The position numbers and the translations under genes are program-made. A stretch of DNA of 64,000 bases from Aphrocallistes beatrix (Eukaryota > Porifera > Hexactinellida > Sceptrulophora > Aphrocallistidae), in contig OY725490.1 of NCBI GenBank assembly GCA_963281255.1, forward strand, positions 1,426,001 through 1,490,000, written 5' to 3'. The notes under the pieces were generated by a model. It ran no database searches. It was not told where the DNA came from and worked only from the letters and a program-made list of their open reading frames with translations. Positions 1 to 64,000 of this stretch are shown in pieces (the stretch's first letter is position 1; the number at the start of each line of letters is the position of its first letter).

Positions 1-29
1 CACACAGTACAAGTATATAGTATAATAAA

Positions 30-545
30 TAAGTAAATACATCATTCCATCATGTCACACTTTCCATAATACTCATCACAGTGGACTCTTTGGTCAATTG
101 ATGGATCATGGCCTCATGGGTCAATTGATGGATCATGGCCTCATGGGTTATTCGCTTGATGATTCCGGTTACATAGGTCATGGGTCAATTATTATTACTC
201 ATTTGCAGTTCCATCCTGGATACCACCCTACTAATGTGTCTGATTGAAATCAGATATCGGAGATGCACAACTCAATATAATTTAAAGTTTAACAATTCAG
301 TTATTGCTATCAAAAATATTATTAGGCAAATTTATGTCTCAATACCATCCATTGTACTGAAACAATGAACTTCACCATTAAAACAGACCCATAACGTGAT
401 TGTAATGAAACTGTATTATAAGCTAGCGTATTCTAAACTTAGTGCTTATAAAACTACTTTACAAACTTCAAACAAAACTAAATACAGGTAAGTTGAGCTC
501 TATGCTCTGGGTGTCTATCCGATGCCCTTATTCTAAAAATAAACG
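30..545. repeat. Segmental-duplication block S, copy 1
   Basis: This block recurs at about 20585-21060 and, in part, at 14551-14875 and 11960-12065, with only scattered differences. It contains two tandem copies of a short phrase (tcaattgatggatcatgg) at 90-150 and ends in a strong splice-donor-like caggtaag at about 486. The stretch before that donor is open in one frame in the 14.7 kb copy, so it may descend from an exon, but I do not recognise any protein. The short open frame at 180-368 lies in it and is not conserved. Confidence 0.7.
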
Positions 546-554
546 AATGATATT

Positions 555-753
555 CCTATTTCACAAACTAAATGTGAGCTGTCAAAATTTTTAAAATTGA
601 CAAATTTGGTGATTTTTCGTGCGACATTAATTATAACAGCAGGACGACGTATTTATAGATGTTATCTCCCTTATGATTAATCAATGTGACCCCAGGCGCC
701 TCCGGTGTAGTGTCCGCCAGTCGCGCAGCGCAAGCAAGCGAAGCCGCTCTTGT
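555..753 (-). mobile_element. Hairpin-ended interspersed element (HE), fragment
   Basis: Reverse-orientation end of the HE family: on the minus strand it begins acaag(a/c)gcg..., followed by GC-rich self-complementary modules, and then AT-rich sequence matching 1419-1600. It lies just downstream of receptor gene R1. Confidence 0.6.
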
Positions 754-937
754 AATAATAAAATGCTAAGATAATTCATCAAATATCTTTAATCACTAAA
801 AGTATCCTAACATCCATGAAATAGAGAATACAATATAGCTTCGAATTAGGATATTTATCTCTTAGTTCAACCATAGCATTCTAGAAAATATATATAAAAT
901 AGTTCATTTTAAAAGAAGTTTGTATTCACCAATCAGT

Positions 938-3900
938 TTACAGACTGGCATATTGATTAGTCTCAACGTGGTCTATATTACTATAGGGAGTAGGCGAGAT
1001 GTTTGGAGCCATCACTATTTTTCCAGCATGTGGGCCATGATCTATCTCCGAGTACTTGAGTTCGATCTGTGGAAAGAAATTGATAGAAATAATTAGATAA
1101 AGGATGGATAGTTATTTGCATTTACCATTTAAATAGTAATATTGAAATGAATTGTATTGGGAATTAGAAGTGTTGGACTGATACCAGTAGTACCAAAGCT
1201 GTGTGTCGATTCGCTCATAAGTATATATTGACTTTTAGTTAGTACATATTGCTATTACCTTGTCTTCCACCACAGGTCCAGGTATCCTGGTTACGTTACT
1301 GTAAGGATTTTCTATTCCCTGAGATCTACTCAAATAATTAGATTAAAATATAAATATCAGTTCAAAGCAATATACAGTAAATATTGGATAAGATATAATT
1401 TCCACACCAGTTATTGCTACAAGCGCGCTTCGCGCTTGCTTGCGCTGCGCGGCTGGCGAACACTTCGCGTCCGCCGGAGGCTCCCTTCGGTCACCTGGAG
1501 TCACATTGGTTAATTATAAGGGAAATACATCTCTAAATATGTCTATTCTACTGTGCTAATCGATATCACTCGAAAAATCACCAAATTTGTGAATTTAAAA
1601 ATTTTTGATGCGTAATGATGACGTCATAACAAAGTGATGAGTCATCATTTTTTATGATAGTCGTATCATATGTGAGACATGTTAGTATACAGATTCTATT
1701 AAAATTTCAGCCTTCTATCTCCTATAATGGCTGAGTTATGCCCGAATAACTGTGTTGCTTAACTTTTAAAAATGTGACAATGACGTCATAATTCCATGAT
1801 GAGTCGACATTTTGCTCTGAGCTCAGAACTTACTGGAGCCATAGCCAAAATACTCCCACATGCCAAAAATTAGCTTTCTATGACCGGCAGTTTCTTCAAT
1901 CAATTCGTTACAGATATATATACACAATAATCGAGTTTTAATAGTAAGGATAGTGAGATATTGGTTATAGTAGTAATTTGGCCAAAAATTATCTGACCCG
2001 GCATTATCACTACATACAGTATGTTCCATAATTATTGGTAGTGATTTCAAATTGCTACTATATTTCACAGGGGCTACCTTGATGATTCATATGCTAATAA
2101 ATAAGTAAAGTGGAGCAAAAGGAATAATTTTATCCAATATTTGTTGAAAATAATCAATACTTAATTTTCTACCCTTATAATTCTCTTGTCCATTGAGAGG
2201 CAAAAAGGTTGGATGAATTCGGGTTCGAACGATTGCCAAATCTCTAAAATCCCAGTCCTTAACTGCTCAACTGTTTTAGGCGCACGTATCATCAGTCTAC
2301 TCTTAAAGACTGCCCTGAGATTCTCAATTGGAGCAAGATCAGGGCTGTTAGGGGGCCAATCGATCCTGAGGGGGACAAATTCGGTCCTCCATGCCTTTGC
2401 TACCTTTGCTGTGTGGACAGGGCTATTATCCTCTTGCAGGTCCATTCACTACCTTTATTTATTTCTTTGATTGTTATTTTAATTATTTCTTTGATTGATT
2501 TTCTTAATTATTTTTTGATTGATTTTTCTTAAACAAAAATAATTATTCAAAAGATTTATTCGACAATAAATTCAACACTTACTCTTTCACAGCCTTTTCT
2601 GATTCTGTGTATCCTAAAAAGTGGTAGATCTAATCCAGTGGTTCCCAACCTCTTTTACCTCGTGCACCCCCTGACACCTAAAAATTATTTTGTGCACCCC
2701 AGGACCCACCTAAATCTGAAAAACTCTATTGATCCGACTTGTCATTGCAATAAGGACGACTAATAATAAGGACGAATCCTTGTCCCGTGCACCCCCGATT
2801 AAGGACCCGTGCACCCCTAGGGGGTTCATGCACCCCAGTTTGGGAACCGCTGATCTAATCAGTAGACTAACTACACAGTAAATCTAATTTTAAAATCAAA
2901 CTAACTATGGCTCTCTTTTCTTTTGCACCAGTAGACAATAATAATCAATACAAACAGAGCTATGAGTATGATCAGGATAACAAAGACTGCTCCCACAGCA
3001 GATCCAATGATCACTGAAGAGGAAATAGTAAAGGTTAAATTATGGTAAAAATTACTAAGCGTATTATAGAAAATCTCTTGCGATTCTTTTCATTCATTTC
3101 AGAAGTTTCTAATAATATACTCTTCTGTGATCTCTTTATTTATCTCGTATTTTATTACTATACTATCTCAAGGCTTGCTGTGTCTTAGATATCACAAAAC
3201 TACTAAGTTCTGAGTCTACAGCAGTGAATTCAAAGTTAGGATATTAATTAACTGGGGTCATTTCTATTTATAGTAAAGCCACACACTTCTAAGGTTTCCC
3301 GCCCAAAATGAAATGAATTAGCAAAAAACTAGCGTCATTTAAGAGTTATTAATTCTAATTATTTAAAGTTAAGAATATATTCACTTCAATCTCATCTTAT
3401 TCGGGAGATATGAATCGAATTAAAGCCAAAAGAAGAAAATCATAAAATGCTGCGTAATCATGATGATTTAGAATATTTTGGAAATCGAAGGTTGGTGCAA
3501 ATTTACATATAATGACCCATCAATACAAAAAACTGTTGTCATGAGCCATTACGGTCGGATGCTAGTACTCATTTAGAACTGTGCACCTACAAGATCATAC
3601 TTGTATATACGTATCCTATACAAAGAAAGGCAGGGCATACTACCAACCCCTCTTGAAAGTTCCCTGGATTTTAGGAGTGAAATCCCTGAATGTTATCATA
3701 TTTTTAAGCATGAATCGACTTATTTCGGAATTCGCGATCCAGGGAAATCCCTGGATTTAAAATAATCGCCGAATATATGTAATTAAATATTTCGAAATGG
3801 GGAAGTAAATATTTAGCAAAAGGTACATCGTATATAATGTAATCTTACTCGTTAAATAATCACTTTATCAAAATTCTAGAACAATTTTCGAAATTCGTTA

Positions 3901-6900
3901 TTTAGGAAAATTTCCTGGATCCCTGAAGACTTGCCAAATAATAAGGAACATAAAATTACTCAATAATTCTATGAACAATATTACATTAATGGAAATTATT
4001 ATAGACTAGTTAAAAGCTCAAAATCCCTGGATTCCTGGATCATATTTCATTTTCCCTGGATAATCTAGGGATCCCTGGAGGGTTGGTAAGTATGACAGGG
4101 GTGCTGCATTTGTCAGACAAAAATTATTTGCATTTGTCAGAATTTTTACAGGTATGCTTTTTGTCAGACTTATATTATTGTTATTGTTATTGTTATAAGT
4201 TTCGTGAGAGGGTGGTTAAGTGGCATTTTGTTTCTTTTAGAATGAATGGGAGAGCGAAAGTGAGCATTTTGGAGAGTAATATGATAAGAAAGGTGTGAAA
4301 AGGAGCCTTTTAATTTCGAAATATTGCCCAATTGAGTGTGGAAGTGTCATTTTTATTTCTTGACAGAGTGGTTGAGTGGCATTTGTTAGAACTCTAGAAA
4401 TTCCATTCTGACAAGTGCATAATTCGATAAAACAGATTTTGACAAAAACCAGTAAATGAAATTCTGACTAATAACATATTCAAGAGTCTGGCAAATGAAT
4501 ACACAGAAATTCTGACAAATGCATACGAAGCACACTAAAAGTAAATACGTACTTGCTTTACTCACTTGGTAAATTGCTGGTTGGATCTGTAACATCTATA
4601 AACAATGATTTGATTAATTTCTTAACTTTAAAGAATTAAGGTTAATAGTTTTTTAATCTGAATACCGTATGTTGAAAATATGTTGAAGCCGGTGTGAAAA
4701 TTACACTTATATCTTCTAACTGAATCGTAGATTCATTATTTGACACCTACATGCCAATTTTGATATCTCTACGCAGGGCCGGCGGAACTGGTCCGGCTTT
4801 GGCCGGACCAATTTTATGCCATTATGGCTTATTTTCATATGCAAATTTGCTTTTGGCAGAACCAACTTTCGCTATGGTCGGACCAATAAAAAGTTGCTTC
4901 CGCTGGGCCTGCTACGACTTACCAATTCTTCAATCAATTCGGACAAACATTAAAAATCCTAGCGTTATAATATACAAGATAATAAGTAAATTTGAACGCT
5001 CAACTGTCAACATCATTCACCATAAGGGGAAGTGGTAGGTTCCTGTGAAGAATTAGAAGGAGTAGGTTTTGAGGTGGGTGGAGTAGGAGGACTGTCTAAA
5101 AACACAGAAAATCGTAAAAGAGTGTGCATCAATTTATAAAATGCTACTTTAGGTTAATGTTGTACTTCATGGTAATGTCTATAGCATAATATTGTATCAT
5201 TATTTAACTGAATATTCCAACAATCCACATTTCCATTTCTTTTCATTGGAGAAATACTATGTTACTTTTCACTTTTAATTTCAATGGCATACTTAATTGT
5301 ACTACAGAGAATGCCGAGCATTTGTTTATGGCTTCAGTGGCATAGAAAATGGCTGGGAGACATCCGCGATATCGGAGACACTGTGTCCCCTCTGGGCATT
5401 CTACGGCATTCTGCGGGGAATTCCCACAGAAATCCTTTGGGAATGGGAATTGAAACTCCATTTCCACGGCAAACCTGCGTATCATCAAAACCTAATTTTG
5501 ATATACTATTTTAAAGAGTAAACCTAACACATAGAAATTAGGGATAAGACATGTGCTACAGATAATATAACTCCTACAAAAGTAAGGCAGATACAGAATT
5601 AGAATCAATAGAATAGTGACATACTTGAGTTGAAGAAACATTCCATTGCTTTTCCACTGAATGACTGTCCACACTGCTGTACTATCATCAAGTTAGCTGT
5701 AATGTTAGTTTCTACTCCATCTAGCTGAGTGAAGTTGTGAGCAGTTAGAACTGTATTGTAACTGAGTTGAGAAGATGGTAGAGTGAAGCTAGTACTGTCA
5801 GTGTATGTGTATGTTACACCTTGTCTACTGTGAGAGTAGAGGAGTTGGAGAGAATACGAGATGTCTAATCCTGATACTCCTGATGGCTGTGGATTAGGAG
5901 TAGTCAATCCCTAAATATTGAATATAACCCTGTTACAATGTTATGAAGGTTGAAATCTAGAAACAGTTGCACAAAGCATCTTCCACATTATACGTAAAAT
6001 ATCAGTATTTCATTTATGATAAAAAAGACCATCATAGATGGTGCAGTCATTATAATATTTTCAAAATTAAGATGTTACAAAAGATTCAGTAGTCAAGACA
6101 TGATAATTAAAACACTTCTTACTAACAAGTTTAATTAGTCGCCCTAAAAGTATAAATCTTTATACTTTGAAATACTAAATAGCCGAACACCAATAGTAAC
6201 TGCTCAACTAACCCAATTGATTGTGAGTTCTTCTGTGGCATTATGATAAGCAAGACACACAAACTGAGAACTCTTTGTTAGTGAATAACCTAATTGAATT
6301 GCAGACATATTAAATACCTCTAACTTTATTATAAGATTAAAATCTGTAAAAACTCACTTGTAACAGAGTTAACATTAGTAGAGCTGTTAGTAGAGTTACC
6401 AGCACAGCTCATAACTGTTACAGAGTACTGATAATCAGTGTTGATATTCAGAATAGTGGAGTGAATGTAACTGTTAGAACTAGTAGTATCTAGTGGAGAT
6501 CCATCAAGATACAGGAAATACCTATCTACAGTTCTGTTGCTAGGGGGAGTATTCCATGATAGAGATATGTCAGCTGAGCAAGTAGCTGTGTTGAAGTTAG
6601 ATACAGAACTCTGTAGACTGATAGGAGCAGAAGGAGCTAAGAAAATTATTCGATTATATTAAACAACAAGCACGCTTCGCTTGCTTGCGCCCCGCGGCTT
6701 CCGCAGAGTCGCCCTGCGGGCGCCTGGAGTCACTCAATCTAACATATTTTGGAATTATTTCCTTTATATAACTATTGTAAACAAAGGTCGACAAATAATT
6801 TCTCATATGGATCTGAAAATATGATATTCGAAATCTACACCCCTGAAAACCCCATGTCAACCGTTTAAAGCTAGTCTCTAGCATTATTTTCAAAATTCAT

Positions 6901-9224
6901 CAAATGGAGTGAAAATATGTATATAAAGGTGTGAAAATATATAGATAATTTTTTTATTGCCATACACTATAATACATTTAAGCGATCAAACATAAGTTGT
7001 GGCTTTGAAGTATTAATAACAATGACGATATATTGTAGTGTTGTACTTGTATAATGATTTCTATTGTGATAGTATAGGTCATTTATTTAGTATAGAAAAG
7101 GTGTGAAAAATTGTTTTCCATTTTTTTTGAAGAGGTGTGAAAATTTCGCTTAGATCTTAGAACTTAATGGTAGATTCATCATTTGACACCTACATGCCAA
7201 TTTTCGTATCTCTACGACTTGCCAATTCTTCAATCAATTCGAACAAACAAACAAACAAACAAACAAATCCTAGCATTTTAATATATAAGATTTCAGCAAG
7301 AAAATCGGAAGAAAATTGGGCTGGGGGCTCGAATCCCCCTGCATTGGAAGATGGCCCATAGACACAATACAAATTTAGGCCTGAGCTCCGAATCACGATA
7401 ATATGAAAAATGTTTAAAAAGTTCTCGTACAATTTTTGCCACATGTGACGATTTTGGTACCCTAGCTTTAGGTGGAGAATAAAAGGAAAGTTTAACAGAG
7501 ATCAACATTACTGACCAAACATTAGCTTCATGCAAAAAATGCATGTAGGTTCATCAACACCATCTAATACTGTGAAATCAAATCCAAACTCATTGGAATA
7601 TTCGTTATACTTTCTCTTCTTCGACATACTGATTATCATCTGCATCAGAATATTCGTTATACTTTCATGCAAAAGAAAAATTTCGTACGTTCACAATAAA
7701 TTAATTAGGGGAATTTTCAACCAAGGTTGTTGAGAAAAAAAACAGGACCCTAGGTGCTATTTTTAAAATCATCAATAATACACAATAAGAGAAAAATATT
7801 TGATATGTATGGTAATTTTTTTCCAGTGGTATTGTTTTAAGTGAGATATTTATTATTACTATTTAGGATGACTAGTCTACCCCATCCCATGTTAAGAACT
7901 TCTGAGATAATAATACCGGATATCTTTTTTATTATCTAAAACTTGGCGCCAATTAAGATATATTTGGAATGTTTAGCATCCCGTGAGGTCCAGATAGTGA
8001 AAGATTTATCTTTTAATTTATGCATACCATACATGCCAACCTGAGCCATGATAAAAACGGGACGCAGCGTTGAATTTCGCGGGACATAGCGGGACGCAAC
8101 AGAAAGTATTATACATGAGTGAAAAAAGCGGAACATAATGGGGAAATTTCATGTAAAAGCGGGACATTCGAGAAAATTAGCTCAATAGAAGAGTGAAAAA
8201 AGCGGGACAGTTGGCAAGTATAGCATACTCAAAAATGAAATATTAATTAACTAAACCTGGTCTATTGTTAGGATGGAATTATAAAAAATCAAATAATAAC
8301 ATACCAGCTTGTTCCAAAGGAAGAATTATTACTGACTGTAAATCACTGCCTCCACTGGGAGTATAATTAATATAGCATCCCATACTTAGATTTATATATT
8401 TATCGGAGTAGGAATTGAGAGTGATTGATCCAATTACATAAGTACTGCTTCCAGAAGGAGCTGTAGCACTGAAATCTCCTAAATATATTTTGTGAAAACT
8501 CCCCCTTCCATTTACTGAGGCAACATCAACTGGTTCATTAGGGAATTCTCCAAAGACAAAACAGGTTCTAGGATCTAACATTTCACCAACTCCAGCAGTA
8601 AATGTACAGCTTACAGTCACACGATCTCCAATACAAACAGCTGGTGGATCCAGCGTGGCCGTAGGTGTAACTGTAAAATAATGAAGTAAAGGATGGAAGG
8701 CTATAAGTTTAGTAAATAAGAATCTTCCAGAGCATTAATGGAGTGCAATCCTACATATTTTGTGGACATTCCTTTTAATAAAGTTTGTTTCCATAATTTC
8801 CCCTGATATCTAACAATTTTTCTTAACGTTTCCTACTGAAATTAAATATAGTTACTAGATTCATTATGCACTTGATCGAGACCGCTATTGTATAATCGTA
8901 TAGAACAGCGATTTCCAAACTGGGGTACATGAACCCCCTAGGGGTGCACGGGACAAGGATTCGTCCTCATTGCAATGACAAGTCGGATCAATAGAGTTTT
9001 TCAGATTTAGGTGGGTTCTGGGGTGCACAAAATAATTTTTAGGTGTCAGGGAATTCACGAGGTAAAAGAGGTTGGGAACCACTGGTATATAACTAGGTAA
9101 ATTATGTAGTCATATGTAGTATTTGGAGATATATTAATAATTCTAAGTTAACCAGTATCTACTTCATACCTCCATAGAGAAGTTGAGGGAAGAGGAGAAG
9201 TATCTGAAAGATGAACAAATACAT
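938..9224 (-). CDS. R1: Ig/FN3 transmembrane receptor with ITAM-like tail
   Basis: Eleven exons read by eye: 9224-9170, 8670-8305, 6636-6358, 6289-6213, 5910-5625, 5095-5021, 4595-4566, 3013-2906, 2613-2583, 1325-1259, 1066-938. All have GT-AG introns and phases agree, giving 500 aa. Seen: a signal peptide (residues 1-18, MYLFIFQILLLFPQLLYG), an Ig-like domain (19-141), two FN3 domains (141-234 and 234-355, the second split by an intron after the Trp of INW), a Pro/Thr/Ser stalk, a 30-nt microexon, a membrane helix (about 392-418, GSAVGAVFVILIILIALF) and a basic stop-transfer. The tail has NPYSNV (Y444), LKYSEI (Y463, fits the ITIM consensus) and YSNI-DHVETNQ-YASL (Y486 and Y497, ITAM spacing) ending at the stop. 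Known: such motifs recruit SH2 proteins when phosphorylated by Src/Syk-type kinases. Inferred: cell-surface recognition receptor. The introns are full of MITEs. Exon edges could be off by a few bases and alternative splicing is not excluded. Confidence 0.85.
1419..1951 (+). mobile_element. HE family element, near complete
   Basis: Starts acaagcgcgcttcgc, followed by three GC-rich self-complementary modules to about 1500 (the second around gaacacttcgcgtcc). AT-rich DNA follows, then a conserved phrase (ttcttcaatcaattcg) with a short TA-rich run, and the element ends ttttaatagtaaggat. The element at 58949-59425 has both ends. It sits in an intron of R1. It has no coding capacity and resembles non-autonomous Helitron-like elements, but that class is inference. 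Confidence 0.6.
2161..2445 (-). pseudogene. Tc1/mariner transposase C-terminal fragment
   Basis: The 94-residue frame carries QEDNSPVHTAK and, further on, WPPNSPDLAPIENL. These are the second Asp and the Glu regions of the Tc1-type DDE catalytic domain. The N-terminal DNA-binding part and the first catalytic Asp are absent, so it is a truncated relic within an R1 intron. The frame on the opposite strand is a shadow. Confidence 0.85.
2636..2852 (+). mobile_element. hAT-type MITE (cagtggttcccaacc)
   Basis: Terminal inverted repeats cagtggttcccaacc and the complement of gtttgggaaccgctg are flanked by a perfect 8-bp target duplication, atctaatc (2628-2635 and 2853-2860). The 8-bp duplication and CAGNG ends are diagnostic for hAT. 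A second copy lies inverted at 8906-9084. Confidence 0.9.
3645..4095. mobile_element. MITE with 'ccctgga' inverted ends
   Basis: Bounded by accaacccctcttgaaagttccctgg and the inverted counterpart ccctggagggttggta. The interior has several copies of tccctggat and its complement. It is non-coding and lies in an R1 intron. Confidence 0.55.
4096..4545. repeat. 'tgtcaga'-rich inverted-repeat region
   Basis: Multiple copies of gcatttgtcaga on the left are mirrored by tctgacaaatgc-like copies on the right (4420-4530), as in a foldback MITE. The short open frames at 4083-4298 and 4386-4595 lie in it and look meaningless, apart from the true 30-nt R1 microexon at 4566-4595. Confidence 0.4.
4715..4985 (+). 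mobile_element. HE-family tail with a nested MITE
   Basis: The sequence tgacacctacatgccaattt ... caattcttcaatcaattcg matches the HE tails at 7175-7289 and 50471-50620. It is interrupted at about 4774-4913 by a small element with ends cagggccggcgg / ccgctgggcctg and an apparent ctacg duplication. A relative of the nested element is at 54284-54355. Confidence 0.55.
6666..7289 (+). mobile_element. HE family element, full length
   Basis: Starts acaagcacgcttcgcttgc with the GC-rich hairpin modules (ccgcagagtcgccctgcggg). AT-rich DNA follows, then the conserved tail ttcttcaatcaattcg, a run of five aaac units, and the end cctagcattttaatatataag. A diverged copy of the first third is at 52468-52640. 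It sits in an R1 intron. Confidence 0.6.
8034..8221. mobile_element. MITE with 'gggac' internal motifs, copy 1
   Basis: Inverted ends are catgccaacctg and the complement cttgccaactg. The interior is rich in gcgggac. Other copies are at 24210-24402 and 55001-55192, and a partial copy is nested in another element at 9552-9640. It is intronic in R1, close to the Ig exon. Confidence 0.7.
8906..9084 (-). mobile_element. hAT-type MITE, inverted second copy
   Basis: Reverse complement of the 2636-2852 element. The ends cagcgatttccaaac and gttgggaaccactg are flanked by gtatagaa / gtatataa, a 7-of-8 target duplication. It lies in the first intron of R1. The 65-residue open frame here is a by-product. 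Confidence 0.85.
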
Positions 9225-9449
9225 TTCAAGTAGTTCTTCTTAGACGTTACTGAATTCTACAGAAAATATGAATCAGTAAATATGAGGAGAAATGTATACT
9301 TTTGAAATGTTGAGCAGTTAAAAATAAATTCTTTACCCAAAGAAATTGTGTGAAGAGAAGAAATATCTAAAAGAAATTTTACAGAGAATTAATTTTTAAT
9401 TACAAGCTATTTTTTGATTTAGTTTATAACACAATATTTGTTTATTAAT

Positions 9450-10140
9450 ACAAGCACGCTTCGCTTGCTTGCGCTGCGCGGCTTGCGGACACTTCGTGTC
9501 CGCAGATTTACCCAGTGGGAACTTACGGATATTAGAGAAACAATACGTCGCATACTTGCCAACTGTCCCGTTTTTGGCGGGACGTCCCACTTTTTTCACT
9601 CTTCTATTGAGCTAATTTTCTCGAGTGTCCCGCTGTTTTATACTAAGTACGCTGAATTGTCATTTGTCTACGGTAATGAAATCAGAACTGTAGCAGAAAT
9701 TGTTTCGTGATAAATATAATTTACTTCGTATTAAGTCAACTAATCCTGAATGTAAGCTCAATTTGAATACACAAAGTTCACATTGCTAAAGATTATTATA
9801 CTTAAATAATCAATTCCAGTCCATGTCGTTAAAAGTTATTTTATGATCGAATTGATTGATCGTAGCATATAACACACTTTAATTGTTGTTAACAATCAAA
9901 TTATAGACTCAAAATAGCAGTATTCAATCATTTATATGAAATAGAATCGTGTGAATGGCATTATAAAAGGCTGATAATTGATTGGTTCACATAAACCAAT
10001 GAATTTCAATCACAAATAGTTCTTTTGATTGTATGCATAAGTCAATACTATTTTATTCCAATGTATTTGCATTATAAAATAATAGAATTTGATTGGTCAG
10101 CACATTTTGTCACCTATCTCGGCGAGTTGTAAACACCGAG
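9450..10140 (+). mobile_element. HE family element with nested MITE fragment
   Basis: Begins with the HE hairpin head (acaagcacgcttcgcttgc). From there to about 10135 it matches, in reverse, 50625-51565. At about 9552-9640 a partial gggac-type MITE is inserted that is missing from the 51 kb copy, so this insertion is younger than the element. It lies upstream of R1. Confidence 0.6.
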
Positions 10141-10231
10141 GTGCACATCTCCATATCACTTTGCACCTCCTGTAAAAATTTCAAGAGGATATCTCTTAAA
10201 CCCCGGTCAGGACACGAATTTCGGACGGCCG

Positions 10232-10700
10232 GAACATCCTCATTTTAGTACTGTGCATCCTATACTATTAGTATAGTAGCTATGCTACTATACTAATACT
10301 ATAGGAAGCACACTAAAAATTGACAGTAAGATGATGTAAACAACATGTTTTCAAAGCTACTATACAACTACATTTTTGGCGTGAGAAAGTAAAGTTTCTA
10401 AAACTTAAAACATACCAAAAAGCAAATAATATAGCATAGCATGAGGAGTGATGTATGTAATGTAAGAATAATTTATCATGCTTGAAGATTACATGAAAAC
10501 GATTTAGAATAAGGTTTTACATTCATTGATCTTGATTAAAAGTTTTGTTGTAATCTAGTTGTTCTTATGAGAAATTTAAATCAACCTTAAGATTTAAGAT
10601 AAAAAGGTTTCGCATTTGCACCGGTGTATTCGCGAATCCACCAACTATTCAGTGTATTCGCGAATCGACCGGTGTATTCGCGAATAAACCAGTTTCGCAT
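10232..10700. repeat. Palindrome and short inverted-repeat element
   Basis: At 10256-10305 there is a near-perfect palindrome built on tactattagtatagtag, about 23-bp arms with one mismatch. At 10608-10710 gtttcgcatttgcaccggtg recurs as gtttcgcatttacactg around repeated tgtattcgcgaat. No coding potential is seen between 10140 and 10870. Confidence 0.5.
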
Positions 10701-10869
10701 TTACACTGCAACATTAATATATATATGTATATATATGTATATACAGTATATACTATATATACATATATGTACTCCAATATAATTAATTAATTAACCCAAT
10801 TAGATTTACAATAGCAACTTTATTCCATTAAATATGTTTGGAACCAACTGTCTTATATTTTATATGTTT

Positions 10870-11760
10870 CAATATAGTGGTGATAGTTAGTATGCTTGCC
10901 TTACCAAGTTAGCATTGTGCATATTCTGAACATATCGAAATTCAATACACATACAAATACCTACGTATATTGTTTCAATCAAACGAGAGATTGCTACTGA
11001 TGTTATTCATGTCCTATACAAACTGTGCATTGAATTACTTTCAAAAATACCTAATTGCATTCAAAACGATTATACTTCGTACGTAGATAGTATGTACATG
11101 TAGTATACTCATTGTCTCAACCAAGTTATAAATACTTTAGATATATTATTGTTGAATATTTCTAAGGTATGTTACATACCGCTGGAGGGAGGGGGTGTTG
11201 GATTTTGAGTTTCGCTTTTCGTACCCAGACTGATTCCTAAATTAATGCAGGAAATAATTATTTTGGGAGTTCCGATACATACGTAATGTGATTGTGAGGT
11301 CATACACTACAAGTTCAACCTTAGTCTCACAATTGCAAATGTTTATGCTTGTAGTATATGTACTGTATATACACTGCCTGGACAAAAGTATTGGACAAAA
11401 GGACAAAACGAATACTTTTGTCCAGGCAGTGTATATTGTATTGTAAAATAGCAGACCTTCTATTTATATGGACTGAGTATACTATATAATCGAGAATAAG
11501 TATTTAATATACTTATTGAAACAAACAGGAAACTTGACAATCACGAGTCAGCACAAACATAATAATCTTTTTGCGAAGATGCGAATTAATAATGTTAATT
11601 TAAACTTATACCTGCATAGAGATTGATGAATGAGTGTAAAATGAGTCATTCTGTAGAAAAATATTCTAAAAATGAGTCATACGAGCAATAATTATAATAT
11701 GGGAACTATCAGAGTATGTTGTGTCTGCTAATAGGGCTGATAGCATTAAATTAGAAGTAT
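10870..11760. repeat. Duplicated receptor-upstream block D, copy 1
   Basis: Non-coding block upstream of R1 that matches 38060-38490 upstream of R3. Shared phrases include agtatgcttrccttaa, aagttagcattgtgcatat and the run ending aaggtatgttacata. In its later part it also matches 21280-22030. The match shows that the R1 and R3 duplication included flanking DNA and may carry shared regulatory sequence. Confidence 0.6.
11372..11431. mobile_element. 60-bp palindromic Tc1-like MITE
   Basis: Arms cactgcctggacaaaagtatt and its exact complement enclose 18 bases and are flanked by TA. The end sequence and TA flanks are typical of Tc1/mariner. It is remarkably short. Confidence 0.75.
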
Positions 11761-12144
11761 AATCATAACATTGTTATGTATCAGACTTAATTAGTGTTCT
11801 TTACTGGTAATGGGTTGGAATTGGGATCAAATTTCCCGAACCCGAGTATGATTATGGAACTGAACCCGCCTCAAGTCATCCGATCCGAATCAGCAAATTT
11901 AAATTCTAGACATGACTAAAGTGCTTAAATTCACTAAAATAAACTCTGTTTTGGTGTTTGTTGTTATGAAACTATATTATAAGTTAGCGTCTTCTAAACT
12001 TAGTGCTTATACTTAGTAAAACTACTTTACAAACTTCAAACAAAACTAAATACAGGTAAGTTAGGACCTGTTTTGTGTTTATCAGTAGAACTAGGTTAGT
12101 GTAAGTGCCGAATGTTACGGGAGGATTCTGAGTGCTTGTAAACA

Positions 12145-12676
12145 GTTGTTAGATACGAAGGGTGTTGCCAATTCCTTTCTCGGAACACGCTCTTATATGA
12201 CGCCTGAAAAACTAAAAGGTTTATTGAGTAAATATTTGTTTTATTGTTTGTGTTTTAATTGTAAACATGAGAAAAACATGAAAATGACCATTTCTTGACC
12301 AAATAGAGTCTTTAACCAAAAACCGCGATTCATTGATCAGTTTTTCAAGACACCAATCCACATTTTTAACAATTACAACTCATCAGTTTAATCATGAGTG
12401 ACACATTTTAACACCTCTTCAGATTATTTCCAAGAGTGACTTGTGGAGCTTAGGAATTTTGTTGATAGAAATGGCGATAGGTAAAATCCCATTCCTCCAC
12501 TCCCTAGCAACGAAATTGACTCATTGATATGTCTACCTCCAGCTGGCTCTGAAAATCAGGCGCCAGTTCTCCCCAGCAATTTTGACCACCCAATGACGGC
12601 GCCATTCGAAATGCTCCAATAAGTTGCTATGGAGGTACCTCCAACTATGCCTAGAAACCATTTCACACCAGAGTTA
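12145..12676 (+). pseudogene. MEK (MAP2K) kinase fragment, copy A
   Basis: Two exon-like pieces. The piece at 12145-12218 reads LLDTKGVANSFLGTRSYM..., the activation loop and P+1 loop of MAP2K1/2. The piece at 12423-12676 reads KSDLWSLGILLIEMAIGK, kinase subdomain IX, and then goes out of frame. Compared with copy B it has lost about eight bases at the start of the second exon and one base after IGK (aaatatccc became aaatccc). No N-lobe, catalytic loop or C-terminal exons were found, so it is a dead fragment. Confidence 0.85.
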
Positions 12677-12836
12677 TGTAAGTTACAGAACTCATAAAAT
12701 CAAGTTTTGAACATATATATTCATTAATAACAGAAATCAACAGCTGAGCATATTGAAGAATACAGGACATTAGGAACGAAACAGTTAACAGAAATACATG
12801 GTCATAAACTAATAACTAGAGTAGGAGCCGTAGGAG

Positions 12837-14081
12837 TTAGAATAACTGAAGAACGTAGTTAGGATTATGAGAAACTACTATGATTCTATTTTTAGAATCA
12901 GCAGCCATTCCTGTAGGGTAAGAGAATTCTCCTCTTCCTGTTCCTTTTCTACCGAACTTATGTATCAGCTCCACTTTCCTTGTAAATATTAGGACGCAAT
13001 GAGCTGACGAATCAGCTATTAGAACATTCTGTTCAGCATCTAGATAGAAATCCCATGGATTAATCACATGCCCGCCTTCTCCACATGGAATTATCTCCCT
13101 AATCAGCTGATGAGTGTGATTATAGTAACGAATCCAATGTTCTCCTTCTGTCAGCACTACTATCTCCTCAGCTGTTATCTTGATGTTGCGAGGATGAGGA
13201 ATATCTGAAATAACTGAATTGAATGTAAGATTCGAGTTCAAACATTGAATTCTATTATTCTCATAGTCACATATGTAAATTCTATTTTTATCGTTGGATA
13301 CAGCAATACCACGAGGATCGTAAAATTCAAGTTCGTTCTTTCCCCTTTTCCCGACTGACTTCAAGAATTTCCCTTCAGCAGTGTACTCGTTCAGACAATG
13401 AACCGCATACGCTACCGCATCCTGCGTAACATACACTGAGTCGTTGCTAATACACATACCAGATGGATAGTACAACTTTTCATGGAAGTAAAATAAGAAC
13501 TGCAAAGATTTGGTAAAGACTTGGACACGATTCTTCTCAGCATCGCATACATAAATATTGTTTGTTTCAGGATGAATAGCTATTGATTGAGGATTATAGA
13601 ATGCTCCATCTGACATAGGTATTTCACTCAGCATACCACCTACTATTTCTGGGTTTTCTATTTCCTTATAGTCCCGGACATTACTCACCCAAATCGCTCC
13701 TAACTCACTCAATCTAACTTCCAACTCTGAATCCCACTTCAACGTAACTCTCCTCATGCTAGCTCTCTCCTTTTCCCAATCTTCCATTAGCTTCCTCACA
13801 CGGTCATCCAACTCTGAAACGTGTTGCATTACTAAATCTTTGTTTTTGTTTACTTTTGTTGTAGATAACTGAACCTCTTTCAGTTTTTCTAAGTCCTTAA
13901 TCTGTTCTATGATAGCACCCCCCCTGTATCGCTCCTCTAGCTGATCCAACTCTGATAGCAGTTCGCTCTGCCTCTTCACTAGCACCTGATGCGCTCTAGC
14001 AAACTTGGCTCCTAATTCCTTCCTCACTCTCTCTAAGCTCGGCAGAAATTTTTCCTGCCTTAACACACTAACACTAGCCAT
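12837..14081 (-). CDS. Coiled-coil/NHL-repeat protein, copy A (414 aa)
   Basis: Single open exon from ATG at 14081. Residues about 1-145 are charged and helical (likely coiled coil: LLSELDQLEERY, EQIKDLEKLKEVQ). About 160-414 form six NHL-type units, each with a P-x-(S/G)-(I/M)-A-like strand and a (V/I)(Y/V)-x-x-D/E turn; the clearest is YDPRGIAVSNDKNRIYICDY. Six units make a closed beta-propeller. No RING, B-box or TIR domain is encoded, so it is TRIM-NHL-like without catalytic parts; a scaffold role is inferred. It differs from copy B at 13 of 414 residues. A TATA box lies at 14159-14166, about 80 nt upstream, and the sequence upstream is conserved between copies, so both are probably expressed. 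Confidence 0.9.
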   Translation of the reverse strand: MASVSVLRQEKFLPSLERVRKELGAKFARAHQVLVKRQSELLSELDQLEERYRGGAIIEQIKDLEKLKEVQLSTTKVNKNKDLVMQHVSELDDRVRKLMEDWEKERASMRRVTLKWDSELEVRLSELGAIWVSNVRDYKEIENPEIVGGMLSEIPMSDGAFYNPQSIAIHPETNNIYVCDAEKNRVQVFTKSLQFLFYFHEKLYYPSGMCISNDSVYVTQDAVAYAVHCLNEYTAEGKFLKSVGKRGKNELEFYDPRGIAVSNDKNRIYICDYENNRIQCLNSNLTFNSVISDIPHPRNIKITAEEIVVLTEGEHWIRYYNHTHQLIREIIPCGEGGHVINPWDFYLDAEQNVLIADSSAHCVLIFTRKVELIHKFGRKGTGRGEFSYPTGMAADSKNRIIVVSHNPNYVLQLF

Positions 14082-14158
14082 TTCTTCCAGTCAAACTCAC
14101 TCTGTTCTTCCAAATAGCAAATCGTATATATTCAATAATCATTCTATATACTAGTAGC

Positions 14159-14166
14159 TTTATATA
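14159..14166 (-). promoter_or_regulatory. TATA box of NHL gene A
   Basis: TATATAAA on the minus strand, about 80 nt before the ATG at 14081, in flanking DNA conserved with copy B. Transcription start not determined. Confidence 0.5.
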
Positions 14167-14550
14167 TCTGTCTATTCTACACTGAAACATGTTCTATCAG
14201 TGTTAGTACCAATAGGAACTTCATTAAGCAGACAAAACATCCGTTGAATGTTTCTGTGGTATATTAAGAATAATTCTAAATTAGGAAAAAACTTTCTATG
14301 AGAATTCAACCATGTTTGTTGTTTTGTACATAGTTTCGTCTACAGTTCGTAACCACCTACAGTAGTTGTCGCATCAGCAACTTTCAGTAACAGAGTTCAA
14401 ACTAACCATTCGAGATTGGTTAGTGGAAGTGGTCACACGACACAAACCACTTTCATTCTTTTCATTAAAGTTCAATTAATGGTTGATAGGAATGCTCCTC
14501 GAGTATTTGAATTCTTTGTAATGTTTCAGATTTTGTAAACGTCTGAACAG

Positions 14551-14875
14551 CTAATGTGTCTGATTGAAATCGGATATCGGAGGTACACAACTCAATATAT
14601 TTTAAGGTTTAACAATTCAGTTATTGTTATCAGATATGTTATTAGGTAAATTTATGTCTCAATACCATCCATTGTACTGAAACAATGAACTTCACCATTA
14701 AAACAGACCCATAACATGATTGTAATGAAACTGTATTATAAGCTAGCGTATTCTAAACTCCGTGCTTATAAAACTACCTTACAAACTTCAAACAAAACTA
14801 AATACAGGTAAGTTGAGCTCTATGCTCTGGGTGTCTATCCGATGCCCTTATTCTAAAAATAAAACAGTGATAGTA
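14551..14875. repeat. Segmental-duplication block S, copy 2
   Basis: Matches 220-545 and 20735-21055 closely. It starts taatgtgtctgattgaaatc and includes an open stretch ending in the caggtaag donor-like site. It lies between NHL gene A and unit B. Confidence 0.75.
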
Positions 14876-14994
14876 TTCTCATTTTACAAACTGATTATAA
14901 TTACAAATTCATCACCTCATACCCTACTTAGTTATGTGAAGCTCGATGAGGACTTGATGTCATTTGAGTGGAACTTCTTATGAACCAGCTTTTC

Positions 14995-15150
14995 ATGAAC
15001 ATTCGTTTGTTACGAACCTCCTGGTCCTAATTTCATTTTTTAGATAGGAAATGTATTGAATCAAGTTCGCTTATTATGAAGTACGTATCTCTATTATGAA
15101 CACATTTTTTGCTCCCTTGGTGATTCACAATAAGCGGTCCTGATTGTACG
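14995..15150 (-). mobile_element. MITE 'cagtcagggtcgcttattgtg'
   Basis: Reverse copy of the element at 55828-55995, with ends resembling gaacattcgtttgttacgaac and ggtgattcacaataagcgg. A third copy, at 50382-51645, was split by a later insertion. Confidence 0.65.
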
Positions 15151-15182
15151 TAGATCCTCCACTCTGTAAGGAAAGTAAACTA

Positions 15183-15357
15183 CAGTTGAGTCTCCGAATA
15201 ATGGACAGATTAAGGACATTAATCTGTCTTTGTAGAGAGCTGTCCACTTCTCGTAGAGTGCTTAACTATTACATATGTACATGGTAGATTCATTCTGTTC
15301 CACGAAGTGCTTTGTAGATTGTCCGCTTTTGAGAGTATCAGTTTTGGGAGACTCCAT
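15183..15357. mobile_element. Pogo-like MITE 'cagttgagtctccgaataatgg'
   Basis: Starts TA-cagttgagtctcc and ends near ggagactccatg-TA. It belongs to the style of short TA-flanked elements seen many times here. The 200 bases after it (15360-15660) contain a gtgtctcaaaagt-like end and a 72-residue frame I do not recognise. Confidence 0.5.
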
Positions 15358-15962
15358 GTAGTACATACAGGTGTCTCAAAAGTTCTGCAACAGATTTTGC
15401 TGATATATTATACATATGCAAATAGATCTAACATCCAATAATTCTTTTTATCCCAAAATAAGGAGGATTATCTTAATAATTTTTGCATTCCAATGGCCTG
15501 TATTTCTTACGATTGTGCCAGAAGCCAGAGTAACTGGATGTATGATGTTAAAGCTGATTGGGACTTCAAATGCTCCATTCAATGATGAATCTGTAAGAAA
15601 ATATGAATCATTTTTTAAATTATTAATAACATAAACCAATGTTTAGTTCGTAAATTAATTTTTAGCAAATTTCTATGAATCATTCAGGCTAATTTATCGA
15701 TAGCAAACCACCAGAATTAATATGTGTCTCTAAACAATCTCATATTTTCCAGATGGCAAATTATTTGCTCAAATATGTTATCTAAGATGTGAGTTTTTAT
15801 TTCTAGACCACATATGAATAAATACGAGAGTTTAGTGAGCTAATATTAGTGCTATGTTGTTATTTGATTGCACAGTTAGTATACCTGTTTTGTGATTATA
15901 AGTAGAACTAGACCAGTGTAAGTGCCGAATGTTACGGGAGGATTTTGAGTGCTAGTAAACAG

Positions 15963-16515
15963 TTGTTAGACACGAAATGTGTCGCCAATTCCTTTCTCGG
16001 AACACGCTCTTATATGACGCCTGAAAGACTAAAAGGTTTGTTGAGTAAATAATTGTTTTTATTGTTTGTGCTTTAACTGTAAACATGAGAAAAACATGAA
16101 AATGACCATTTCTTGACCAAATAGAGTCTTTAACCAAAAACTGCGATTCATTGATCAGTTTTTCAAGACACCAATCCACATTTTTAACATCTAAAACTCA
16201 TCAGTTTAATCATGAGTGACACATTTTAACACCTCTCTAGGTTCAGACTATTCCCTAAAGAGTGACTTGTGGAGCTTAGGAATTTCGTTGATAGAAATGG
16301 CGATAGGTAAATATCCCATTCCTCCACTCCCTAGCAACGAGATTGACTCATTGATGTGTCTACCTCCAGCTGGTTCAGAAAATCAGGCGCCAGTTCCCCC
16401 GAGCAATTTCGACCACCCACTGATGGCGCCATTCGAAATGCTCCAATACGTTGCTATGGAGGTACCTCCAACTATGCCTAGAAACCATTTCACACCGTTA
16501 TGTAAGTTATGTAAG
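15963..16515 (+). pseudogene. MEK (MAP2K) kinase fragment, copy B
   Basis: Exon 15963-16036 reads VANSFLGTRSYMTPERLKG, the MAP2K activation segment including the serine equivalent to the second MEK1 phosphosite. After an intron with acceptor ctctctag, exon 16241-16500 reads SDYSLKSDLWSLGISLIEMA and then the proline-rich MEK insert region and a (P)FEMLQYV segment. Just before the first exon the DFG region is scrambled and not readable in one frame. No N-lobe or last C-lobe exons are present. The family identification is secure, but this copy cannot make an active kinase. Confidence 0.85.
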
Positions 16516-16562
16516 AGTTATGTAAGTTCACAGAACTCATAAAATCAAGTTTTGAACATATA

Positions 16563-17458
16563 CAGTGAAGATTGGATATAACGACATCGGATATAACGAC
16601 AAATCGCAAATAGCGACCATTTTTCCTTGCCCAGAGCGAAATCCTATTTGACTGCATACAAAAAACATCGAAAATAACGACAAATCGAAAATAACGACAC
16701 ATTTATTGTGCCCGGTGGCCTAAAAATGGATCGTCTATAACGACCTCACAGAGGGTTGAACGAGCTTTAGCTCCAAACTTTTTCTTGATTGTCAAACAAG
16801 ACACAATTCGCAACTGCTATCGTCATGTCGGTTTTGGAGACGGTCCACCACAGGCAGCATCAGATAACGCCACTGAGACAGAGAAGCCCTCTGCTGACTC
16901 CGCTGACTTACTTATATGGGGTATTGCTCAACGTGCAGAAATTGCTGGTGCAGACGTCACATTTGACGACTTTGAGGCAATAGACGATGAAGTCCTGACC
17001 GGTGTTGCAGCTGCAGGTCAAACTGTAGATAATTTACTAGATACTGTTCTGCCTTCTAATAAAGCAGCTGACGAGGAGAGTAGTGATGAGGAATGTGTAG
17101 TTCAACGTGTGCCAAAGTTTAGGGAGGCAATGGAAGGATTAGAGACAGCTCTTTTTTACCTGCGTTCCACCAAAAACTCGACGTCCACTGTCAAGCTGTA
17201 TTAAATGCTCAGTAATACACAGCTTAGTCTCCTGTCACAGAGAACAATTACTAGCTATTTCAAGTCCACATAAAGTACAGTAAAATAATTAATCAAATCA
17301 TATGCATCACCATATCATGTACTATTGTGTTTGTTACATTTTGGCTGGTATACTAAGCGTATATTGTGTGTGAACCTAAGATGTGATATAGTGACAGATC
17401 GCAAATAACGACATTTTTCTCTTACCCGATGGTACGTCGTTATATCCAATCTTCACTG
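16563..17458 (+). mobile_element. Pogo/Tigger-type transposon, internally deleted
   Basis: Perfect-looking inverted ends cagtgaagattggatataac and gttatatccaatcttcactg are flanked by TA. The left end repeats 'ataacgacaaatcgcaaa' motifs. The frame at 16785-17204 (139 aa) starts IRNCYRHVGFGDG, which resembles the region after the DDE domain in Tigger/CENP-B-like transposases, and continues into an acidic C-terminus (EESSDEE). The helix-turn-helix and DDE domains are missing, so it is non-autonomous. It interrupts unit B 3' of the MEK fragment, and the empty site is visible in unit A at about 12715. Confidence 0.85.
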
Positions 17459-17579
17459 TATATTCATTAATAACAGAAATCAACAACTGAGCATATTGTA
17501 GAATACAGGACATTAGGAACAAAACAGCTAACAGAAATACATGGTCATAAACTAATAGCTAGAGTAGGAGCAGTAGGAG

Positions 17580-18824
17580 TTAGAATAACTGAAAAACGTA
17601 GTTAGGATTATGAGAAACTACTATGATTCTATTTTTAGAATCAGCAGCCATTGCTGTAGGGTAAGAGAATTCCCCTCTTCCTGTTCCTTTTCTACCGAAC
17701 TTATGTATCAGCTCTACTTTCCTTGTAAATATTAGGACGCAATGAGCTGACGAATCAGCTATTAGAACATTCTGTTCAGCATCCAGATAGAAATCCCATG
17801 GATTAATCACATGCCCGCCTTCTCCACATGGAATTATCTCCCTAATCAGCTGATGAGTGTGATTATAGTAACGAATCCAATGTTCTCCTTCTGTCAGCAC
17901 TACTATCTCCTCAGCTGTTATCTTGATGTTGCGAGGATGAGGAATATCTGAAATAACTGAATTGTATGTAAGATTCAAGTTCAAACATTGAATTCTATTA
18001 TTCTCATAGTCACATATGTAAATTCTATTTTTATCGTTGGATACAGCAATACCACGAGGATCGTAAAATTCAAGTTCGTTCTTTCCCCTTTTCCCGACTG
18101 ACTTCAAGAATTTCCCTTCAGCAGTGTACTCGTTCAGACAATGAACCGCATACGCTACCGCATCCTGCGTAACATACACTGAGTCGTTACTAATGCACAT
18201 ACCAGATGGATAGTACAACTTTTCATGGAAGTAAAATAAGAACTTCAAAGATTTGGTAAAGACTTGGACACGATTCTTCTCAGCATCCAATACATAAACA
18301 TTGTTTGTTTCAGGATGAATAGCGATTGATTGAGGACTATAGAATGCTCCATCTGACATGGGTATTTCACTCAGCATACCACCTACTATTTCTGGGCTTT
18401 CTATTTCCTTATAGTCCCGGACATTACTCACCCAAATCGCTCCTAACTCACTCAATCTAACTTCCAACTCTGCATCCCACTTCAATGTGACTCTCCTCAT
18501 GCTAGCTCTCTCCTTTTCCCAATCTTCCCTTAGCTTCCTCACACGGTCATCCAACTCTAAAACGTGTTGCATTACTAAATCTTTGTTTTTGTTTACCTTT
18601 GTTGTAGATAACTGAACCTCTTTCAGTTTTTCTAAGTCCTTAATCTGTTCTATGATAGCACCCCCCCTGTATCGCTCCTCTAGCTGATCCAACTCTGATA
18701 GCAGTTCGCTCTGCCTCTTCACTAGCACCTGATGCACTCTAGCAAACTTGGCTCCTAATTCCTTCCTCACTCTCTCTAAGCTCGGCAGAAATTTTTCCTG
18801 CCTTAACACACTAACACTAGCCAT
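17580..18824 (-). CDS. Coiled-coil/NHL-repeat protein, copy B (414 aa)
   Basis: Same length and layout as copy A: N-terminal coiled coil of about 145 residues and a six-unit NHL propeller to the C-terminus. The 13 substitutions relative to A are spread along the protein: four in the first 120 residues (A30V, S/L, M/R, S/A), then several near the first propeller blade (N/S twice, I/V, C/L, Q/K). There are no stops or frameshifts, so purifying selection or very recent duplication is implied. Start chosen as the first ATG, conserved in both copies (MASVSVLRQEKFLP). TATA box at 18896-18903. Confidence 0.9.
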   Translation of the reverse strand: MASVSVLRQEKFLPSLERVRKELGAKFARVHQVLVKRQSELLSELDQLEERYRGGAIIEQIKDLEKLKEVQLSTTKVNKNKDLVMQHVLELDDRVRKLREDWEKERASMRRVTLKWDAELEVRLSELGAIWVSNVRDYKEIESPEIVGGMLSEIPMSDGAFYSPQSIAIHPETNNVYVLDAEKNRVQVFTKSLKFLFYFHEKLYYPSGMCISNDSVYVTQDAVAYAVHCLNEYTAEGKFLKSVGKRGKNELEFYDPRGIAVSNDKNRIYICDYENNRIQCLNLNLTYNSVISDIPHPRNIKITAEEIVVLTEGEHWIRYYNHTHQLIREIIPCGEGGHVINPWDFYLDAEQNVLIADSSAHCVLIFTRKVELIHKFGRKGTGRGEFSYPTAMAADSKNRIIVVSHNPNYVFQLF

Positions 18825-18895
18825 TTCTTCCAGTCAAACTCACTCTGTTCTTCCAAATAGCAAATCGTATATATTCAATAATCATTCTATATAGC

Positions 18896-18903
18896 TTTAT
18901 ATA
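18896..18903 (-). promoter_or_regulatory. TATA box of NHL gene B
   Basis: TATATAAA on the minus strand about 75 nt upstream of the ATG at 18824, in the same position as for copy A. Confidence 0.5.
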
Positions 18904-19278
18904 TCTGTCTATTCTACACTGAAACATGTTCTATCAGTTTTAGTACCAATAGGAACTTCATTAAGCAGACAAAACATCCGTTGAATGTTTCTGTGAATAT
19001 TAAGAATAATTCTAAATTAGGAAAGAACTTTCTATGAGAATTCAACCACGTTTGTTGTTTTGTACATAGTTTCGTCTACAGTTCGTAACCACCTACAGTA
19101 GTTGTCGCATCAGCAACTTTCAGTAACAGAGTTCAAACTAACCATACAAGGTTGGTTAGTGGAAGTGGTCACACGACACAAACCACTTTCATTCTTTTCA
19201 TTAAAGTTCAATTAATTGTTGATAGGAATGCTCCTCGAGTATTTGAATTCTTTGTAATGTTTCAGATTTTGTAAAAGT

Positions 19279-20584
19279 GTCTGTTGAAAGACCAAATATT
19301 TGATCCTGATAAGTGTCGAGAAAGATAGAGAATTAAGTCTCAGTTCCACAGTTCAATCAATCCACATAGCTGAATATGAATCATCTACTGCTTACTCTGG
19401 GCCCGAATAAACGAGTACCCCCGCTTATTAATTTAAGGGCCTTCTCCTGACCCTCGGACTTTTCCAACTCCCCCGTTTTGATTCTTAAATAGGCTTATCT
19501 AAAAGCTATTTTTCGTCGCATGCATTGCATCAACTATCTTCTATCTGGATTCTAAAGAATATTTATTTTTATTCTAGATAATATGATACGTATTACTATG
19601 CATTAATACACCAATTGATTTCAATCCAACCCCCATTTTAATCAGACCTCTATAGTTCCCTAGATTGTTGATAAGTTTGGTGATATTATTGAGGAGGTTT
19701 TGTGAGTTTGGATTTGAACTTTCACTACATATATACACATATTTTTTTAACGACGATCTTGATGTGAAAATTACACTATGATATTAGGAGTTCCACCATG
19801 ACAACGAGTATAGAATACAGGAATTTGTTTATATTCCCGACAATTGCTTTGATGAGTAATTACCCAACACAGTTACCAATGAATATAGCATTACCTTCTA
19901 AACGAGGGAAAATGTAGTCCAATAGATCTCCAGGAACGAACACACGTACGTACGGACGTAACACGCCGTTCATAGCATAATACATCTCAGAACTAGGAAC
20001 TGCACTATCTATGTGGTATAATGAAATGCACAGGATATATGAGGAGTGAAGAGATGTACTGAATCCAATTAATGATATAACTTTATCTAATATCTTCTCT
20101 GAGACCTGTCAGGCCAAAATTGGTCCGGGGATTTTAAGCGAAGTTTCTGGTAGAGAGATGCCCTTATGGCTCCTCGGTCCATATGTATGGTTATCTTCGT
20201 ACGCTTACAAATATCAGACTTAATTAGTGTTCTTTACTGGTAATGGGTTGGAATCGAGATTAAATTTCCCGAATCCGAATATGATTATGGAACTGAACCC
20301 GACACAAAAGTGCTTAAATGCACTAAAATAGATTGCAAAATTGCAATAAAACAATCTCTGTTTTGGTGTTTGGCGCTGAATGGAGTATCTCTAACATCAA
20401 GACAGTCTCCGGCGAAAGTAGACTTCTGCGTTCATTAAGCGTTATCCACCTTAATCACGAACTCGAACCAGAACCCGATTCCAACTCTGCTGGATACTCC
20501 CTCATCTAAATAACCAGGACATTGAACAAATCTTAACCTTCTCATTATTTTATTCGCTTAATTATAAATAATGTTATGAACTAT
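19279..20584. other. Intergenic stretch, no gene seen
   Basis: Contains a fragment with cccgaataaacgagtaccccc at 19395-19430, related to the element at 31553-31775. A cacgtacgtacggacg phrase at 19945 is shared with 37500, 47020 and 54210. At 20210-20300 a piece matches 11785-11875 (cttaattagtgttctttact). No convincing coding region. Confidence 0.5.
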
Positions 20585-21060
20585 CATTTCACACTTTTCA
20601 CAATACTCATCACAGTGAACTCATGGGTCAATTGATGGATCATGGCTCATGAGTTATTCGCTTGATGATTCCGGGTCCATGAGTCATGGGTCAATTATTG
20701 TGACTCATTTGTAGCTCCATCCTGGATACCACCTTACTAATGTGTCTGATTGAAATCGGAGGTGTACAACTCATTATAATATAAAGTTTAACAATTCAGT
20801 TATTGATATCAAATATAATAATTATAATGTAAATTTATATCTCAATACCATCCATTGTACAGAAAGAATGGTTATAATTGCTTCATTAAAACAGACCCAT
20901 AACATGATTGTAATGAAACTGTATTATAAGCTAGCGTATTCTAAACTCCGTGCTTATAAAACTACTTTACAAACTTCAAACAAAACTAAATACAGGTAAG
21001 TTGAGCTCTATGCTCTGGGTGTCTATCCGATGCCCTTATTCTAAAAATAAAAAAGTGATA
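20585..21060. repeat. Segmental-duplication block S, copy 3
   Basis: Long match to 60-545 in the same orientation, including the tcaattgatggatcatgg phrase and the donor-like caggtaag near 20995. Confidence 0.75.
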
Positions 21061-21279
21061 TTCGTATATTCTCAGCAAATTCCTCACCTCATATCTTACT
21101 TAGTAATATAAAGCTCAATGAGGATCTACTGACATTTGAATGGAGATTTTACATACATAGATCCTCGACTCTAAATAAAGTAAACTACTATTGAGAACAT
21201 TACTCTATTTGTAGAGAGCTCATATCCTCGTGTCACTAATGCCCACTTCTCGTTGAGTCTATAAATACATGCTACAAGT

Positions 21280-22030
21280 ATCTATTAGAATCGTTTTGGA
21301 CATAATTAGGTATGTTTTGGAATGGTAATTTAGTTGGTATTATTGTTGTTGTCAACAAATCGGTCTAACTTATGTTGCATACGGCTGGGGAGAGGTATAA
21401 TGAGTATGATCCAGTGTAGGGAGTGAGAGTGTTGGATTCTAGGTTTTCCGTTTCGTAACGTTTGAACGGCTCCTAGCCATGTGCACAATATAGACGGTGA
21501 ATAAGAGTAGAGCGAATATAAAGAAAATCAAGATTAAAATATTCCATCAGTGAATAATGTTAGGTAAAAAGCTCCACCTCATGACATTCCTCCAGTTACT
21601 GTCATAGCCGCCACATTGATAAATACCATTATAGGATCCTGTAACAACTTTGATCCAGAAGGATACTCTCTATAGAAGCAGGTTGACTTAGAGATAATAT
21701 ATTCGTACTTATCGATGCTACCTTTCATAGAGGCGTGTGCACTTAATAAATAGTAGCGGACTACAAAATAAGAATTGATTTCAATTTTATAGCGATTATT
21801 ATAAATTAAAACACGGTATAATCCCTAGTACGTGATATTTGATTTTACTGTTAGGACAAAAACGTTATTCCGAATAACGAACACGTTATGGTTTTTGTGC
21901 ACTTTATAATCGAGAATAAGGATTTAGATTGAAACAAATTGAGAGAACTATATATAATAATTATCACAACATCAGTACAAGCAGAATAATCTATGTTACA
22001 ACAAACTTAGTCGTAATGCATAGAAACTAC
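21280..22030. repeat. Duplicated block D, copy 2
   Basis: Matches the latter part of the R1 upstream block (11160-11560) and the R3 upstream block at 38320-38490 (cgtaacgtt-gaacggct, gagtagagcgaatac). No receptor gene follows it now, so it may mark a lost or translocated copy. Confidence 0.55.
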
Positions 22031-22098
22031 ACTAACAAATAATAATAAAAAGAAATTAAATACATCATTTCATCATGTCACACTGTTCACAATGCTAA

Positions 22099-22521
22099 TC
22101 ACAAAATCACACACCCAATAACTGTAGTGATTGTAATGATGTAGTCAGCAGTATACTTGTGCTGATACGGCATGTACTGGAATGACTCACTCGAGTAACT
22201 CGTCACACTAGTAGATTGACCTTCGTAGTTCCTGGAATAAAGGTGCATATTACATTGATGGATGCCTAGTCCAAACACAGTGTAGTTATCGACTTTCCGA
22301 CTACAAATTGGACATTTGAGATTATCTACCTCGGTGTTCAGTGCACAACTTTTGAAGAACCCTTTAGCTATCCAAACGTTTCCATTATACGCTTTACATA
22401 AGTGATTCTGACAGCGACCCTCAATGTTCAACCCAGGATACACTCTTCTCCAATCTGGACCACGAGTGGTGCTAAAAGACAGTTCTACAAACGAAAATCC
22501 TGGAGACGAATTTGTAGCCAT
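22099..22521 (-). CDS. Small cysteine-rich zinc-ribbon-like protein (140 aa)
   Basis: Single-exon frame with ATG at 22521. Residues 28-45 read YPGLNIEGRCQNHLCKAY, with a C37-x4-C42 pair; a CPIC knuckle (C70-x2-C73) follows, giving a plausible four-cysteine zinc site, with C59 and C90 extra. The GLN-EG-C-x4-C pattern is one I associate with small uncharacterised eukaryotic proteins often found near ubiquitin-related domains, but I cannot name the family. The last 15 residues (IITITTVIGCVIL) are hydrophobic and could be a tail anchor. It is inserted in a duplicated block (D) whose other copies lack it. The coding call rests on the length and the cysteine pattern. Confidence 0.6.
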   Translation of the reverse strand: MATNSSPGFSFVELSFSTTRGPDWRRVYPGLNIEGRCQNHLCKAYNGNVWIAKGFFKSCALNTEVDNLKCPICSRKVDNYTVFGLGIHQCNMHLYSRNYEGQSTSVTSYSSESFQYMPYQHKYTADYIITITTVIGCVIL

Positions 22522-23036
22522 TTTTATGATTAATGATTAATGAATATAAACTCATTGTAAGAAACTATTTAAGATTAAGTCATTCTAGTTGAATACTATA
22601 TAATATTATTAAAGAACTCTCGGAGATGTTATGTACTGCAAATTGAGCTCATATCATATCATTATAACTTATGCATCAGACTTAGTATATAATTAGTGTT
22701 CTTTACTGGTATTTGTGTACTGAATACTCTCTCATCTGAATAATCAGGACATTGTACGAATTGCAACCTATTATTTTATTCAATTATAACTATTTTATTC
22801 GTTTAAAACACATAACGAGTGCTATGATTTTGGAGAATATCCGAAATTTCGCCCTTCTAGAGAAATCCTTATAATAGAGTTTGCTAAATCTGTTCAGACC
22901 AAGATTATCGCTCGATGAAAATGGAATGGTCTCGTGGTTTTACTCATTAATCAATTATATAAGATAACACTATTGAAATGAGTGCTGATGATTGAGTTAA
23001 CCGAGAGCTTATTTAAAACTCCACTAACCATTAATA

Positions 23037-23200
23037 CAGTGATTCCCAACCTGGGGTCCATGGACCCCTTAGTGGCCCATAGAAGATGTCAGGGGGTCAT
23101 AGGATTCGAAATTTTGTATTACGGTTAATAGGAGGGGGTCCACAGAAAATAGGAAAATTGCAATAGGGGGTTCACAGTTAGAAAATGTTGAAAACCGCTG
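23037..23200 (+). mobile_element. hAT-type MITE 'cagtgattcccaacctgggg', copy 1
   Basis: Ends cagtgattcccaacc and ggttgaaaaccgctg-like, interior ggggtccatggacccctta. A copy at 58329-58491 is clearly homologous. It lies just 3' of R2. The target duplication is poorly preserved. Confidence 0.75.
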
Positions 23201-23336
23201 CCTTAGAGGTAGTTATCCCTTTTCAAGTGATCTAACCAAGGACTTTTATACGAATATATTGTACAAACGAGTTAATTACATAACAAAGACGCTTCCGATA
23301 CAGTAGCAAATGTTTACATTTGTACATAATCACATA

Positions 23337-26300
23337 TCACTTCAAGTTAGCATATTCACTCTTAGCTGTATGAGTGCTATCTTGTACAGAACTCATAGGG
23401 ACATATTCGTGAGATTGTTGTTGAGTAGGAGAACTCATAGGGACATATTCTTGAGATTGTTGTTGAGTATGAGAACTCATAGGGACATATTCTTGAGATT
23501 GTTGTTGAGTAGGAGAACTCATAGGGACATATTCGTGAGATTGTTGTTGAGTAGGAGAACTCATAGGGACATATTCTTGAGATTGTTGTTGAGTAGGAGA
23601 ACTCATAGGGACATATTCTTGAGATTGTTGTTGAGTAGGAGAACTCATCTTATCTGGATCTATGCACTCGTAAGGATGAAATGTGGCTGAAGAGTTTGAT
23701 TGGTTCATCTTTCTAGCCATGAGAATGACTAATACTGTCAGTGAGACAATGATAATGACACAGATTATGAAGAGAAATCCGATCATGGAGATACCGATGA
23801 TGAGTGGAGATGAATATTCTAAATATAGACATCTATATAATCAAGCTAGGCGTAAATTAATGCAAATGACAAGGATGTTCAAGCTAAAGGAAAATACGAA
23901 TATTTTTCCTCGCGGAATTTTGCGATAGTTCAGCCTAAAAATAGGTTTCTAATGATTTGTTACAATTGCTACACTAACTGAATAAATATATTAATTGTAA
24001 GCATCCACTAGTCCCCATCTAACCTATGTCAGAGACTGTAGAAGCATTCGTATGGGTGGCAGTAGGAGGAGATGTAGTTGGAATTATTTCTAGAGAAAAT
24101 AATTTTCTTGAGATAAAGTATGATTTCCTTGTAAATGCTATTCCAGAACTCAACTACTGAATATAAATATCAAACAGTTAAAACAATAAAAGATTCAGTA
24201 GCCATTAACATACAAGCCAACTTGAGTAATGATAAAAGCGGGACGCAGCGTTGAATTTCACGGGACATGGCGGGACGCAATAGTAAAGTATTAAGCAAGG
24301 AATAAAAGAAGACAGGACATCATAGAGACTTTTCATGTAAAACGGGACACTGAAAATTAACTCAATAGAAGAGTGAAGAAAGCGAGACGGTTGGCATTCA
24401 TACATTTAGTACAGCTAAGAAAACTAATTCTTCTCTGTTGAGAACTGATACTATATTAAGAAACGTGGCTATATTTAGAACTGTCCTACTCACCACGTAT
24501 CAGCATAGAGGCAGGAGGTCCCTCTCCGATCTGATTGGTTGCACTCACCATCACACGTATCATGACGTCACCAGCATATCTCTGTATTAATGCAGAAGTC
24601 TCAGTCACAATGAATTCTATATTTAGCTTTGTTCCGTTACTGAACTCATACTCCAGCTCTACACTGTAATTACTGATTACTCCGTTCTGATGCTGAAAGG
24701 CTGGAGGATTCCATCGTAGTGTATCGTCATGCACTAACTCTAAATCTTGAGGTGGGCTGGAAGGAACTATAAATAGAACTATAAATAGATTGAATGCAAT
24801 GTATTCAGGTTTTTAACTCTGTTGAATTTCATTTTCGCACTTAGATAGCACCAATGAGTAGCTATAACTATTCAATATTTATATATACAGTAGACTCCGC
24901 TTAATAGGGTCACATCGGTCAGAGGACATTTTTCCCCGATTAAGCGGAGAATCCTATTAACCGAAACTATTTTTGTGTTAGCTTCTATGTGTGAGAGCTA
25001 TTCCGGTCTTGCCAATAGTGATCCAATTAAGCGGTTGACCCGATTAAACCGTGACCTTATTAAGCGGAGTCGACTGTACATATTTTCACACCTCTAGCTG
25101 GTGTTTTTAAGGAGCTGCACTGTCATTCTGTCGACAAACATTCTTATTACTCACTCAAATATCCTAACTATACTATTTGACTCATTATCTAAACATTGAA
25201 GTTCGTCCATTTCTTTGGTGTACAGAATACAATGGTATTACTTGAGGATGTAGACATACCATCTGGTAGAGTTCTGTACACGGTACTGGTAGCAGGCCCA
25301 TCTCCCTCAGTGTTACGAGCTAACAGCGTAACTCTATACTCACAGAACTCTTCCAGTCCTCTAACTATGAAGTACAACTCTCCACTGCTCAGTCTACTCT
25401 GCTCTACTGCAGCTCTGTCTATGTGGTACACAGCACTACTCGTGTTGGTAGGCCGCACGCTAGCATAGCTGAGTTGGTACGTGATGGGAGAGATGGAGCA
25501 ACTCCTAGCACTGACTTCTCTCCAGGACAGGAATAGGAATGTGGCGCCTAATGTTAGTCCACTCAAATGGAATGGTGCTTCAGTTATTTCTAAATATAGA
25601 AACTTTATAATACTAGTAAGGTACGTAGCAATGTAAACTTAAAATATTATTTTCATCAATTATGAACAATAGCACAGCTTCAGGGAAGCAGAAGAAGCAG
25701 AAGAAGAAGAAGAAGAAGAAGAAGAATTAACACTCAAATTACAGTTGATTTCGCTTAATAGGGCCACATCGGTCAAAGGACATTTTGGCTCGATTAAGCG
25801 GAGAACCCAATTAAACAGTGACCCGATTAATTAATTAAGCGGAGTCGACTGTACTTAGTTTTATGTTAAGATTCTTCTCTCATAGTCGGTGTTGTCTTTT
25901 ATCCAATGTTTCAGTGGATTTTATAGGTTTATAGGAATTCGAATCATAGCCGAATATTTTATTATAATACTGGACTTGATCCCTAATTTGTGCGGTTGAA
26001 CTGATTAATATTCTGACAATTTGGTTCTAAAGTGCGATAATTTTAAATATAATTTGAAAATCTCATCATGTTGTACTGATTATTGTATAGAGTCCATCAA
26101 CTTACTTTCTGGAAGTGTGTATATTAGAGTTCTAAGAGCAAGTCCATCTCCGATACGGTTATACCCATATATGGATATGTTATATTCAGTACAGTGTTCT
26201 AAATTTAGAGTGTAGTCATACCACCCATGCATTAGTGATGGTTTGGAATGAACTGTGATGACGTCATCTTCACTGCTGGAATAACTAATGGAATAGTTGG

Positions 26301-28117
26301 TGTATTCTTCAAAATGATTGGACACAGGTTGCCATTGTAAAAGTATGGTATTGCTTAGTCGAGTAAAAGTGAAATTAGCAGGCTCCTGATATATCCCTAT
26401 AAATAGAACTTGTTAAATGGTGGTTTGTATGTATATCTATAAATAGTTGAAATATAGCCAATTTTAAGTTAGTTTATTCAGAGTTTTGCAATCCTAGTTG
26501 AAAAATATCAAGGTTGAAACCGCTTCAACCAAATACCCTTATAACCGAATAATGGTCAGACCAAATAATTTGGTTAACCGAATAATGGTCAAACCGAATA
26601 ATTTGGTTAACCAAATAATACTTGATTATATTTTTGCATAAATTTTTATCTATTATATAAATATTTATACAAAAATATAATCAAGTATAAGTAGACCTAT
26701 TAGATTTATTTGTGTTCGGACAACCTCATGTAAGAACGTGTGATTGTATTGGGAAAGCATGCAAATTATTCGGTTGACCAAATTATTTGGTTCTCAACCG
26801 AATACCAAATAATGATATTTGGTTACAAACCAAATATCAATTATTTGCAAATAATATTTGGTTAAACCGAATAATCAACTATTCGGTTTCAACCCTGAAA
26901 AATATGCATATCTATAATACAGATAAATCCTAAGATTGGAAATTTAGAAATTGAAAGAAGTTTCAGGTTAGAATTATCAACATGCATAAACAAGTAAATA
27001 TAAATACTCACTAAAGTCAGGAACTAATAGAACTCTTTTTGAAACCAGAATTCCATTATCAGCAGTGCACATGATATACTCAGGTGTATCTGTAAACTCT
27101 AACACTACACTAATTTCATTGTCTACTGTAAAATGGTGGTTGTATATAATTTCATATATTGGTGTGGGATACCCATTAGAAGAACAGGTAATGTTGATGT
27201 TATGATCTGATACTGCTACTGTATCGTTGATGACAGGGAAATAAGGCTGAGTTGATATGATGATGTCTGGTATAACTAGAATGGTTTAGAAGTGTTAAAT
27301 GTGTGATAAGCTATTTGGTATTCGAGGAAATCTTACCTGTATTCGGCAGTAGAAATCTGACATGGAAAAAGCTTATGCTAGCACCATGTTGAATATTACA
27401 TCTGTACTCAGTGGGGGTTTTAATTCTATCCAACCTTAGCACATTTTCATTGCTACTAATAGTACGCCGACAAACAGATCCTTCTCTACAAGTTGTAGAT
27501 GGATAGTTATCAAATATATCCCTCCAATCCACTTGCTCTTCTTCTCCACCTGAGCATGTTATCTCGCGCACACTACTGTTAGATGTATAGAACTCTGTTA
27601 TTTGACCCTCCACAGCATTTATTGTCCCGTTAGTTGTAGTAGTACCCTCACTGCATGAGTATGTTAGAGAATGTACTATGGAAAGAACAATAAATTATTT
27701 AATATCTTGTAAAGTAGATTTTCGTACTTGTAATACTAGTATTTAATGACTTGTAAATTATATATACGTATATGCAATTTCAACCTGAAGATGTTCTTGT
27801 ATATTGTTGTCTATTCTTGTTTCCATTGTCTGATTCTGAGATAATCACTCTTATCCGAGCTTTAAAATTAAATATCGCCAACAGGGCCGTCCCTAGCTAA
27901 AATGGCACCCAGGTCGAGGCCAACATTCCGGCGCCCCCTTACGAACTGAATCTTAATTGCCATGATAACCAAAAATATGCATTCAAAGCTAAAATGAAAT
28001 TAATGCGAATACGTTTATGTTTCAGCGAGAGAACTCACTCAGCATACCTGGTGAGCATAAAATCGCCTGGAAACTCAGGACACAAACCAAACAAGAAATG
28101 TATAAGAATCGTTTCAT
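23337..28117 (-). CDS. R2: Ig/FN3 receptor with six-repeat YVPM tail (704 aa)
   Basis: Eight exons: 28117-28048, 27675-27337, 27275-27012, 26396-26106, 25589-25260, 24766-24494, 24089-24024, 23818-23337. All junctions are GT-AG and all introns are phase 1, so each domain exon is symmetric. Seen: signal peptide (1-23, MKRFLYISCLVCVLSF), Ig-like 1 (24-137, with CSGG...W...YRC), Ig-like 2 (137-225), three FN3 domains (225-322, 322-432, 432-523; EGDGPA and IGEGPP at the typical G-strand turns), a Thr/Pro stalk (523-545), a membrane helix (about 556-578) and a 125-residue tail. The tail has HPYECI, six 14-residue repeats ending EYVPM (603-686) and a terminal SEYANLK. YxxM is the known p85/PI3K SH2 ligand and YxN a Grb2-type ligand. 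The inferred role is a multi-dock receptor or co-receptor. Confidence 0.88.
23394..23645 (-). repeat. 42-bp coding minisatellite in the R2 tail
   Basis: Six tandem 42-bp units encode (SSPTQQQS[Q/H]EYVPM)6; one unit has H for P. The unit is a multiple of three, so unit gain or loss changes the number of tyrosines without frameshift. The opposite-strand frame (MFTFVHN...) is a shadow. Confidence 0.95.
24210..24402. mobile_element. MITE with 'gggac' motifs, copy 2
   Basis: Same family as 8034-8221, in an R2 intron between the FN3-3 and stalk exons. Confidence 0.65.
24888..25076. mobile_element. Pogo-like MITE 'cagtmgactccgcttaatag', copy 1
   Basis: Ends cagtagactccgcttaatag and taagcggagtcgactg flanked by TA. 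Interior repeats gattaagcgg. Other copies at 25742-25851, 53500-53685 and 56811-57134. R2 intron. Confidence 0.8.
25742..25851. mobile_element. Pogo-like MITE 'cagtmgactccgcttaatag', copy 2
   Basis: Shortened copy of the 24888-25076 family, lacking part of the interior. It is preceded by a purine-rich gaagaagaag run at 25690-25726. Confidence 0.75.
26505..26897. mobile_element. MITE rich in 'aaccgaataat' repeats
   Basis: Left end aaggttgaaaccg and right end cggtttcaaccct. The interior carries many direct and inverted copies of accgaataatttggttaac. A related element at 36905-37505 is split by another insertion. R2 intron. Confidence 0.6.
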
Positions 28118-28129
28118 CTCATAATCCGC

Positions 28130-29490
28130 TGTCTTCACATTCAACCTCGTTAATATATTTATAGAGCCTACTATACATATTCTATTAGGAGTCATTCCCA
28201 TTTGTAATGAAGGAAGAAACTTAATACTATCACGTTACGAGTTAGTTCTATCTCTACGTCCCAAGGTGCATTAAAGACATTGTACGAATCACAAAGATTT
28301 TAAGATATGAGGAATATTCGGAATTTCTCATTCCTAGAGAAATTATTGATAAATATAAAACTTGCCAACTCTCAAAGTAAGATTATCTCTCATGGTTCTA
28401 ACCCGGAACTGTCCCGGAAATTAAGTATCTTAACCCTTTCCGTCCCGGAAATTAGGCATGACCATATGAATTACTTTAGAAGTAATCATTTTAAAAGCTA
28501 ACTCGATTGTGGGCGAAATGTATTGACTTGTAATGTTTTTTATGAAACTTGGAGCATTTAAAGGAAGATGCATATTTTGAGCAGAATTTCAATACAAATT
28601 CCACATTTCTGATCAAAATTATATTTAAATTCTTATGGCAGTATATTGCCGTCCAAATATTAAATTATATTAATTCGCAGGTTTGATTAAAAAGTAAAAC
28701 GCAAGATCTCTTTACAGTACTTTTATTTACACAACTAATGCCTTTGGATTGCATAATGTATTCAGATAGTACATGTTAACAGAATCTTCTAGAATTTTCT
28801 CGAACTCTGGGCCAAAACCATATTTATTTAGTTGTGTTGATTTATGACAATGATTGTGATTTCATATTTAAAACCTTCACAATTTGATCAGCAATTTAGT
28901 TTAACTGACTTCCATTTCGATCCTATCACTCGAATAAAACTTGCATCCACTGACTAATTTCAGTATTTCCTGACTTATTTATTTATAGACTAAAAGTTAA
29001 AATTTTATAGATTTATATACCCCCGAATCCATGCTATGTTCTCAGGGGGTTACAATCTACCTACTGATAGTTGCTGACTGTGATGTATGCGGCATGTGTA
29101 TGTATGTATATGATAGTGTTAGGGTTATTAATAACCGGTAAACCCGCTGGAATAAACCAAAATAAAATTGTTATCAACTGCATCTGAGTGAGAGCACTTC
29201 TTTAGCTCAATTGCGGTTTAAATTTCGAAAGCGTCATCACCTAATTTAGCATTTCCCTGGTCATTACTGGGTGCTTTGACGCCTATGGTTATGATAACTC
29301 AACAAAATACGAAAACTGTTGTTTTATTGTAAAATTTGATTTGAAAAATATCTTTTAATTACTAAAAATATTATAACAGCCATAAAATAGGGAATAAAAA
29401 ACATATAAAACTTCCAACCAGAGTATCTATCTCATAGTTCAACATACTATATATATTGAAATATGTTTTATTGTAATAAAGCAAAGTTCG
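28130..29490. other. Intergenic stretch between R2 and R3
   Basis: A fragment at 28395-28465 has gtcccggaaattaggcatgacc, related to the palindrome at 32196-32276. The rest is AT-rich DNA in which I see no gene. A fragment of another element with gggccgtccctagc lies at 27893 in the first R2 intron. Confidence 0.5.
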
Positions 29491-29500
29491 TATCCACCAA

Positions 29501-32500
29501 TCAAGTTTGCAGACTAGCATGTTGATTAGTCACAATATAGTCTACATCACCATTGCTAGTAGAAGGGATGGATGGAGACTCCTCTATTCTTCCAGCAAGA
29601 TACACAGCCTTTATCTGTTCAATCTGTAGTAAGAAATTGATAGAAATAACTATACTGTAGATAAAGGCTAGAGAGTTCTTAGTAGATACGGAACGCATGA
29701 ACTTGACCTAAAGAAATTTGGTAAGTAGGAAAATGACCTAATTTCAAAGTAGGAATTTGACCTGAAGAAATTTAGGAAGTATGAATAAGACCTAAAATGC
29801 CACACAGTACCCCCTCTTACGAATAAAAATGCCCACTATCTCTCTCCCTCCAATTTTAGGTCAAAATCCTACTTCAATTTTAGGTTAAATTCCTCGTTTC
29901 GTAGATACCATTTAACAATATTGAAATGAATTGTATTGGAATTAGTGTTAGAATGATATCCGAGACCATAGCTGTGTTTAGATTAGCTTCATAAGTATAT
30001 CACTGTTAGTTAGTACTACGTATGTTATTAGTTTCCTCACAGGTTCTGAGTTAGGAAGTTTCTCCAAAACTTCTTGTTCCTGATTTATTTTAGGGTCTGG
30101 CTTTTGCTGGAAACCTTTTCCTTGCTCCCGATTTATACCAGATTGATTAGTCTCAACGTGGTCCATTTCAACATAGTGAGTAGGCGGGATTGATGGAGAC
30201 TTCACTCCATTTTTAGAATTCTGCATATGGTATATATCCACGTAATTGAGTTCTCTCTGTGGAAAGAAATCGGTAGAAATAACTATAAGGTTAGATTAAG
30301 GCTAGAGAGTTCTTGGCAGAGTGCATTAAAACAATATTGAAATGAATGTATTTGGAATTAGTGTTAGAATGACATCTGAGTACTAAAGCTGTGTTAAGAT
30401 TAGCTTCATAAGTATATCACTGTTAGTTAGTACCAGAGTTGCCGTGGAAATGGAATTTCAATTCCCATTCCAACAGGATTTTGTGGGAATTCCCATAGGC
30501 TTAAAGTCATTCACATTCCCATCCCATATGGGAATCTGTGGGTTTTGCCATGGGAATTCCCACAGATTCCCATTCCCACGGCAACCTTGGTTAGAACTAC
30601 GTTATTGCTATTACCTTTTTCACAGGTTCAGGGTTCTCAGGTCTATCTCCTTGTTTCTGATTCCTTTCAGGGTTAGGAAGTCTCTCCAAAACTTCTTGCT
30701 CCTGATCTATTTTAGGAACAGGCTGGTGGAAACCTTCTCCTTGCTGCAGATTTCTACAATAAAATTGGCATGGAATATAATCGATGGGCTATCTCAAACT
30801 GGATCCAATATCTACTGTATATTCCTTTTAGCTGGTACTTCTCTTTTACTTTAGATACAAGTTATTGGTTTGAAATATTAATAATAATGACAGTCTATTA
30901 TAGTCATACAATGATTTTATTGTGGGAGTGAAGCCATATATAGTATTGTACAAGAACGTAGTGATATATTGGTTGAAAATTTAGCTCTGCTCCCGACAAT
31001 ATCGCTACGTACATCCAATATGTACTGTACAAGAACATTGGAATATTTTTAATGGAGCCTCTGTGAATGGGGGCGAGGTAAAAAGATATTATCTGATTCA
31101 ATGAAATTAACCTTATACAGGATTTGCTTTTATATGGAATTTTAGTTTAAATAATAATATATTCACTCATTTCAGAAGTTGGTCACCATACATACTTGTA
31201 GTATAGTCGGACAACTAAAAACATATTTGTTGTGGACATTTTGAGTGTATAATACTTGTAGGAAATAAAGACATTATAAATGGTCATTGAATGGTAATCA
31301 CTCTAGAAATTTCAGTATTAAATTTAAATCCGATCTCTCGAATTTTACACATAGAACAGATGATGTAGAATTTTATATTTGATTAATTTTCCTTAAACAA
31401 AGATTAAATTAATAATAAACAAATTAGAACTTATTATCCAATGAATTCTATTAATTGCCTATCCGAGCCAACTTACTTCATCACAGTCAATCCATCTGGT
31501 CCCTTTTGTTCTAAACCTAAAGAATGGTGAATCTAATCAATGGACTAAATACTCTAGGGGTCCGAATAAACGGGGGGGTTGGAATAGACGGGGGGGGGGG
31601 GGTGGAAAAATCTCAACAATTAATAAGCGGGGGGTCGGAATAAGCGGTTAAGTCTAACTGATTCAGAACATCAAGTCAGAAACTATGGTTCGGTAAACAT
31701 TCAAGTTTCAATTAGTATAAAATTTAATAAATTAATAAGCGGGGGGCCGTTTATTCGAACCACTAGAGACTTACATCTAAGTATAAAATCTAACTAACTT
31801 TTCTCTCTCTTTTTCGTTTGGATAACAATAATAATAATAATAATCAATACAAACAGAGCTATGAATATGATCAGAATAAGTAAGAGTGCGACTGCTCCCA
31901 CAACAGATCCAATGATAACTGAAGAAGAAATATATTAGAATAAATTCTTGAAAAAAAGTTAAATTAATAATAATTAGTGAGATTATTAATACTGTGATTA
32001 GGGATGCTTTAGCACTGTTTGATAGTGTACGTAGTTTACTAATACATGCGCACTTCGCTTGCTTGCGATGCAAAAACTGAAATTTCGAATTCTAAAAAAG
32101 GTGACAATGACGTCATAATTCCATGATGAGTTGACATTTTCGTCTGAGGTCAGAACTTGGAGTTTTAATAGTAAGGATAACGTTTGGCCCTGGGCATGCC
32201 TAATTTCCGGGACGGGACGAGTCAAGTTGCCTAATCTCCGGGACGGGATGCCGTCCCGTCCCGGAAATTAGGCATGCCCCTTGACCCTGAATAGTAACCT
32301 ATAAATAACGGAGAACGATTCTGGTCCCCGTTATTTAGAGGTTGTCGTTGTCAGAAGTTTCCGTTGTTAGAGATTCTATTGTACTTGTATTACTCACTTG
32401 GTAAATTGTTGGTTGGATCAGTAGCATCTATAAAAAGTGGTTTGATTAATGTCTTAACTTACAATTATTAACATATTTAATCTTATTAACGATATGGTGA

Positions 32501-35500
32501 AGCTATCTCTTACCATGTTCATATCTAAATGAGATCATGAGTTGAATTCTTAATTGCTAACTGTTCATATTTGGAATAGGATCTGCTTTACAGAACCTGA
32601 ATCTAAATCCGTATCTGAGCCCAAACCAGACCATATTATAGACTCTACAGAGTTGTACGCGGGCTGCGGGCCGAATATAATGGTTTGCGGGCTCCGCGGC
32701 GGAAATCTTGGCAGAACTCCCCGCGATGACAACCGAGACGATGTTTTTAATTGTCACGAGGTACCAATTAAGGAATACTTACGTAAATGGAACTTTGTTA
32801 TTTTCCACTTATTTGTGTTTGCAGAAATTCACTCCCATAAAAGGATTTCCTAAGTGTATCTCTATAGTTAGTAACTTACAAAACGGGCCAAAAATATTTA
32901 TGCGAACTTCTTGCGGGCCGTGGGCCGGGCTGCGGTTACAAATTTCGGCCCGCGTGCAACTCTGGACTCTACGCAAACACAAAGGCCGCACAGGAGATAT
33001 TGAAAATATATTACGATCGAAGTTTCCAGGACATTTGACATAATCCCAGGGGATACCGACAATTCGCACCCGACAATTCGCACCAACGACAATTCGTACC
33101 ACGACAATTCGTACCACTTTTGATTGGTCAATTTAATTTATTATACGAGTACATAAATAATATAATGTTCTATTTTAAAATTAAATACGTTAATTCGCTC
33201 CCAAACAAAAATGATGGGCCACACCCCTTATGAATTCCATCTTAGTGCGATCTTCATCAAAATAGTGCAGGACTAGATCAATCAAGGCTTGTTCACTTGC
33301 TTGAGACCGCTTTCTCTTTGTCGAGGCGTTACCAGCAAGGAATCTAGCCTGCCTCACTTCCACTAACCCCTGCTCACGCTTGAGGGCGGCAATAAATTTC
33401 CAAATTGTGGGATGATGGCACCCAACAGTGGCGTTGAAGCTACGGTGCCATGCTTCCACGGCGTTATCCTGTTTACCACATTCTCTGATAAATCAAATTG
33501 TTTTTATTTGTAAACACATACAAGTGGTGATTATTGTAATCAGTTAAGATGGAATAGATTCTGTTATACGTAAATGCTAAATATTAATTAAAATCATGTT
33601 GATTCGTGGAAGCATTATCTTACTTAACCATATATATTACGGCTCTACAAACTTCAGTTTACGCCATCACTACAATCTGGTTTTTGGCAAAGATGGAAAT
33701 TAGTATGGTAGTTGTCTTGGGTTGTGAAACCACCCGCAGTTCTACATAAGTCGAAATAGACATCCTTATCATTATCAACATCTGGTCAAAGTTTCATCAG
33801 ATGAGTTTAACAACGGAACTTTCAATGTGCAGCAAACAACACTAAGTTGTATGAATTAAGATTTAGTGACTTGAAGTAAGAACATCTAACAAGTATTATG
33901 CTCTGCAATTCACATTTCTACTTAAAATTAGTTTACAACTGTACTTACCATTAGAGGGATCGGTAGGTTCCTGCGAAGAAAAAGAATTAGAAGAAGATGG
34001 AGTATGTGTGGTGATGGGTAGAATAGGGGGATTGGCTAAAAAAAAAGGTATTTGTGTGTACGTGCATCAACTTAAATAGATTTCAAATAAAGGATTAGAG
34101 AATGCTATATTATGTTGACTTACCGTTGGCTTGAGAAGCCATAACCGTATTTTTACAAACGATTTCAGTTCTATGACTAACAGGACAGAATGAATGAAAT
34201 TAATAACATACTTGAATAAGTTGAGTTAAAGAAACATTCCATTGCTGTTCCACTGAATGACTGTCCACACTGTTGTATTATCATCAAGTTAGCTGTAATG
34301 TTAGTCTCTACTCCATCTAGCTGAGTGAAGTTGTGAGCAGTTAGAACTGTATTGTAACTGAGTTGAGAAGATGGTAGAGTGAAGCTAGTACTGTCAGTGT
34401 ATGTGTATGTTACTCCTTGTCTACTGTGAGAGTAGAGGAGTTGGAGAGAATACGAAATGTCTAATCCTGATACTCCTGATGGCTGTGTAGGTGTACTTAA
34501 TTCCTATATATTGATTGATTCAGTGAAATACTGAAAACAAGTTTTTATACTGCGATTAAGCCCCGTATTATTCGTATTTTTTTATAAGTACAACAAGTTT
34601 GTGATGTTCTCCTCTCTAGAAGAATACTTGATCTCGACGACATCTTTCAAATAACCTTAGTTGCACCATTGGATTTTTTATTTATTGTGAAATCTCACAT
34701 TTATTTGTATATTACTTCTCCGCTCAAAATGACTCAAACCGGAAAAAAAATGATTTTACATTACAGAGCTCACAATACAATAAAATGATTATTAGACTCA
34801 CCCAATCAATCATCAGTGTTCCAGTATCGTTATTATGAGCAAGACAAGAGAACTGTGAACATTTAATCAGTGAGTAATCTTTAATGATAAGAAAGGATAA
34901 TTAGATTCGTAAAAGATATAAAAAGATAACATACAAATATTTTTACTAAGTAGTATATACTAACTTGAGTGTATGCATAGTGCAAATTTGGAGAGTTGCA
35001 ATTAGTTATAAATAAACAATTCTTGGTATTCAATCATTGCTATGCTTCCAAAAGTCCATTTAATCACCTTTTCACAAAATTAAAATACCAATTTTAAGGT
35101 CAATTTGACACGATTTCAAACTGTAAAGGCCTACTTTCTCTTTCCGCGACTATTTTTCCCCGCATCAATCTGTCCGTTAACGAATGTATACTTCGCAAAA
35201 TTGAGTAGAACTAATACCAACTCTCCAATTTTACAGTTTACACTAATACTAACTTGCAATCCTGATAGAGTTGTTGAATGAACTGTTAGTAGAGTTACCA
35301 GCACAGCTCATAGCTGTTACAGAATACTGATTGTCAGTGTTGATATTCAGAATAGTGGAGTGAATGTAACTGTTAGAATTAGTAGTAGCTAGTGGAGATC
35401 CATCAAGATACAGGAAATACCTATCTATAGTTCTGTTGCTAGGAGGAGTATTCCATGATAGAGATATGTCAGCTGAGCAAGTAGCTGTGTTGAAGTTAGA

Positions 35501-37778
35501 TACAGAGCTCTGTAGACTGATAGGAGGAGAAGGAAGAGCTAGAAATTTAAACTCAAATACAAAAGGTATTGGATATAGTGATAATGCCGGATACAGATAA
35601 TTTTTTGCCAAATTATCACTATATTATATAGCAACTATTGCAAGTAAAAGCTTAGTTTGATCTAACAAAAACCTTTGAATTTGTGGAAACGTTGTTAATA
35701 ACGCTTTAAAACGTGCTTAAAACAGGTCAGAATAATGCTAAAATGTAACTTAAATCTGTGAAAAACAGGTATGAAAAAACACACAACTCACATTCCACAC
35801 ATAGTTGAAGTAAGCCAACATAACCCAATGGACTCTAAAAATACGACTTTCTATTCAATAATAATACATTTCCCATGTCTAACTTGAGCGGATTACGGGA
35901 TATCAATAATACAAAATGGACCCGAGTTCCAGGACCGAGATTGAACGCCTACAGTCCTTACTTAAAGGAGTCTATGGTACTAGTAAATACGGACAAACCT
36001 GCAGGCGTTAGTAAGGTTGTATCAATAATTCTATCAGTGTCACCAGAACTACCGTTAAGAAAGTATACAGCAGAACACCCAAGACGTATACCAGCATCAG
36101 AAGGTGTGTAAGAAGAGAGAGTTATGGTTCCAAGTATGATCTTATCATTACTGAAACTGTCATTAGCAAAAGCAGTCAGTCTAGTCAGATCTACTCCTCC
36201 ATATTCTCCTGTACCAGAACTAACAGCAGTGTCCGTGAGGGAAACATTAGTATTACCGACAATGAAATTAATGAAGTTAGAACGGAAATTGTTGATTGGA
36301 TCTGGAAGAGTCAATTCGCACTCAACAGTGACGTTATCTCCTGCACAGGCATATGATGGTATCTGAGTCAGTGTACCTGTAACATTGTAATAGCATATGA
36401 GATAAGGTCAGGGGTGTAGTGGAGGGGGAACACTAATTCTTCCAGTCAAATTTATTTTTGGAAAAGAGTTTTGTTCAAAGTTTACATACCTAGGTTTCAC
36501 TCAATTCAGATCATTCAAATAATTCAATTCAGTTCATTTCAATTCAATTCAATTCGATTGAAATTTAATATCTTTCAGATCAATCAACTCAATCATTTCT
36601 TATTAACCAAATCAATCAAATAAAATCAATAAATGAAGTTTTTCAGATCGAAATGATTTGACTCAACCTTGCCTGTAACGATAACGTTGAGTTTTATATT
36701 GATTGTTAGCAATGGGAGTTGCGTTGTGGAGGATATTGCTACACTGGGACACCCTGTATCATAGGCAATTTGCGTATTAGCAACCATTTTGTGAGCAAAA
36801 CTCGACTTGCTAATAAGTGAATTCCACTGTAGTATATTAAACTATTCCAATACTTAATTCTTACAATCCGAACACCTAAAATATTGTCTTATTCACCTCT
36901 AGCTTTGAATCAAGGTTGCAACTGAATAGTTCAATATTCAGTTAGACCAAATACTATTTTGCAAATACAGTGGAACCTGTATATAACGGCCACCCAAGGG
37001 ACTGGACAAAATTGGCCGTTATACACAGGTGGCCGTTATATACAGGTGATTGTCTTAATCCCCAAAAGGTATCAACGTAGTGAAATGAATATCAAGCTTT
37101 TAGAATCTATTACTTGAAGTAATATAATGAAACTTGTTTATCGTTCGTAACAGGTTCTGTCATAAACACATAAAAAGGTGAAAAATTTGATGGTCGTTAT
37201 AGACAGGTAGTGACCATTATAGACAGATGATGGCCGTTATACACAGTTTTTGGGTCAGTAAGGGACTGCAAATGGGTGGCCGCTGGCCGCGTTGAGCAGG
37301 TGACCGCTATACACAGGGTAAATATTATGGAATTTCGGACGGGACTGTTCAATGGTGACCGCTATAGACAGGTGACCGTTATACAGAGTGGCCGTTATAG
37401 CAGGTTCGACTGTAGTTGATATTCGGTTGGGAACTGAATATCAGTATTCGCATTCGGTTCAGGAACTATCCATGAATACTGATATTCGGTTCCCAACCGA
37501 ATATACGTACGGACATACAGACAACATACATACGGACGAGATACTCTGTCCATGTCATAAGGGCATCTCTCTATAGGAGCTGCACTAAAAATAGTAACAT
37601 TTCACAAAAAAAGTGTAGATCGAATTCATTGGATTGAAGTATAGTTCTGAAATAGTTGAGCTTTCTGACAGACTTTGTAGTTAGTTTGTGAAATGAGAGA
37701 ATTACACTCTAACGTACCTGATGAGCATAAATTTGTAAGGAAACTTAGTACACATATCAGATTCAAAATACATCGCAT
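29501..37778 (-). CDS. R3: Ig/FN3 receptor with long multi-exon tail (615 aa)
   Basis: Twelve exons: 37778-37718, 36376-35999, 35538-35254, 34878-34802, 34503-34212, 34035-33949, 32427-32398, 31918-31799, 31516-31477, 30753-30615, 30256-30041, 29623-29501. All frames join. Seen: signal peptide (1-20, MRCILNLICVLSFLTNLCSS), Ig-like (21-147, ends DAGIRLGCSAVYFLN), FN3-1 (147-242), FN3-2 (242-365), Ser/Thr/Pro stalk, the same 30-nt microexon as R1, membrane helix (about 405-435) and a 170-residue tail. The tail contains a duplicated Gln/Glu-rich exon motif (EQEVLE[R/K]LPN), LNYVDI (Y508), THYVEM (Y531) and DVDYIV (Y604). Where R1 has NQYASL, R3 has NQHASLQT, so the second ITAM tyrosine is His. 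The donor of exon 30256-30041 (CCT-GTGAGG) is the least certain junction, because the site used in the sister exons is altered. Confidence 0.82.
29703..29905. mobile_element. MITE with 'aggtcaaattcc' ends
   Basis: Left half repeats tgacctaaa-gaaattt and the right half its complement (ttttaggtcaaa). An inverted homologue lies at 49430-49685 in an R4 intron. It sits between two R3 tail exons. Confidence 0.6.
30435..30592. mobile_element. MITE 'ttgccgtggaaatggaattt'
   Basis: Inverted ends ttgccgtggaaatgg and ccattcccacggcaa. The interior repeats gggaattcccata. A relative is at 5270-5480 in R1. The 136-residue frame at 30444-30854 is a by-product that runs antisense through a real R3 exon. Confidence 0.65.
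31553..31775. mobile_element. G-run MITE with 'gaataaacgggggg' ends
   Basis: Left end aggggtccgaataaacggggg (shortened here) and right end ggggccgtttattcgaacc, with an internal run of 12 or more G. A fragment is at about 19390. R3 intron, directly 3' of the membrane exon. Confidence 0.55.
32196..32276. repeat. Short GC-rich palindrome (tgcctaatttccgggacg)
   Basis: gggcatgcctaatttccggg and its complement ccggaaattaggcatgcccc face each other around ccgtcccg. Related pieces are at 28395-28465, and a diverged larger relative (acctaatttacggatggaac) is at 55590-55830. It is likely a foldback MITE. Confidence 0.55.
32650..32962. mobile_element. MITE 'gttgtacgcgggctgcgggcc'
   Basis: Ends agttgtacgcgggctgcggg and cggcccgcgtgcaact are inverted repeats. 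A remnant lies at 43430-43492. R3 intron. The overlapping open frames on both strands are products of its unusual composition. Confidence 0.6.
33190..33459 (-). pseudogene. MULE-type transposase C-terminal fragment
   Basis: The frame has EAWHRSFNATVGCHHPTIWK followed by FIAALKREQ. This matches the conserved W-H-R-F ... H-P-T-I-W-K-F ... L-K-x-E-Q tail of Mutator-like (often FLYWCH-linked) transposases. Only this C-terminal piece is present. On its left, at 33055-33118, are four copies of gacaattcgyacc, perhaps remains of the element's terminal region. It lies in an R3 intron on the same strand as the host gene. Confidence 0.7.
33560..33940. repeat. R3 intron block duplicated at 43000-43370
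   Basis: Over about 370 bp, phrases such as acgtaaatgctaaatatt, aacttcagtttacgccatca and tttcaatgtgcagcaaacaa match the second copy nearly base for base. It links the broken Ig copy at 43.5-46.6 kb to duplication of the R3 locus. Confidence 0.85.
36968..37412. mobile_element. Pogo-like MITE 'cagtggaacctgtatataac'
   Basis: TA-flanked ends cagtggaacctgtatataac and gttatagcaggttcgactg. The interior repeats ggccgttatacacaggt many times. It is inserted into an accgaata-type MITE (pieces at 36905-36967 and 37413-37505), in the first R3 intron. Confidence 0.75.
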
Positions 37779-38059
37779 AATCCTATAATTCGTTGTTCTC
37801 ACACTCAACTCATTTAATATATTTATATGATTGAGAACTGCAAATTCATACCAGGAAACATTACCTAAATTTAAGGAATGTGGCACTGAGCACTCTGGTT
37901 ACAAGATTCTATATCAGGATAATATGGGAATCATTTGTTAGACGAAACATCGAAGAAGTAATGACCAAATAAAATACATAAAAGGCTACATAGAATACAT
38001 TAATTAACATGATGAACCCAATTATAACTTCAGTCTATATGTCGCAACCAATTGAGTAA

Positions 38060-38490
38060 CATTATTAGTGGTCATAGTGAGTATGCTTACCTTAACTAAG
38101 TTAGCATTGTGCATATTGTTAGCATATCGAAATTCAATATGAGTACGCATACAACTATCTATGTATATTATTACATTACATTAAAACGTAGAGAATGCTA
38201 TTGATGCTATTGATGTAATGGTGCTGCTCTCTACAAACTGTGTATTGGACTACTTTCAATTATCCCAATTAATTTCAAAACGATTATTCAACCAAGTTAC
38301 AAATATTTTAGATATATTGTTGTTGACAACAAATCTGTTTAAGGTATGTTACATAACGCTGGAGGGAGATATAATATATTCTGACATCGCTTAGGGAGAT
38401 CTCGGTACGGTGGAATTCGGGTTTATGCGTTGCGTAACGTTGAACGGCTTCTATCATGTATACGTATTATAGACTTATGAATGATATGAG
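38060..38490. repeat. Duplicated receptor-upstream block D, copy 3
   Basis: Upstream of R3 and homologous to 10870-11220 upstream of R1 (aagttagcattgtgcatat, caaccaagttayaaatay, aaggtatgttacata). It also shares gagtagagcgaatac with 21510. Confidence 0.65.
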
Positions 38491-38674
38491 TAGAGCGAAT
38501 ACAAAAAAAAGGTGAAAAAGTTATTTAGACCAAAGAATCCTCAAATGAAGGCTTCTGCTATCAATTTCAAAAACCCCGACAGAAACAAACATTCATGACC
38601 ATTAAAGGAAAGGAAATAAGCTTTCTGGAAAATGATTCGTGGTGGAATGATCTCACATTCCTAATTAACATAAG

Positions 38675-38712
38675 TAAAAGTCGCGCAGCGCAAGCAAGCG
38701 AAGCGCGCTTGT
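38675..38712 (-). mobile_element. HE hairpin head at the satellite edge
   Basis: gtcgcgcagcgcaagcaagc ... gcgcttgt is the terminal segment of an HE element in reverse orientation. The satellite array begins immediately after its terminal base. Confidence 0.65.
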
Positions 38713-41700
38713 TATGTATAATAACTGATGGAAATGGCTGGAATTTTCAGGAATTAGTATAATAACTGATGGAAATGGCTGGAATTTTCAGGAATTAGTA
38801 TAATAACTGATGGAAATGGCTGGAATTTTCAGGAATTAGTATAATAACTGATGGAAATGGCTGGAATTTTCAGGAATTAGTATAATAACTGATGGGAAAT
38901 GGCTGGAATTTTCAGGAATTAGTATAATAACTGATGGAAATGGCTGGAATTTTCAGGAATTAGTATAATAACTGATGGAAATGGCTGGAATTTTCAGGAA
39001 TTAGTATAATAACTGATGGAAAATGGCTGGAATTTTCAGGAATTAGTATAATAACTGATGGAAATGGCTGGAATTTTCAGGAATTAGTATAATAACTGAT
39101 GGAAAATGGCTGGAATTTTCAGGAATTAGTATAATAACTGATGGAAATGGCTGGAATTTTCAGGAATTAGTATAATAACTGATGGAAATGGCTGGAATTT
39201 TCAGGAATTAGTATAATAACTGATGGAAATGGCTGGAATTTTCAGGAATTAGTATAATAACTGATGGAAATGGCTGGAATTTTCAGGAATTAGTATAATA
39301 ACTGATGGAAATGGCTGGAATTTTCAGGAATTAGTATAATAACTGATGGAAATGGCTGGAATTTTCAGGAATTAGTATAATAACTGATGGAAATGGCTGG
39401 AATTTTCAGGAATTAGTATAATAACTGATGGAAAATGGCTGGAATTTTCAGGAATTAGTATAATAACTGATGGAAAATGGCTGGAATTTTCAGGAATTAG
39501 TATAATAACTGATGGAAATGGCTGGAATTTTCAGGAATTAGTATAATAACTGATGGAAATGGCTGGAATTTTCAGGAATTAGTATAATAACTGATGGAAA
39601 TGGCTGGAATTTTCAGGAATTAGTATAATAACTGATGGAAATGGCTGGAATTTTCAGGAATTAGTATAATAACTGATAGAAATGGCTGGAATTTTCAGGA
39701 ATTAGTATAATAACTGATAGAAATGGCTGGAATTTTCAGGAATTAGTATAATAACTGATGGAAATGGCTGGAATTTTCAGGAATTAGTATAATAACTGAT
39801 GGAAATGGCTGGAATTTTCAGGAATTATGTATAATAACTGATGGAAATGGCTGGAATTTTCAGGAATTAGTATAATAACTGATAGAAATGGCTGGAATTT
39901 TCAGGAATTAGTATAATAACTGATGGAAAATGGCTGGAATTTTCAGGAATTAGTATAATAACTGATGGGAAATGGCTGGAATTTTCAGGAATTAGTATAA
40001 TAACTGATGGAAATGGCTGGAATTTTCAGGAATTAGTATAATAACTGATGGAAATGGCTGGAATTTTCAGGAATTAGTATAATAACTGATGGAAATGGCT
40101 GGAATTTTCAGGAATTAGTATAATAACTGATGGAAATGGCTGGAATTTTCAGGAATTAGTATAATAACTGATGGAAATGGCTGGAATTTTCAGGAATTAG
40201 TATAATAACTGATGGAAATGGCTGGAATTTTCAGGAATTAGTATAATAACTGATGGAAATGGCTGGAATTTTCAGGAATTAGTATAATAACTGATGGAAA
40301 TGGCTGGAATTTTCAGGAATTAGTATAATAACTGATGGGAAATGGCTGGAATTTTCAGGAATTAGTATAATAACTGATGGAAATGGCTGGAATTTTCAGG
40401 AATTAGTATAATAACTGATGGAAATGGCTGGAATTTTCAGGAATTAGTATAATAACTGATGGAAATGGCTGGAATTTTCAGGAATTAGTATAATAACTGA
40501 TGGAAATGGCTGGAATTTTCAGGAATTAGTATAATAACTGATGGAAATGGCTGGAATTTTCAGGAATTAGTATAATAACTGATGGAAATGGCTGGAATTT
40601 TCAGGAATTAGTATAATAACTGATGGAAATGGCTGGAATTTTCAGGAATTAGTATAATAACTGATGGAAATGGCTGGAATTTTCAGGAATTAGTATAATA
40701 ACTGATGGAAAATGGCTGGAATTTTCAGGAATTAGTATAATAACTGATGGAAATGGCTGGAATTTTCAGGAATTAGTATAATAACTGATGGAAATGGCTG
40801 GAATTTTCAGGAATTAGTATAATAACTGATGGAAATGGCTGGAATTTTCAGGAATTAGTATAATAACTGATGGAAATGGCTGGAATTTTCAGGAATTAGT
40901 ATAATAACTGATGGAAATGGCTGGAATTTTCAGGAATTAGTATAATAACTGATAGAAATGGCTGGAATTTTCAGGAATTAGTATAATAACTGATAGAAAT
41001 GGCTGGAATTTTCAGGAATTAGTATAATAACTGATGGAAATGGCTGGAATTTTCAGGAATTAGTATAATAACTGATGGAAATGGCTGGAATTTTCAGGAA
41101 TTAGTATAATAACTGATGGAAATGGCTGGAATTTTCAGGAATTAGTATAATAACTGATGGGAAATGGCTGGAATTTTCAGGAATTAGTATAATAACTGAT
41201 AGAAATGGCTGGAATTTTCAGGAATTAGTATAATAACTGATGGGAAATGGCTGGAATTTTCAGGAATTAGTATAATAACTGATGGAAATGGCTGGAATTT
41301 TCAGGAATTAGTATAATAACTGATGGAAATGGCTGGAATTTTCAGGAATTAGTATAATAACTGATGGAAATGGCTGGAATTTTCAGGAATTAGTATAATA
41401 ACTGATGGAAATGGCTGGAATTTTCAGGAATTAGTATAATAACTGATGGAAATGGCTGGAATTTTCAGGAATTAGTATAATAACTGATGGAAATGGCTGG
41501 AATTTTCAGGAATTAGTATAATAACTGATGGAAATGGCTGGAATTTTCAGGAATTAGTATAATAACTGATGGAAATGGCTGGAATTTTCAGGAATTAGTA
41601 TAATAACTGATGGAAAATGGCTGGAATTTTCAGGAATTAGTATAATAACTGATGGAAAATGGCTGGAATTTTCAGGAATTAGTATAATAACTGATGGAAA

Positions 41701-42870
41701 TGGCTGGAATTTTCAGGAATTAGTATAATAACTGATGGAAATGGCTGGAATTTTCAGGAATTAGTATAATAACTGATGGAAATGGCTGGAATTTTCAGGA
41801 ATTAGTATAATAACTGATGGAAATGGCTGGAATTTTCAGGAATTAGTATAATAACTGATAGAAATGGCTGGAATTTTCAGGAATTAGTATAATAACTGAT
41901 AGAAATGGCTGGAATTTTCAGGAATTAGTATAATAACTGATGGAAATGGCTGGAATTTTCAGGAATTAGTATAATAACTGATGGAAATGGCTGGAATTTT
42001 CAGGAATTATGTATAATAACTGATGGAAATGGCTGGAATTTTCAGGAATTAGTATAATAACTGATAGAAATGGCTGGAATTTTCAGGAATTAGTATAATA
42101 ACTGATGGAAAATGGCTGGAATTTTCAGGAATTAGTATAATAACTGATGGGAAATGGCTGGAATTTTCAGGAATTAGTATAATAACTGATGGAAATGGCT
42201 GGAATTTTCAGGAATTAGTATAATAACTGATGGAAATGGCTGGAATTTTCAGGAATTAGTATAATAACTGATGGAAATGGCTGGAATTTTCAGGAATTAG
42301 TATAATAACTGATAGAAATGGCTGGAATTTTCAGGAATTAGTATAATAACTGATAGAAATGGCTGGAATTTTCAGGAATTAGTATAATAACTGATGGAAA
42401 TGGCTGGAATTTTCAGGAATTAGTATAATAACTGATGGAAATGGCTGGAATTTTCAGGAATTAGTATAATAACTGATGGAAATGGCTGGAATTTTCAGGA
42501 ATTAGTATAATAACTGATAGAAATGGCTGGAATTTTCAGGAATTAGTATAATAACTGATGGAAATGGCTGGAATTTTCAGGAATTAGTATAATAACTGAT
42601 GGAAATGGCTGGAATTTTCAGGAATTAGTATAATAACTGATGGAAATGGCTGGAATTTTCAGGAATTAGTATAATAACTGATAGAAATGGCTGGAATTTT
42701 CAGGAATTAGTATAATAACTGATGGAAATGGCTGGAATTTTCAGGAATTAGTATAATAACTGATGGAAATGGCTGGAATTTTCAGGAATTAGTATAATAA
42801 CTGATGGAAAATGGCTGGAATTTTCAGGAATTAGTATAATAACTGATGGAAATGGCTGGAATTTTCAGAA
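38713..42870. repeat. 41-bp satellite array, about 100 copies
   Basis: Unit tataataactgatggaaatgg then ctggaattttcaggaattag (41 bp, with 42-bp variants having one extra A or G after gatgg). Copies are almost identical. Rare variants (gatagaaat; ttatgtata junction; gatgggaaat) recur in the same order about 2182 bp apart (for example ggaattatgt at 39821 and 42003), showing a large block duplication within the array. No open frame, no spacer diversity. Array length may be misassembled. Confidence 0.95.
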
Positions 42871-42999
42871 ATTTAATGCCATCAAGTACATGGCAATATT
42901 TATGCAGAAATTCCTAATTCTTGCCACATGATAATGCTCTTGTACTCCTATGCATTTGTACCGTGTGATTAAATCAATTATTATAATTATCATTCATTC

Positions 43000-43370
43000 T
43001 GATATACGTAAATGCTAAATAATTATTTAAATTCTCTCTTGGGTCATGTTGATTCGTGGAAACCTATTTTATATAATCATATATATCATGGCTCTACAAA
43101 CTTCAGTTTACGCCATCACTACAATCTGTTTCTTGGCAAAGATGGAAATTATGGCAGGGGTTGTGAAACCACCGCATTTCTACATAAGTCGAAATAGACA
43201 TCCTTATCATGATCAACAGCTGGTCACAAGTTTCATCAGATGAGTTTTAGCAGTGCAACTTTCAATGTGCAGCAAACAACACTAAGTTGTATGAATTAAG
43301 ATTTAGTGACTTGAAGTAAGAACATCTATACAAGTATTATGCTCTGCAATTCACTTTCTATTTAAAAGTA
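43000..43370. repeat. Second copy of the R3 intron block
   Basis: Homologous to 33560-33940. The small frames at 43012-43243 are not conserved between the two copies and are not genes. Confidence 0.85.
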
Positions 43371-43644
43371 TTCCTAAAACTTTTAGAGGTTTGAGATAAG
43401 GAGCGCATTTCTGGAGTATAATACCCTGTATTGTGCGGGTCTTTTTCGGGCTTGTTGCGGGACAATGGCCTACACGGCCCGTGTGCAACTGTGAGTAGTA
43501 CACACTAGTAAATAAGGACAATCCTGCAGGTGTAAATAAGGTTGTATCAATAATTCTATCAGCATCACCAGAACTACCGTTAAGATAGTATACAGCAGAA
43601 CACCCAAGACGTATACCAGCATCAGAAGGTGTGCAAGAAGAGAG

Positions 43645-44395
43645 TTAATATCACTGATGATAGATAAGTAGCTTTATCAACATAATTTATTCGGTTGCAA
43701 AACGGTTATTGTGTCATATCTTCAGAATTCAATTCTCATAACTCAGTGGCTGGGTATAGCAGTTATACATTGATTATGGATTTCGCTAACTCATTTCCGG
43801 TAAAGTCATTTTGGGCGGGGAAATCTTATAAATACGGGGTCCGTCCTATAAATAGAATGGACCCTAGGTCATTGTCGGGATTTATATAATGGAGTAGTCG
43901 TGTGTAATCAGTGTTCCTATTAGTTATACTCTACCTGCTGGCATTCTCTTTGGAAGTCACTCTTGTAAACTAGAATTAGTAGTCCTTAAAAATAATTATG
44001 GAATTCACATACGCACAATTATTGAAATTACTTGGAAGCTAATTATAAGTTCCTTGTACTATTGTAACTGCTTGATCACATACATATGCCTTCTAAAGAT
44101 CTACGGGCCTCATTCAATAAAATTCTTGCACGAAGTAAGAAATTTTTAGAATTGAACTAAGAATTAGTTAAGAATAATTCGAAATTCAGTAAATAATGCG
44201 TTTACAGAAGAGAATAATAGGAAGCACAAACTGTGGTACAAGTGAAACAAAACATACCTTGAAGTGGAAAGAGAAATAAACATACTTTAGATTATATTAA
44301 AAAAATTTCTTAAAACATCATATACAAATATATCACAAACAAATTTAACACAAATACCGAAGAATTGAAAATACAACTGCACAAATGATTGGAAC
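43645..44395. other. Filler in the broken Ig copy, no gene
   Basis: AT-rich. From 44107 there is cctcattcaataaaattctt, related to the left end of the element at 62366. A frame of 64 residues at 43695-43889 shows nothing recognisable. Confidence 0.45.
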
Positions 44396-44800
44396 ATGAT
44401 ATTAACAAACATAAATATAATTTTAGAACATTTTAAAGACGTGGGACTTCATGACCGAGTGGTTAGCGCACTGAGTCGATAACAAAGTGACGCAGGTTCG
44501 AATCCCTAGCAAGTCAACAAATTTTCTACTTCCAGTATAACAAACATATTTATAATTTCAGAACATTTTAAAGACGTGGGACTTCATGACCGAGTGGTTA
44601 GCGCACTGAATTGATAATAAAGTGACGCAGGTTCGAATCCCAAGCAAGTCAACAAATTTTCAGTATTCCATAGGAACAAACATAAATATAATTTTAGAAC
44701 ATTTTAAAGACGTAGGACTTCATGGCCGAGTGGCTAGCGCACTGAGTCGATAACAAAGTGGCGCGGGTTCGAATCCAAAGCAAGTCAACAAATTTTAAGT
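44395..44800 (+). repeat. Three tandem tRNA-like units (about 135 bp each)
   Basis: Each unit holds a tRNA-like core (about 44444-44516, 44579-44651, 44715-44787). It has an A-box-like gaccgagtggttagcgc, a CACT...AGTG stem and a consensus B box ggttcgaatcc; gactt near the start pairs with aagtc at the end. The anticodon loop is too long and the stems are imperfect, so these are tRNA pseudogenes or a tRNA-headed SINE, not functional tRNAs. Spacers (aacattttaaagacg) are also repeated. Confidence 0.7.
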
Positions 44801-45112
44801 GTTCCAAAGTAACAAACTGACTTGATAACGAAGGAGCGGAGCGTGGGAACAACCCAAATAAAAAAGAACACATAAAATTTTAAAGAAAAGGAATCCATAT
44901 AGAGCGATGGCTCTAGGATTAGGGGAAACATAGAGTCAGAAAGATAACTAAAAGGGGAATTTCAAACATAATGAAACAAGGAAGGAACTGTCGATAAAGG
45001 TTAACGAGAAAACAACTTATGACATAATGCAAACGAGTATCCCATTATGGGGAAGGAATCGAAAATCACTAGAACAAAATGGATTTTATGCACAAAATAC
45101 TTCATAGAAACC

Positions 45113-46345
45113 ACGCTTGGTGGGGCATTGAAAAGAGTTATCCAAAATGCCAATTCTCTGCATAATGCCAAAAAGCACCCTCTCCGGTGGGGGGTTTGAA
45201 AAGAGTGACCCAAAACGCCCATTCTCCATATAATGCCATTGAGCACCCGCTCCGGGAAGGAGGTTTGAAAAGAGTAACCTAAAATGCCCATTCTCCACAT
45301 AATGCCACTGAGCACCCCCTCCGGGTAGGGGGTTTGAAAAGAGTAACCCAAAATACCCATTCTCCATATAATGCCACTGAGCACCCCGTCCGGGTGGGGG
45401 CTTTGAAAAGAGTAACCCAAAATGCCCATTCTCCACATAATGTCACAAAGCACCCCCACCGGGTGGGGGCTTTGAAAAGAGTAACCCAAAATGCCCATTC
45501 TCCAAATAATGCCACAAAGCACCCCCTCCGGGTAGGGGGTTTGAAAAGAGTAACCCAAAATGCCCATTCTCCAAATAATGCCACAAAGCACCCCCTCCGG
45601 GTAGGGGGTTTGAAAAGAGTAACCCAAAATGCCCATTCTCCATATAATGCCACTGAGCACCCCCTCCGGGTAGGGGGTTTGAAAAGAGTAACCCAAAATG
45701 CCCATTCTCCATATAATGCAACTGAGCACCCCCCTCGGGTAGGGGGTTTGAAAAGAGTAACCCAAAATGCCCAATCTACACATAATGCCACAAAGCACTC
45801 ACTCCGGGTGGGGGCTTTGAAAAGAGTAACCCAAAATGCCCATTCTCCAAATAATGCCACAAAGCACCCCCTCCGGGTAGGGGGTTTGAAAAGAGTAACC
45901 CAAAATGCCCATTCTCCATATAATGCCACTGAGCACCCCCTCCGGGTAGGGGGTTTGAAAAGAGTAACCCAAAATGCCCATTCTCCATATAATGCCACTG
46001 AGCACCCCCCTCGGGTAGGGGGTTTGAAAAGAGTAACCCAAAATGCCCATTCTCCACATAATGTCACAAAGCACCCCCTCCGGGTGGGGGCTTTGAAAAG
46101 AGTAACCCAAAATGCCCATTCTCCACATAATGTCACAAAGCACCCCCTCCGGGTGGGGGGTTTGAAAAGAGTAACCCAAAATGCCCATTCTCCATATAAT
46201 GCCACTGAGCACCCCCTCCGGGTAGGGGGTTTGAAAAGAGTAACCCAAAATACCCATTCTCCACATAATGCCACAAAGCACCCCTAGGTGCGGGGAGGAA
46301 TTGAAAAAGTCAACCAAAATGCCTGTTCTTCACATATTGCCACAG
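45113..46345. repeat. 69-bp minisatellite, about 18 units
   Basis: Unit: gaaaagagtaacccaaaatg, cccattctccatataatgcc, ac(t/a)(g/a)agcaccccc, tccgggtagggggttt. The core ccccctccgggtaggggg is a hairpin. Because 69 is divisible by three and the unit happens to lack stops, frames stay open on both strands for up to 331 codons. These frames have no start context, no family resemblance and no partner exons, so they are not annotated as genes. Confidence 0.9.
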
Positions 46346-46599
46346 ATAAGTGATAAGCATTAAAACATCTACTCAGATCTACTCCTTCTTTCCTGTACCA
46401 GAATTAACAGCAGTATCCGTAAGGGAAACATTAATATTACCGAGGATGAAATTAATGAAGTTCGAACGGAAATTGCTGATTGCATTTGGAATAGTCAATT
46501 CGCACTCAACAGTGACGTTATCTCCTGCACAGCTATAAGGTGGTACCTGAGTCAAAGTACCTGTAACATTGCAATAGCATATGAGATAAGGTACCGCGA

Positions 46600-47200
46600 G
46601 AGTAAGAGAGAACCGTTTTTCATTGCTATCTCTTTACAGGTTCAAACAGTAAGAAAATACATATTAAAATATCCTATATTAGCCGTTGAGAATTCGCTTT
46701 TAGCTCAAAATAAAACTTTTTTTAAAAGGTGTGAAAATATGTAATATGTTAATAACTCATAAAATATTCATGTTATTACTTTCAAAGTGCGAAAATCAGA
46801 TCCTACATGGTGAAATACCCTATATTAGTCGTTGAGATTTTGCTTATATCTTTAAACAAAGCTTTGCAGTGGAGGTGTTAAAATATGAATATATACGTAC
46901 TTGTAAAAACCGGAAGTGATGAGATTTTGCGAAAAAAATGTCGACGGTGCACATCTACACCATTAAGAGATCCTACATGCGAAATTTGGTAAAAATCGGA
47001 CTGTTAGATTTCGCAGTAGCGCGCGTACGGACATACATACATACATACGGACGGACGAGATACTCTGCCCATGTCATAAGGGCATCTCGCTATAGAAGCT
47101 GCACTAAAAACGATGCAAATTAAGATAGATTCGGAATTTTTTACATAATTAAGATTCTGAAGTAGTAAGAAAAAACGATAAGGATAAATAGGAGTGATAA
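46600..47200. mobile_element. Pogo-like MITE remnant split by another insertion
   Basis: Pieces at about 46605-46660 (ctctttacaggttcaaacag) and 47107-47200 (gattctgaagtagtaagaaa) match the element at 56027-56189. The intervening 450 bp end with acatacatacggacggacga and catgtcataagggcatctc, shared with 37500-37570 and 54210-54275. Confidence 0.5.
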
Positions 47201-47295
47201 ATAACTAGTTTCGACAGTAATTGAAATGCAAAATATCTGAGAGAAAGAGAGCTTTTGCAGAGCATGACATTTTAAGTACATCAGCAGATCTATTT

Positions 47296-47467
47296 CCTAA
47301 TTTATCGTATCACGCCGTACGTTCCTTGCCTTATTTGGCCGCACCTATTCCTATGAACAGCTCTTCTCAATGATGAAAAATGTAAAAAGAAGCTCTAGAT
47401 CACTCCTAAGACTCATTCATCAGGAATATCGGATTGCAACATCAAGTATACGAGCACTCTTTGTGTA
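47296..47467 (+). pseudogene. hAT transposase C-terminal (dimerisation) fragment
   Basis: One frame reads TFLALFGRTYSYEQLFSMMK and then NVKRSSRS...YRIATSSIRALF, ending in a stop at about 47466. The pattern (S/C)(E/Q)xxFSxMKxxK ... L ... LRxATxS is the hAT C-terminal dimerisation region as in GTF2IRD2/ZBED5-like proteins. Nothing of the catalytic domain was seen upstream. Confidence 0.75.
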
Positions 47468-47579
47468 AACGAAAACCATGTCAGATATCCCATTAGTTTT
47501 GTTTTATATAATTAAATAAAATATACAGTGATCGTCAGACAAGATTTACTACTAAATACCCTGATGTTCATAGACATTG

Positions 47580-47840
47580 GATGTGGAACCCAGTCAACTC
47601 GTATATATTTAGGGCGTTTCAGTTGTAAAACTGACACGAATTAACTTAGGACCAGTTGACATTTAGGAAGAGTAAGTATACAGCACGAGCTGTTATAGGT
47701 ACAGTCAGTCCTCTCTAATTGTCCACTTGCCAGAATAGGAGTACTATGTGTAAAAACATTTCGAATTATCAAATTGTCCACTTTGGATCCCATTATCCAA
47801 TGGTGGACAATTAGAGAAGACTTAGCGTGCATGTTGACTG
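47580..47840. mobile_element. MITE with 'cagtcaactcg' end and nested copy
   Basis: Contains gtttcagttgtaaaactgac and gaccagttgacatttagga, shared with the foldback element at 54365-54783. Within it, cagtcagtcctctctaattgtcc and its complement near 47810 mark a second small TA-flanked element (47702-47822). Confidence 0.5.
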
Positions 47841-48119
47841 GGTTCAAACCACTATGAAGCCAGAAGCAGCATTCATTTTATTCACTAAATTTGGAGATAA
47901 TGTTGAATAAGTTATGATATGAATGAATTAGTAATCAATTCTTTGAATGAACTCAATATATACAATAGAACAGACACTAAATGTCAAAAGCATGCATATA
48001 CGTATAATAACCAATATAATCATCAATCGCATGCATATCTAATGATATAAACTCTGAGGAAAGGCTATTGCTATTTTAAGAAAATAGGGATAGATTTAAA
48101 TAGAAATATCAGGACTGAA

Positions 48120-51100
48120 CTAAATCAGGTATAAGTAGATGGCAGGATGTCTAAACAAGTTGTTCTTCGAATAACAGAACCAGAATCCGAATCCGAGGAG
48201 AACAAAAACAATCAGAATGAAGATCACCGCTAAAGCTATAATGGATGCATAAAATATAAAAGAATATTAGATAACAGCATTCTTATCTGATTATAAATAG
48301 CATCCAAGGCAATAAGAACATTTATATTTACTTGCGCTACGCGGCTTGCGGACACTGCGTGTCCGCAGAGTCGCTCTGCAGGCGCCTGGGGATATCAAAG
48401 AAACAATAAAAAACTTTCTGTCGAGTTAAGCATGCAATTTCCATGAAAACCAAATACCAAGTTCTTTAAAAATTACTTTCAATATTTATAATCTTACCAG
48501 TGTTCAAGGAAGATGTTGTAGGAACAAGAGAGGTCGTGGTAGAAACAGGAGTTGATAACGTGGGATTTGATGCTATGCAAAGTATACTTTATTAAAACTA
48601 ATTATCTACTAACAGTCTTTACTTTCTTCCATACTCACCAGTGTTGAAGGAAGAAGAAGAACTGATGGAGCAAGATATTTGAGTGCCAGAGTAGGACTGT
48701 CCACACTGCTGAGTTATTCTCAGAACAGCTGTGATGTCAGTCTCTACCTCTGCACTACCAACGAAGTTGTGAGGAGTCAGAGACTGAGTGGAAGTGCGTG
48801 CATCAGAAGAGAGGAGAGAGAATGGAATGTTGTCACTGAATATTCTGGTAACATTTCCCTGAGTGTGTGAGTAGTTCAGTGAGAGAGAGTACTCAATCAG
48901 GAGTGTGGTAGTCGGAGTAGGAGCAGAGAAGTCCTGGAAATAAAGATAGGGTGTTTTGTTGTGTGTTAGAGAGTAAGTTTCTTAAATATTTAAAGCAGAA
49001 TTCTTTCGTCATAGATACAATTTGATTTATTAAGGAATTCATTTGCTAATGTGAAATAGCTTAAAATAGGATTTGTTTGTATTCAATTACAGATAACCTT
49101 GTTGGACTAATTTAATCGTATCTGACAATCAATTATGTAAATGGAATCCTAAAATAGCTCCAATAATGAGAAATAGAAATTATGTATTCATGTTCTCTTT
49201 ATATAAATAATTCATAGGTAAGATAATATATAAGTATAAACCCATACACTGGAACTATTTAAAGTATATATATAAGATTTGTTGAGTCATTATAAATTGA
49301 TTATCAAACCATACTCACCCAATTTATCCTGAACAAATTAGACTCATCCTCATAACTGATACAAGTTGAATTTGAGCTTATTTTCGATAAAGAATAACCT
49401 AAATGAGAAATCTGCATGAAACACAATAATATCTCGGGAACGCAGAATTTGACCTAAAATGGAAATAGGAATTTGACCTAAAAATAGAGGGAGAGAGAAG
49501 GTGAGCATTTGTTAGGTTTGAAATAGTGTTCAATTGAGTGTGAGTGGCATCTTTTTCGTAAGGGGAGTACTGTGTGGCATTTAGGTATTAATCCTACTTA
49601 GTACGTTTTAGGTCTTATTCCTGCTTCAAAATTATTTTAGGTCAATTTCCTACTTCGCAATATTTAGGTCAAATTCCAGCGTCCAAATATCTCGATTCCA
49701 AATGCTAATACAACTGCAACTCACTATTAATAGTGTCGAGATTTGAGGTGGCTACAATAGAGTTCCCAGCACAGCTGCTAGCATGGACAGAGTATGCATA
49801 GACTGTATCGAGGAGTAGATCAGTGTTGTGAGAGTATGAGTTAGCAGGTGCTGATATGCTCTCCAGTTCTGTTCTGTTCTGAGACAAGTAATAGAGATTC
49901 ACAGTTCTGTCTGTGGAAGAGGGAGGAATCCAGTTCAGTGAGACTGTAGCAGAGCAAGTGCTAGGATCTATGTTGGATGATGAGATGGACAGCATAGATG
50001 GAGCAGGAGGAGGAGCTGTGGAGATTTAAACTCAAACTATTCAATCCCATTCATATAAAGAATATATTACCTCATCAAGGTTTAAATCGATATGTCAATG
50101 TTGCAAAAAAATCCAAAACACGATACAGTAGATATTGGATATCACTATACTCAATATATCACTATGTTGTTTGAGTTTTGTGATTTCTGTCTTAGATACT
50201 ATTCTTGATGATGTACAACAAAGTCTTTATTCCAAATATAACGTGTTTTAACTATTTGGAAATTCTACAATAGGTTTTAACAAGTACATATATAGCGGAT
50301 ATGGTGATAGTGCTGGGGACATGGAATTTTGGGTCAAAGTATCACTATGTATCCAATATATCACTATATCCAATATCAGTCATGGTCGCTTATTGTGAAC
50401 CACCAGGGGACCAAAAAATATGTTCATAATAGGGACACTTCATATTAAACGAACTTGATTCAATACAAATCTTATATATTAAAACTCTAGGATTTTTGTT
50501 TTTGTTTTTTGTTTGTTTGTCCGAATTGATTGAAGAATTGGCAAGTCGTAGAGATACGAAAATTGGCATGTAGGTGTCAAATGATGAATCTAGGATTAAG
50601 TTCGAAGATCTAAGCGAAATGTTCACACCTCGCCGAGATAGGTGACAAAATGTGTTGACCAATCAAATTCGATTATTTTATAATGCAAATACATTGGAAT
50701 AAAATAGTAGTGACTTATGCATACAATCAAAAGAACTATTTGGGATTGAAACTCATTGGTTTATGTGAACCAATCAATTATCAGCCTTTTATAATGCCAT
50801 TCACACGATTCTATTTCATATAAATGATTGAATACTGCTATTTTGAGTCTATAATTTGATTATTAACAACAATTAAAGTGTGTTATATGCTACGATCAAT
50901 CAATTCGATCATTAAATAACTTTTAACAGGGCTGGGGTTGGTTAACCGATATTTGGTGTCGGTTATTTTAGTTTCCTCCAGGGCGGTTAACCGGTTAACC
51001 GATGTCAATATTAATTAGTATAAATATGGATTTGTCGACTAATATTTAACCTGATATTGAAAAATTTACAATCTTCAGTGGTCTCGAAATATACTATATT

Positions 51101-52839
51101 GTTAGAAAAATTGTAATAATATTGTAATAACAAGTTTTACAAGTAATATTCATGAATCTTCATCGAAAACAATGAAATTATTCTAAATATTTATAAATTA
51201 AAGCAGATCGGTTAACCGATCCAGGATTTTCTTAACCGTTAACCGTGATTGACGGCGGTTAACCGGTTAACCGAATCCAGCCTTGCTTTTAACGACAAGG
51301 ACTGGCATTGATCAAATTGAGCTTACATTCAGGATAGTTGACTTAAGACTTAATACGAAGTAAATTATATTTATCACGAAACAAAATTTCTGCTACAATT
51401 CAGATTTCATTAATGTAACCATAGACAAATGGCAATCCAGCGTAATTAGTATAAAACAAGAATGCGACGTATTGTTTCTCTAATATCCGCAAGTGCCCAC
51501 TGGATAAATCTGCAGACACGCAGTGTCTGCAAGCCGCGCAGCGCAAGCAAGCGAAGCGCGCTTGTCCTTTCTAAAGAATGAAATTGGGACCAGGAGGTTA
51601 GTTCATAATAAACGAATGTTCATATTAAGCGACCCTGACTGTATCTAATATACCACTATATATATCCAATATCTACTGTATCGAAATTTCAAAAAATCTT
51701 AATATGAATAACCTCCCATTTGGGGATGACCTTAAAGGTTTAGATTTTAGTCTTAGCTAAGACTGGTGGCTGTGATATATCAGTCAGTGATAGTTCTAGC
51801 GAATTACGGACAAACCTGCAGGTCTTAGTAGAGTTGTTTCACTAGCTACATCAGTAGCACCAGAATTACCACTAAGATAGTATAAAGCAGAACACCCAAG
51901 ACGTATACCAGCATCAGAAGTTGTGTAAGATGAGAGAGTTAGGCTTCCAAGTGTGATCTTATCATTACTGAAACTGTTATTAGCAAAAGCAGTCAGTCTA
52001 CTCAGATCTACTCCTCCAATAATCGTGTTTTCTGAGTTAATATCTACGTCATCCACAGAAGTAGAGTGATTACCAACAATAAACCGAGACAAAGAGTCCC
52101 TAAAATTGTTAGCTGAATCCGGAACGGTTATTTCACATTCAACAGTGACGTCATCTCCTCTGCATGCGAGTGCAGGTACCTGCGTCACTACACCTGTCAA
52201 TAAGTACGGATAAGTATAATTAGGTTTAAGAGAATCGCATTTATTCGGAAGTTTGACAAATCGTAACACACAAATCCGTTCGTTTAAGTGTTACTTTTTC
52301 CCTAGCAACGCAAGAATGTGTCAGGAATGTAACAATATTCCATTCTCAAATTTTGCCTTAACCCTATCGAGTGACCTCTCGTCCGATTCCACTCAGCTAG
52401 CTGGGAATAGTTATGCATATATTGACTTCATAATCTGTCTTTTAACACTTCTTCGAGATTTATTATTAACAAGCGCGCCTCGCAGAGTCGCCCTACGGGA
52501 GCCTAGAGTTTCTCAATCTAACATATTTGGGGATATTTTTCACTTTATATATAAATATTGTTAACAAAAGTTAACGAATAATTTCGCATATGGATCCGAA
52601 AATATAATATTCTAAATCTACACGCTGGAAGCCAGCCTCTAGCTTATTTTTGTAATTTGTTTACTTAAAAAACCATTGCGTTTTGATATATAAGATGTTT
52701 CTTTGAAATATCGTATAAAGCATAATTAAATAACGCTGAAAATTGGGAACTTACATGTAGCTGAGAAATCATAGCCCAAAGAAATCAATGAACTCACAAC
52801 AAATATAAATTTTAAAATGCTAGAGCAATAGATAATCAT
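48120..52839 (-). CDS. R4: Ig/FN3 receptor with minimal tail (439 aa)
   Basis: Seven exons: 52839-52755, 52193-51816, 50015-49725, 49398-49319, 48933-48639, 48572-48498, 48235-48120. All GT-AG, all phases agree. Seen: signal peptide (1-28, MIIYCSSILKFIFVVSS), Ig-like (29-155; DDVTVEC and DAGIRLGCSALYYL, closest to R3), FN3-1 (155-252), FN3-2 (252-377, with the same internal intron after INW as R1 and R3), a Ser/Thr stalk (TTTSLVPTTSS), a membrane helix (about 404-424) and a 15-residue tail ending AIYLYLI. The tail-encoding exons of R1 and R3 are absent. Inferred: adaptor-dependent or decoy partner of its signalling paralogues. A further 3' exon by alternative splicing is possible. Confidence 0.85.
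49430..49685. mobile_element. MITE with 'aggtcaaattcc' ends, inverted copy
   Basis: Homologous in reverse to 29703-29905. R4 intron. Confidence 0.6.
50382..51645 (+). mobile_element. MITE 'cagtcagggtcg' split by an HE element
   Basis: Left piece 50382-50470 and right piece 51566-51645 together correspond to the intact copy at 55828-55995. The join falls at caatacaaat / cctttctaaag. Lies between the Ig and FN3-1 exons of R4. Confidence 0.75.
50471..51565 (-). mobile_element. HE family element, full length with a nested MITE
   Basis: Read on minus it runs from acaagcgcgcttcgcttgc, through the GC hairpins, to ttttaatatataag. Both ends are defined by the split MITE around it. A third element (about 50937-51290, ends ggctggggttggttaaccg / cggttaaccgaatccagcc) is nested within it and missing from the 9450 copy. 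Confidence 0.75.
52468..52640 (+). mobile_element. HE family fragment
   Basis: aacaagcgcgcctcgcagag and following AT-rich DNA match 6666-6840. In the first R4 intron. The open frame at 52253-52564 crosses it and is not a gene. Confidence 0.55.
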
Positions 52840-53499
52840 TTTACAAATCGGTTTAAAAAAAATATAATTAGGAATGTCAATTCAGATTGTTTATATAGAG
52901 TCTGTTCGATTCTTAGTTATTGGGATTCAGGATAGTCCCGAAACCCAAAAATGGAAGTGAAGTGTCTATGTATTTCTCTTGACAATTCATTGCATGACCT
53001 CTGACAGCTCTGGTATCTACTCATTCCTGGAAATTTTCATTAGAGTTTGACGCACATAGGATATCATAAAAGCCTCTTACCTAATGTTTCGGAATTCCGT
53101 ACTTACCAACTGTCCAGTCCTTGGCTGTTTCTCCGCCAAGAGTTTGAAATGAGTTGTAAAATCGGTTCTGGAATGGCAGCCATCACAAATAATATTTCCA
53201 TTTCTGGCCTCAGCTTTTGGCGCAGTTGTTAGTTCTAGTTCAATCAAGGAAGATGTGTAGGAATGTCGGGAGCTTTTTGAGGTATTTCAAGCGAACTCTG
53301 ACTCCAGTTTGACTCAACCTGGGTATTTTAATAAAAAATTACTCATAAAAATAACTCAAGATCATCAATTAGTAATCAAGTACCATTTGTTTGATTTTCC
53401 AAAATAATTTCCTCACTTGTTTCACAACCAATCAAAAAGAGGAGGTTTCGACGTAGAAAAGACGAAGATAATGTAAAACATATTTTGAACACCTAAATA

Positions 53500-53685
53500 C
53501 AGTCGACTCCGTTTAATAGGGTCACATCGGTCAGAGGACATTTTGCCCCGATTAAGCGGAGAACTCTATTAACCGAAAATATTTTGTATTAGCTTCTATG
53601 TATGAGAGCTATTCCGGTCCTGCCAAAAGTGACCATTAAGCGGTTGACCCGATTAAACAGTGACCCTATTAAGCGGAGTCGACTG
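53500..53685. mobile_element. Pogo-like MITE 'cagtmgactccgcttaatag', copy 3
   Basis: TA-flanked, ends cagtcgactccgtttaatag and taagcggagtcgactg. Interior like 24888-25076. Confidence 0.8.
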
Positions 53686-53744
53686 TATATACAAATTAAA
53701 ATGAACCTGTTTTATGGACACCTCGATATACTGAACAACAACTC

Positions 53745-53990
53745 GAATCCAGAAGGTGTTCAAAATACATAGAGGTTTGAATGTATCAGATGCATTAAAT
53801 CCTCACGCGTTTCGTTGTATCAGGTGTCTCTTCGCCTGTGACCACCTTCCTTGGAGGTCCAGGGTTCTGTCTAACTCCACCAATGGTGATGAACACTACC
53901 AGGACCACTCTCAAGATAGAACTGAATCTGCTCCAGCAGAGATGTTGAATGTTAGATGAGGAATTACTCTGTCTCTCTTAATATCCATCA
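53745..53990 (-). other. Possible retroelement ORF start with 2A-like motif
   Basis: On minus, an open stretch of about 70 codons ends at about 53786. It contains a hydrophobic segment (ILRVVLVVFITI) directly followed by GGVRQNPGPP. Hydrophobic stretch plus NPGP is typical of 2A-like or related leader motifs at the start of some LINE-type ORFs in marine invertebrates. No reverse transcriptase was found next to it. Weak call. Confidence 0.3.
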
Positions 53991-54364
53991 ATCCGGGATC
54001 TCCATAATTCTAAGGAAACCATCTAAATCGAAAAAAGGAATTTATTGAACTGATACAACAAGCTGATCCGATTTTTTTTTTAAATTTTGATTATTTTGAT
54101 GATATTTTTTTGAGATGATGAGAAGATTGTCCGGTTAGGTCAGTTAGGTCCGGTTGTTGCGTTTTTAGTACAATATGCTAGATCATACACTTCATTCAAT
54201 AGGATTTCCAGGTACAAGCAGACGTACGTACGCACGCACGGATCTTACACGCCGTCCATGCCATAAGGCATCTCCTATAATTCAGGGCCGGCGCCACTGG
54301 TCCGGTTGGTTAGGTAAAAACCGGACCACTTCCAAAACCGTGGTGCCGGCACTGTACAATTTAA

Positions 54365-54783
54365 TGCCAGTCAACTCGCACCTATACCAACTCATCCTAA
54401 ATGTCAACTGGTCCTATGTTAATTAATTCGTGTCAGCTTTTAATCCTATTGATTATTATAATAGTCCGATTTTACAACTGAAACCCCTAAAAATCCGTAC
54501 CCCAAACTACTACCACTGAAACTCCATGTAACCCCAGGAGATACTATAAATATGAGATGATTTATTCAATTGTATGGATGTGTCAACTGGTCTCGAATAC
54601 CAACTCTCCCATATTTTGGGAAATAGGAGTTTCAGTGGTAGTAGTTTGGGGTACGGATTTTTAGGGGTTTCAGTTGTAAAATCGGACTATTATAATAATC
54701 AATAGGATTAAAAGCTGACACGAATTAATTAACACAGGACCAGTTGACATTTAGGATGAGTTGGTATTCGAGACAGTTGACTG
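54365..54783. mobile_element. Foldback element with about 130-bp arms
   Basis: 54393-54535 and 54605-54755 are nearly perfect inverted repeats (for example ccgattttacaactgaaacc and ggtttcagttgtaaaatcgg) around about 75 bp. The ends cagtcaactcg / cagttgactg extend beyond the long arms. Shared pieces at 47580-47700. At 54284-54355 just before it is a cagggccggcg-type MITE. Confidence 0.75.
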
Positions 54784-55000
54784 TATCCATACAATGAATA
54801 AATTATCTCATATTTATATTATAATTATCCTTGGGATTACATGGAAGATTCAATGAATACCCAACTAGGAAGTCTGTGTAAAATTACATTATTTGAATCT
54901 CAAGTGTTGTCATACATTTCTCCCACACACTTTACCGCTATTCGATAGGAGTCACGTGTCACGCCTGCATTAAGTACGATGCAGCAATAATGAGAAATTC

Positions 55001-55192
55001 CATACACGCCAACTATCCTATTTTTTCTCTCTCTTTATGGCCTAATTTTCTTGAGTGCTACCCGTTTTTTCCCCATTATGTCCCCCTTTTTTGGATTCCA
55101 TATATATATGTAATACTTTTCTATTGCGTCCCGCCATGTCCCGCGAAATTCAACGCCGCGTCCCGTTTTTATCACGGCTCAGGTTGGCATGC
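55001..55192. mobile_element. MITE with 'gggac' motifs, copy 3
   Basis: Inverted orientation relative to 8034-8221: left end acgccaactatcc, right end ggctcaggttggcatg. Confidence 0.65.
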
Positions 55193-55589
55193 AGTTCTCA
55201 CATTGTATTGTTTCCTGTCTTGGTCTAACAGTTTGCCAGACACGGATCAGTCACATATTGCACTCAGGGTATTATACAGCCTTCCAGAGATACGCTCCTA
55301 ATCTAAAATTTCCACATTTTCATTCGCCTAAATCGATAAATAACATATAATAGGGTAGATTTGTTAATTTCTGTTTTTTTTTACACTCCTAAACACTTTG
55401 TAGCTTAGAATAATACGCCTAAAGGAGCGTCTCGTGCTCCTAGATAATTCCTTGATTGCACTCAGAGGCGTGGCCAGGACTATGACCACTAAATTCCACA
55501 AATTAGCACTGGTGCCGCAACTCTCTCGCGAAAGGAATTGGATTGCCGACCCTACAATTGGACTGACTACGCCTCTGACTGTCTCGTAT

Positions 55590-55826
55590 ATTATCTGACA
55601 TACCTAATTTACGGATGGAACATAACCATTCCGTACCTAATCTATGGAACTTGACGGAACGGTTCCGGAATTTTAAATGCCTATTTTACGAATATCCCAT
55701 TCCGGACATTATAAATGCTTAATTTACGGATTATTCCGTAAATTATGCATTCCGTCAAGTTCCATAGATTAGGTCTCAGATTTCCCGGAATGGTTCCGTT
55801 CCATTCCGTAACTTAGGCATGTCCTA
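55590..55826. mobile_element. Foldback MITE with 'ggaacggttccg' motifs
   Basis: Starts gacatacctaatttacgga and ends ccgtaacttaggcatgtcc, an inverted pair. Several internal copies of attccgt / acggaat and gaacttgacggaac. Related in end sequence to 32196-32276. Confidence 0.6.
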
Positions 55827-55827
55827 T

Positions 55828-55995
55828 AGTCAGGGTCGTTTATTGTGAACCACCAGGATACCAAAAAATGTGCTCATATCGAGAGGCTTCATATTAAGCA
55901 GACTTGATTCAATAGAAATCCTTTGTAAATAATGAAATTGGGATCAGAGGGTTAGTTCATAATAAACGAATGTTCACATTAAGCGGCCCTGACTG
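55828..55995 (+). mobile_element. MITE 'cagtcagggtcg', intact copy
   Basis: agtcagggtcgtttattgtg at the left and cattaagcggccctgactg at the right, TA-flanked. It serves as the reference for the split copy at 50382-51645. Confidence 0.75.
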
Positions 55996-56026
55996 TAGAT
56001 TACTGACATCAGAACTGTGTGAAGTA

Positions 56027-56189
56027 CAGTCGAAACCGGTTTTTCTTACTATTTCTTTTCAGGTTCAAACAGTAAGAAAAAACCGATGGAATTTAATATA
56101 GATTTGGAATTTGTACATAATTAAGATTCTGAAATAGTAAGAAAAAAACGATAAGTAAGGATAAACCGGAGTGAAAAAAATTTCGACTG
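56027..56189. mobile_element. Pogo-like MITE 'cagtcgaaaccgg'
   Basis: TA-flanked ends cagtcgaaaccgg and ccggagtg...tttcgactg. Interior cagtaagaaaaaaccgat is repeated. A broken copy is at 46600-47200. Confidence 0.65.
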
Positions 56190-56229
56190 TACAAGAAAAT
56201 ACGTACATACAACTAGATAATTTATACGT

Positions 56230-56430
56230 TATGGCAGAGGCCGGCAACCTTTTGAATGAAGTGTGCCAGTTTACCTATAAAGTCAATATATTTATTGCCT
56301 TGTGTGCCAGTGGCACGCCTGCCTAGAGTTACCGACCCCTGAATATACATAAATGTCGGTCTGTCGACCCACAAATATTTTCAACTCCGCGTGCCATCAA
56401 TTTATGCTCGCGTCCCATAGGTTGCCGATC
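56230..56430. mobile_element. hAT-like MITE remnant ('ggcaaccttttgaatg')
   Basis: gcagaggccggcaacctttt and caggttgccgatccctgcg-like ends (aggttgccgatccctgc at 56418) are imperfect inverted repeats around gtgtgccagt motifs. Typical of small hAT derivatives. Confidence 0.45.
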
Positions 56431-56436
56431 CCTGCG

Positions 56437-56700
56437 TTAAGGTATGTAACCGTTTGTGTTCAAATTGTCATTACATTCAGGATTAGCTGGCTTAACGCTG
56501 GGCTGTTGAGGTAGTTGCTCAGAATGATCAGGAAGGGTAGCAGCGGTTGGGAGATTGAATCGCAGTTGAATTGGAAACGTTGCTTTTGTCGCTTTGAACG
56601 TCTGGACATCAGAGGACTGATGGAGGGAATGTGGGTAGTGAAGGCTCCATAGATTTTGATTTAGGGCCAACTTAATTCGACCGTCCTAGAATGAGAAGAC
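56437..56700 (-). other. Unrecognised open frame, possible terminal exon
   Basis: On minus, a good acceptor (ttctcattctag at about 56685) is followed by an open stretch of about 80 codons (DGRIKLALNQNLWSLHYPHS, then PTAATLPDHSEQLPQQPS) to a stop at 56437. Composition is protein-like, but I recognise no domain and found no convincing upstream exon. It could be the last exon of an unseen gene or chance. Confidence 0.25.
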
Positions 56701-56810
56701 CAGAGTTATAACCAGTTAAAGTTTGACAAGTTATTCGCCCGAAATAAGGCTTTTTTGAAATTTTCAAAATCGGCATTTCACTGAATGTTAACCTAATTTA
56801 TTATTAATTA

Positions 56811-57134
56811 CAGTCGACTCCGCTTAATTAATAGGGCCACATCGGTCAGAGGACATTTTGCCCCGATTAAGCGGAGAACCCTATTAACTGAAAATATTTT
56901 GTATCAGGTTCTATGTATGAGAGCTATTCCGGTCCTGCCAAAAGTGGCCCTATTAAGCGGTTGACCCGATTAAACAGTGACCCTATTAAGCGGTTGACCC
57001 GATTAAACAGTGACCCTATTAAGCGGTTGACCCGATTAAACAGTGACCCAATTAAGCGGTTGACCCGATTAAACAGTGACCCAATTAAGCGGTTGACCCG
57101 ATTAAACAGTGACCCTATTAAGCGGAGTCAACTG
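56811..57134. mobile_element. Pogo-like MITE copy 4 with expanded 33-bp repeat
   Basis: Same ends as 24888-25076, but the internal unit ccctattaagcggttgaccc gattaaacagtga is tandemly repeated about five times (56945-57120). The resulting repetitive frame (SDPIKRLTRLN) is not a gene. Confidence 0.85.
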
Positions 57135-57418
57135 TAATTAAAATACAAAGAAGATAAGATTTGGTTCTTTTATTCAACTCAATAAAATTCCATGATTATC
57201 AAAACTTTACTTTGTCTAAAATATAGTCAAATACATTTGAGAAGATTGAATGTCATTTTGATCTACTACACAAAGAGATATTCTTTCAGAAACATGACCC
57301 ACTCCTGTTTCAAGGAAACTAGCCACAAACCTACCAGTCATTCTCTAATCAGTCTCTCCCCTCACTACGACACAACACACACTATCAACTCATGATACCA
57401 ACACACTTCTCTCATTTG

Positions 57419-57428
57419 ATATAAATAT
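57419..57428 (+). promoter_or_regulatory. TATA-like box before the coiled-coil gene relic
   Basis: gatataaata lies about 50 nt upstream of the ATG at 57474, on plus. Confidence 0.4.
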
Positions 57429-57473
57429 ACACTCAGTAAACAATTCATTATTTCAAACAAAGAAAACAATCAA

Positions 57474-57823
57474 TGGCTTCAAGATTCCCTGAGAGTGAGC
57501 CTACACTCCATTCCAATCCATTTTCAAAAGCAGAACTCCTCATCAAATCCACCTTCAACTCCCTGATACAGAAACTGGAGAGAGGAGGGACCAGCTGTTG
57601 GTAGAGCTGCATGAGATGAGTGCTGAATACTTCAGCAAAGAGATGAGACAGAAACATATCAAGGATCTGGATCAGCTGATTGGAAGAATTGGAGAGAAGA
57701 TTATGGAACAAAATGTAATTGTCGACTTGCAAGAAGATTATATCCATAAGTCAAAAAAGGAAAAGAGAATTCCAACAGCCAACTCCTATCCCTCTCCCCA
57801 CTTCGATGCATCTCTTACAAGGT
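57474..57823 (+). pseudogene. Coiled-coil N-terminal exon, broken
   Basis: ATG at 57474 opens MASRFPESEPTLHSNPF and runs to a stop at 57601. The continuation lies in another frame from about 57590 (DQLLVELHEMSAEY, then HIKDLDQLIGRIGEKIMEQN) and ends at a donor-like AAG-GTAAAA at 57824. One frameshift in the short purine run gagaggaggg separates the two. The style (R-x-x-LL-x-EL ... I-x-DLDQL) resembles the N-terminal coiled coil of the NHL proteins at 12.8 and 17.6 kb. Fossil LTR sequence follows directly, so downstream exons are lost. A sequencing error in the run is possible. Confidence 0.6.
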
Positions 57824-57849
57824 AAAAAATAATAAATTGTTTGTAGCTG

Positions 57850-58760
57850 ATAATAGTGTTTGGCTTTCCCAATATAGTTCCTTGTACATTTTATTCGGTT
57901 TGCGTTCTCTCTGTGGGTATCTCCTTTCCATCTACCCTGTAACGTCCTCTGTTAACTTCTATCTGAACGTCTCGGCTATCAATGTCCTATCTCTCCCTTT
58001 CATTGAGTCCATTTTCCTGGACTCTAGCCCCACATCCTCATCCAATCCTACCCTGTGTATATTGGATAGGGAGGACATATTATCTCCAGGGAGATAAGGT
58101 TTGCACCTGTTTAGATGGGCCCACTTGGAGCCTCTGCCCTTTTTAACTTTGACTCCACGTCGTCGTAGAACCTTGAAAGGTCCTTCGAACTTAGAGCCCA
58201 GTCCGTCCCCCCTTGCCTCCTTCTTTACGGAAATATCGTCTCTTTCTCTAAAATTCGCGGGTTTCTTATTCCTAGCATACTGGACTTTAGCTCTTTCTTG
58301 GCTCTCTCCATCATTTTGTTGAGTAACCCAGTGGTTCTCAACCTGGGGTCCATGGACCCCTTAGTAGTCCACAGAAGATATCAGGGGTCCACAGGATTCG
58401 AAATTTTGCATTGCGGTTAATAGGAGGAAGTCCACAGAATATAGGAAAATTGCAATAGGGGTTCACAGCCAAAAAAGGTTGAAAACCGCTGCGCTAACCG
58501 ATACAGCTCACACCTTTTCTCTTGGAGATTGTGCCAATATCCTTCCGGTGGTTCTATACGCCCTCAGCTCCTTCTCCAAGAGGCGTCAATCGCTGACATT
58601 GGCTGTCTGCAGAAGCAGAACATTTGCGGAGAGTTTCGTCGCTTCATTCTTTACATTATTGCGATAGAATGTGATTTCTGGAATAAGATCAGTGTTTCCC
58701 GCTGAATTGGCCGATCTCTCTCCTCTGGAATTCTTCATATTAACTGTGTTGGATGGTTTG
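57850..58760 (-). mobile_element. Fossil LTR retrotransposon fragment (Ty3/gypsy-like)
   Basis: On minus, sequence around 58600-58550 and 58300-58080 resembles the end of a Ty3/gypsy integrase: a RAYRTT-like phrase, then a (G)PFKVLRRRG and HLNRCKPYLPGD-type tail. No LTRs, capsid or reverse transcriptase were recognised. It is broken and partial. A hAT MITE (58329-58491) is inserted into it, so it predates that insertion. Likely old. Confidence 0.5.
58329..58491 (+). mobile_element. hAT-type MITE 'cagtggttctcaacctgggg', copy 2
   Basis: cagtggttctcaacctgggg at the left and ggttgaaaaccgctg at the right, flanked by gagtaacc / cgctaacc (6 of 8 match). Homologous to 23037-23200. Confidence 0.8.
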
Positions 58761-59142
58761 GACTTTGCAAAGAAGCTAAGTCAAAACAAAACACATTTCA
58801 TGTAAAATAATATGAAAAGTGTTCAATCTGTTAATTAACATTGTTCTAATAATCAAGATGCGGGATATCGGGCAGAGGGAAAGGAATTAAGTTGAAATTA
58901 AATGAAAGTACAATCTCAGTCATAGTGGAGCATTGTAATATAAAGTATACAAGCGCGCTTCGCTTGCTTGCTCTGCGCGGCTGGCGGACACTTTGTACCC
59001 GCCGGAGGCGCCCTGTGGGTGCCTGGGATTACACTGATTAATTGTAAGGGAGATTAGTGGAGCCATAGCCAAAAGACTCCCACATGCCAAAAATCAGCTT
59101 TCTGCACCTGGCAGTTTCTTCAATCAATTCGTTACATATATA

Positions 59143-59333
59143 CAGTATAACTCGGTTAGTACGTACTCGGGATAAGACGTACTTCGGCTTAGTACGTACT
59201 CATTTCTCGGAACCAATATTCATTTATTATATAGATTCCTATGTAGTAGTAATATCAACTCGGTTAGTACGTATTTACGGATAGTACGTACTTTTTCCCG
59301 CTTCCCGGAGGGGTACGTACTAACCGAGTTCTA

Positions 59334-59336
<3 letters not shown>
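59143..59336. mobile_element. Pogo-like MITE 'cagtataactcggttagtac'
   Basis: TA-flanked ends cagtataactcggttagtac and gtactaaccgagttctactg. Internal ggttagtacgta repeats. Confidence 0.8.

Positions 59337-59396
<60 letters not shown>
59337..59396. repeat. (TA)n microsatellite
   Basis: About 29 TA units directly after the MITE at 59143-59336. Confidence 0.95.
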
Positions 59397-59399
<3 letters not shown>

Positions 59400-59425
59400 A
59401 TTAATCGAGTTTTAATAGTAAGGAT

Positions 59426-60429
59426 TTATAATCCCCTGCCGCTTTCTATGCAAAACAAATTATCCACTCCTACTCTATCAACCTCTTCTCTATATTGGGA
59501 ATGGGCTGTTGAATTGGGAATTTGTTTTTCTACATTTTTGTATATTATTGTTATATTTCTTTGTAAGGAATGTGAATTTTATATTCTATTAAATATTGGC
59601 AATATGATGAGCTTGATAATTAGAATCGCAGTTACAATTTGCATGATATCTAATTTTACACTATTTCGCTATCCACACAGCACAAAGCTGTGATGTAAGT
59701 GTAGTATATCAACAAGAACTAAAGGAAAAGATATTACAAGTGTAGCTGCTCATAATTCAGTAACGATTGCAACTAAAGATTGTTATGGCTGCATCATGAT
59801 GATTCAATCTATAGTAGATATTGGATATAGTGATAATTCTTTTGGGTTTGAGGTGCCCCAGTCGATCACATTCCATACTACTAATTTTATTGGATACTAT
59901 AGTGATTATTTGACCCAAAATTTCCTGTCCCCAGCACTATCACTATATCCAATATCTACTTGTTAAAACCTATTGTAGAATTTCCAAATAGTTAAAACAC
60001 GTTATATTTGGAATAGACTTTGTGTACATCATCAAGAATAGTATCTAAGACAGAAATCACAAAATCCTAACAACAAAGAACTAAAATAGTAATACTATTA
60101 TTTGTGTGGTTATTAATTAATTGTAGTCAGTTTACAAAGCGCAGAATGCAACGTAATAAATACATAGAAGCTAATCATATTTATAAACAGTATGCAGGTT
60201 TCCTCCTGTCGATTGCGATCTACCAGCAACACAGCAATAATTTTGCATATAATTAGTACTAAATAGGTCTATCCTTTGAAGCAAATCCATTCAAACTATG
60301 ACAGCTCGAGTATCGCATATCTGATTCGAATTCGCAATACGTATATATACATCCGAATGACTCAATTGAATGAAGTGAGATGAGTGAAGACATAAGATAT
60401 AGAATGTCCATGAGCAGAACAAGTTACTA
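59426..60429. other. Intergenic stretch, no gene seen
   Basis: 59815-59960 shares attggatatagtgataattc / actatatccaatatctact phrases with 35560-35620 and 50120-50380 (a small inverted-repeat element). An 81-residue frame at 59448-59693 is hydrophobic but has no recognisable feature. Confidence 0.45.
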
Positions 60430-60752
60430 CAGTACACCCTCGGTAATCTGAACCCTCGCTAATCCAAACACTTCATTCTTAAAATCCGAACACCCAAAAT
60501 ATAATTTTATTCGCCTCTATGCTTTGAATAAACGTTTATAAACTTATTAGAAATCTATCAATAAGATTGAGAAACCTCGTTAAAATAAGCAATCATTGCG
60601 AAATAATATCCTTAATATTCTAACAATACAAATTTATTATAATTAATGCCCTATTCAATTAGTGTTATTTCACGAATCGGAACAAATTCACTAATCCGAA
60701 CGATTTTTTCGAACATTGGAACAGTGCTGTTCGGATTAGCGAGGGTGTACTG
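60430..60752. mobile_element. Pogo-like MITE 'cagtacaccctcggtaatc'
   Basis: TA-flanked ends cagtacaccctcggtaatc and gattagcgagggtgtactg. Internal copies of aatccgaac. Confidence 0.8.
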
Positions 60753-60996
60753 TATACGATTTCAATCCGAAACCTCGCTACAATATTGTGCTAATAACTT
60801 ATTTAAAACTCGACACCATCAGATGTAGCCAAGTTGCAACAGGAATTCTTTATTGCTACAAACCAAGAAACAGTTCGGAATTTTTATACACACACACCAC
60901 ATATCCCAGTCAATTATATAACACAGCACAGAAAGTTTCAAATTTAAGGTTTAATGTAGGTTCATTCAATACTATGTACATGTATATACAAAGAGT

Positions 60997-62169
60997 TTAT
61001 ACAGTCCAGTCCAGATCAAAGTGAGAGTAGATCTTGATTGGGTGATGAGCGGGAAACAAGTAGCATAAGGTACGCGTGGTTTCAATGTATTGGCTGTCAA
61101 CTAGGAAGGATTGTTGAACCCAATCTACATTCTGAAACTGTGTGGGGAGTTCTGCAACCAATTGATGACAGTATGTCATTTTGTCTTCAGAGAAGCCAGT
61201 CATGTCTTTTGGATAAGAACGATGAAGAGGATTTCCGACAAAAATTGGTGTGTACATCACCGCATGGCCACGATAAAGCAACTCTACCTTCATAACGAGC
61301 AATGAATTACTCGCCCACCAGTCTACATTATCTCTCACTGGATTGTACGGGAGGAGATGATCGAGTACGTCTCGGTGGAATGCATTAAAACAGGGGTCAA
61401 AGAATGCTATAGTGAGGTATAACGGAGATATTGAGGAAGAATGATTGGAATGAACGTTATTATGACATGAGTTATCTATAAAGTCCATTATATTCCTAGC
61501 TGTGTGATGGAAATAGTAATTTCCCACACCAATGGCTGGCTCATACTCCAGAAGGAACTGTTCGAAAGCACGCAGTGGGGGTATCGATCGATTTTTCGCG
61601 AGTGACCCAAAAGTTTGGTCATATTCTAAATAAATATCATCGTCAATGAAAAAGTAGTATAAATAGTCAACTGACCTGCTTTTAGCAGTTCTGTATAACA
61701 GGTTTCTGCCTTTCGTCCAAGTATTCTCGCTTGGATCGAATATATATTGCACATGATGCAGGTGGTTAACACTAGTGCACTCGAACTGGTAGCTGTACAC
61801 TATGACGTCACAGTCACATGTATCGGAACTCCCAATGTAATCTTCTCCTTGCAGGAGTTCAGGCAGACAGTTTGGTGCTTGGACAAGGTAGATGAATGTT
61901 TTAGGCGGAATCCTTACTGGATTCGTCTCATTTGTTTTGTTTGAATTAATTTCAATGTTTGGATCGTTTTGGTCTTCATTCGCAATTGTGAGAGTGGTTG
62001 TACCTTCTCCGTTAAAATCTTTTTGAATAATTAGGATATTTTCAATGCGATTGTGCTCTTCAGCATTTTGAGTACTAACAATGAAGTATATGACTGACAT
62101 GAAAGTAACTAATAGCACTAAACACAATACCAACTTAGCTTCACGATGCATATTGTTAGAAATACACAA
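60997..62169 (-). CDS. Type II membrane glycosyltransferase-like protein (390 aa)
   Basis: Single-exon frame, ATG at 62169 (a second Met at residue 7 is also possible). A short cytoplasmic N-terminus is followed by one hydrophobic signal-anchor (about 12-31, KLVLCLVLLVTFMSVIYFIV), a polar stem to about 88 with N-glycosylation sites (NKT, NET), and a lumenal domain. In that domain WTKGRNLLYRTA (151-162) precedes YYFFIDDDIYLEY, an Asp-rich DXD-type motif at 176-178 as used by GT-A enzymes to bind a nucleotide sugar through a metal ion. A later DNVDWWASNS segment (280-289) and paired cysteines fit a Golgi lumenal enzyme. I cannot name the GT family or the acceptor. Complete, with no frameshift. 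Confidence 0.75.
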   Translation of the reverse strand: MCISNNMHREAKLVLCLVLLVTFMSVIYFIVSTQNAEEHNRIENILIIQKDFNGEGTTTLTIANEDQNDPNIEINSNKTNETNPVRIPPKTFIYLVQAPNCLPELLQGEDYIGSSDTCDCDVIVYSYQFECTSVNHLHHVQYIFDPSENTWTKGRNLLYRTAKSRSVDYLYYFFIDDDIYLEYDQTFGSLAKNRSIPPLRAFEQFLLEYEPAIGVGNYYFHHTARNIMDFIDNSCHNNVHSNHSSSISPLYLTIAFFDPCFNAFHRDVLDHLLPYNPVRDNVDWWASNSLLVMKVELLYRGHAVMYTPIFVGNPLHRSYPKDMTGFSEDKMTYCHQLVAELPTQFQNVDWVQQSFLVDSQYIETTRTLCYLFPAHHPIKIYSHFDLDWTV

Positions 62170-62365
62170 TACAATCAGTTCAAATTAAGATAGAATTAGC
62201 ATCCACCATTATATGCTGCCTATTTGCAAGATGAAGAATGCCTATGTATAAATTAGTAGAGTCAATGTATGCATAAATTATGTATTACATTACTCAAGCA
62301 ATGGTATTCAACCACCCACTAAAACTCCAATAGTTTTAAAGTAGATCTATTCTAAAGGAATGTGC

Positions 62366-63376
62366 AGGGGCCTCATTCACTAAAGTTCTTAGAATTCTTC
62401 TTAATTTAATTCTAAGTGCAATTCTAAGAATATTTCTTAGAATTGCTTTGAAATTCTTAGAATTCATAAATAATTCTTAAACTTGAAATTCTTTACGGAT
62501 TCTAAGAATTATTCTTAGAATTTGATCAATTCTTAGAATAATTCTTAGAATCGCATTTTTTCTTAGAATTCTTATAGAATACTATCTTAGAAATTTTCTT
62601 GAAACATTAATTAAAGTTGATGCTAATATTATAAAATCCTTTACAAATTTCAACATTGGTGAGAGCTGAAGGGCGTAGATGTTACGACGTTGCACCTAAC
62701 CATTTCATAAAGTAAAGCCAATGTTTTTTTACTGAAACTAACGGTATCCAACAACGTAAACTATACCTTAAGAGACACACATTCTATTCATCATTAATTA
62801 GCTAATATTAAAAAAATCGAACTTCAACGATTTAGAATGACGTTAAGTCAACCTCCTACCTCACTTAAAAATTCTCTTAGAATTCGTATGCATTCTAAGA
62901 ATTTTTCTTAGAATTCAAGGATTTTCTAAGAATTTGACTTTAGAACTATAGTGAATACCACTTAAAATAATTCTAAGAATAATTCTTAGTTTTAAGAAAA
63001 ATTCTAAGAATTCGCTAAATTCTAAGAAAAATTCTAAGAATTCACTAAATTCTAAGAAAAATTCTAAGAATTTGACTTTAGAACTTTAGTGAATACCACT
63101 TAAAATAATTCTAAGAATAATTCTTAGATTTAAGAAAAATTCTAAGAATTCGCTAAATTCTAAGAAAAATTCTAAGAATTCACTAAATTCTAAGAAAAAT
63201 TCTAAGAATTTGACTTTAGAACTTTAGTGAATACCACTTAAAATAATTCTAAGAATAATTCTTAGATTTAAGAAAAATTCTAAGAATTCGCTAAATTCTA
63301 AGAAAAATTCTAAGAATTCGCTAGATTCTAAGAAAAATTCTAAGAATTTCAGTTTAGAACTTTAGTGAATGGCCTG
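62366..63376. mobile_element. Large MITE built from 'ttctaagaattcttagaa' palindromes
   Basis: Left end ggggcctcattcactaaagt and right end actttagtgaatggcc are inverted. The interior has dozens of aattcttagaa / ttctaagaatt copies and three tandem units of about 138 bp (starting tttgactttagaact near 62934, 63072 and 63208). A non-repetitive patch at 62600-62860 has no gene. Fragment at 44107. Confidence 0.75.
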
Positions 63377-64000
63377 TACTCAAACTGTAAGCAATATTCT
63401 ACTTTGAAAATCAAATAATATTATTATTATTATAATATACATTTATATAGCGCAGGTTCCATTTTAATATGTTCACTGCACTAGACTCATTTAAGAAACT
63501 TTCTGCATGAATACTTATTTTAACGTAGAAATTTAACCAATGGACGATACATTCGCATATTATAGGAATTATTTAAGCTTTTATTAGAGCCGAAAATATA
63601 ATTAGTATTAGCATCAGGCAGAGAATGGTTCCTCTCACATGTGGAAATATTATACAGAGAATTCTTGCTGGCATAACTTCAATATTTGATCTAATAATCT
63701 TTGGTTAGAAGTACTAAGTCGTACCCTTGTTCGTGTGCAGATTTAAAATATAACCATTCTTTCCCTATGAGCTGCACTGACATTTTAGTATATTATGCAT
63801 GGATCGAATTACTTTATAATAGTTTAACTTAAAAATGAGTAATTCGGATGTGTAGTTTACGAATTAAGAATGGAATATTTATTACAGTTTGAGTATATAT
63901 TCCTTTATGAATAGATTCACTTTAATACTATTTGTATGGAGTTTTAGTGGTGCCGAATATCTTTGATTGGGTGATGTATTACGTAAATTAATCAATAAAA
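63377..64000. other. Right edge, nothing recognised
   Basis: AT-rich sequence with a tattattattat run at 63418-63430 followed by catttatatagcgcaggttcc. No gene or clear repeat. Confidence 0.5.

Follow-up and report, generated by a model that had tools for sequence, protein, structure and literature searches.

The window analysed, a stretch of 64,000 nucleotides from the sponge Aphrocallistes beatrix, carries between positions 938 and 52839 four multi-exon genes, R1 to R4, all on the minus strand. R1 (9224-938) consists of 11 exons (9224-9170, 8670-8305, 6636-6358, 6289-6213, 5910-5625, 5095-5021, 4595-4566, 3013-2906, 2613-2583, 1325-1259 and 1066-938) that join in consistent phase at AG/GT borders into an open frame of 500 amino acids ending at a stop. 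R2 (28117-23337) encodes 704 amino acids with three FN3 domains in 8 exons (28117-28048, 27675-27337, 27275-27012, 26396-26106, 25589-25260, 24766-24494, 24089-24024 and 23818-23337). R3 (37778-29978), the 3' end of which is ambiguous, encodes 595 amino acids in 11 exons (37778-37718, 36376-35999, 35538-35254, 34878-34802, 34503-34212, 34035-33949, 32427-32398, 31918-31799, 31516-31477, 30753-30615 and 30256-29978). R4 (52839-48120) encodes a nearly tailless protein of 439 amino acids in 7 exons (52839-52755, 52193-51816, 50015-49725, 49398-49319, 48933-48639, 48572-48498 and 48235-48120). Taken together, the models show AG/GT at all 66 internal exon borders, exon phases that join in every gene and not one internal stop. 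The products are ordered leader, ectodomain, transmembrane segment and tail, and a hydropathy scan finds one strong hydrophobic segment ahead of each tail; the leaders look signal-peptide-like by eye, those of R2 and R4 being the only two to pass the hydropathy threshold. These data bear out the sequence-only reading of the locus as four minus-strand transmembrane receptor genes. Its further claim that all four are intact agrees with the open frames and in-phase splicing, yet is doubtful for R3, given the fused exon 11 and altered donor described below. Intronless NHL genes neighbour the cluster; the NHL protein has no relative in viral_contigs or genome_contigs (31 and 101 pattern matches), and in plasmid records it finds only matches of 25-27% identity, in 5 of them. 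The window yields no Rfam match at gathering thresholds and none by ARAGORN.

Exon 11 of R3 is a fusion of an exon-11-like piece and an exon-10-like piece, reading through a site that has CT where exon 10 carries the donor GT. Past the end of the gene lies an extra exon-11-like frame (29623-29501, minus strand), with CTACAG just before it and ending in VDYIVTNQHASLQT-stop; R1 exon 11 matches positions 29596-29510 within this frame (tblastn, E 2.3e-5). The tail end of R3 looks damaged or re-arranged. A fifth N-terminal-domain exon, R5 (46558-43525, minus strand), carries a frameshift and is interrupted by some 2.7 kb of sequence that includes a 69-bp minisatellite (45128-46344). R5 resembles R3 in blocks of 89% and 94% identity (blastn), and no other exons of it are detected by tblastn with exon peptides of at least 20 residues at E up to 0.05. 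Being broken, the R5 exon points to birth and death in the family.

Exons 2-5 are common to R1, R3 and R4 and are not found in R2. At the DNA level R2 has no match to R4, a single 195-nt match to R1 that lies outside exons and is likely a repeat, and, with R3, 139 nt around exon 1 (70%, E 1e-9) and one 24-nt match. The ectodomain plan once ascribed to all four genes is thus that of R1, R3 and R4, whereas R2 combines two N-terminal domains with three of FN3 type. Comparing profiles of the exon 3 and exon 4+5 domains of R1, R3 and R4 with the R2 FN3 domains and with each other gives probabilities of at most 8%, and for this reason we do not claim common descent for the R2 ectodomain. The R2 FN3 domains are recognised above the Pfam cut-off in three stretches (PF00041, E 1.1e-17), and their closest PDB entries are LAR-type phosphatases, Dscam, Roundabout and contactins. 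In the other genes the fn3 match of exon 3 lies below the cut-off, both in whole proteins (R1, R3) and in exon peptides (R3, R4); a profile of this exon matches a DUF3472 protein (2e-4) and the FN3 domain of Chitinase A1 (1k85, 5e-4) in the PDB, which lends the FN3 assignment some support. The exon 4+5 domain of R1, R3 and R4 is assigned to no family.

Of the Ig/FN3 ectodomains originally proposed, the FN3 part holds, above cut-off in R2, but the Ig part finds less agreement. No Ig family in Pfam matches the N-domains of R1, R3 and R4, that of R3 having as its sole Pfam match PA2794-like_C (E 0.011, below cut-off), and a profile of the N-domain retrieves nothing better than E 0.25 from the PDB. 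In R2 the first N-terminal domain has no Pfam match and the second matches Ig_3 at E 0.016, below cut-off; when whole proteins are scanned, Ig appears only as Ig_3 in R2, at E 1. The AF2 model of the N-domain is of low confidence (pLDDT 56.5, pTM 0.51). Searched with Foldseek, it gives a best E of 3.3e-3, none being below 1e-3, and the best 50 of 1217 matches are Ig-fold by their titles. On this model the N-domain of R1, R3 and R4 is probably Ig-like (V-set-like). Searched by itself, the R3 N-domain finds one PDB match, a feruloyl esterase (E 0.0028), which lends no support to an Ig fold and is attributed to chance. A single-sequence model of the second R2 domain was dropped (pLDDT 44.5).

The four cytoplasmic tails differ, largely as the sequence-only reading had described them. 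R1 ends in an ITAM-spaced motif, YSNI-x7-YASL (941-985, minus strand), found by motif scan and located by translation. The ITAM consensus is YxxL/I-x6-8-YxxL/I; this spacing is present in one of the four tails, that of R1, and is reached by 0.6% of 20,000 shuffles of it (24 motif-by-tail tests, uncorrected). The R2 tail carries the six YVPM motifs expected, together with SEYANL; the YVPM motifs lie in a 42-bp coding tandem repeat (23388-23648, minus strand; TRF, 6.2 copies, 97%), and each corresponds to a PI3K-type YxxM site. R3 has, as proposed, a long tail with a YxxM, one among four tyrosines, and lacks an ITAM; of its two ITIM-like matches, however, YVVL exists only if the exon 11 read-through is correct, and the last exon is without the second ITAM tyrosine. 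The R4 tail is almost absent, 17 residues by the cut used, and its transmembrane segment (residues 398-422) is free of K, R, D, E and H.

Judged by their exon-by-exon divergence, R1, R3 and R4 are exon mosaics. R1 and R3 share two blocks of low synonymous divergence, both on the minus strand: exon 3, encoding the FN3 domain (R1 6358-6636, R3 35538-35254; Ks 0.177, Ka 0.093; blastn block 6648-6381, 94%), for which the distance varies with the alignment of the 3' end (29 vs 19 differences), and exon 5 (R1 5625-5910, R3 34503-34212; Ks 0.144, Ka 0.031, Ka/Ks 0.22; blastn block 5921-5625, 95%). Between the same two genes exon 4 is saturated, with 12.3 of 16.2 synonymous sites different over only 26 codons, and exon 2 has a Ks of 1.41. 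R3 and R4 are closest in exon 2, which encodes the N-terminal domain (R3 35999-36376, R4 52193-51816, minus strand; Ks 0.454), and their exons 3-5 give Ks of 1.09-3.7, exons 3 and 5 being at about 1.1. Fisher tests of the exon-wise differences, on rounded counts, return 1e-15, 1e-6 and 1.4e-4. Given that Ks differs exon by exon, exons 3 and 5 of R1-R3 and exon 2 of R3-R4 have separate, younger ancestors than the exons adjoining them. Selection on synonymous sites does not explain the low Ks, because over exons 3-5 the Ks of R4 against R1 or R3 is about 1 or higher, indicating that these sites are free to change. A cDNA-templated conversion running unbroken from exon 3 to exon 5 is likewise rejected given the saturation of exon 4, albeit over those few codons, and a single recent whole-gene duplication given the exon 2 divergence and unalignable introns 1-5. 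With 60 shuffles per intron as control, R1-R3 introns 6, 8, 9 and 10 align better than the top shuffle, but introns 1-5 and intron 7 do not. Ka/Ks between R1 and R3 is near or above 1 in exons 6, 8 and 11, and the R3-R4 differences in exon 2 fall almost evenly over the three codon positions (33, 31 and 36); both may reflect lost constraint, not diversification.

How is such a cluster to be explained? The reading we put forward, and to which we give an even chance, is that R1, R3 and R4 belong to a paired-receptor-like family of type I membrane receptors that multiplies by duplication, with exon-mixed ectodomains and different tails. Their common plan runs from an N-terminal, probably Ig-like domain through one FN3 domain, a second, unassigned domain and a stalk to the transmembrane segment and the tail. 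Ectopic gene conversion, or else recombination at the scale of exons, would have exchanged the exons. The N-domain would bind ligand and the tails, once phosphorylated, would signal differently: R1 through its ITAM to a Syk-type kinase, R3 via single YxxI/M sites, while R4 would send no signal and may serve as an adhesion partner or decoy. Mixing of binding domains with outputs would then generate new specificities, as in paired receptors. R2 would be a neighbour of different architecture, its YVPM repeats recruiting PI3-kinase via the YxxM consensus.

There is some chance, though clearly a smaller one, that these are ordinary cell-adhesion or growth-control receptors and that the cluster arose by simple tandem duplication and plays no part in recognition. 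Many receptors outside immunity combine an Ig/FN3 ectodomain with a tyrosine tail; R2, by the PDB neighbours of its FN3 domains, fits an ordinary adhesion receptor, its YVPM motifs being of PI3K type, and R4 has next to no tail and an uncharged transmembrane segment. The mosaicism, the divergence of the tails and the broken fifth exon would, however, be more typical of fast-evolving recognition families. Decay could also account for the tail differences, if R1 and R2, or one of them, were working genes beside a degenerating R3, R4 and R5. The broken R5, the altered donor and missing ITAM tyrosine in the last exon of R3, the high Ka/Ks values and the even spread of differences in exon 2 all suit this explanation, but the reading frames of R3 (11 exons) and R4 (7 exons) are open throughout, with AG/GT at their splice sites, and exon 5 of R1-R3 appears constrained by its Ka/Ks, so that we regard it as unlikely. 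That the cluster is a histocompatibility (allorecognition) locus, comparable to the ARC of Hydractinia or to the FcoR genes of Botryllus fuhc, is more improbable still: the clustering of type I receptors, the mixture of ITAM and YxxI tails and the relic are consistent with it, and clusters, tyrosine motifs or pseudogenes figure in the accessible portions of accounts of known loci (PMC12065747, PMC11067881), but FN3 is not in the FcoR architecture as outlined there (PMC12065747), and the R1/R3/R4 alignment has no relative in viral_contigs or genome_contigs (viral, prokaryote), none of 40 and 91 pattern matches being confirmed.

Related ectodomains with different signalling tails, a feature of paired receptors, are found in R1, R3 and R4. 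In KIR, LILR and SIRP, related ectodomains come with activating, inhibitory or short tails, and the short activating forms of KIR and LILR pair through a charged transmembrane residue. The likeness to these families and to Hydractinia Alr drawn earlier extends to R1, R3 and R4, by their related ectodomains, different tails and mosaicism, but not to the architecture of R2; KIR, LILR and SIRP, moreover, are vertebrate and without FN3, and R4 lacks the charged residue. The CEACAM paired receptors of Xenopus and mammals are likewise clustered, with different tyrosine tails, and gene conversion confined to single exons, the flanking introns being poorly conserved, is reported for those of Xenopus (PMC5112662). 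There, however, it is the N exon that is homogenised, and the two genes of a pair are oppositely oriented, whereas here exons 3 and 5 (R1-R3) and exon 2 (R3-R4) are affected, all four genes share the minus strand and FN3 is present in the cluster. The R1-R3 low-Ks exons thus miss the N-terminal exon, likely the binding domain, which weakens the analogy, as does gene orientation: intrachromosomal conversion requires opposite orientation according to the same paper (PMC5112662), and with all genes on one strand conversion would need unequal or sister exchange.

Among invertebrates, Hydractinia Alr offers clustered IgSF proteins of low identity and likely pseudogenes (PMC11067881), and ITAM/ITIM motifs are reported for candidate allorecognition genes there (PMC12065747); polymorphism and allorecognition are shown for Alr, whereas the present cluster is known from one haplotype's sequence and likened by description. 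Botryllus FcoR are clustered type I receptors of 520-610 aa with a variable-type Ig domain and ITIM, hemITAM or core YxxI/L/V tails, and so resemble the cluster, but they carry a sushi and two C2 Ig domains (PMC12065747), where R1, R3 and R4 have FN3 and a further, unassigned domain, and no sushi family matches R1-R4 in Pfam at E up to 10. The oyster CgIgIT2 is an invertebrate Ig receptor with an ITAM, differing in its five Ig domains and in that the passage on it in a review describes no cluster mosaic (PMC11999971). Titles and abstract beginnings among the open-licence matches listed describe no sponge cluster of ITAM Ig/FN3 receptors. By analogy, the cluster may have an immune or allorecognition role.

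A bolder form of the paired-receptor-like explanation, which we offer tentatively and hold doubtful, is that of a locus in an early-branching animal that combines an ITAM-spaced tail with an N-domain that Pfam does not see. At such a locus the exons for recognition, stalk and output would be shuffled independently of one another, and homogenisation of the stalk, not of the binding domain, would drive the repertoire. If expressed and functional, the cluster would provide a compact, sequence-defined invertebrate case of related outer parts with different signalling tails, and one in which exon-scale exchange is used as in the vertebrate CEACAM genes. If true, its occurrence in a sponge would be relevant to the question of whether recognition by ITAM predates the cases known from cnidarians and ascidians.

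We find that R3, one of the four minus-strand receptor genes of the window (R1, 9224-938; R2, 28117-23337; R3, 37778-29978; R4, 52839-48120), is by its sequence a mosaic whose stalk and rear are related to those of R1 and whose N-terminal domain (N-domain, encoded by exon 2 in R1, R3 and R4) is related to that of R4. Exons are numbered 5' to 3' within each gene. Between R1 and R3, Ks is 0.144 in exon 5, 0.23 in exon 6, 0.36 in exon 8, 0.33 in exon 11 and 0.177 in exon 3, where the distance depends on the alignment of the 3' end (29 differences over 93 codons or 19 over 91), and reaches 1.41 in exon 2 and 1.52 in exon 10. Among the short exons, exon 7 (10 codons) gives 0.16, exons 1 (15 codons) and 4 (26 codons) are saturated, and exon 9 has too few codons for an estimate. 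Between R3 and R4 the lowest Ks, 0.454, falls in exon 2; exons 3 and 5 give 1.1, exon 4 3.7 and exon 6 1.45, and exon 1 is saturated. R1 and R4 differ by a Ks of about 1 or more across exons 1-6. With counts rounded, Fisher tests separate exons 3 and 5 of R1-R3 from exons 2 and 4 (1e-15) and from exon 4 alone (1e-6), and exon 2 of R3-R4 from exons 3-5 (1.4e-4). Introns 6, 8, 9 and 10 of R1 and R3 align better than the best of 60 shuffles each, and introns 1-5 and 7 do not. At exons 3 and 5, the blastn blocks shared by R1 and R3 begin 11-12 nt ahead of the exon; the one over exon 3 ends 23 nt short of the exon end, and the one over exon 5 ends with the exon. The simplest cause would be exon-scale conversion or recombination where only exons still match.

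Ka/Ks between R1 and R3 is 0.22 in exon 5, about 0.5 in exon 3, and near or above 1 in exons 6, 8 and 11. In exon 2 of R3 and R4 it is 0.65, and differences are spread nearly equally over codon positions (33, 31, 36). Thus the rear, tail and N-domain diverge under little constraint, a pattern that diversification and decay fit equally. A broken fifth N-domain exon, R5, lies at 46558-43525 (minus). It is closest to R3 (pieces of 89% and 94% by blastn) and has lost its reading frame to a frameshift, and an interval of about 2.7 kb that contains a 69-bp minisatellite interrupts it; tblastn with exon peptides of at least 20 residues, at E up to 0.05, found no further R5 exons.

The gene models were set by reading the sequence and then checked by script. 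AG or GT stands at all 66 internal exon borders, phases join, and none of the models (500, 704, 595 and 439 aa for R1 to R4) has an internal stop. The sequence-only reading of four intact genes stands for R1, R2 and R4 and is doubtful for R3, whose last residues are uncertain, since its exon 11 holds a fused exon-10-like piece with CT where exon 10 has the donor GT. Hydropathy places a strong hydrophobic segment ahead of each tail; the leaders are signal-peptide-like by eye, those of R2 and R4 alone passing the hydropathy threshold.

The ectodomain plan which that reading extended to all four receptors holds for R1, R3 and R4, which share exon 2 (121-125 codons), exon 3 (FN3), a second domain from exons 4 and 5, and, behind these, a stalk, a TM and a tail. 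In all three, a tryptophan precedes the phase 0 end of exon 4, and the surrounding domain exons are cut in phase 1. R2 instead carries two N-terminal domains, the first without Pfam assignment and the second matching Ig_3 below cut-off at E 0.016, followed by three clear FN3 domains (Pfam E 1.1e-17). Queried without most of its tail, it finds LAR-type phosphatases, Dscam, Roundabout and contactins in PDB. By blastn, R2 DNA matches R3 over 139 nt at 70% around the leader exon plus 24 nt elsewhere and R1 over 195 nt outside exons, and does not match R4. Of the Ig/FN3 label, FN3 is clear in R2; the N-domain of R1, R3 and R4 has no Ig match in Pfam. In whole proteins fn3 falls below the Pfam cut-off in R1 (E 0.0019) and R3 (E 0.0067) and has no match in R4; exon 3 peptides alone reach 4e-4 (R3) and 0.005 (R4), also below cut-off. 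A profile of the three exon 3 sequences matches in PDB a DUF3472 protein (2e-4), Chitinase A1 (5e-4), presumably through its FN3 domain, and a LAR-type phosphatase (0.08). For the exon 4-5 domain, Pfam gives no match, whether queried with the whole proteins or with the R3 and R4 exon 5 peptides, and PDB gives only E 1.3. Against PDB sequences, the N-domain has no Ig match below E 0.25, and a single-sequence search puts a feruloyl esterase on top (E 0.0028). A weak AlphaFold2 model from three sequences (pLDDT 56.5, pTM 0.51) suggests that the N-domain is probably Ig-like: the best 50 of 1217 Foldseek matches are Ig-fold judged by titles, mostly antibody variable domains, the best E among the matches listed being 3.3e-3 and none below 1e-3.

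The four tails do differ, as first read for R1, R2 and R4. R1 has five tyrosines, four as YxxI/L/V, the last two forming YSNI-x7-YASL, an ITAM spacing reached by 0.6% of 20,000 shuffles of this tail (24 motif-by-tail tests, uncorrected). The R2 tail, in a single exon, encodes six YVPM in a 42-bp repeat of 97% identity and ends in SEYANLK. R3 has four tyrosines and, by motif scan, no ITAM; by eye, the counterpart of R1's second ITAM tyrosine is S in its exon 11 and H in an extra exon-11-like frame (29623-29501). R4 has 17 residues beyond the TM, by the cut used, and its TM holds no charged residue.

Other features share the window. Two similar intronless NHL-repeat frames of 417 codons each (12837-14090 and 17580-18833, minus; NHL E 7e-30 for the first), with 300-nt pieces 97% alike, lie within a tandem duplication. 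Of two regions at about 16052-16542 and 12066-12669 (plus), the first holds a MEK1/2-like kinase fragment (16216-16542; PDB MEK2 E 2e-15), and three repeat pairs join 12066-12669 to 15883-16496 at 92-94%. The spliced FN3 receptor genes, the NHL frames and the MEK-like sequence point to an animal genome, and the look of the intronless NHL genes may point to a sponge. At 38716-42873 a 41-bp satellite unit is repeated 101 times, the plus strand being far richer in G than C (skew 0.38 over 40001-44000). A long frame at 60997-62184 (minus; in Pfam only Kelch, E 0.28) has a hydrophobic stretch at its N-terminus and a partial relative, 26% identical, on a 139-kb viral contig (L001). R1 intron 9 holds a DDE_3 transposase fragment (2161-2445, minus; E 1.2e-5, below cut-off). 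Three copies of a 136-bp unit (44399-44817) contain what we take to be tRNA-like box sequences, and ARAGORN finds no tRNA there. An inverted pair of 308 nt, 97% complementary, upstream of R1 (9828-10135) and in R4 intron 2 (50620-50927), is likely copies of a mobile element.

In Xenopus, the N exons of CEACAM genes are reported to show a similar exon-restricted pattern (PMC5112662). There, however, the N exon is converted, whereas R1-R3 show low Ks in exons 3 and 5, and the opposite orientation that the authors consider required for intrachromosomal conversion (PMC5112662) contrasts with R1-R4, all on the minus strand. According to one review, Hydractinia candidate allorecognition genes bear ITAM and ITIM motifs and Botryllus FcoR has ITIM and hemITAM (PMC12065747); the sushi domain of FcoR was not found in R1-R4 by Pfam. 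Another review names an oyster ITAM receptor and ascribes adhesion and intercellular recognition to sponge IgSF (PMC11999971). Genes with Ig and FN3 domains appear in two sponge transcriptome studies, whose main texts do not use the term ITAM (PMC8242945, PMC6208332). No relatives of R1, R3 or R4 were found when their alignment was scanned against two contig collections, viral and prokaryote.

We claim no membership in CEACAM, Alr or FcoR. By analogy, the sponge receptors may work like paired receptors: the N-domain would bind ligand, the tails would signal through phosphotyrosine with outputs differing between receptors, and ectopic conversion would shuffle exons.
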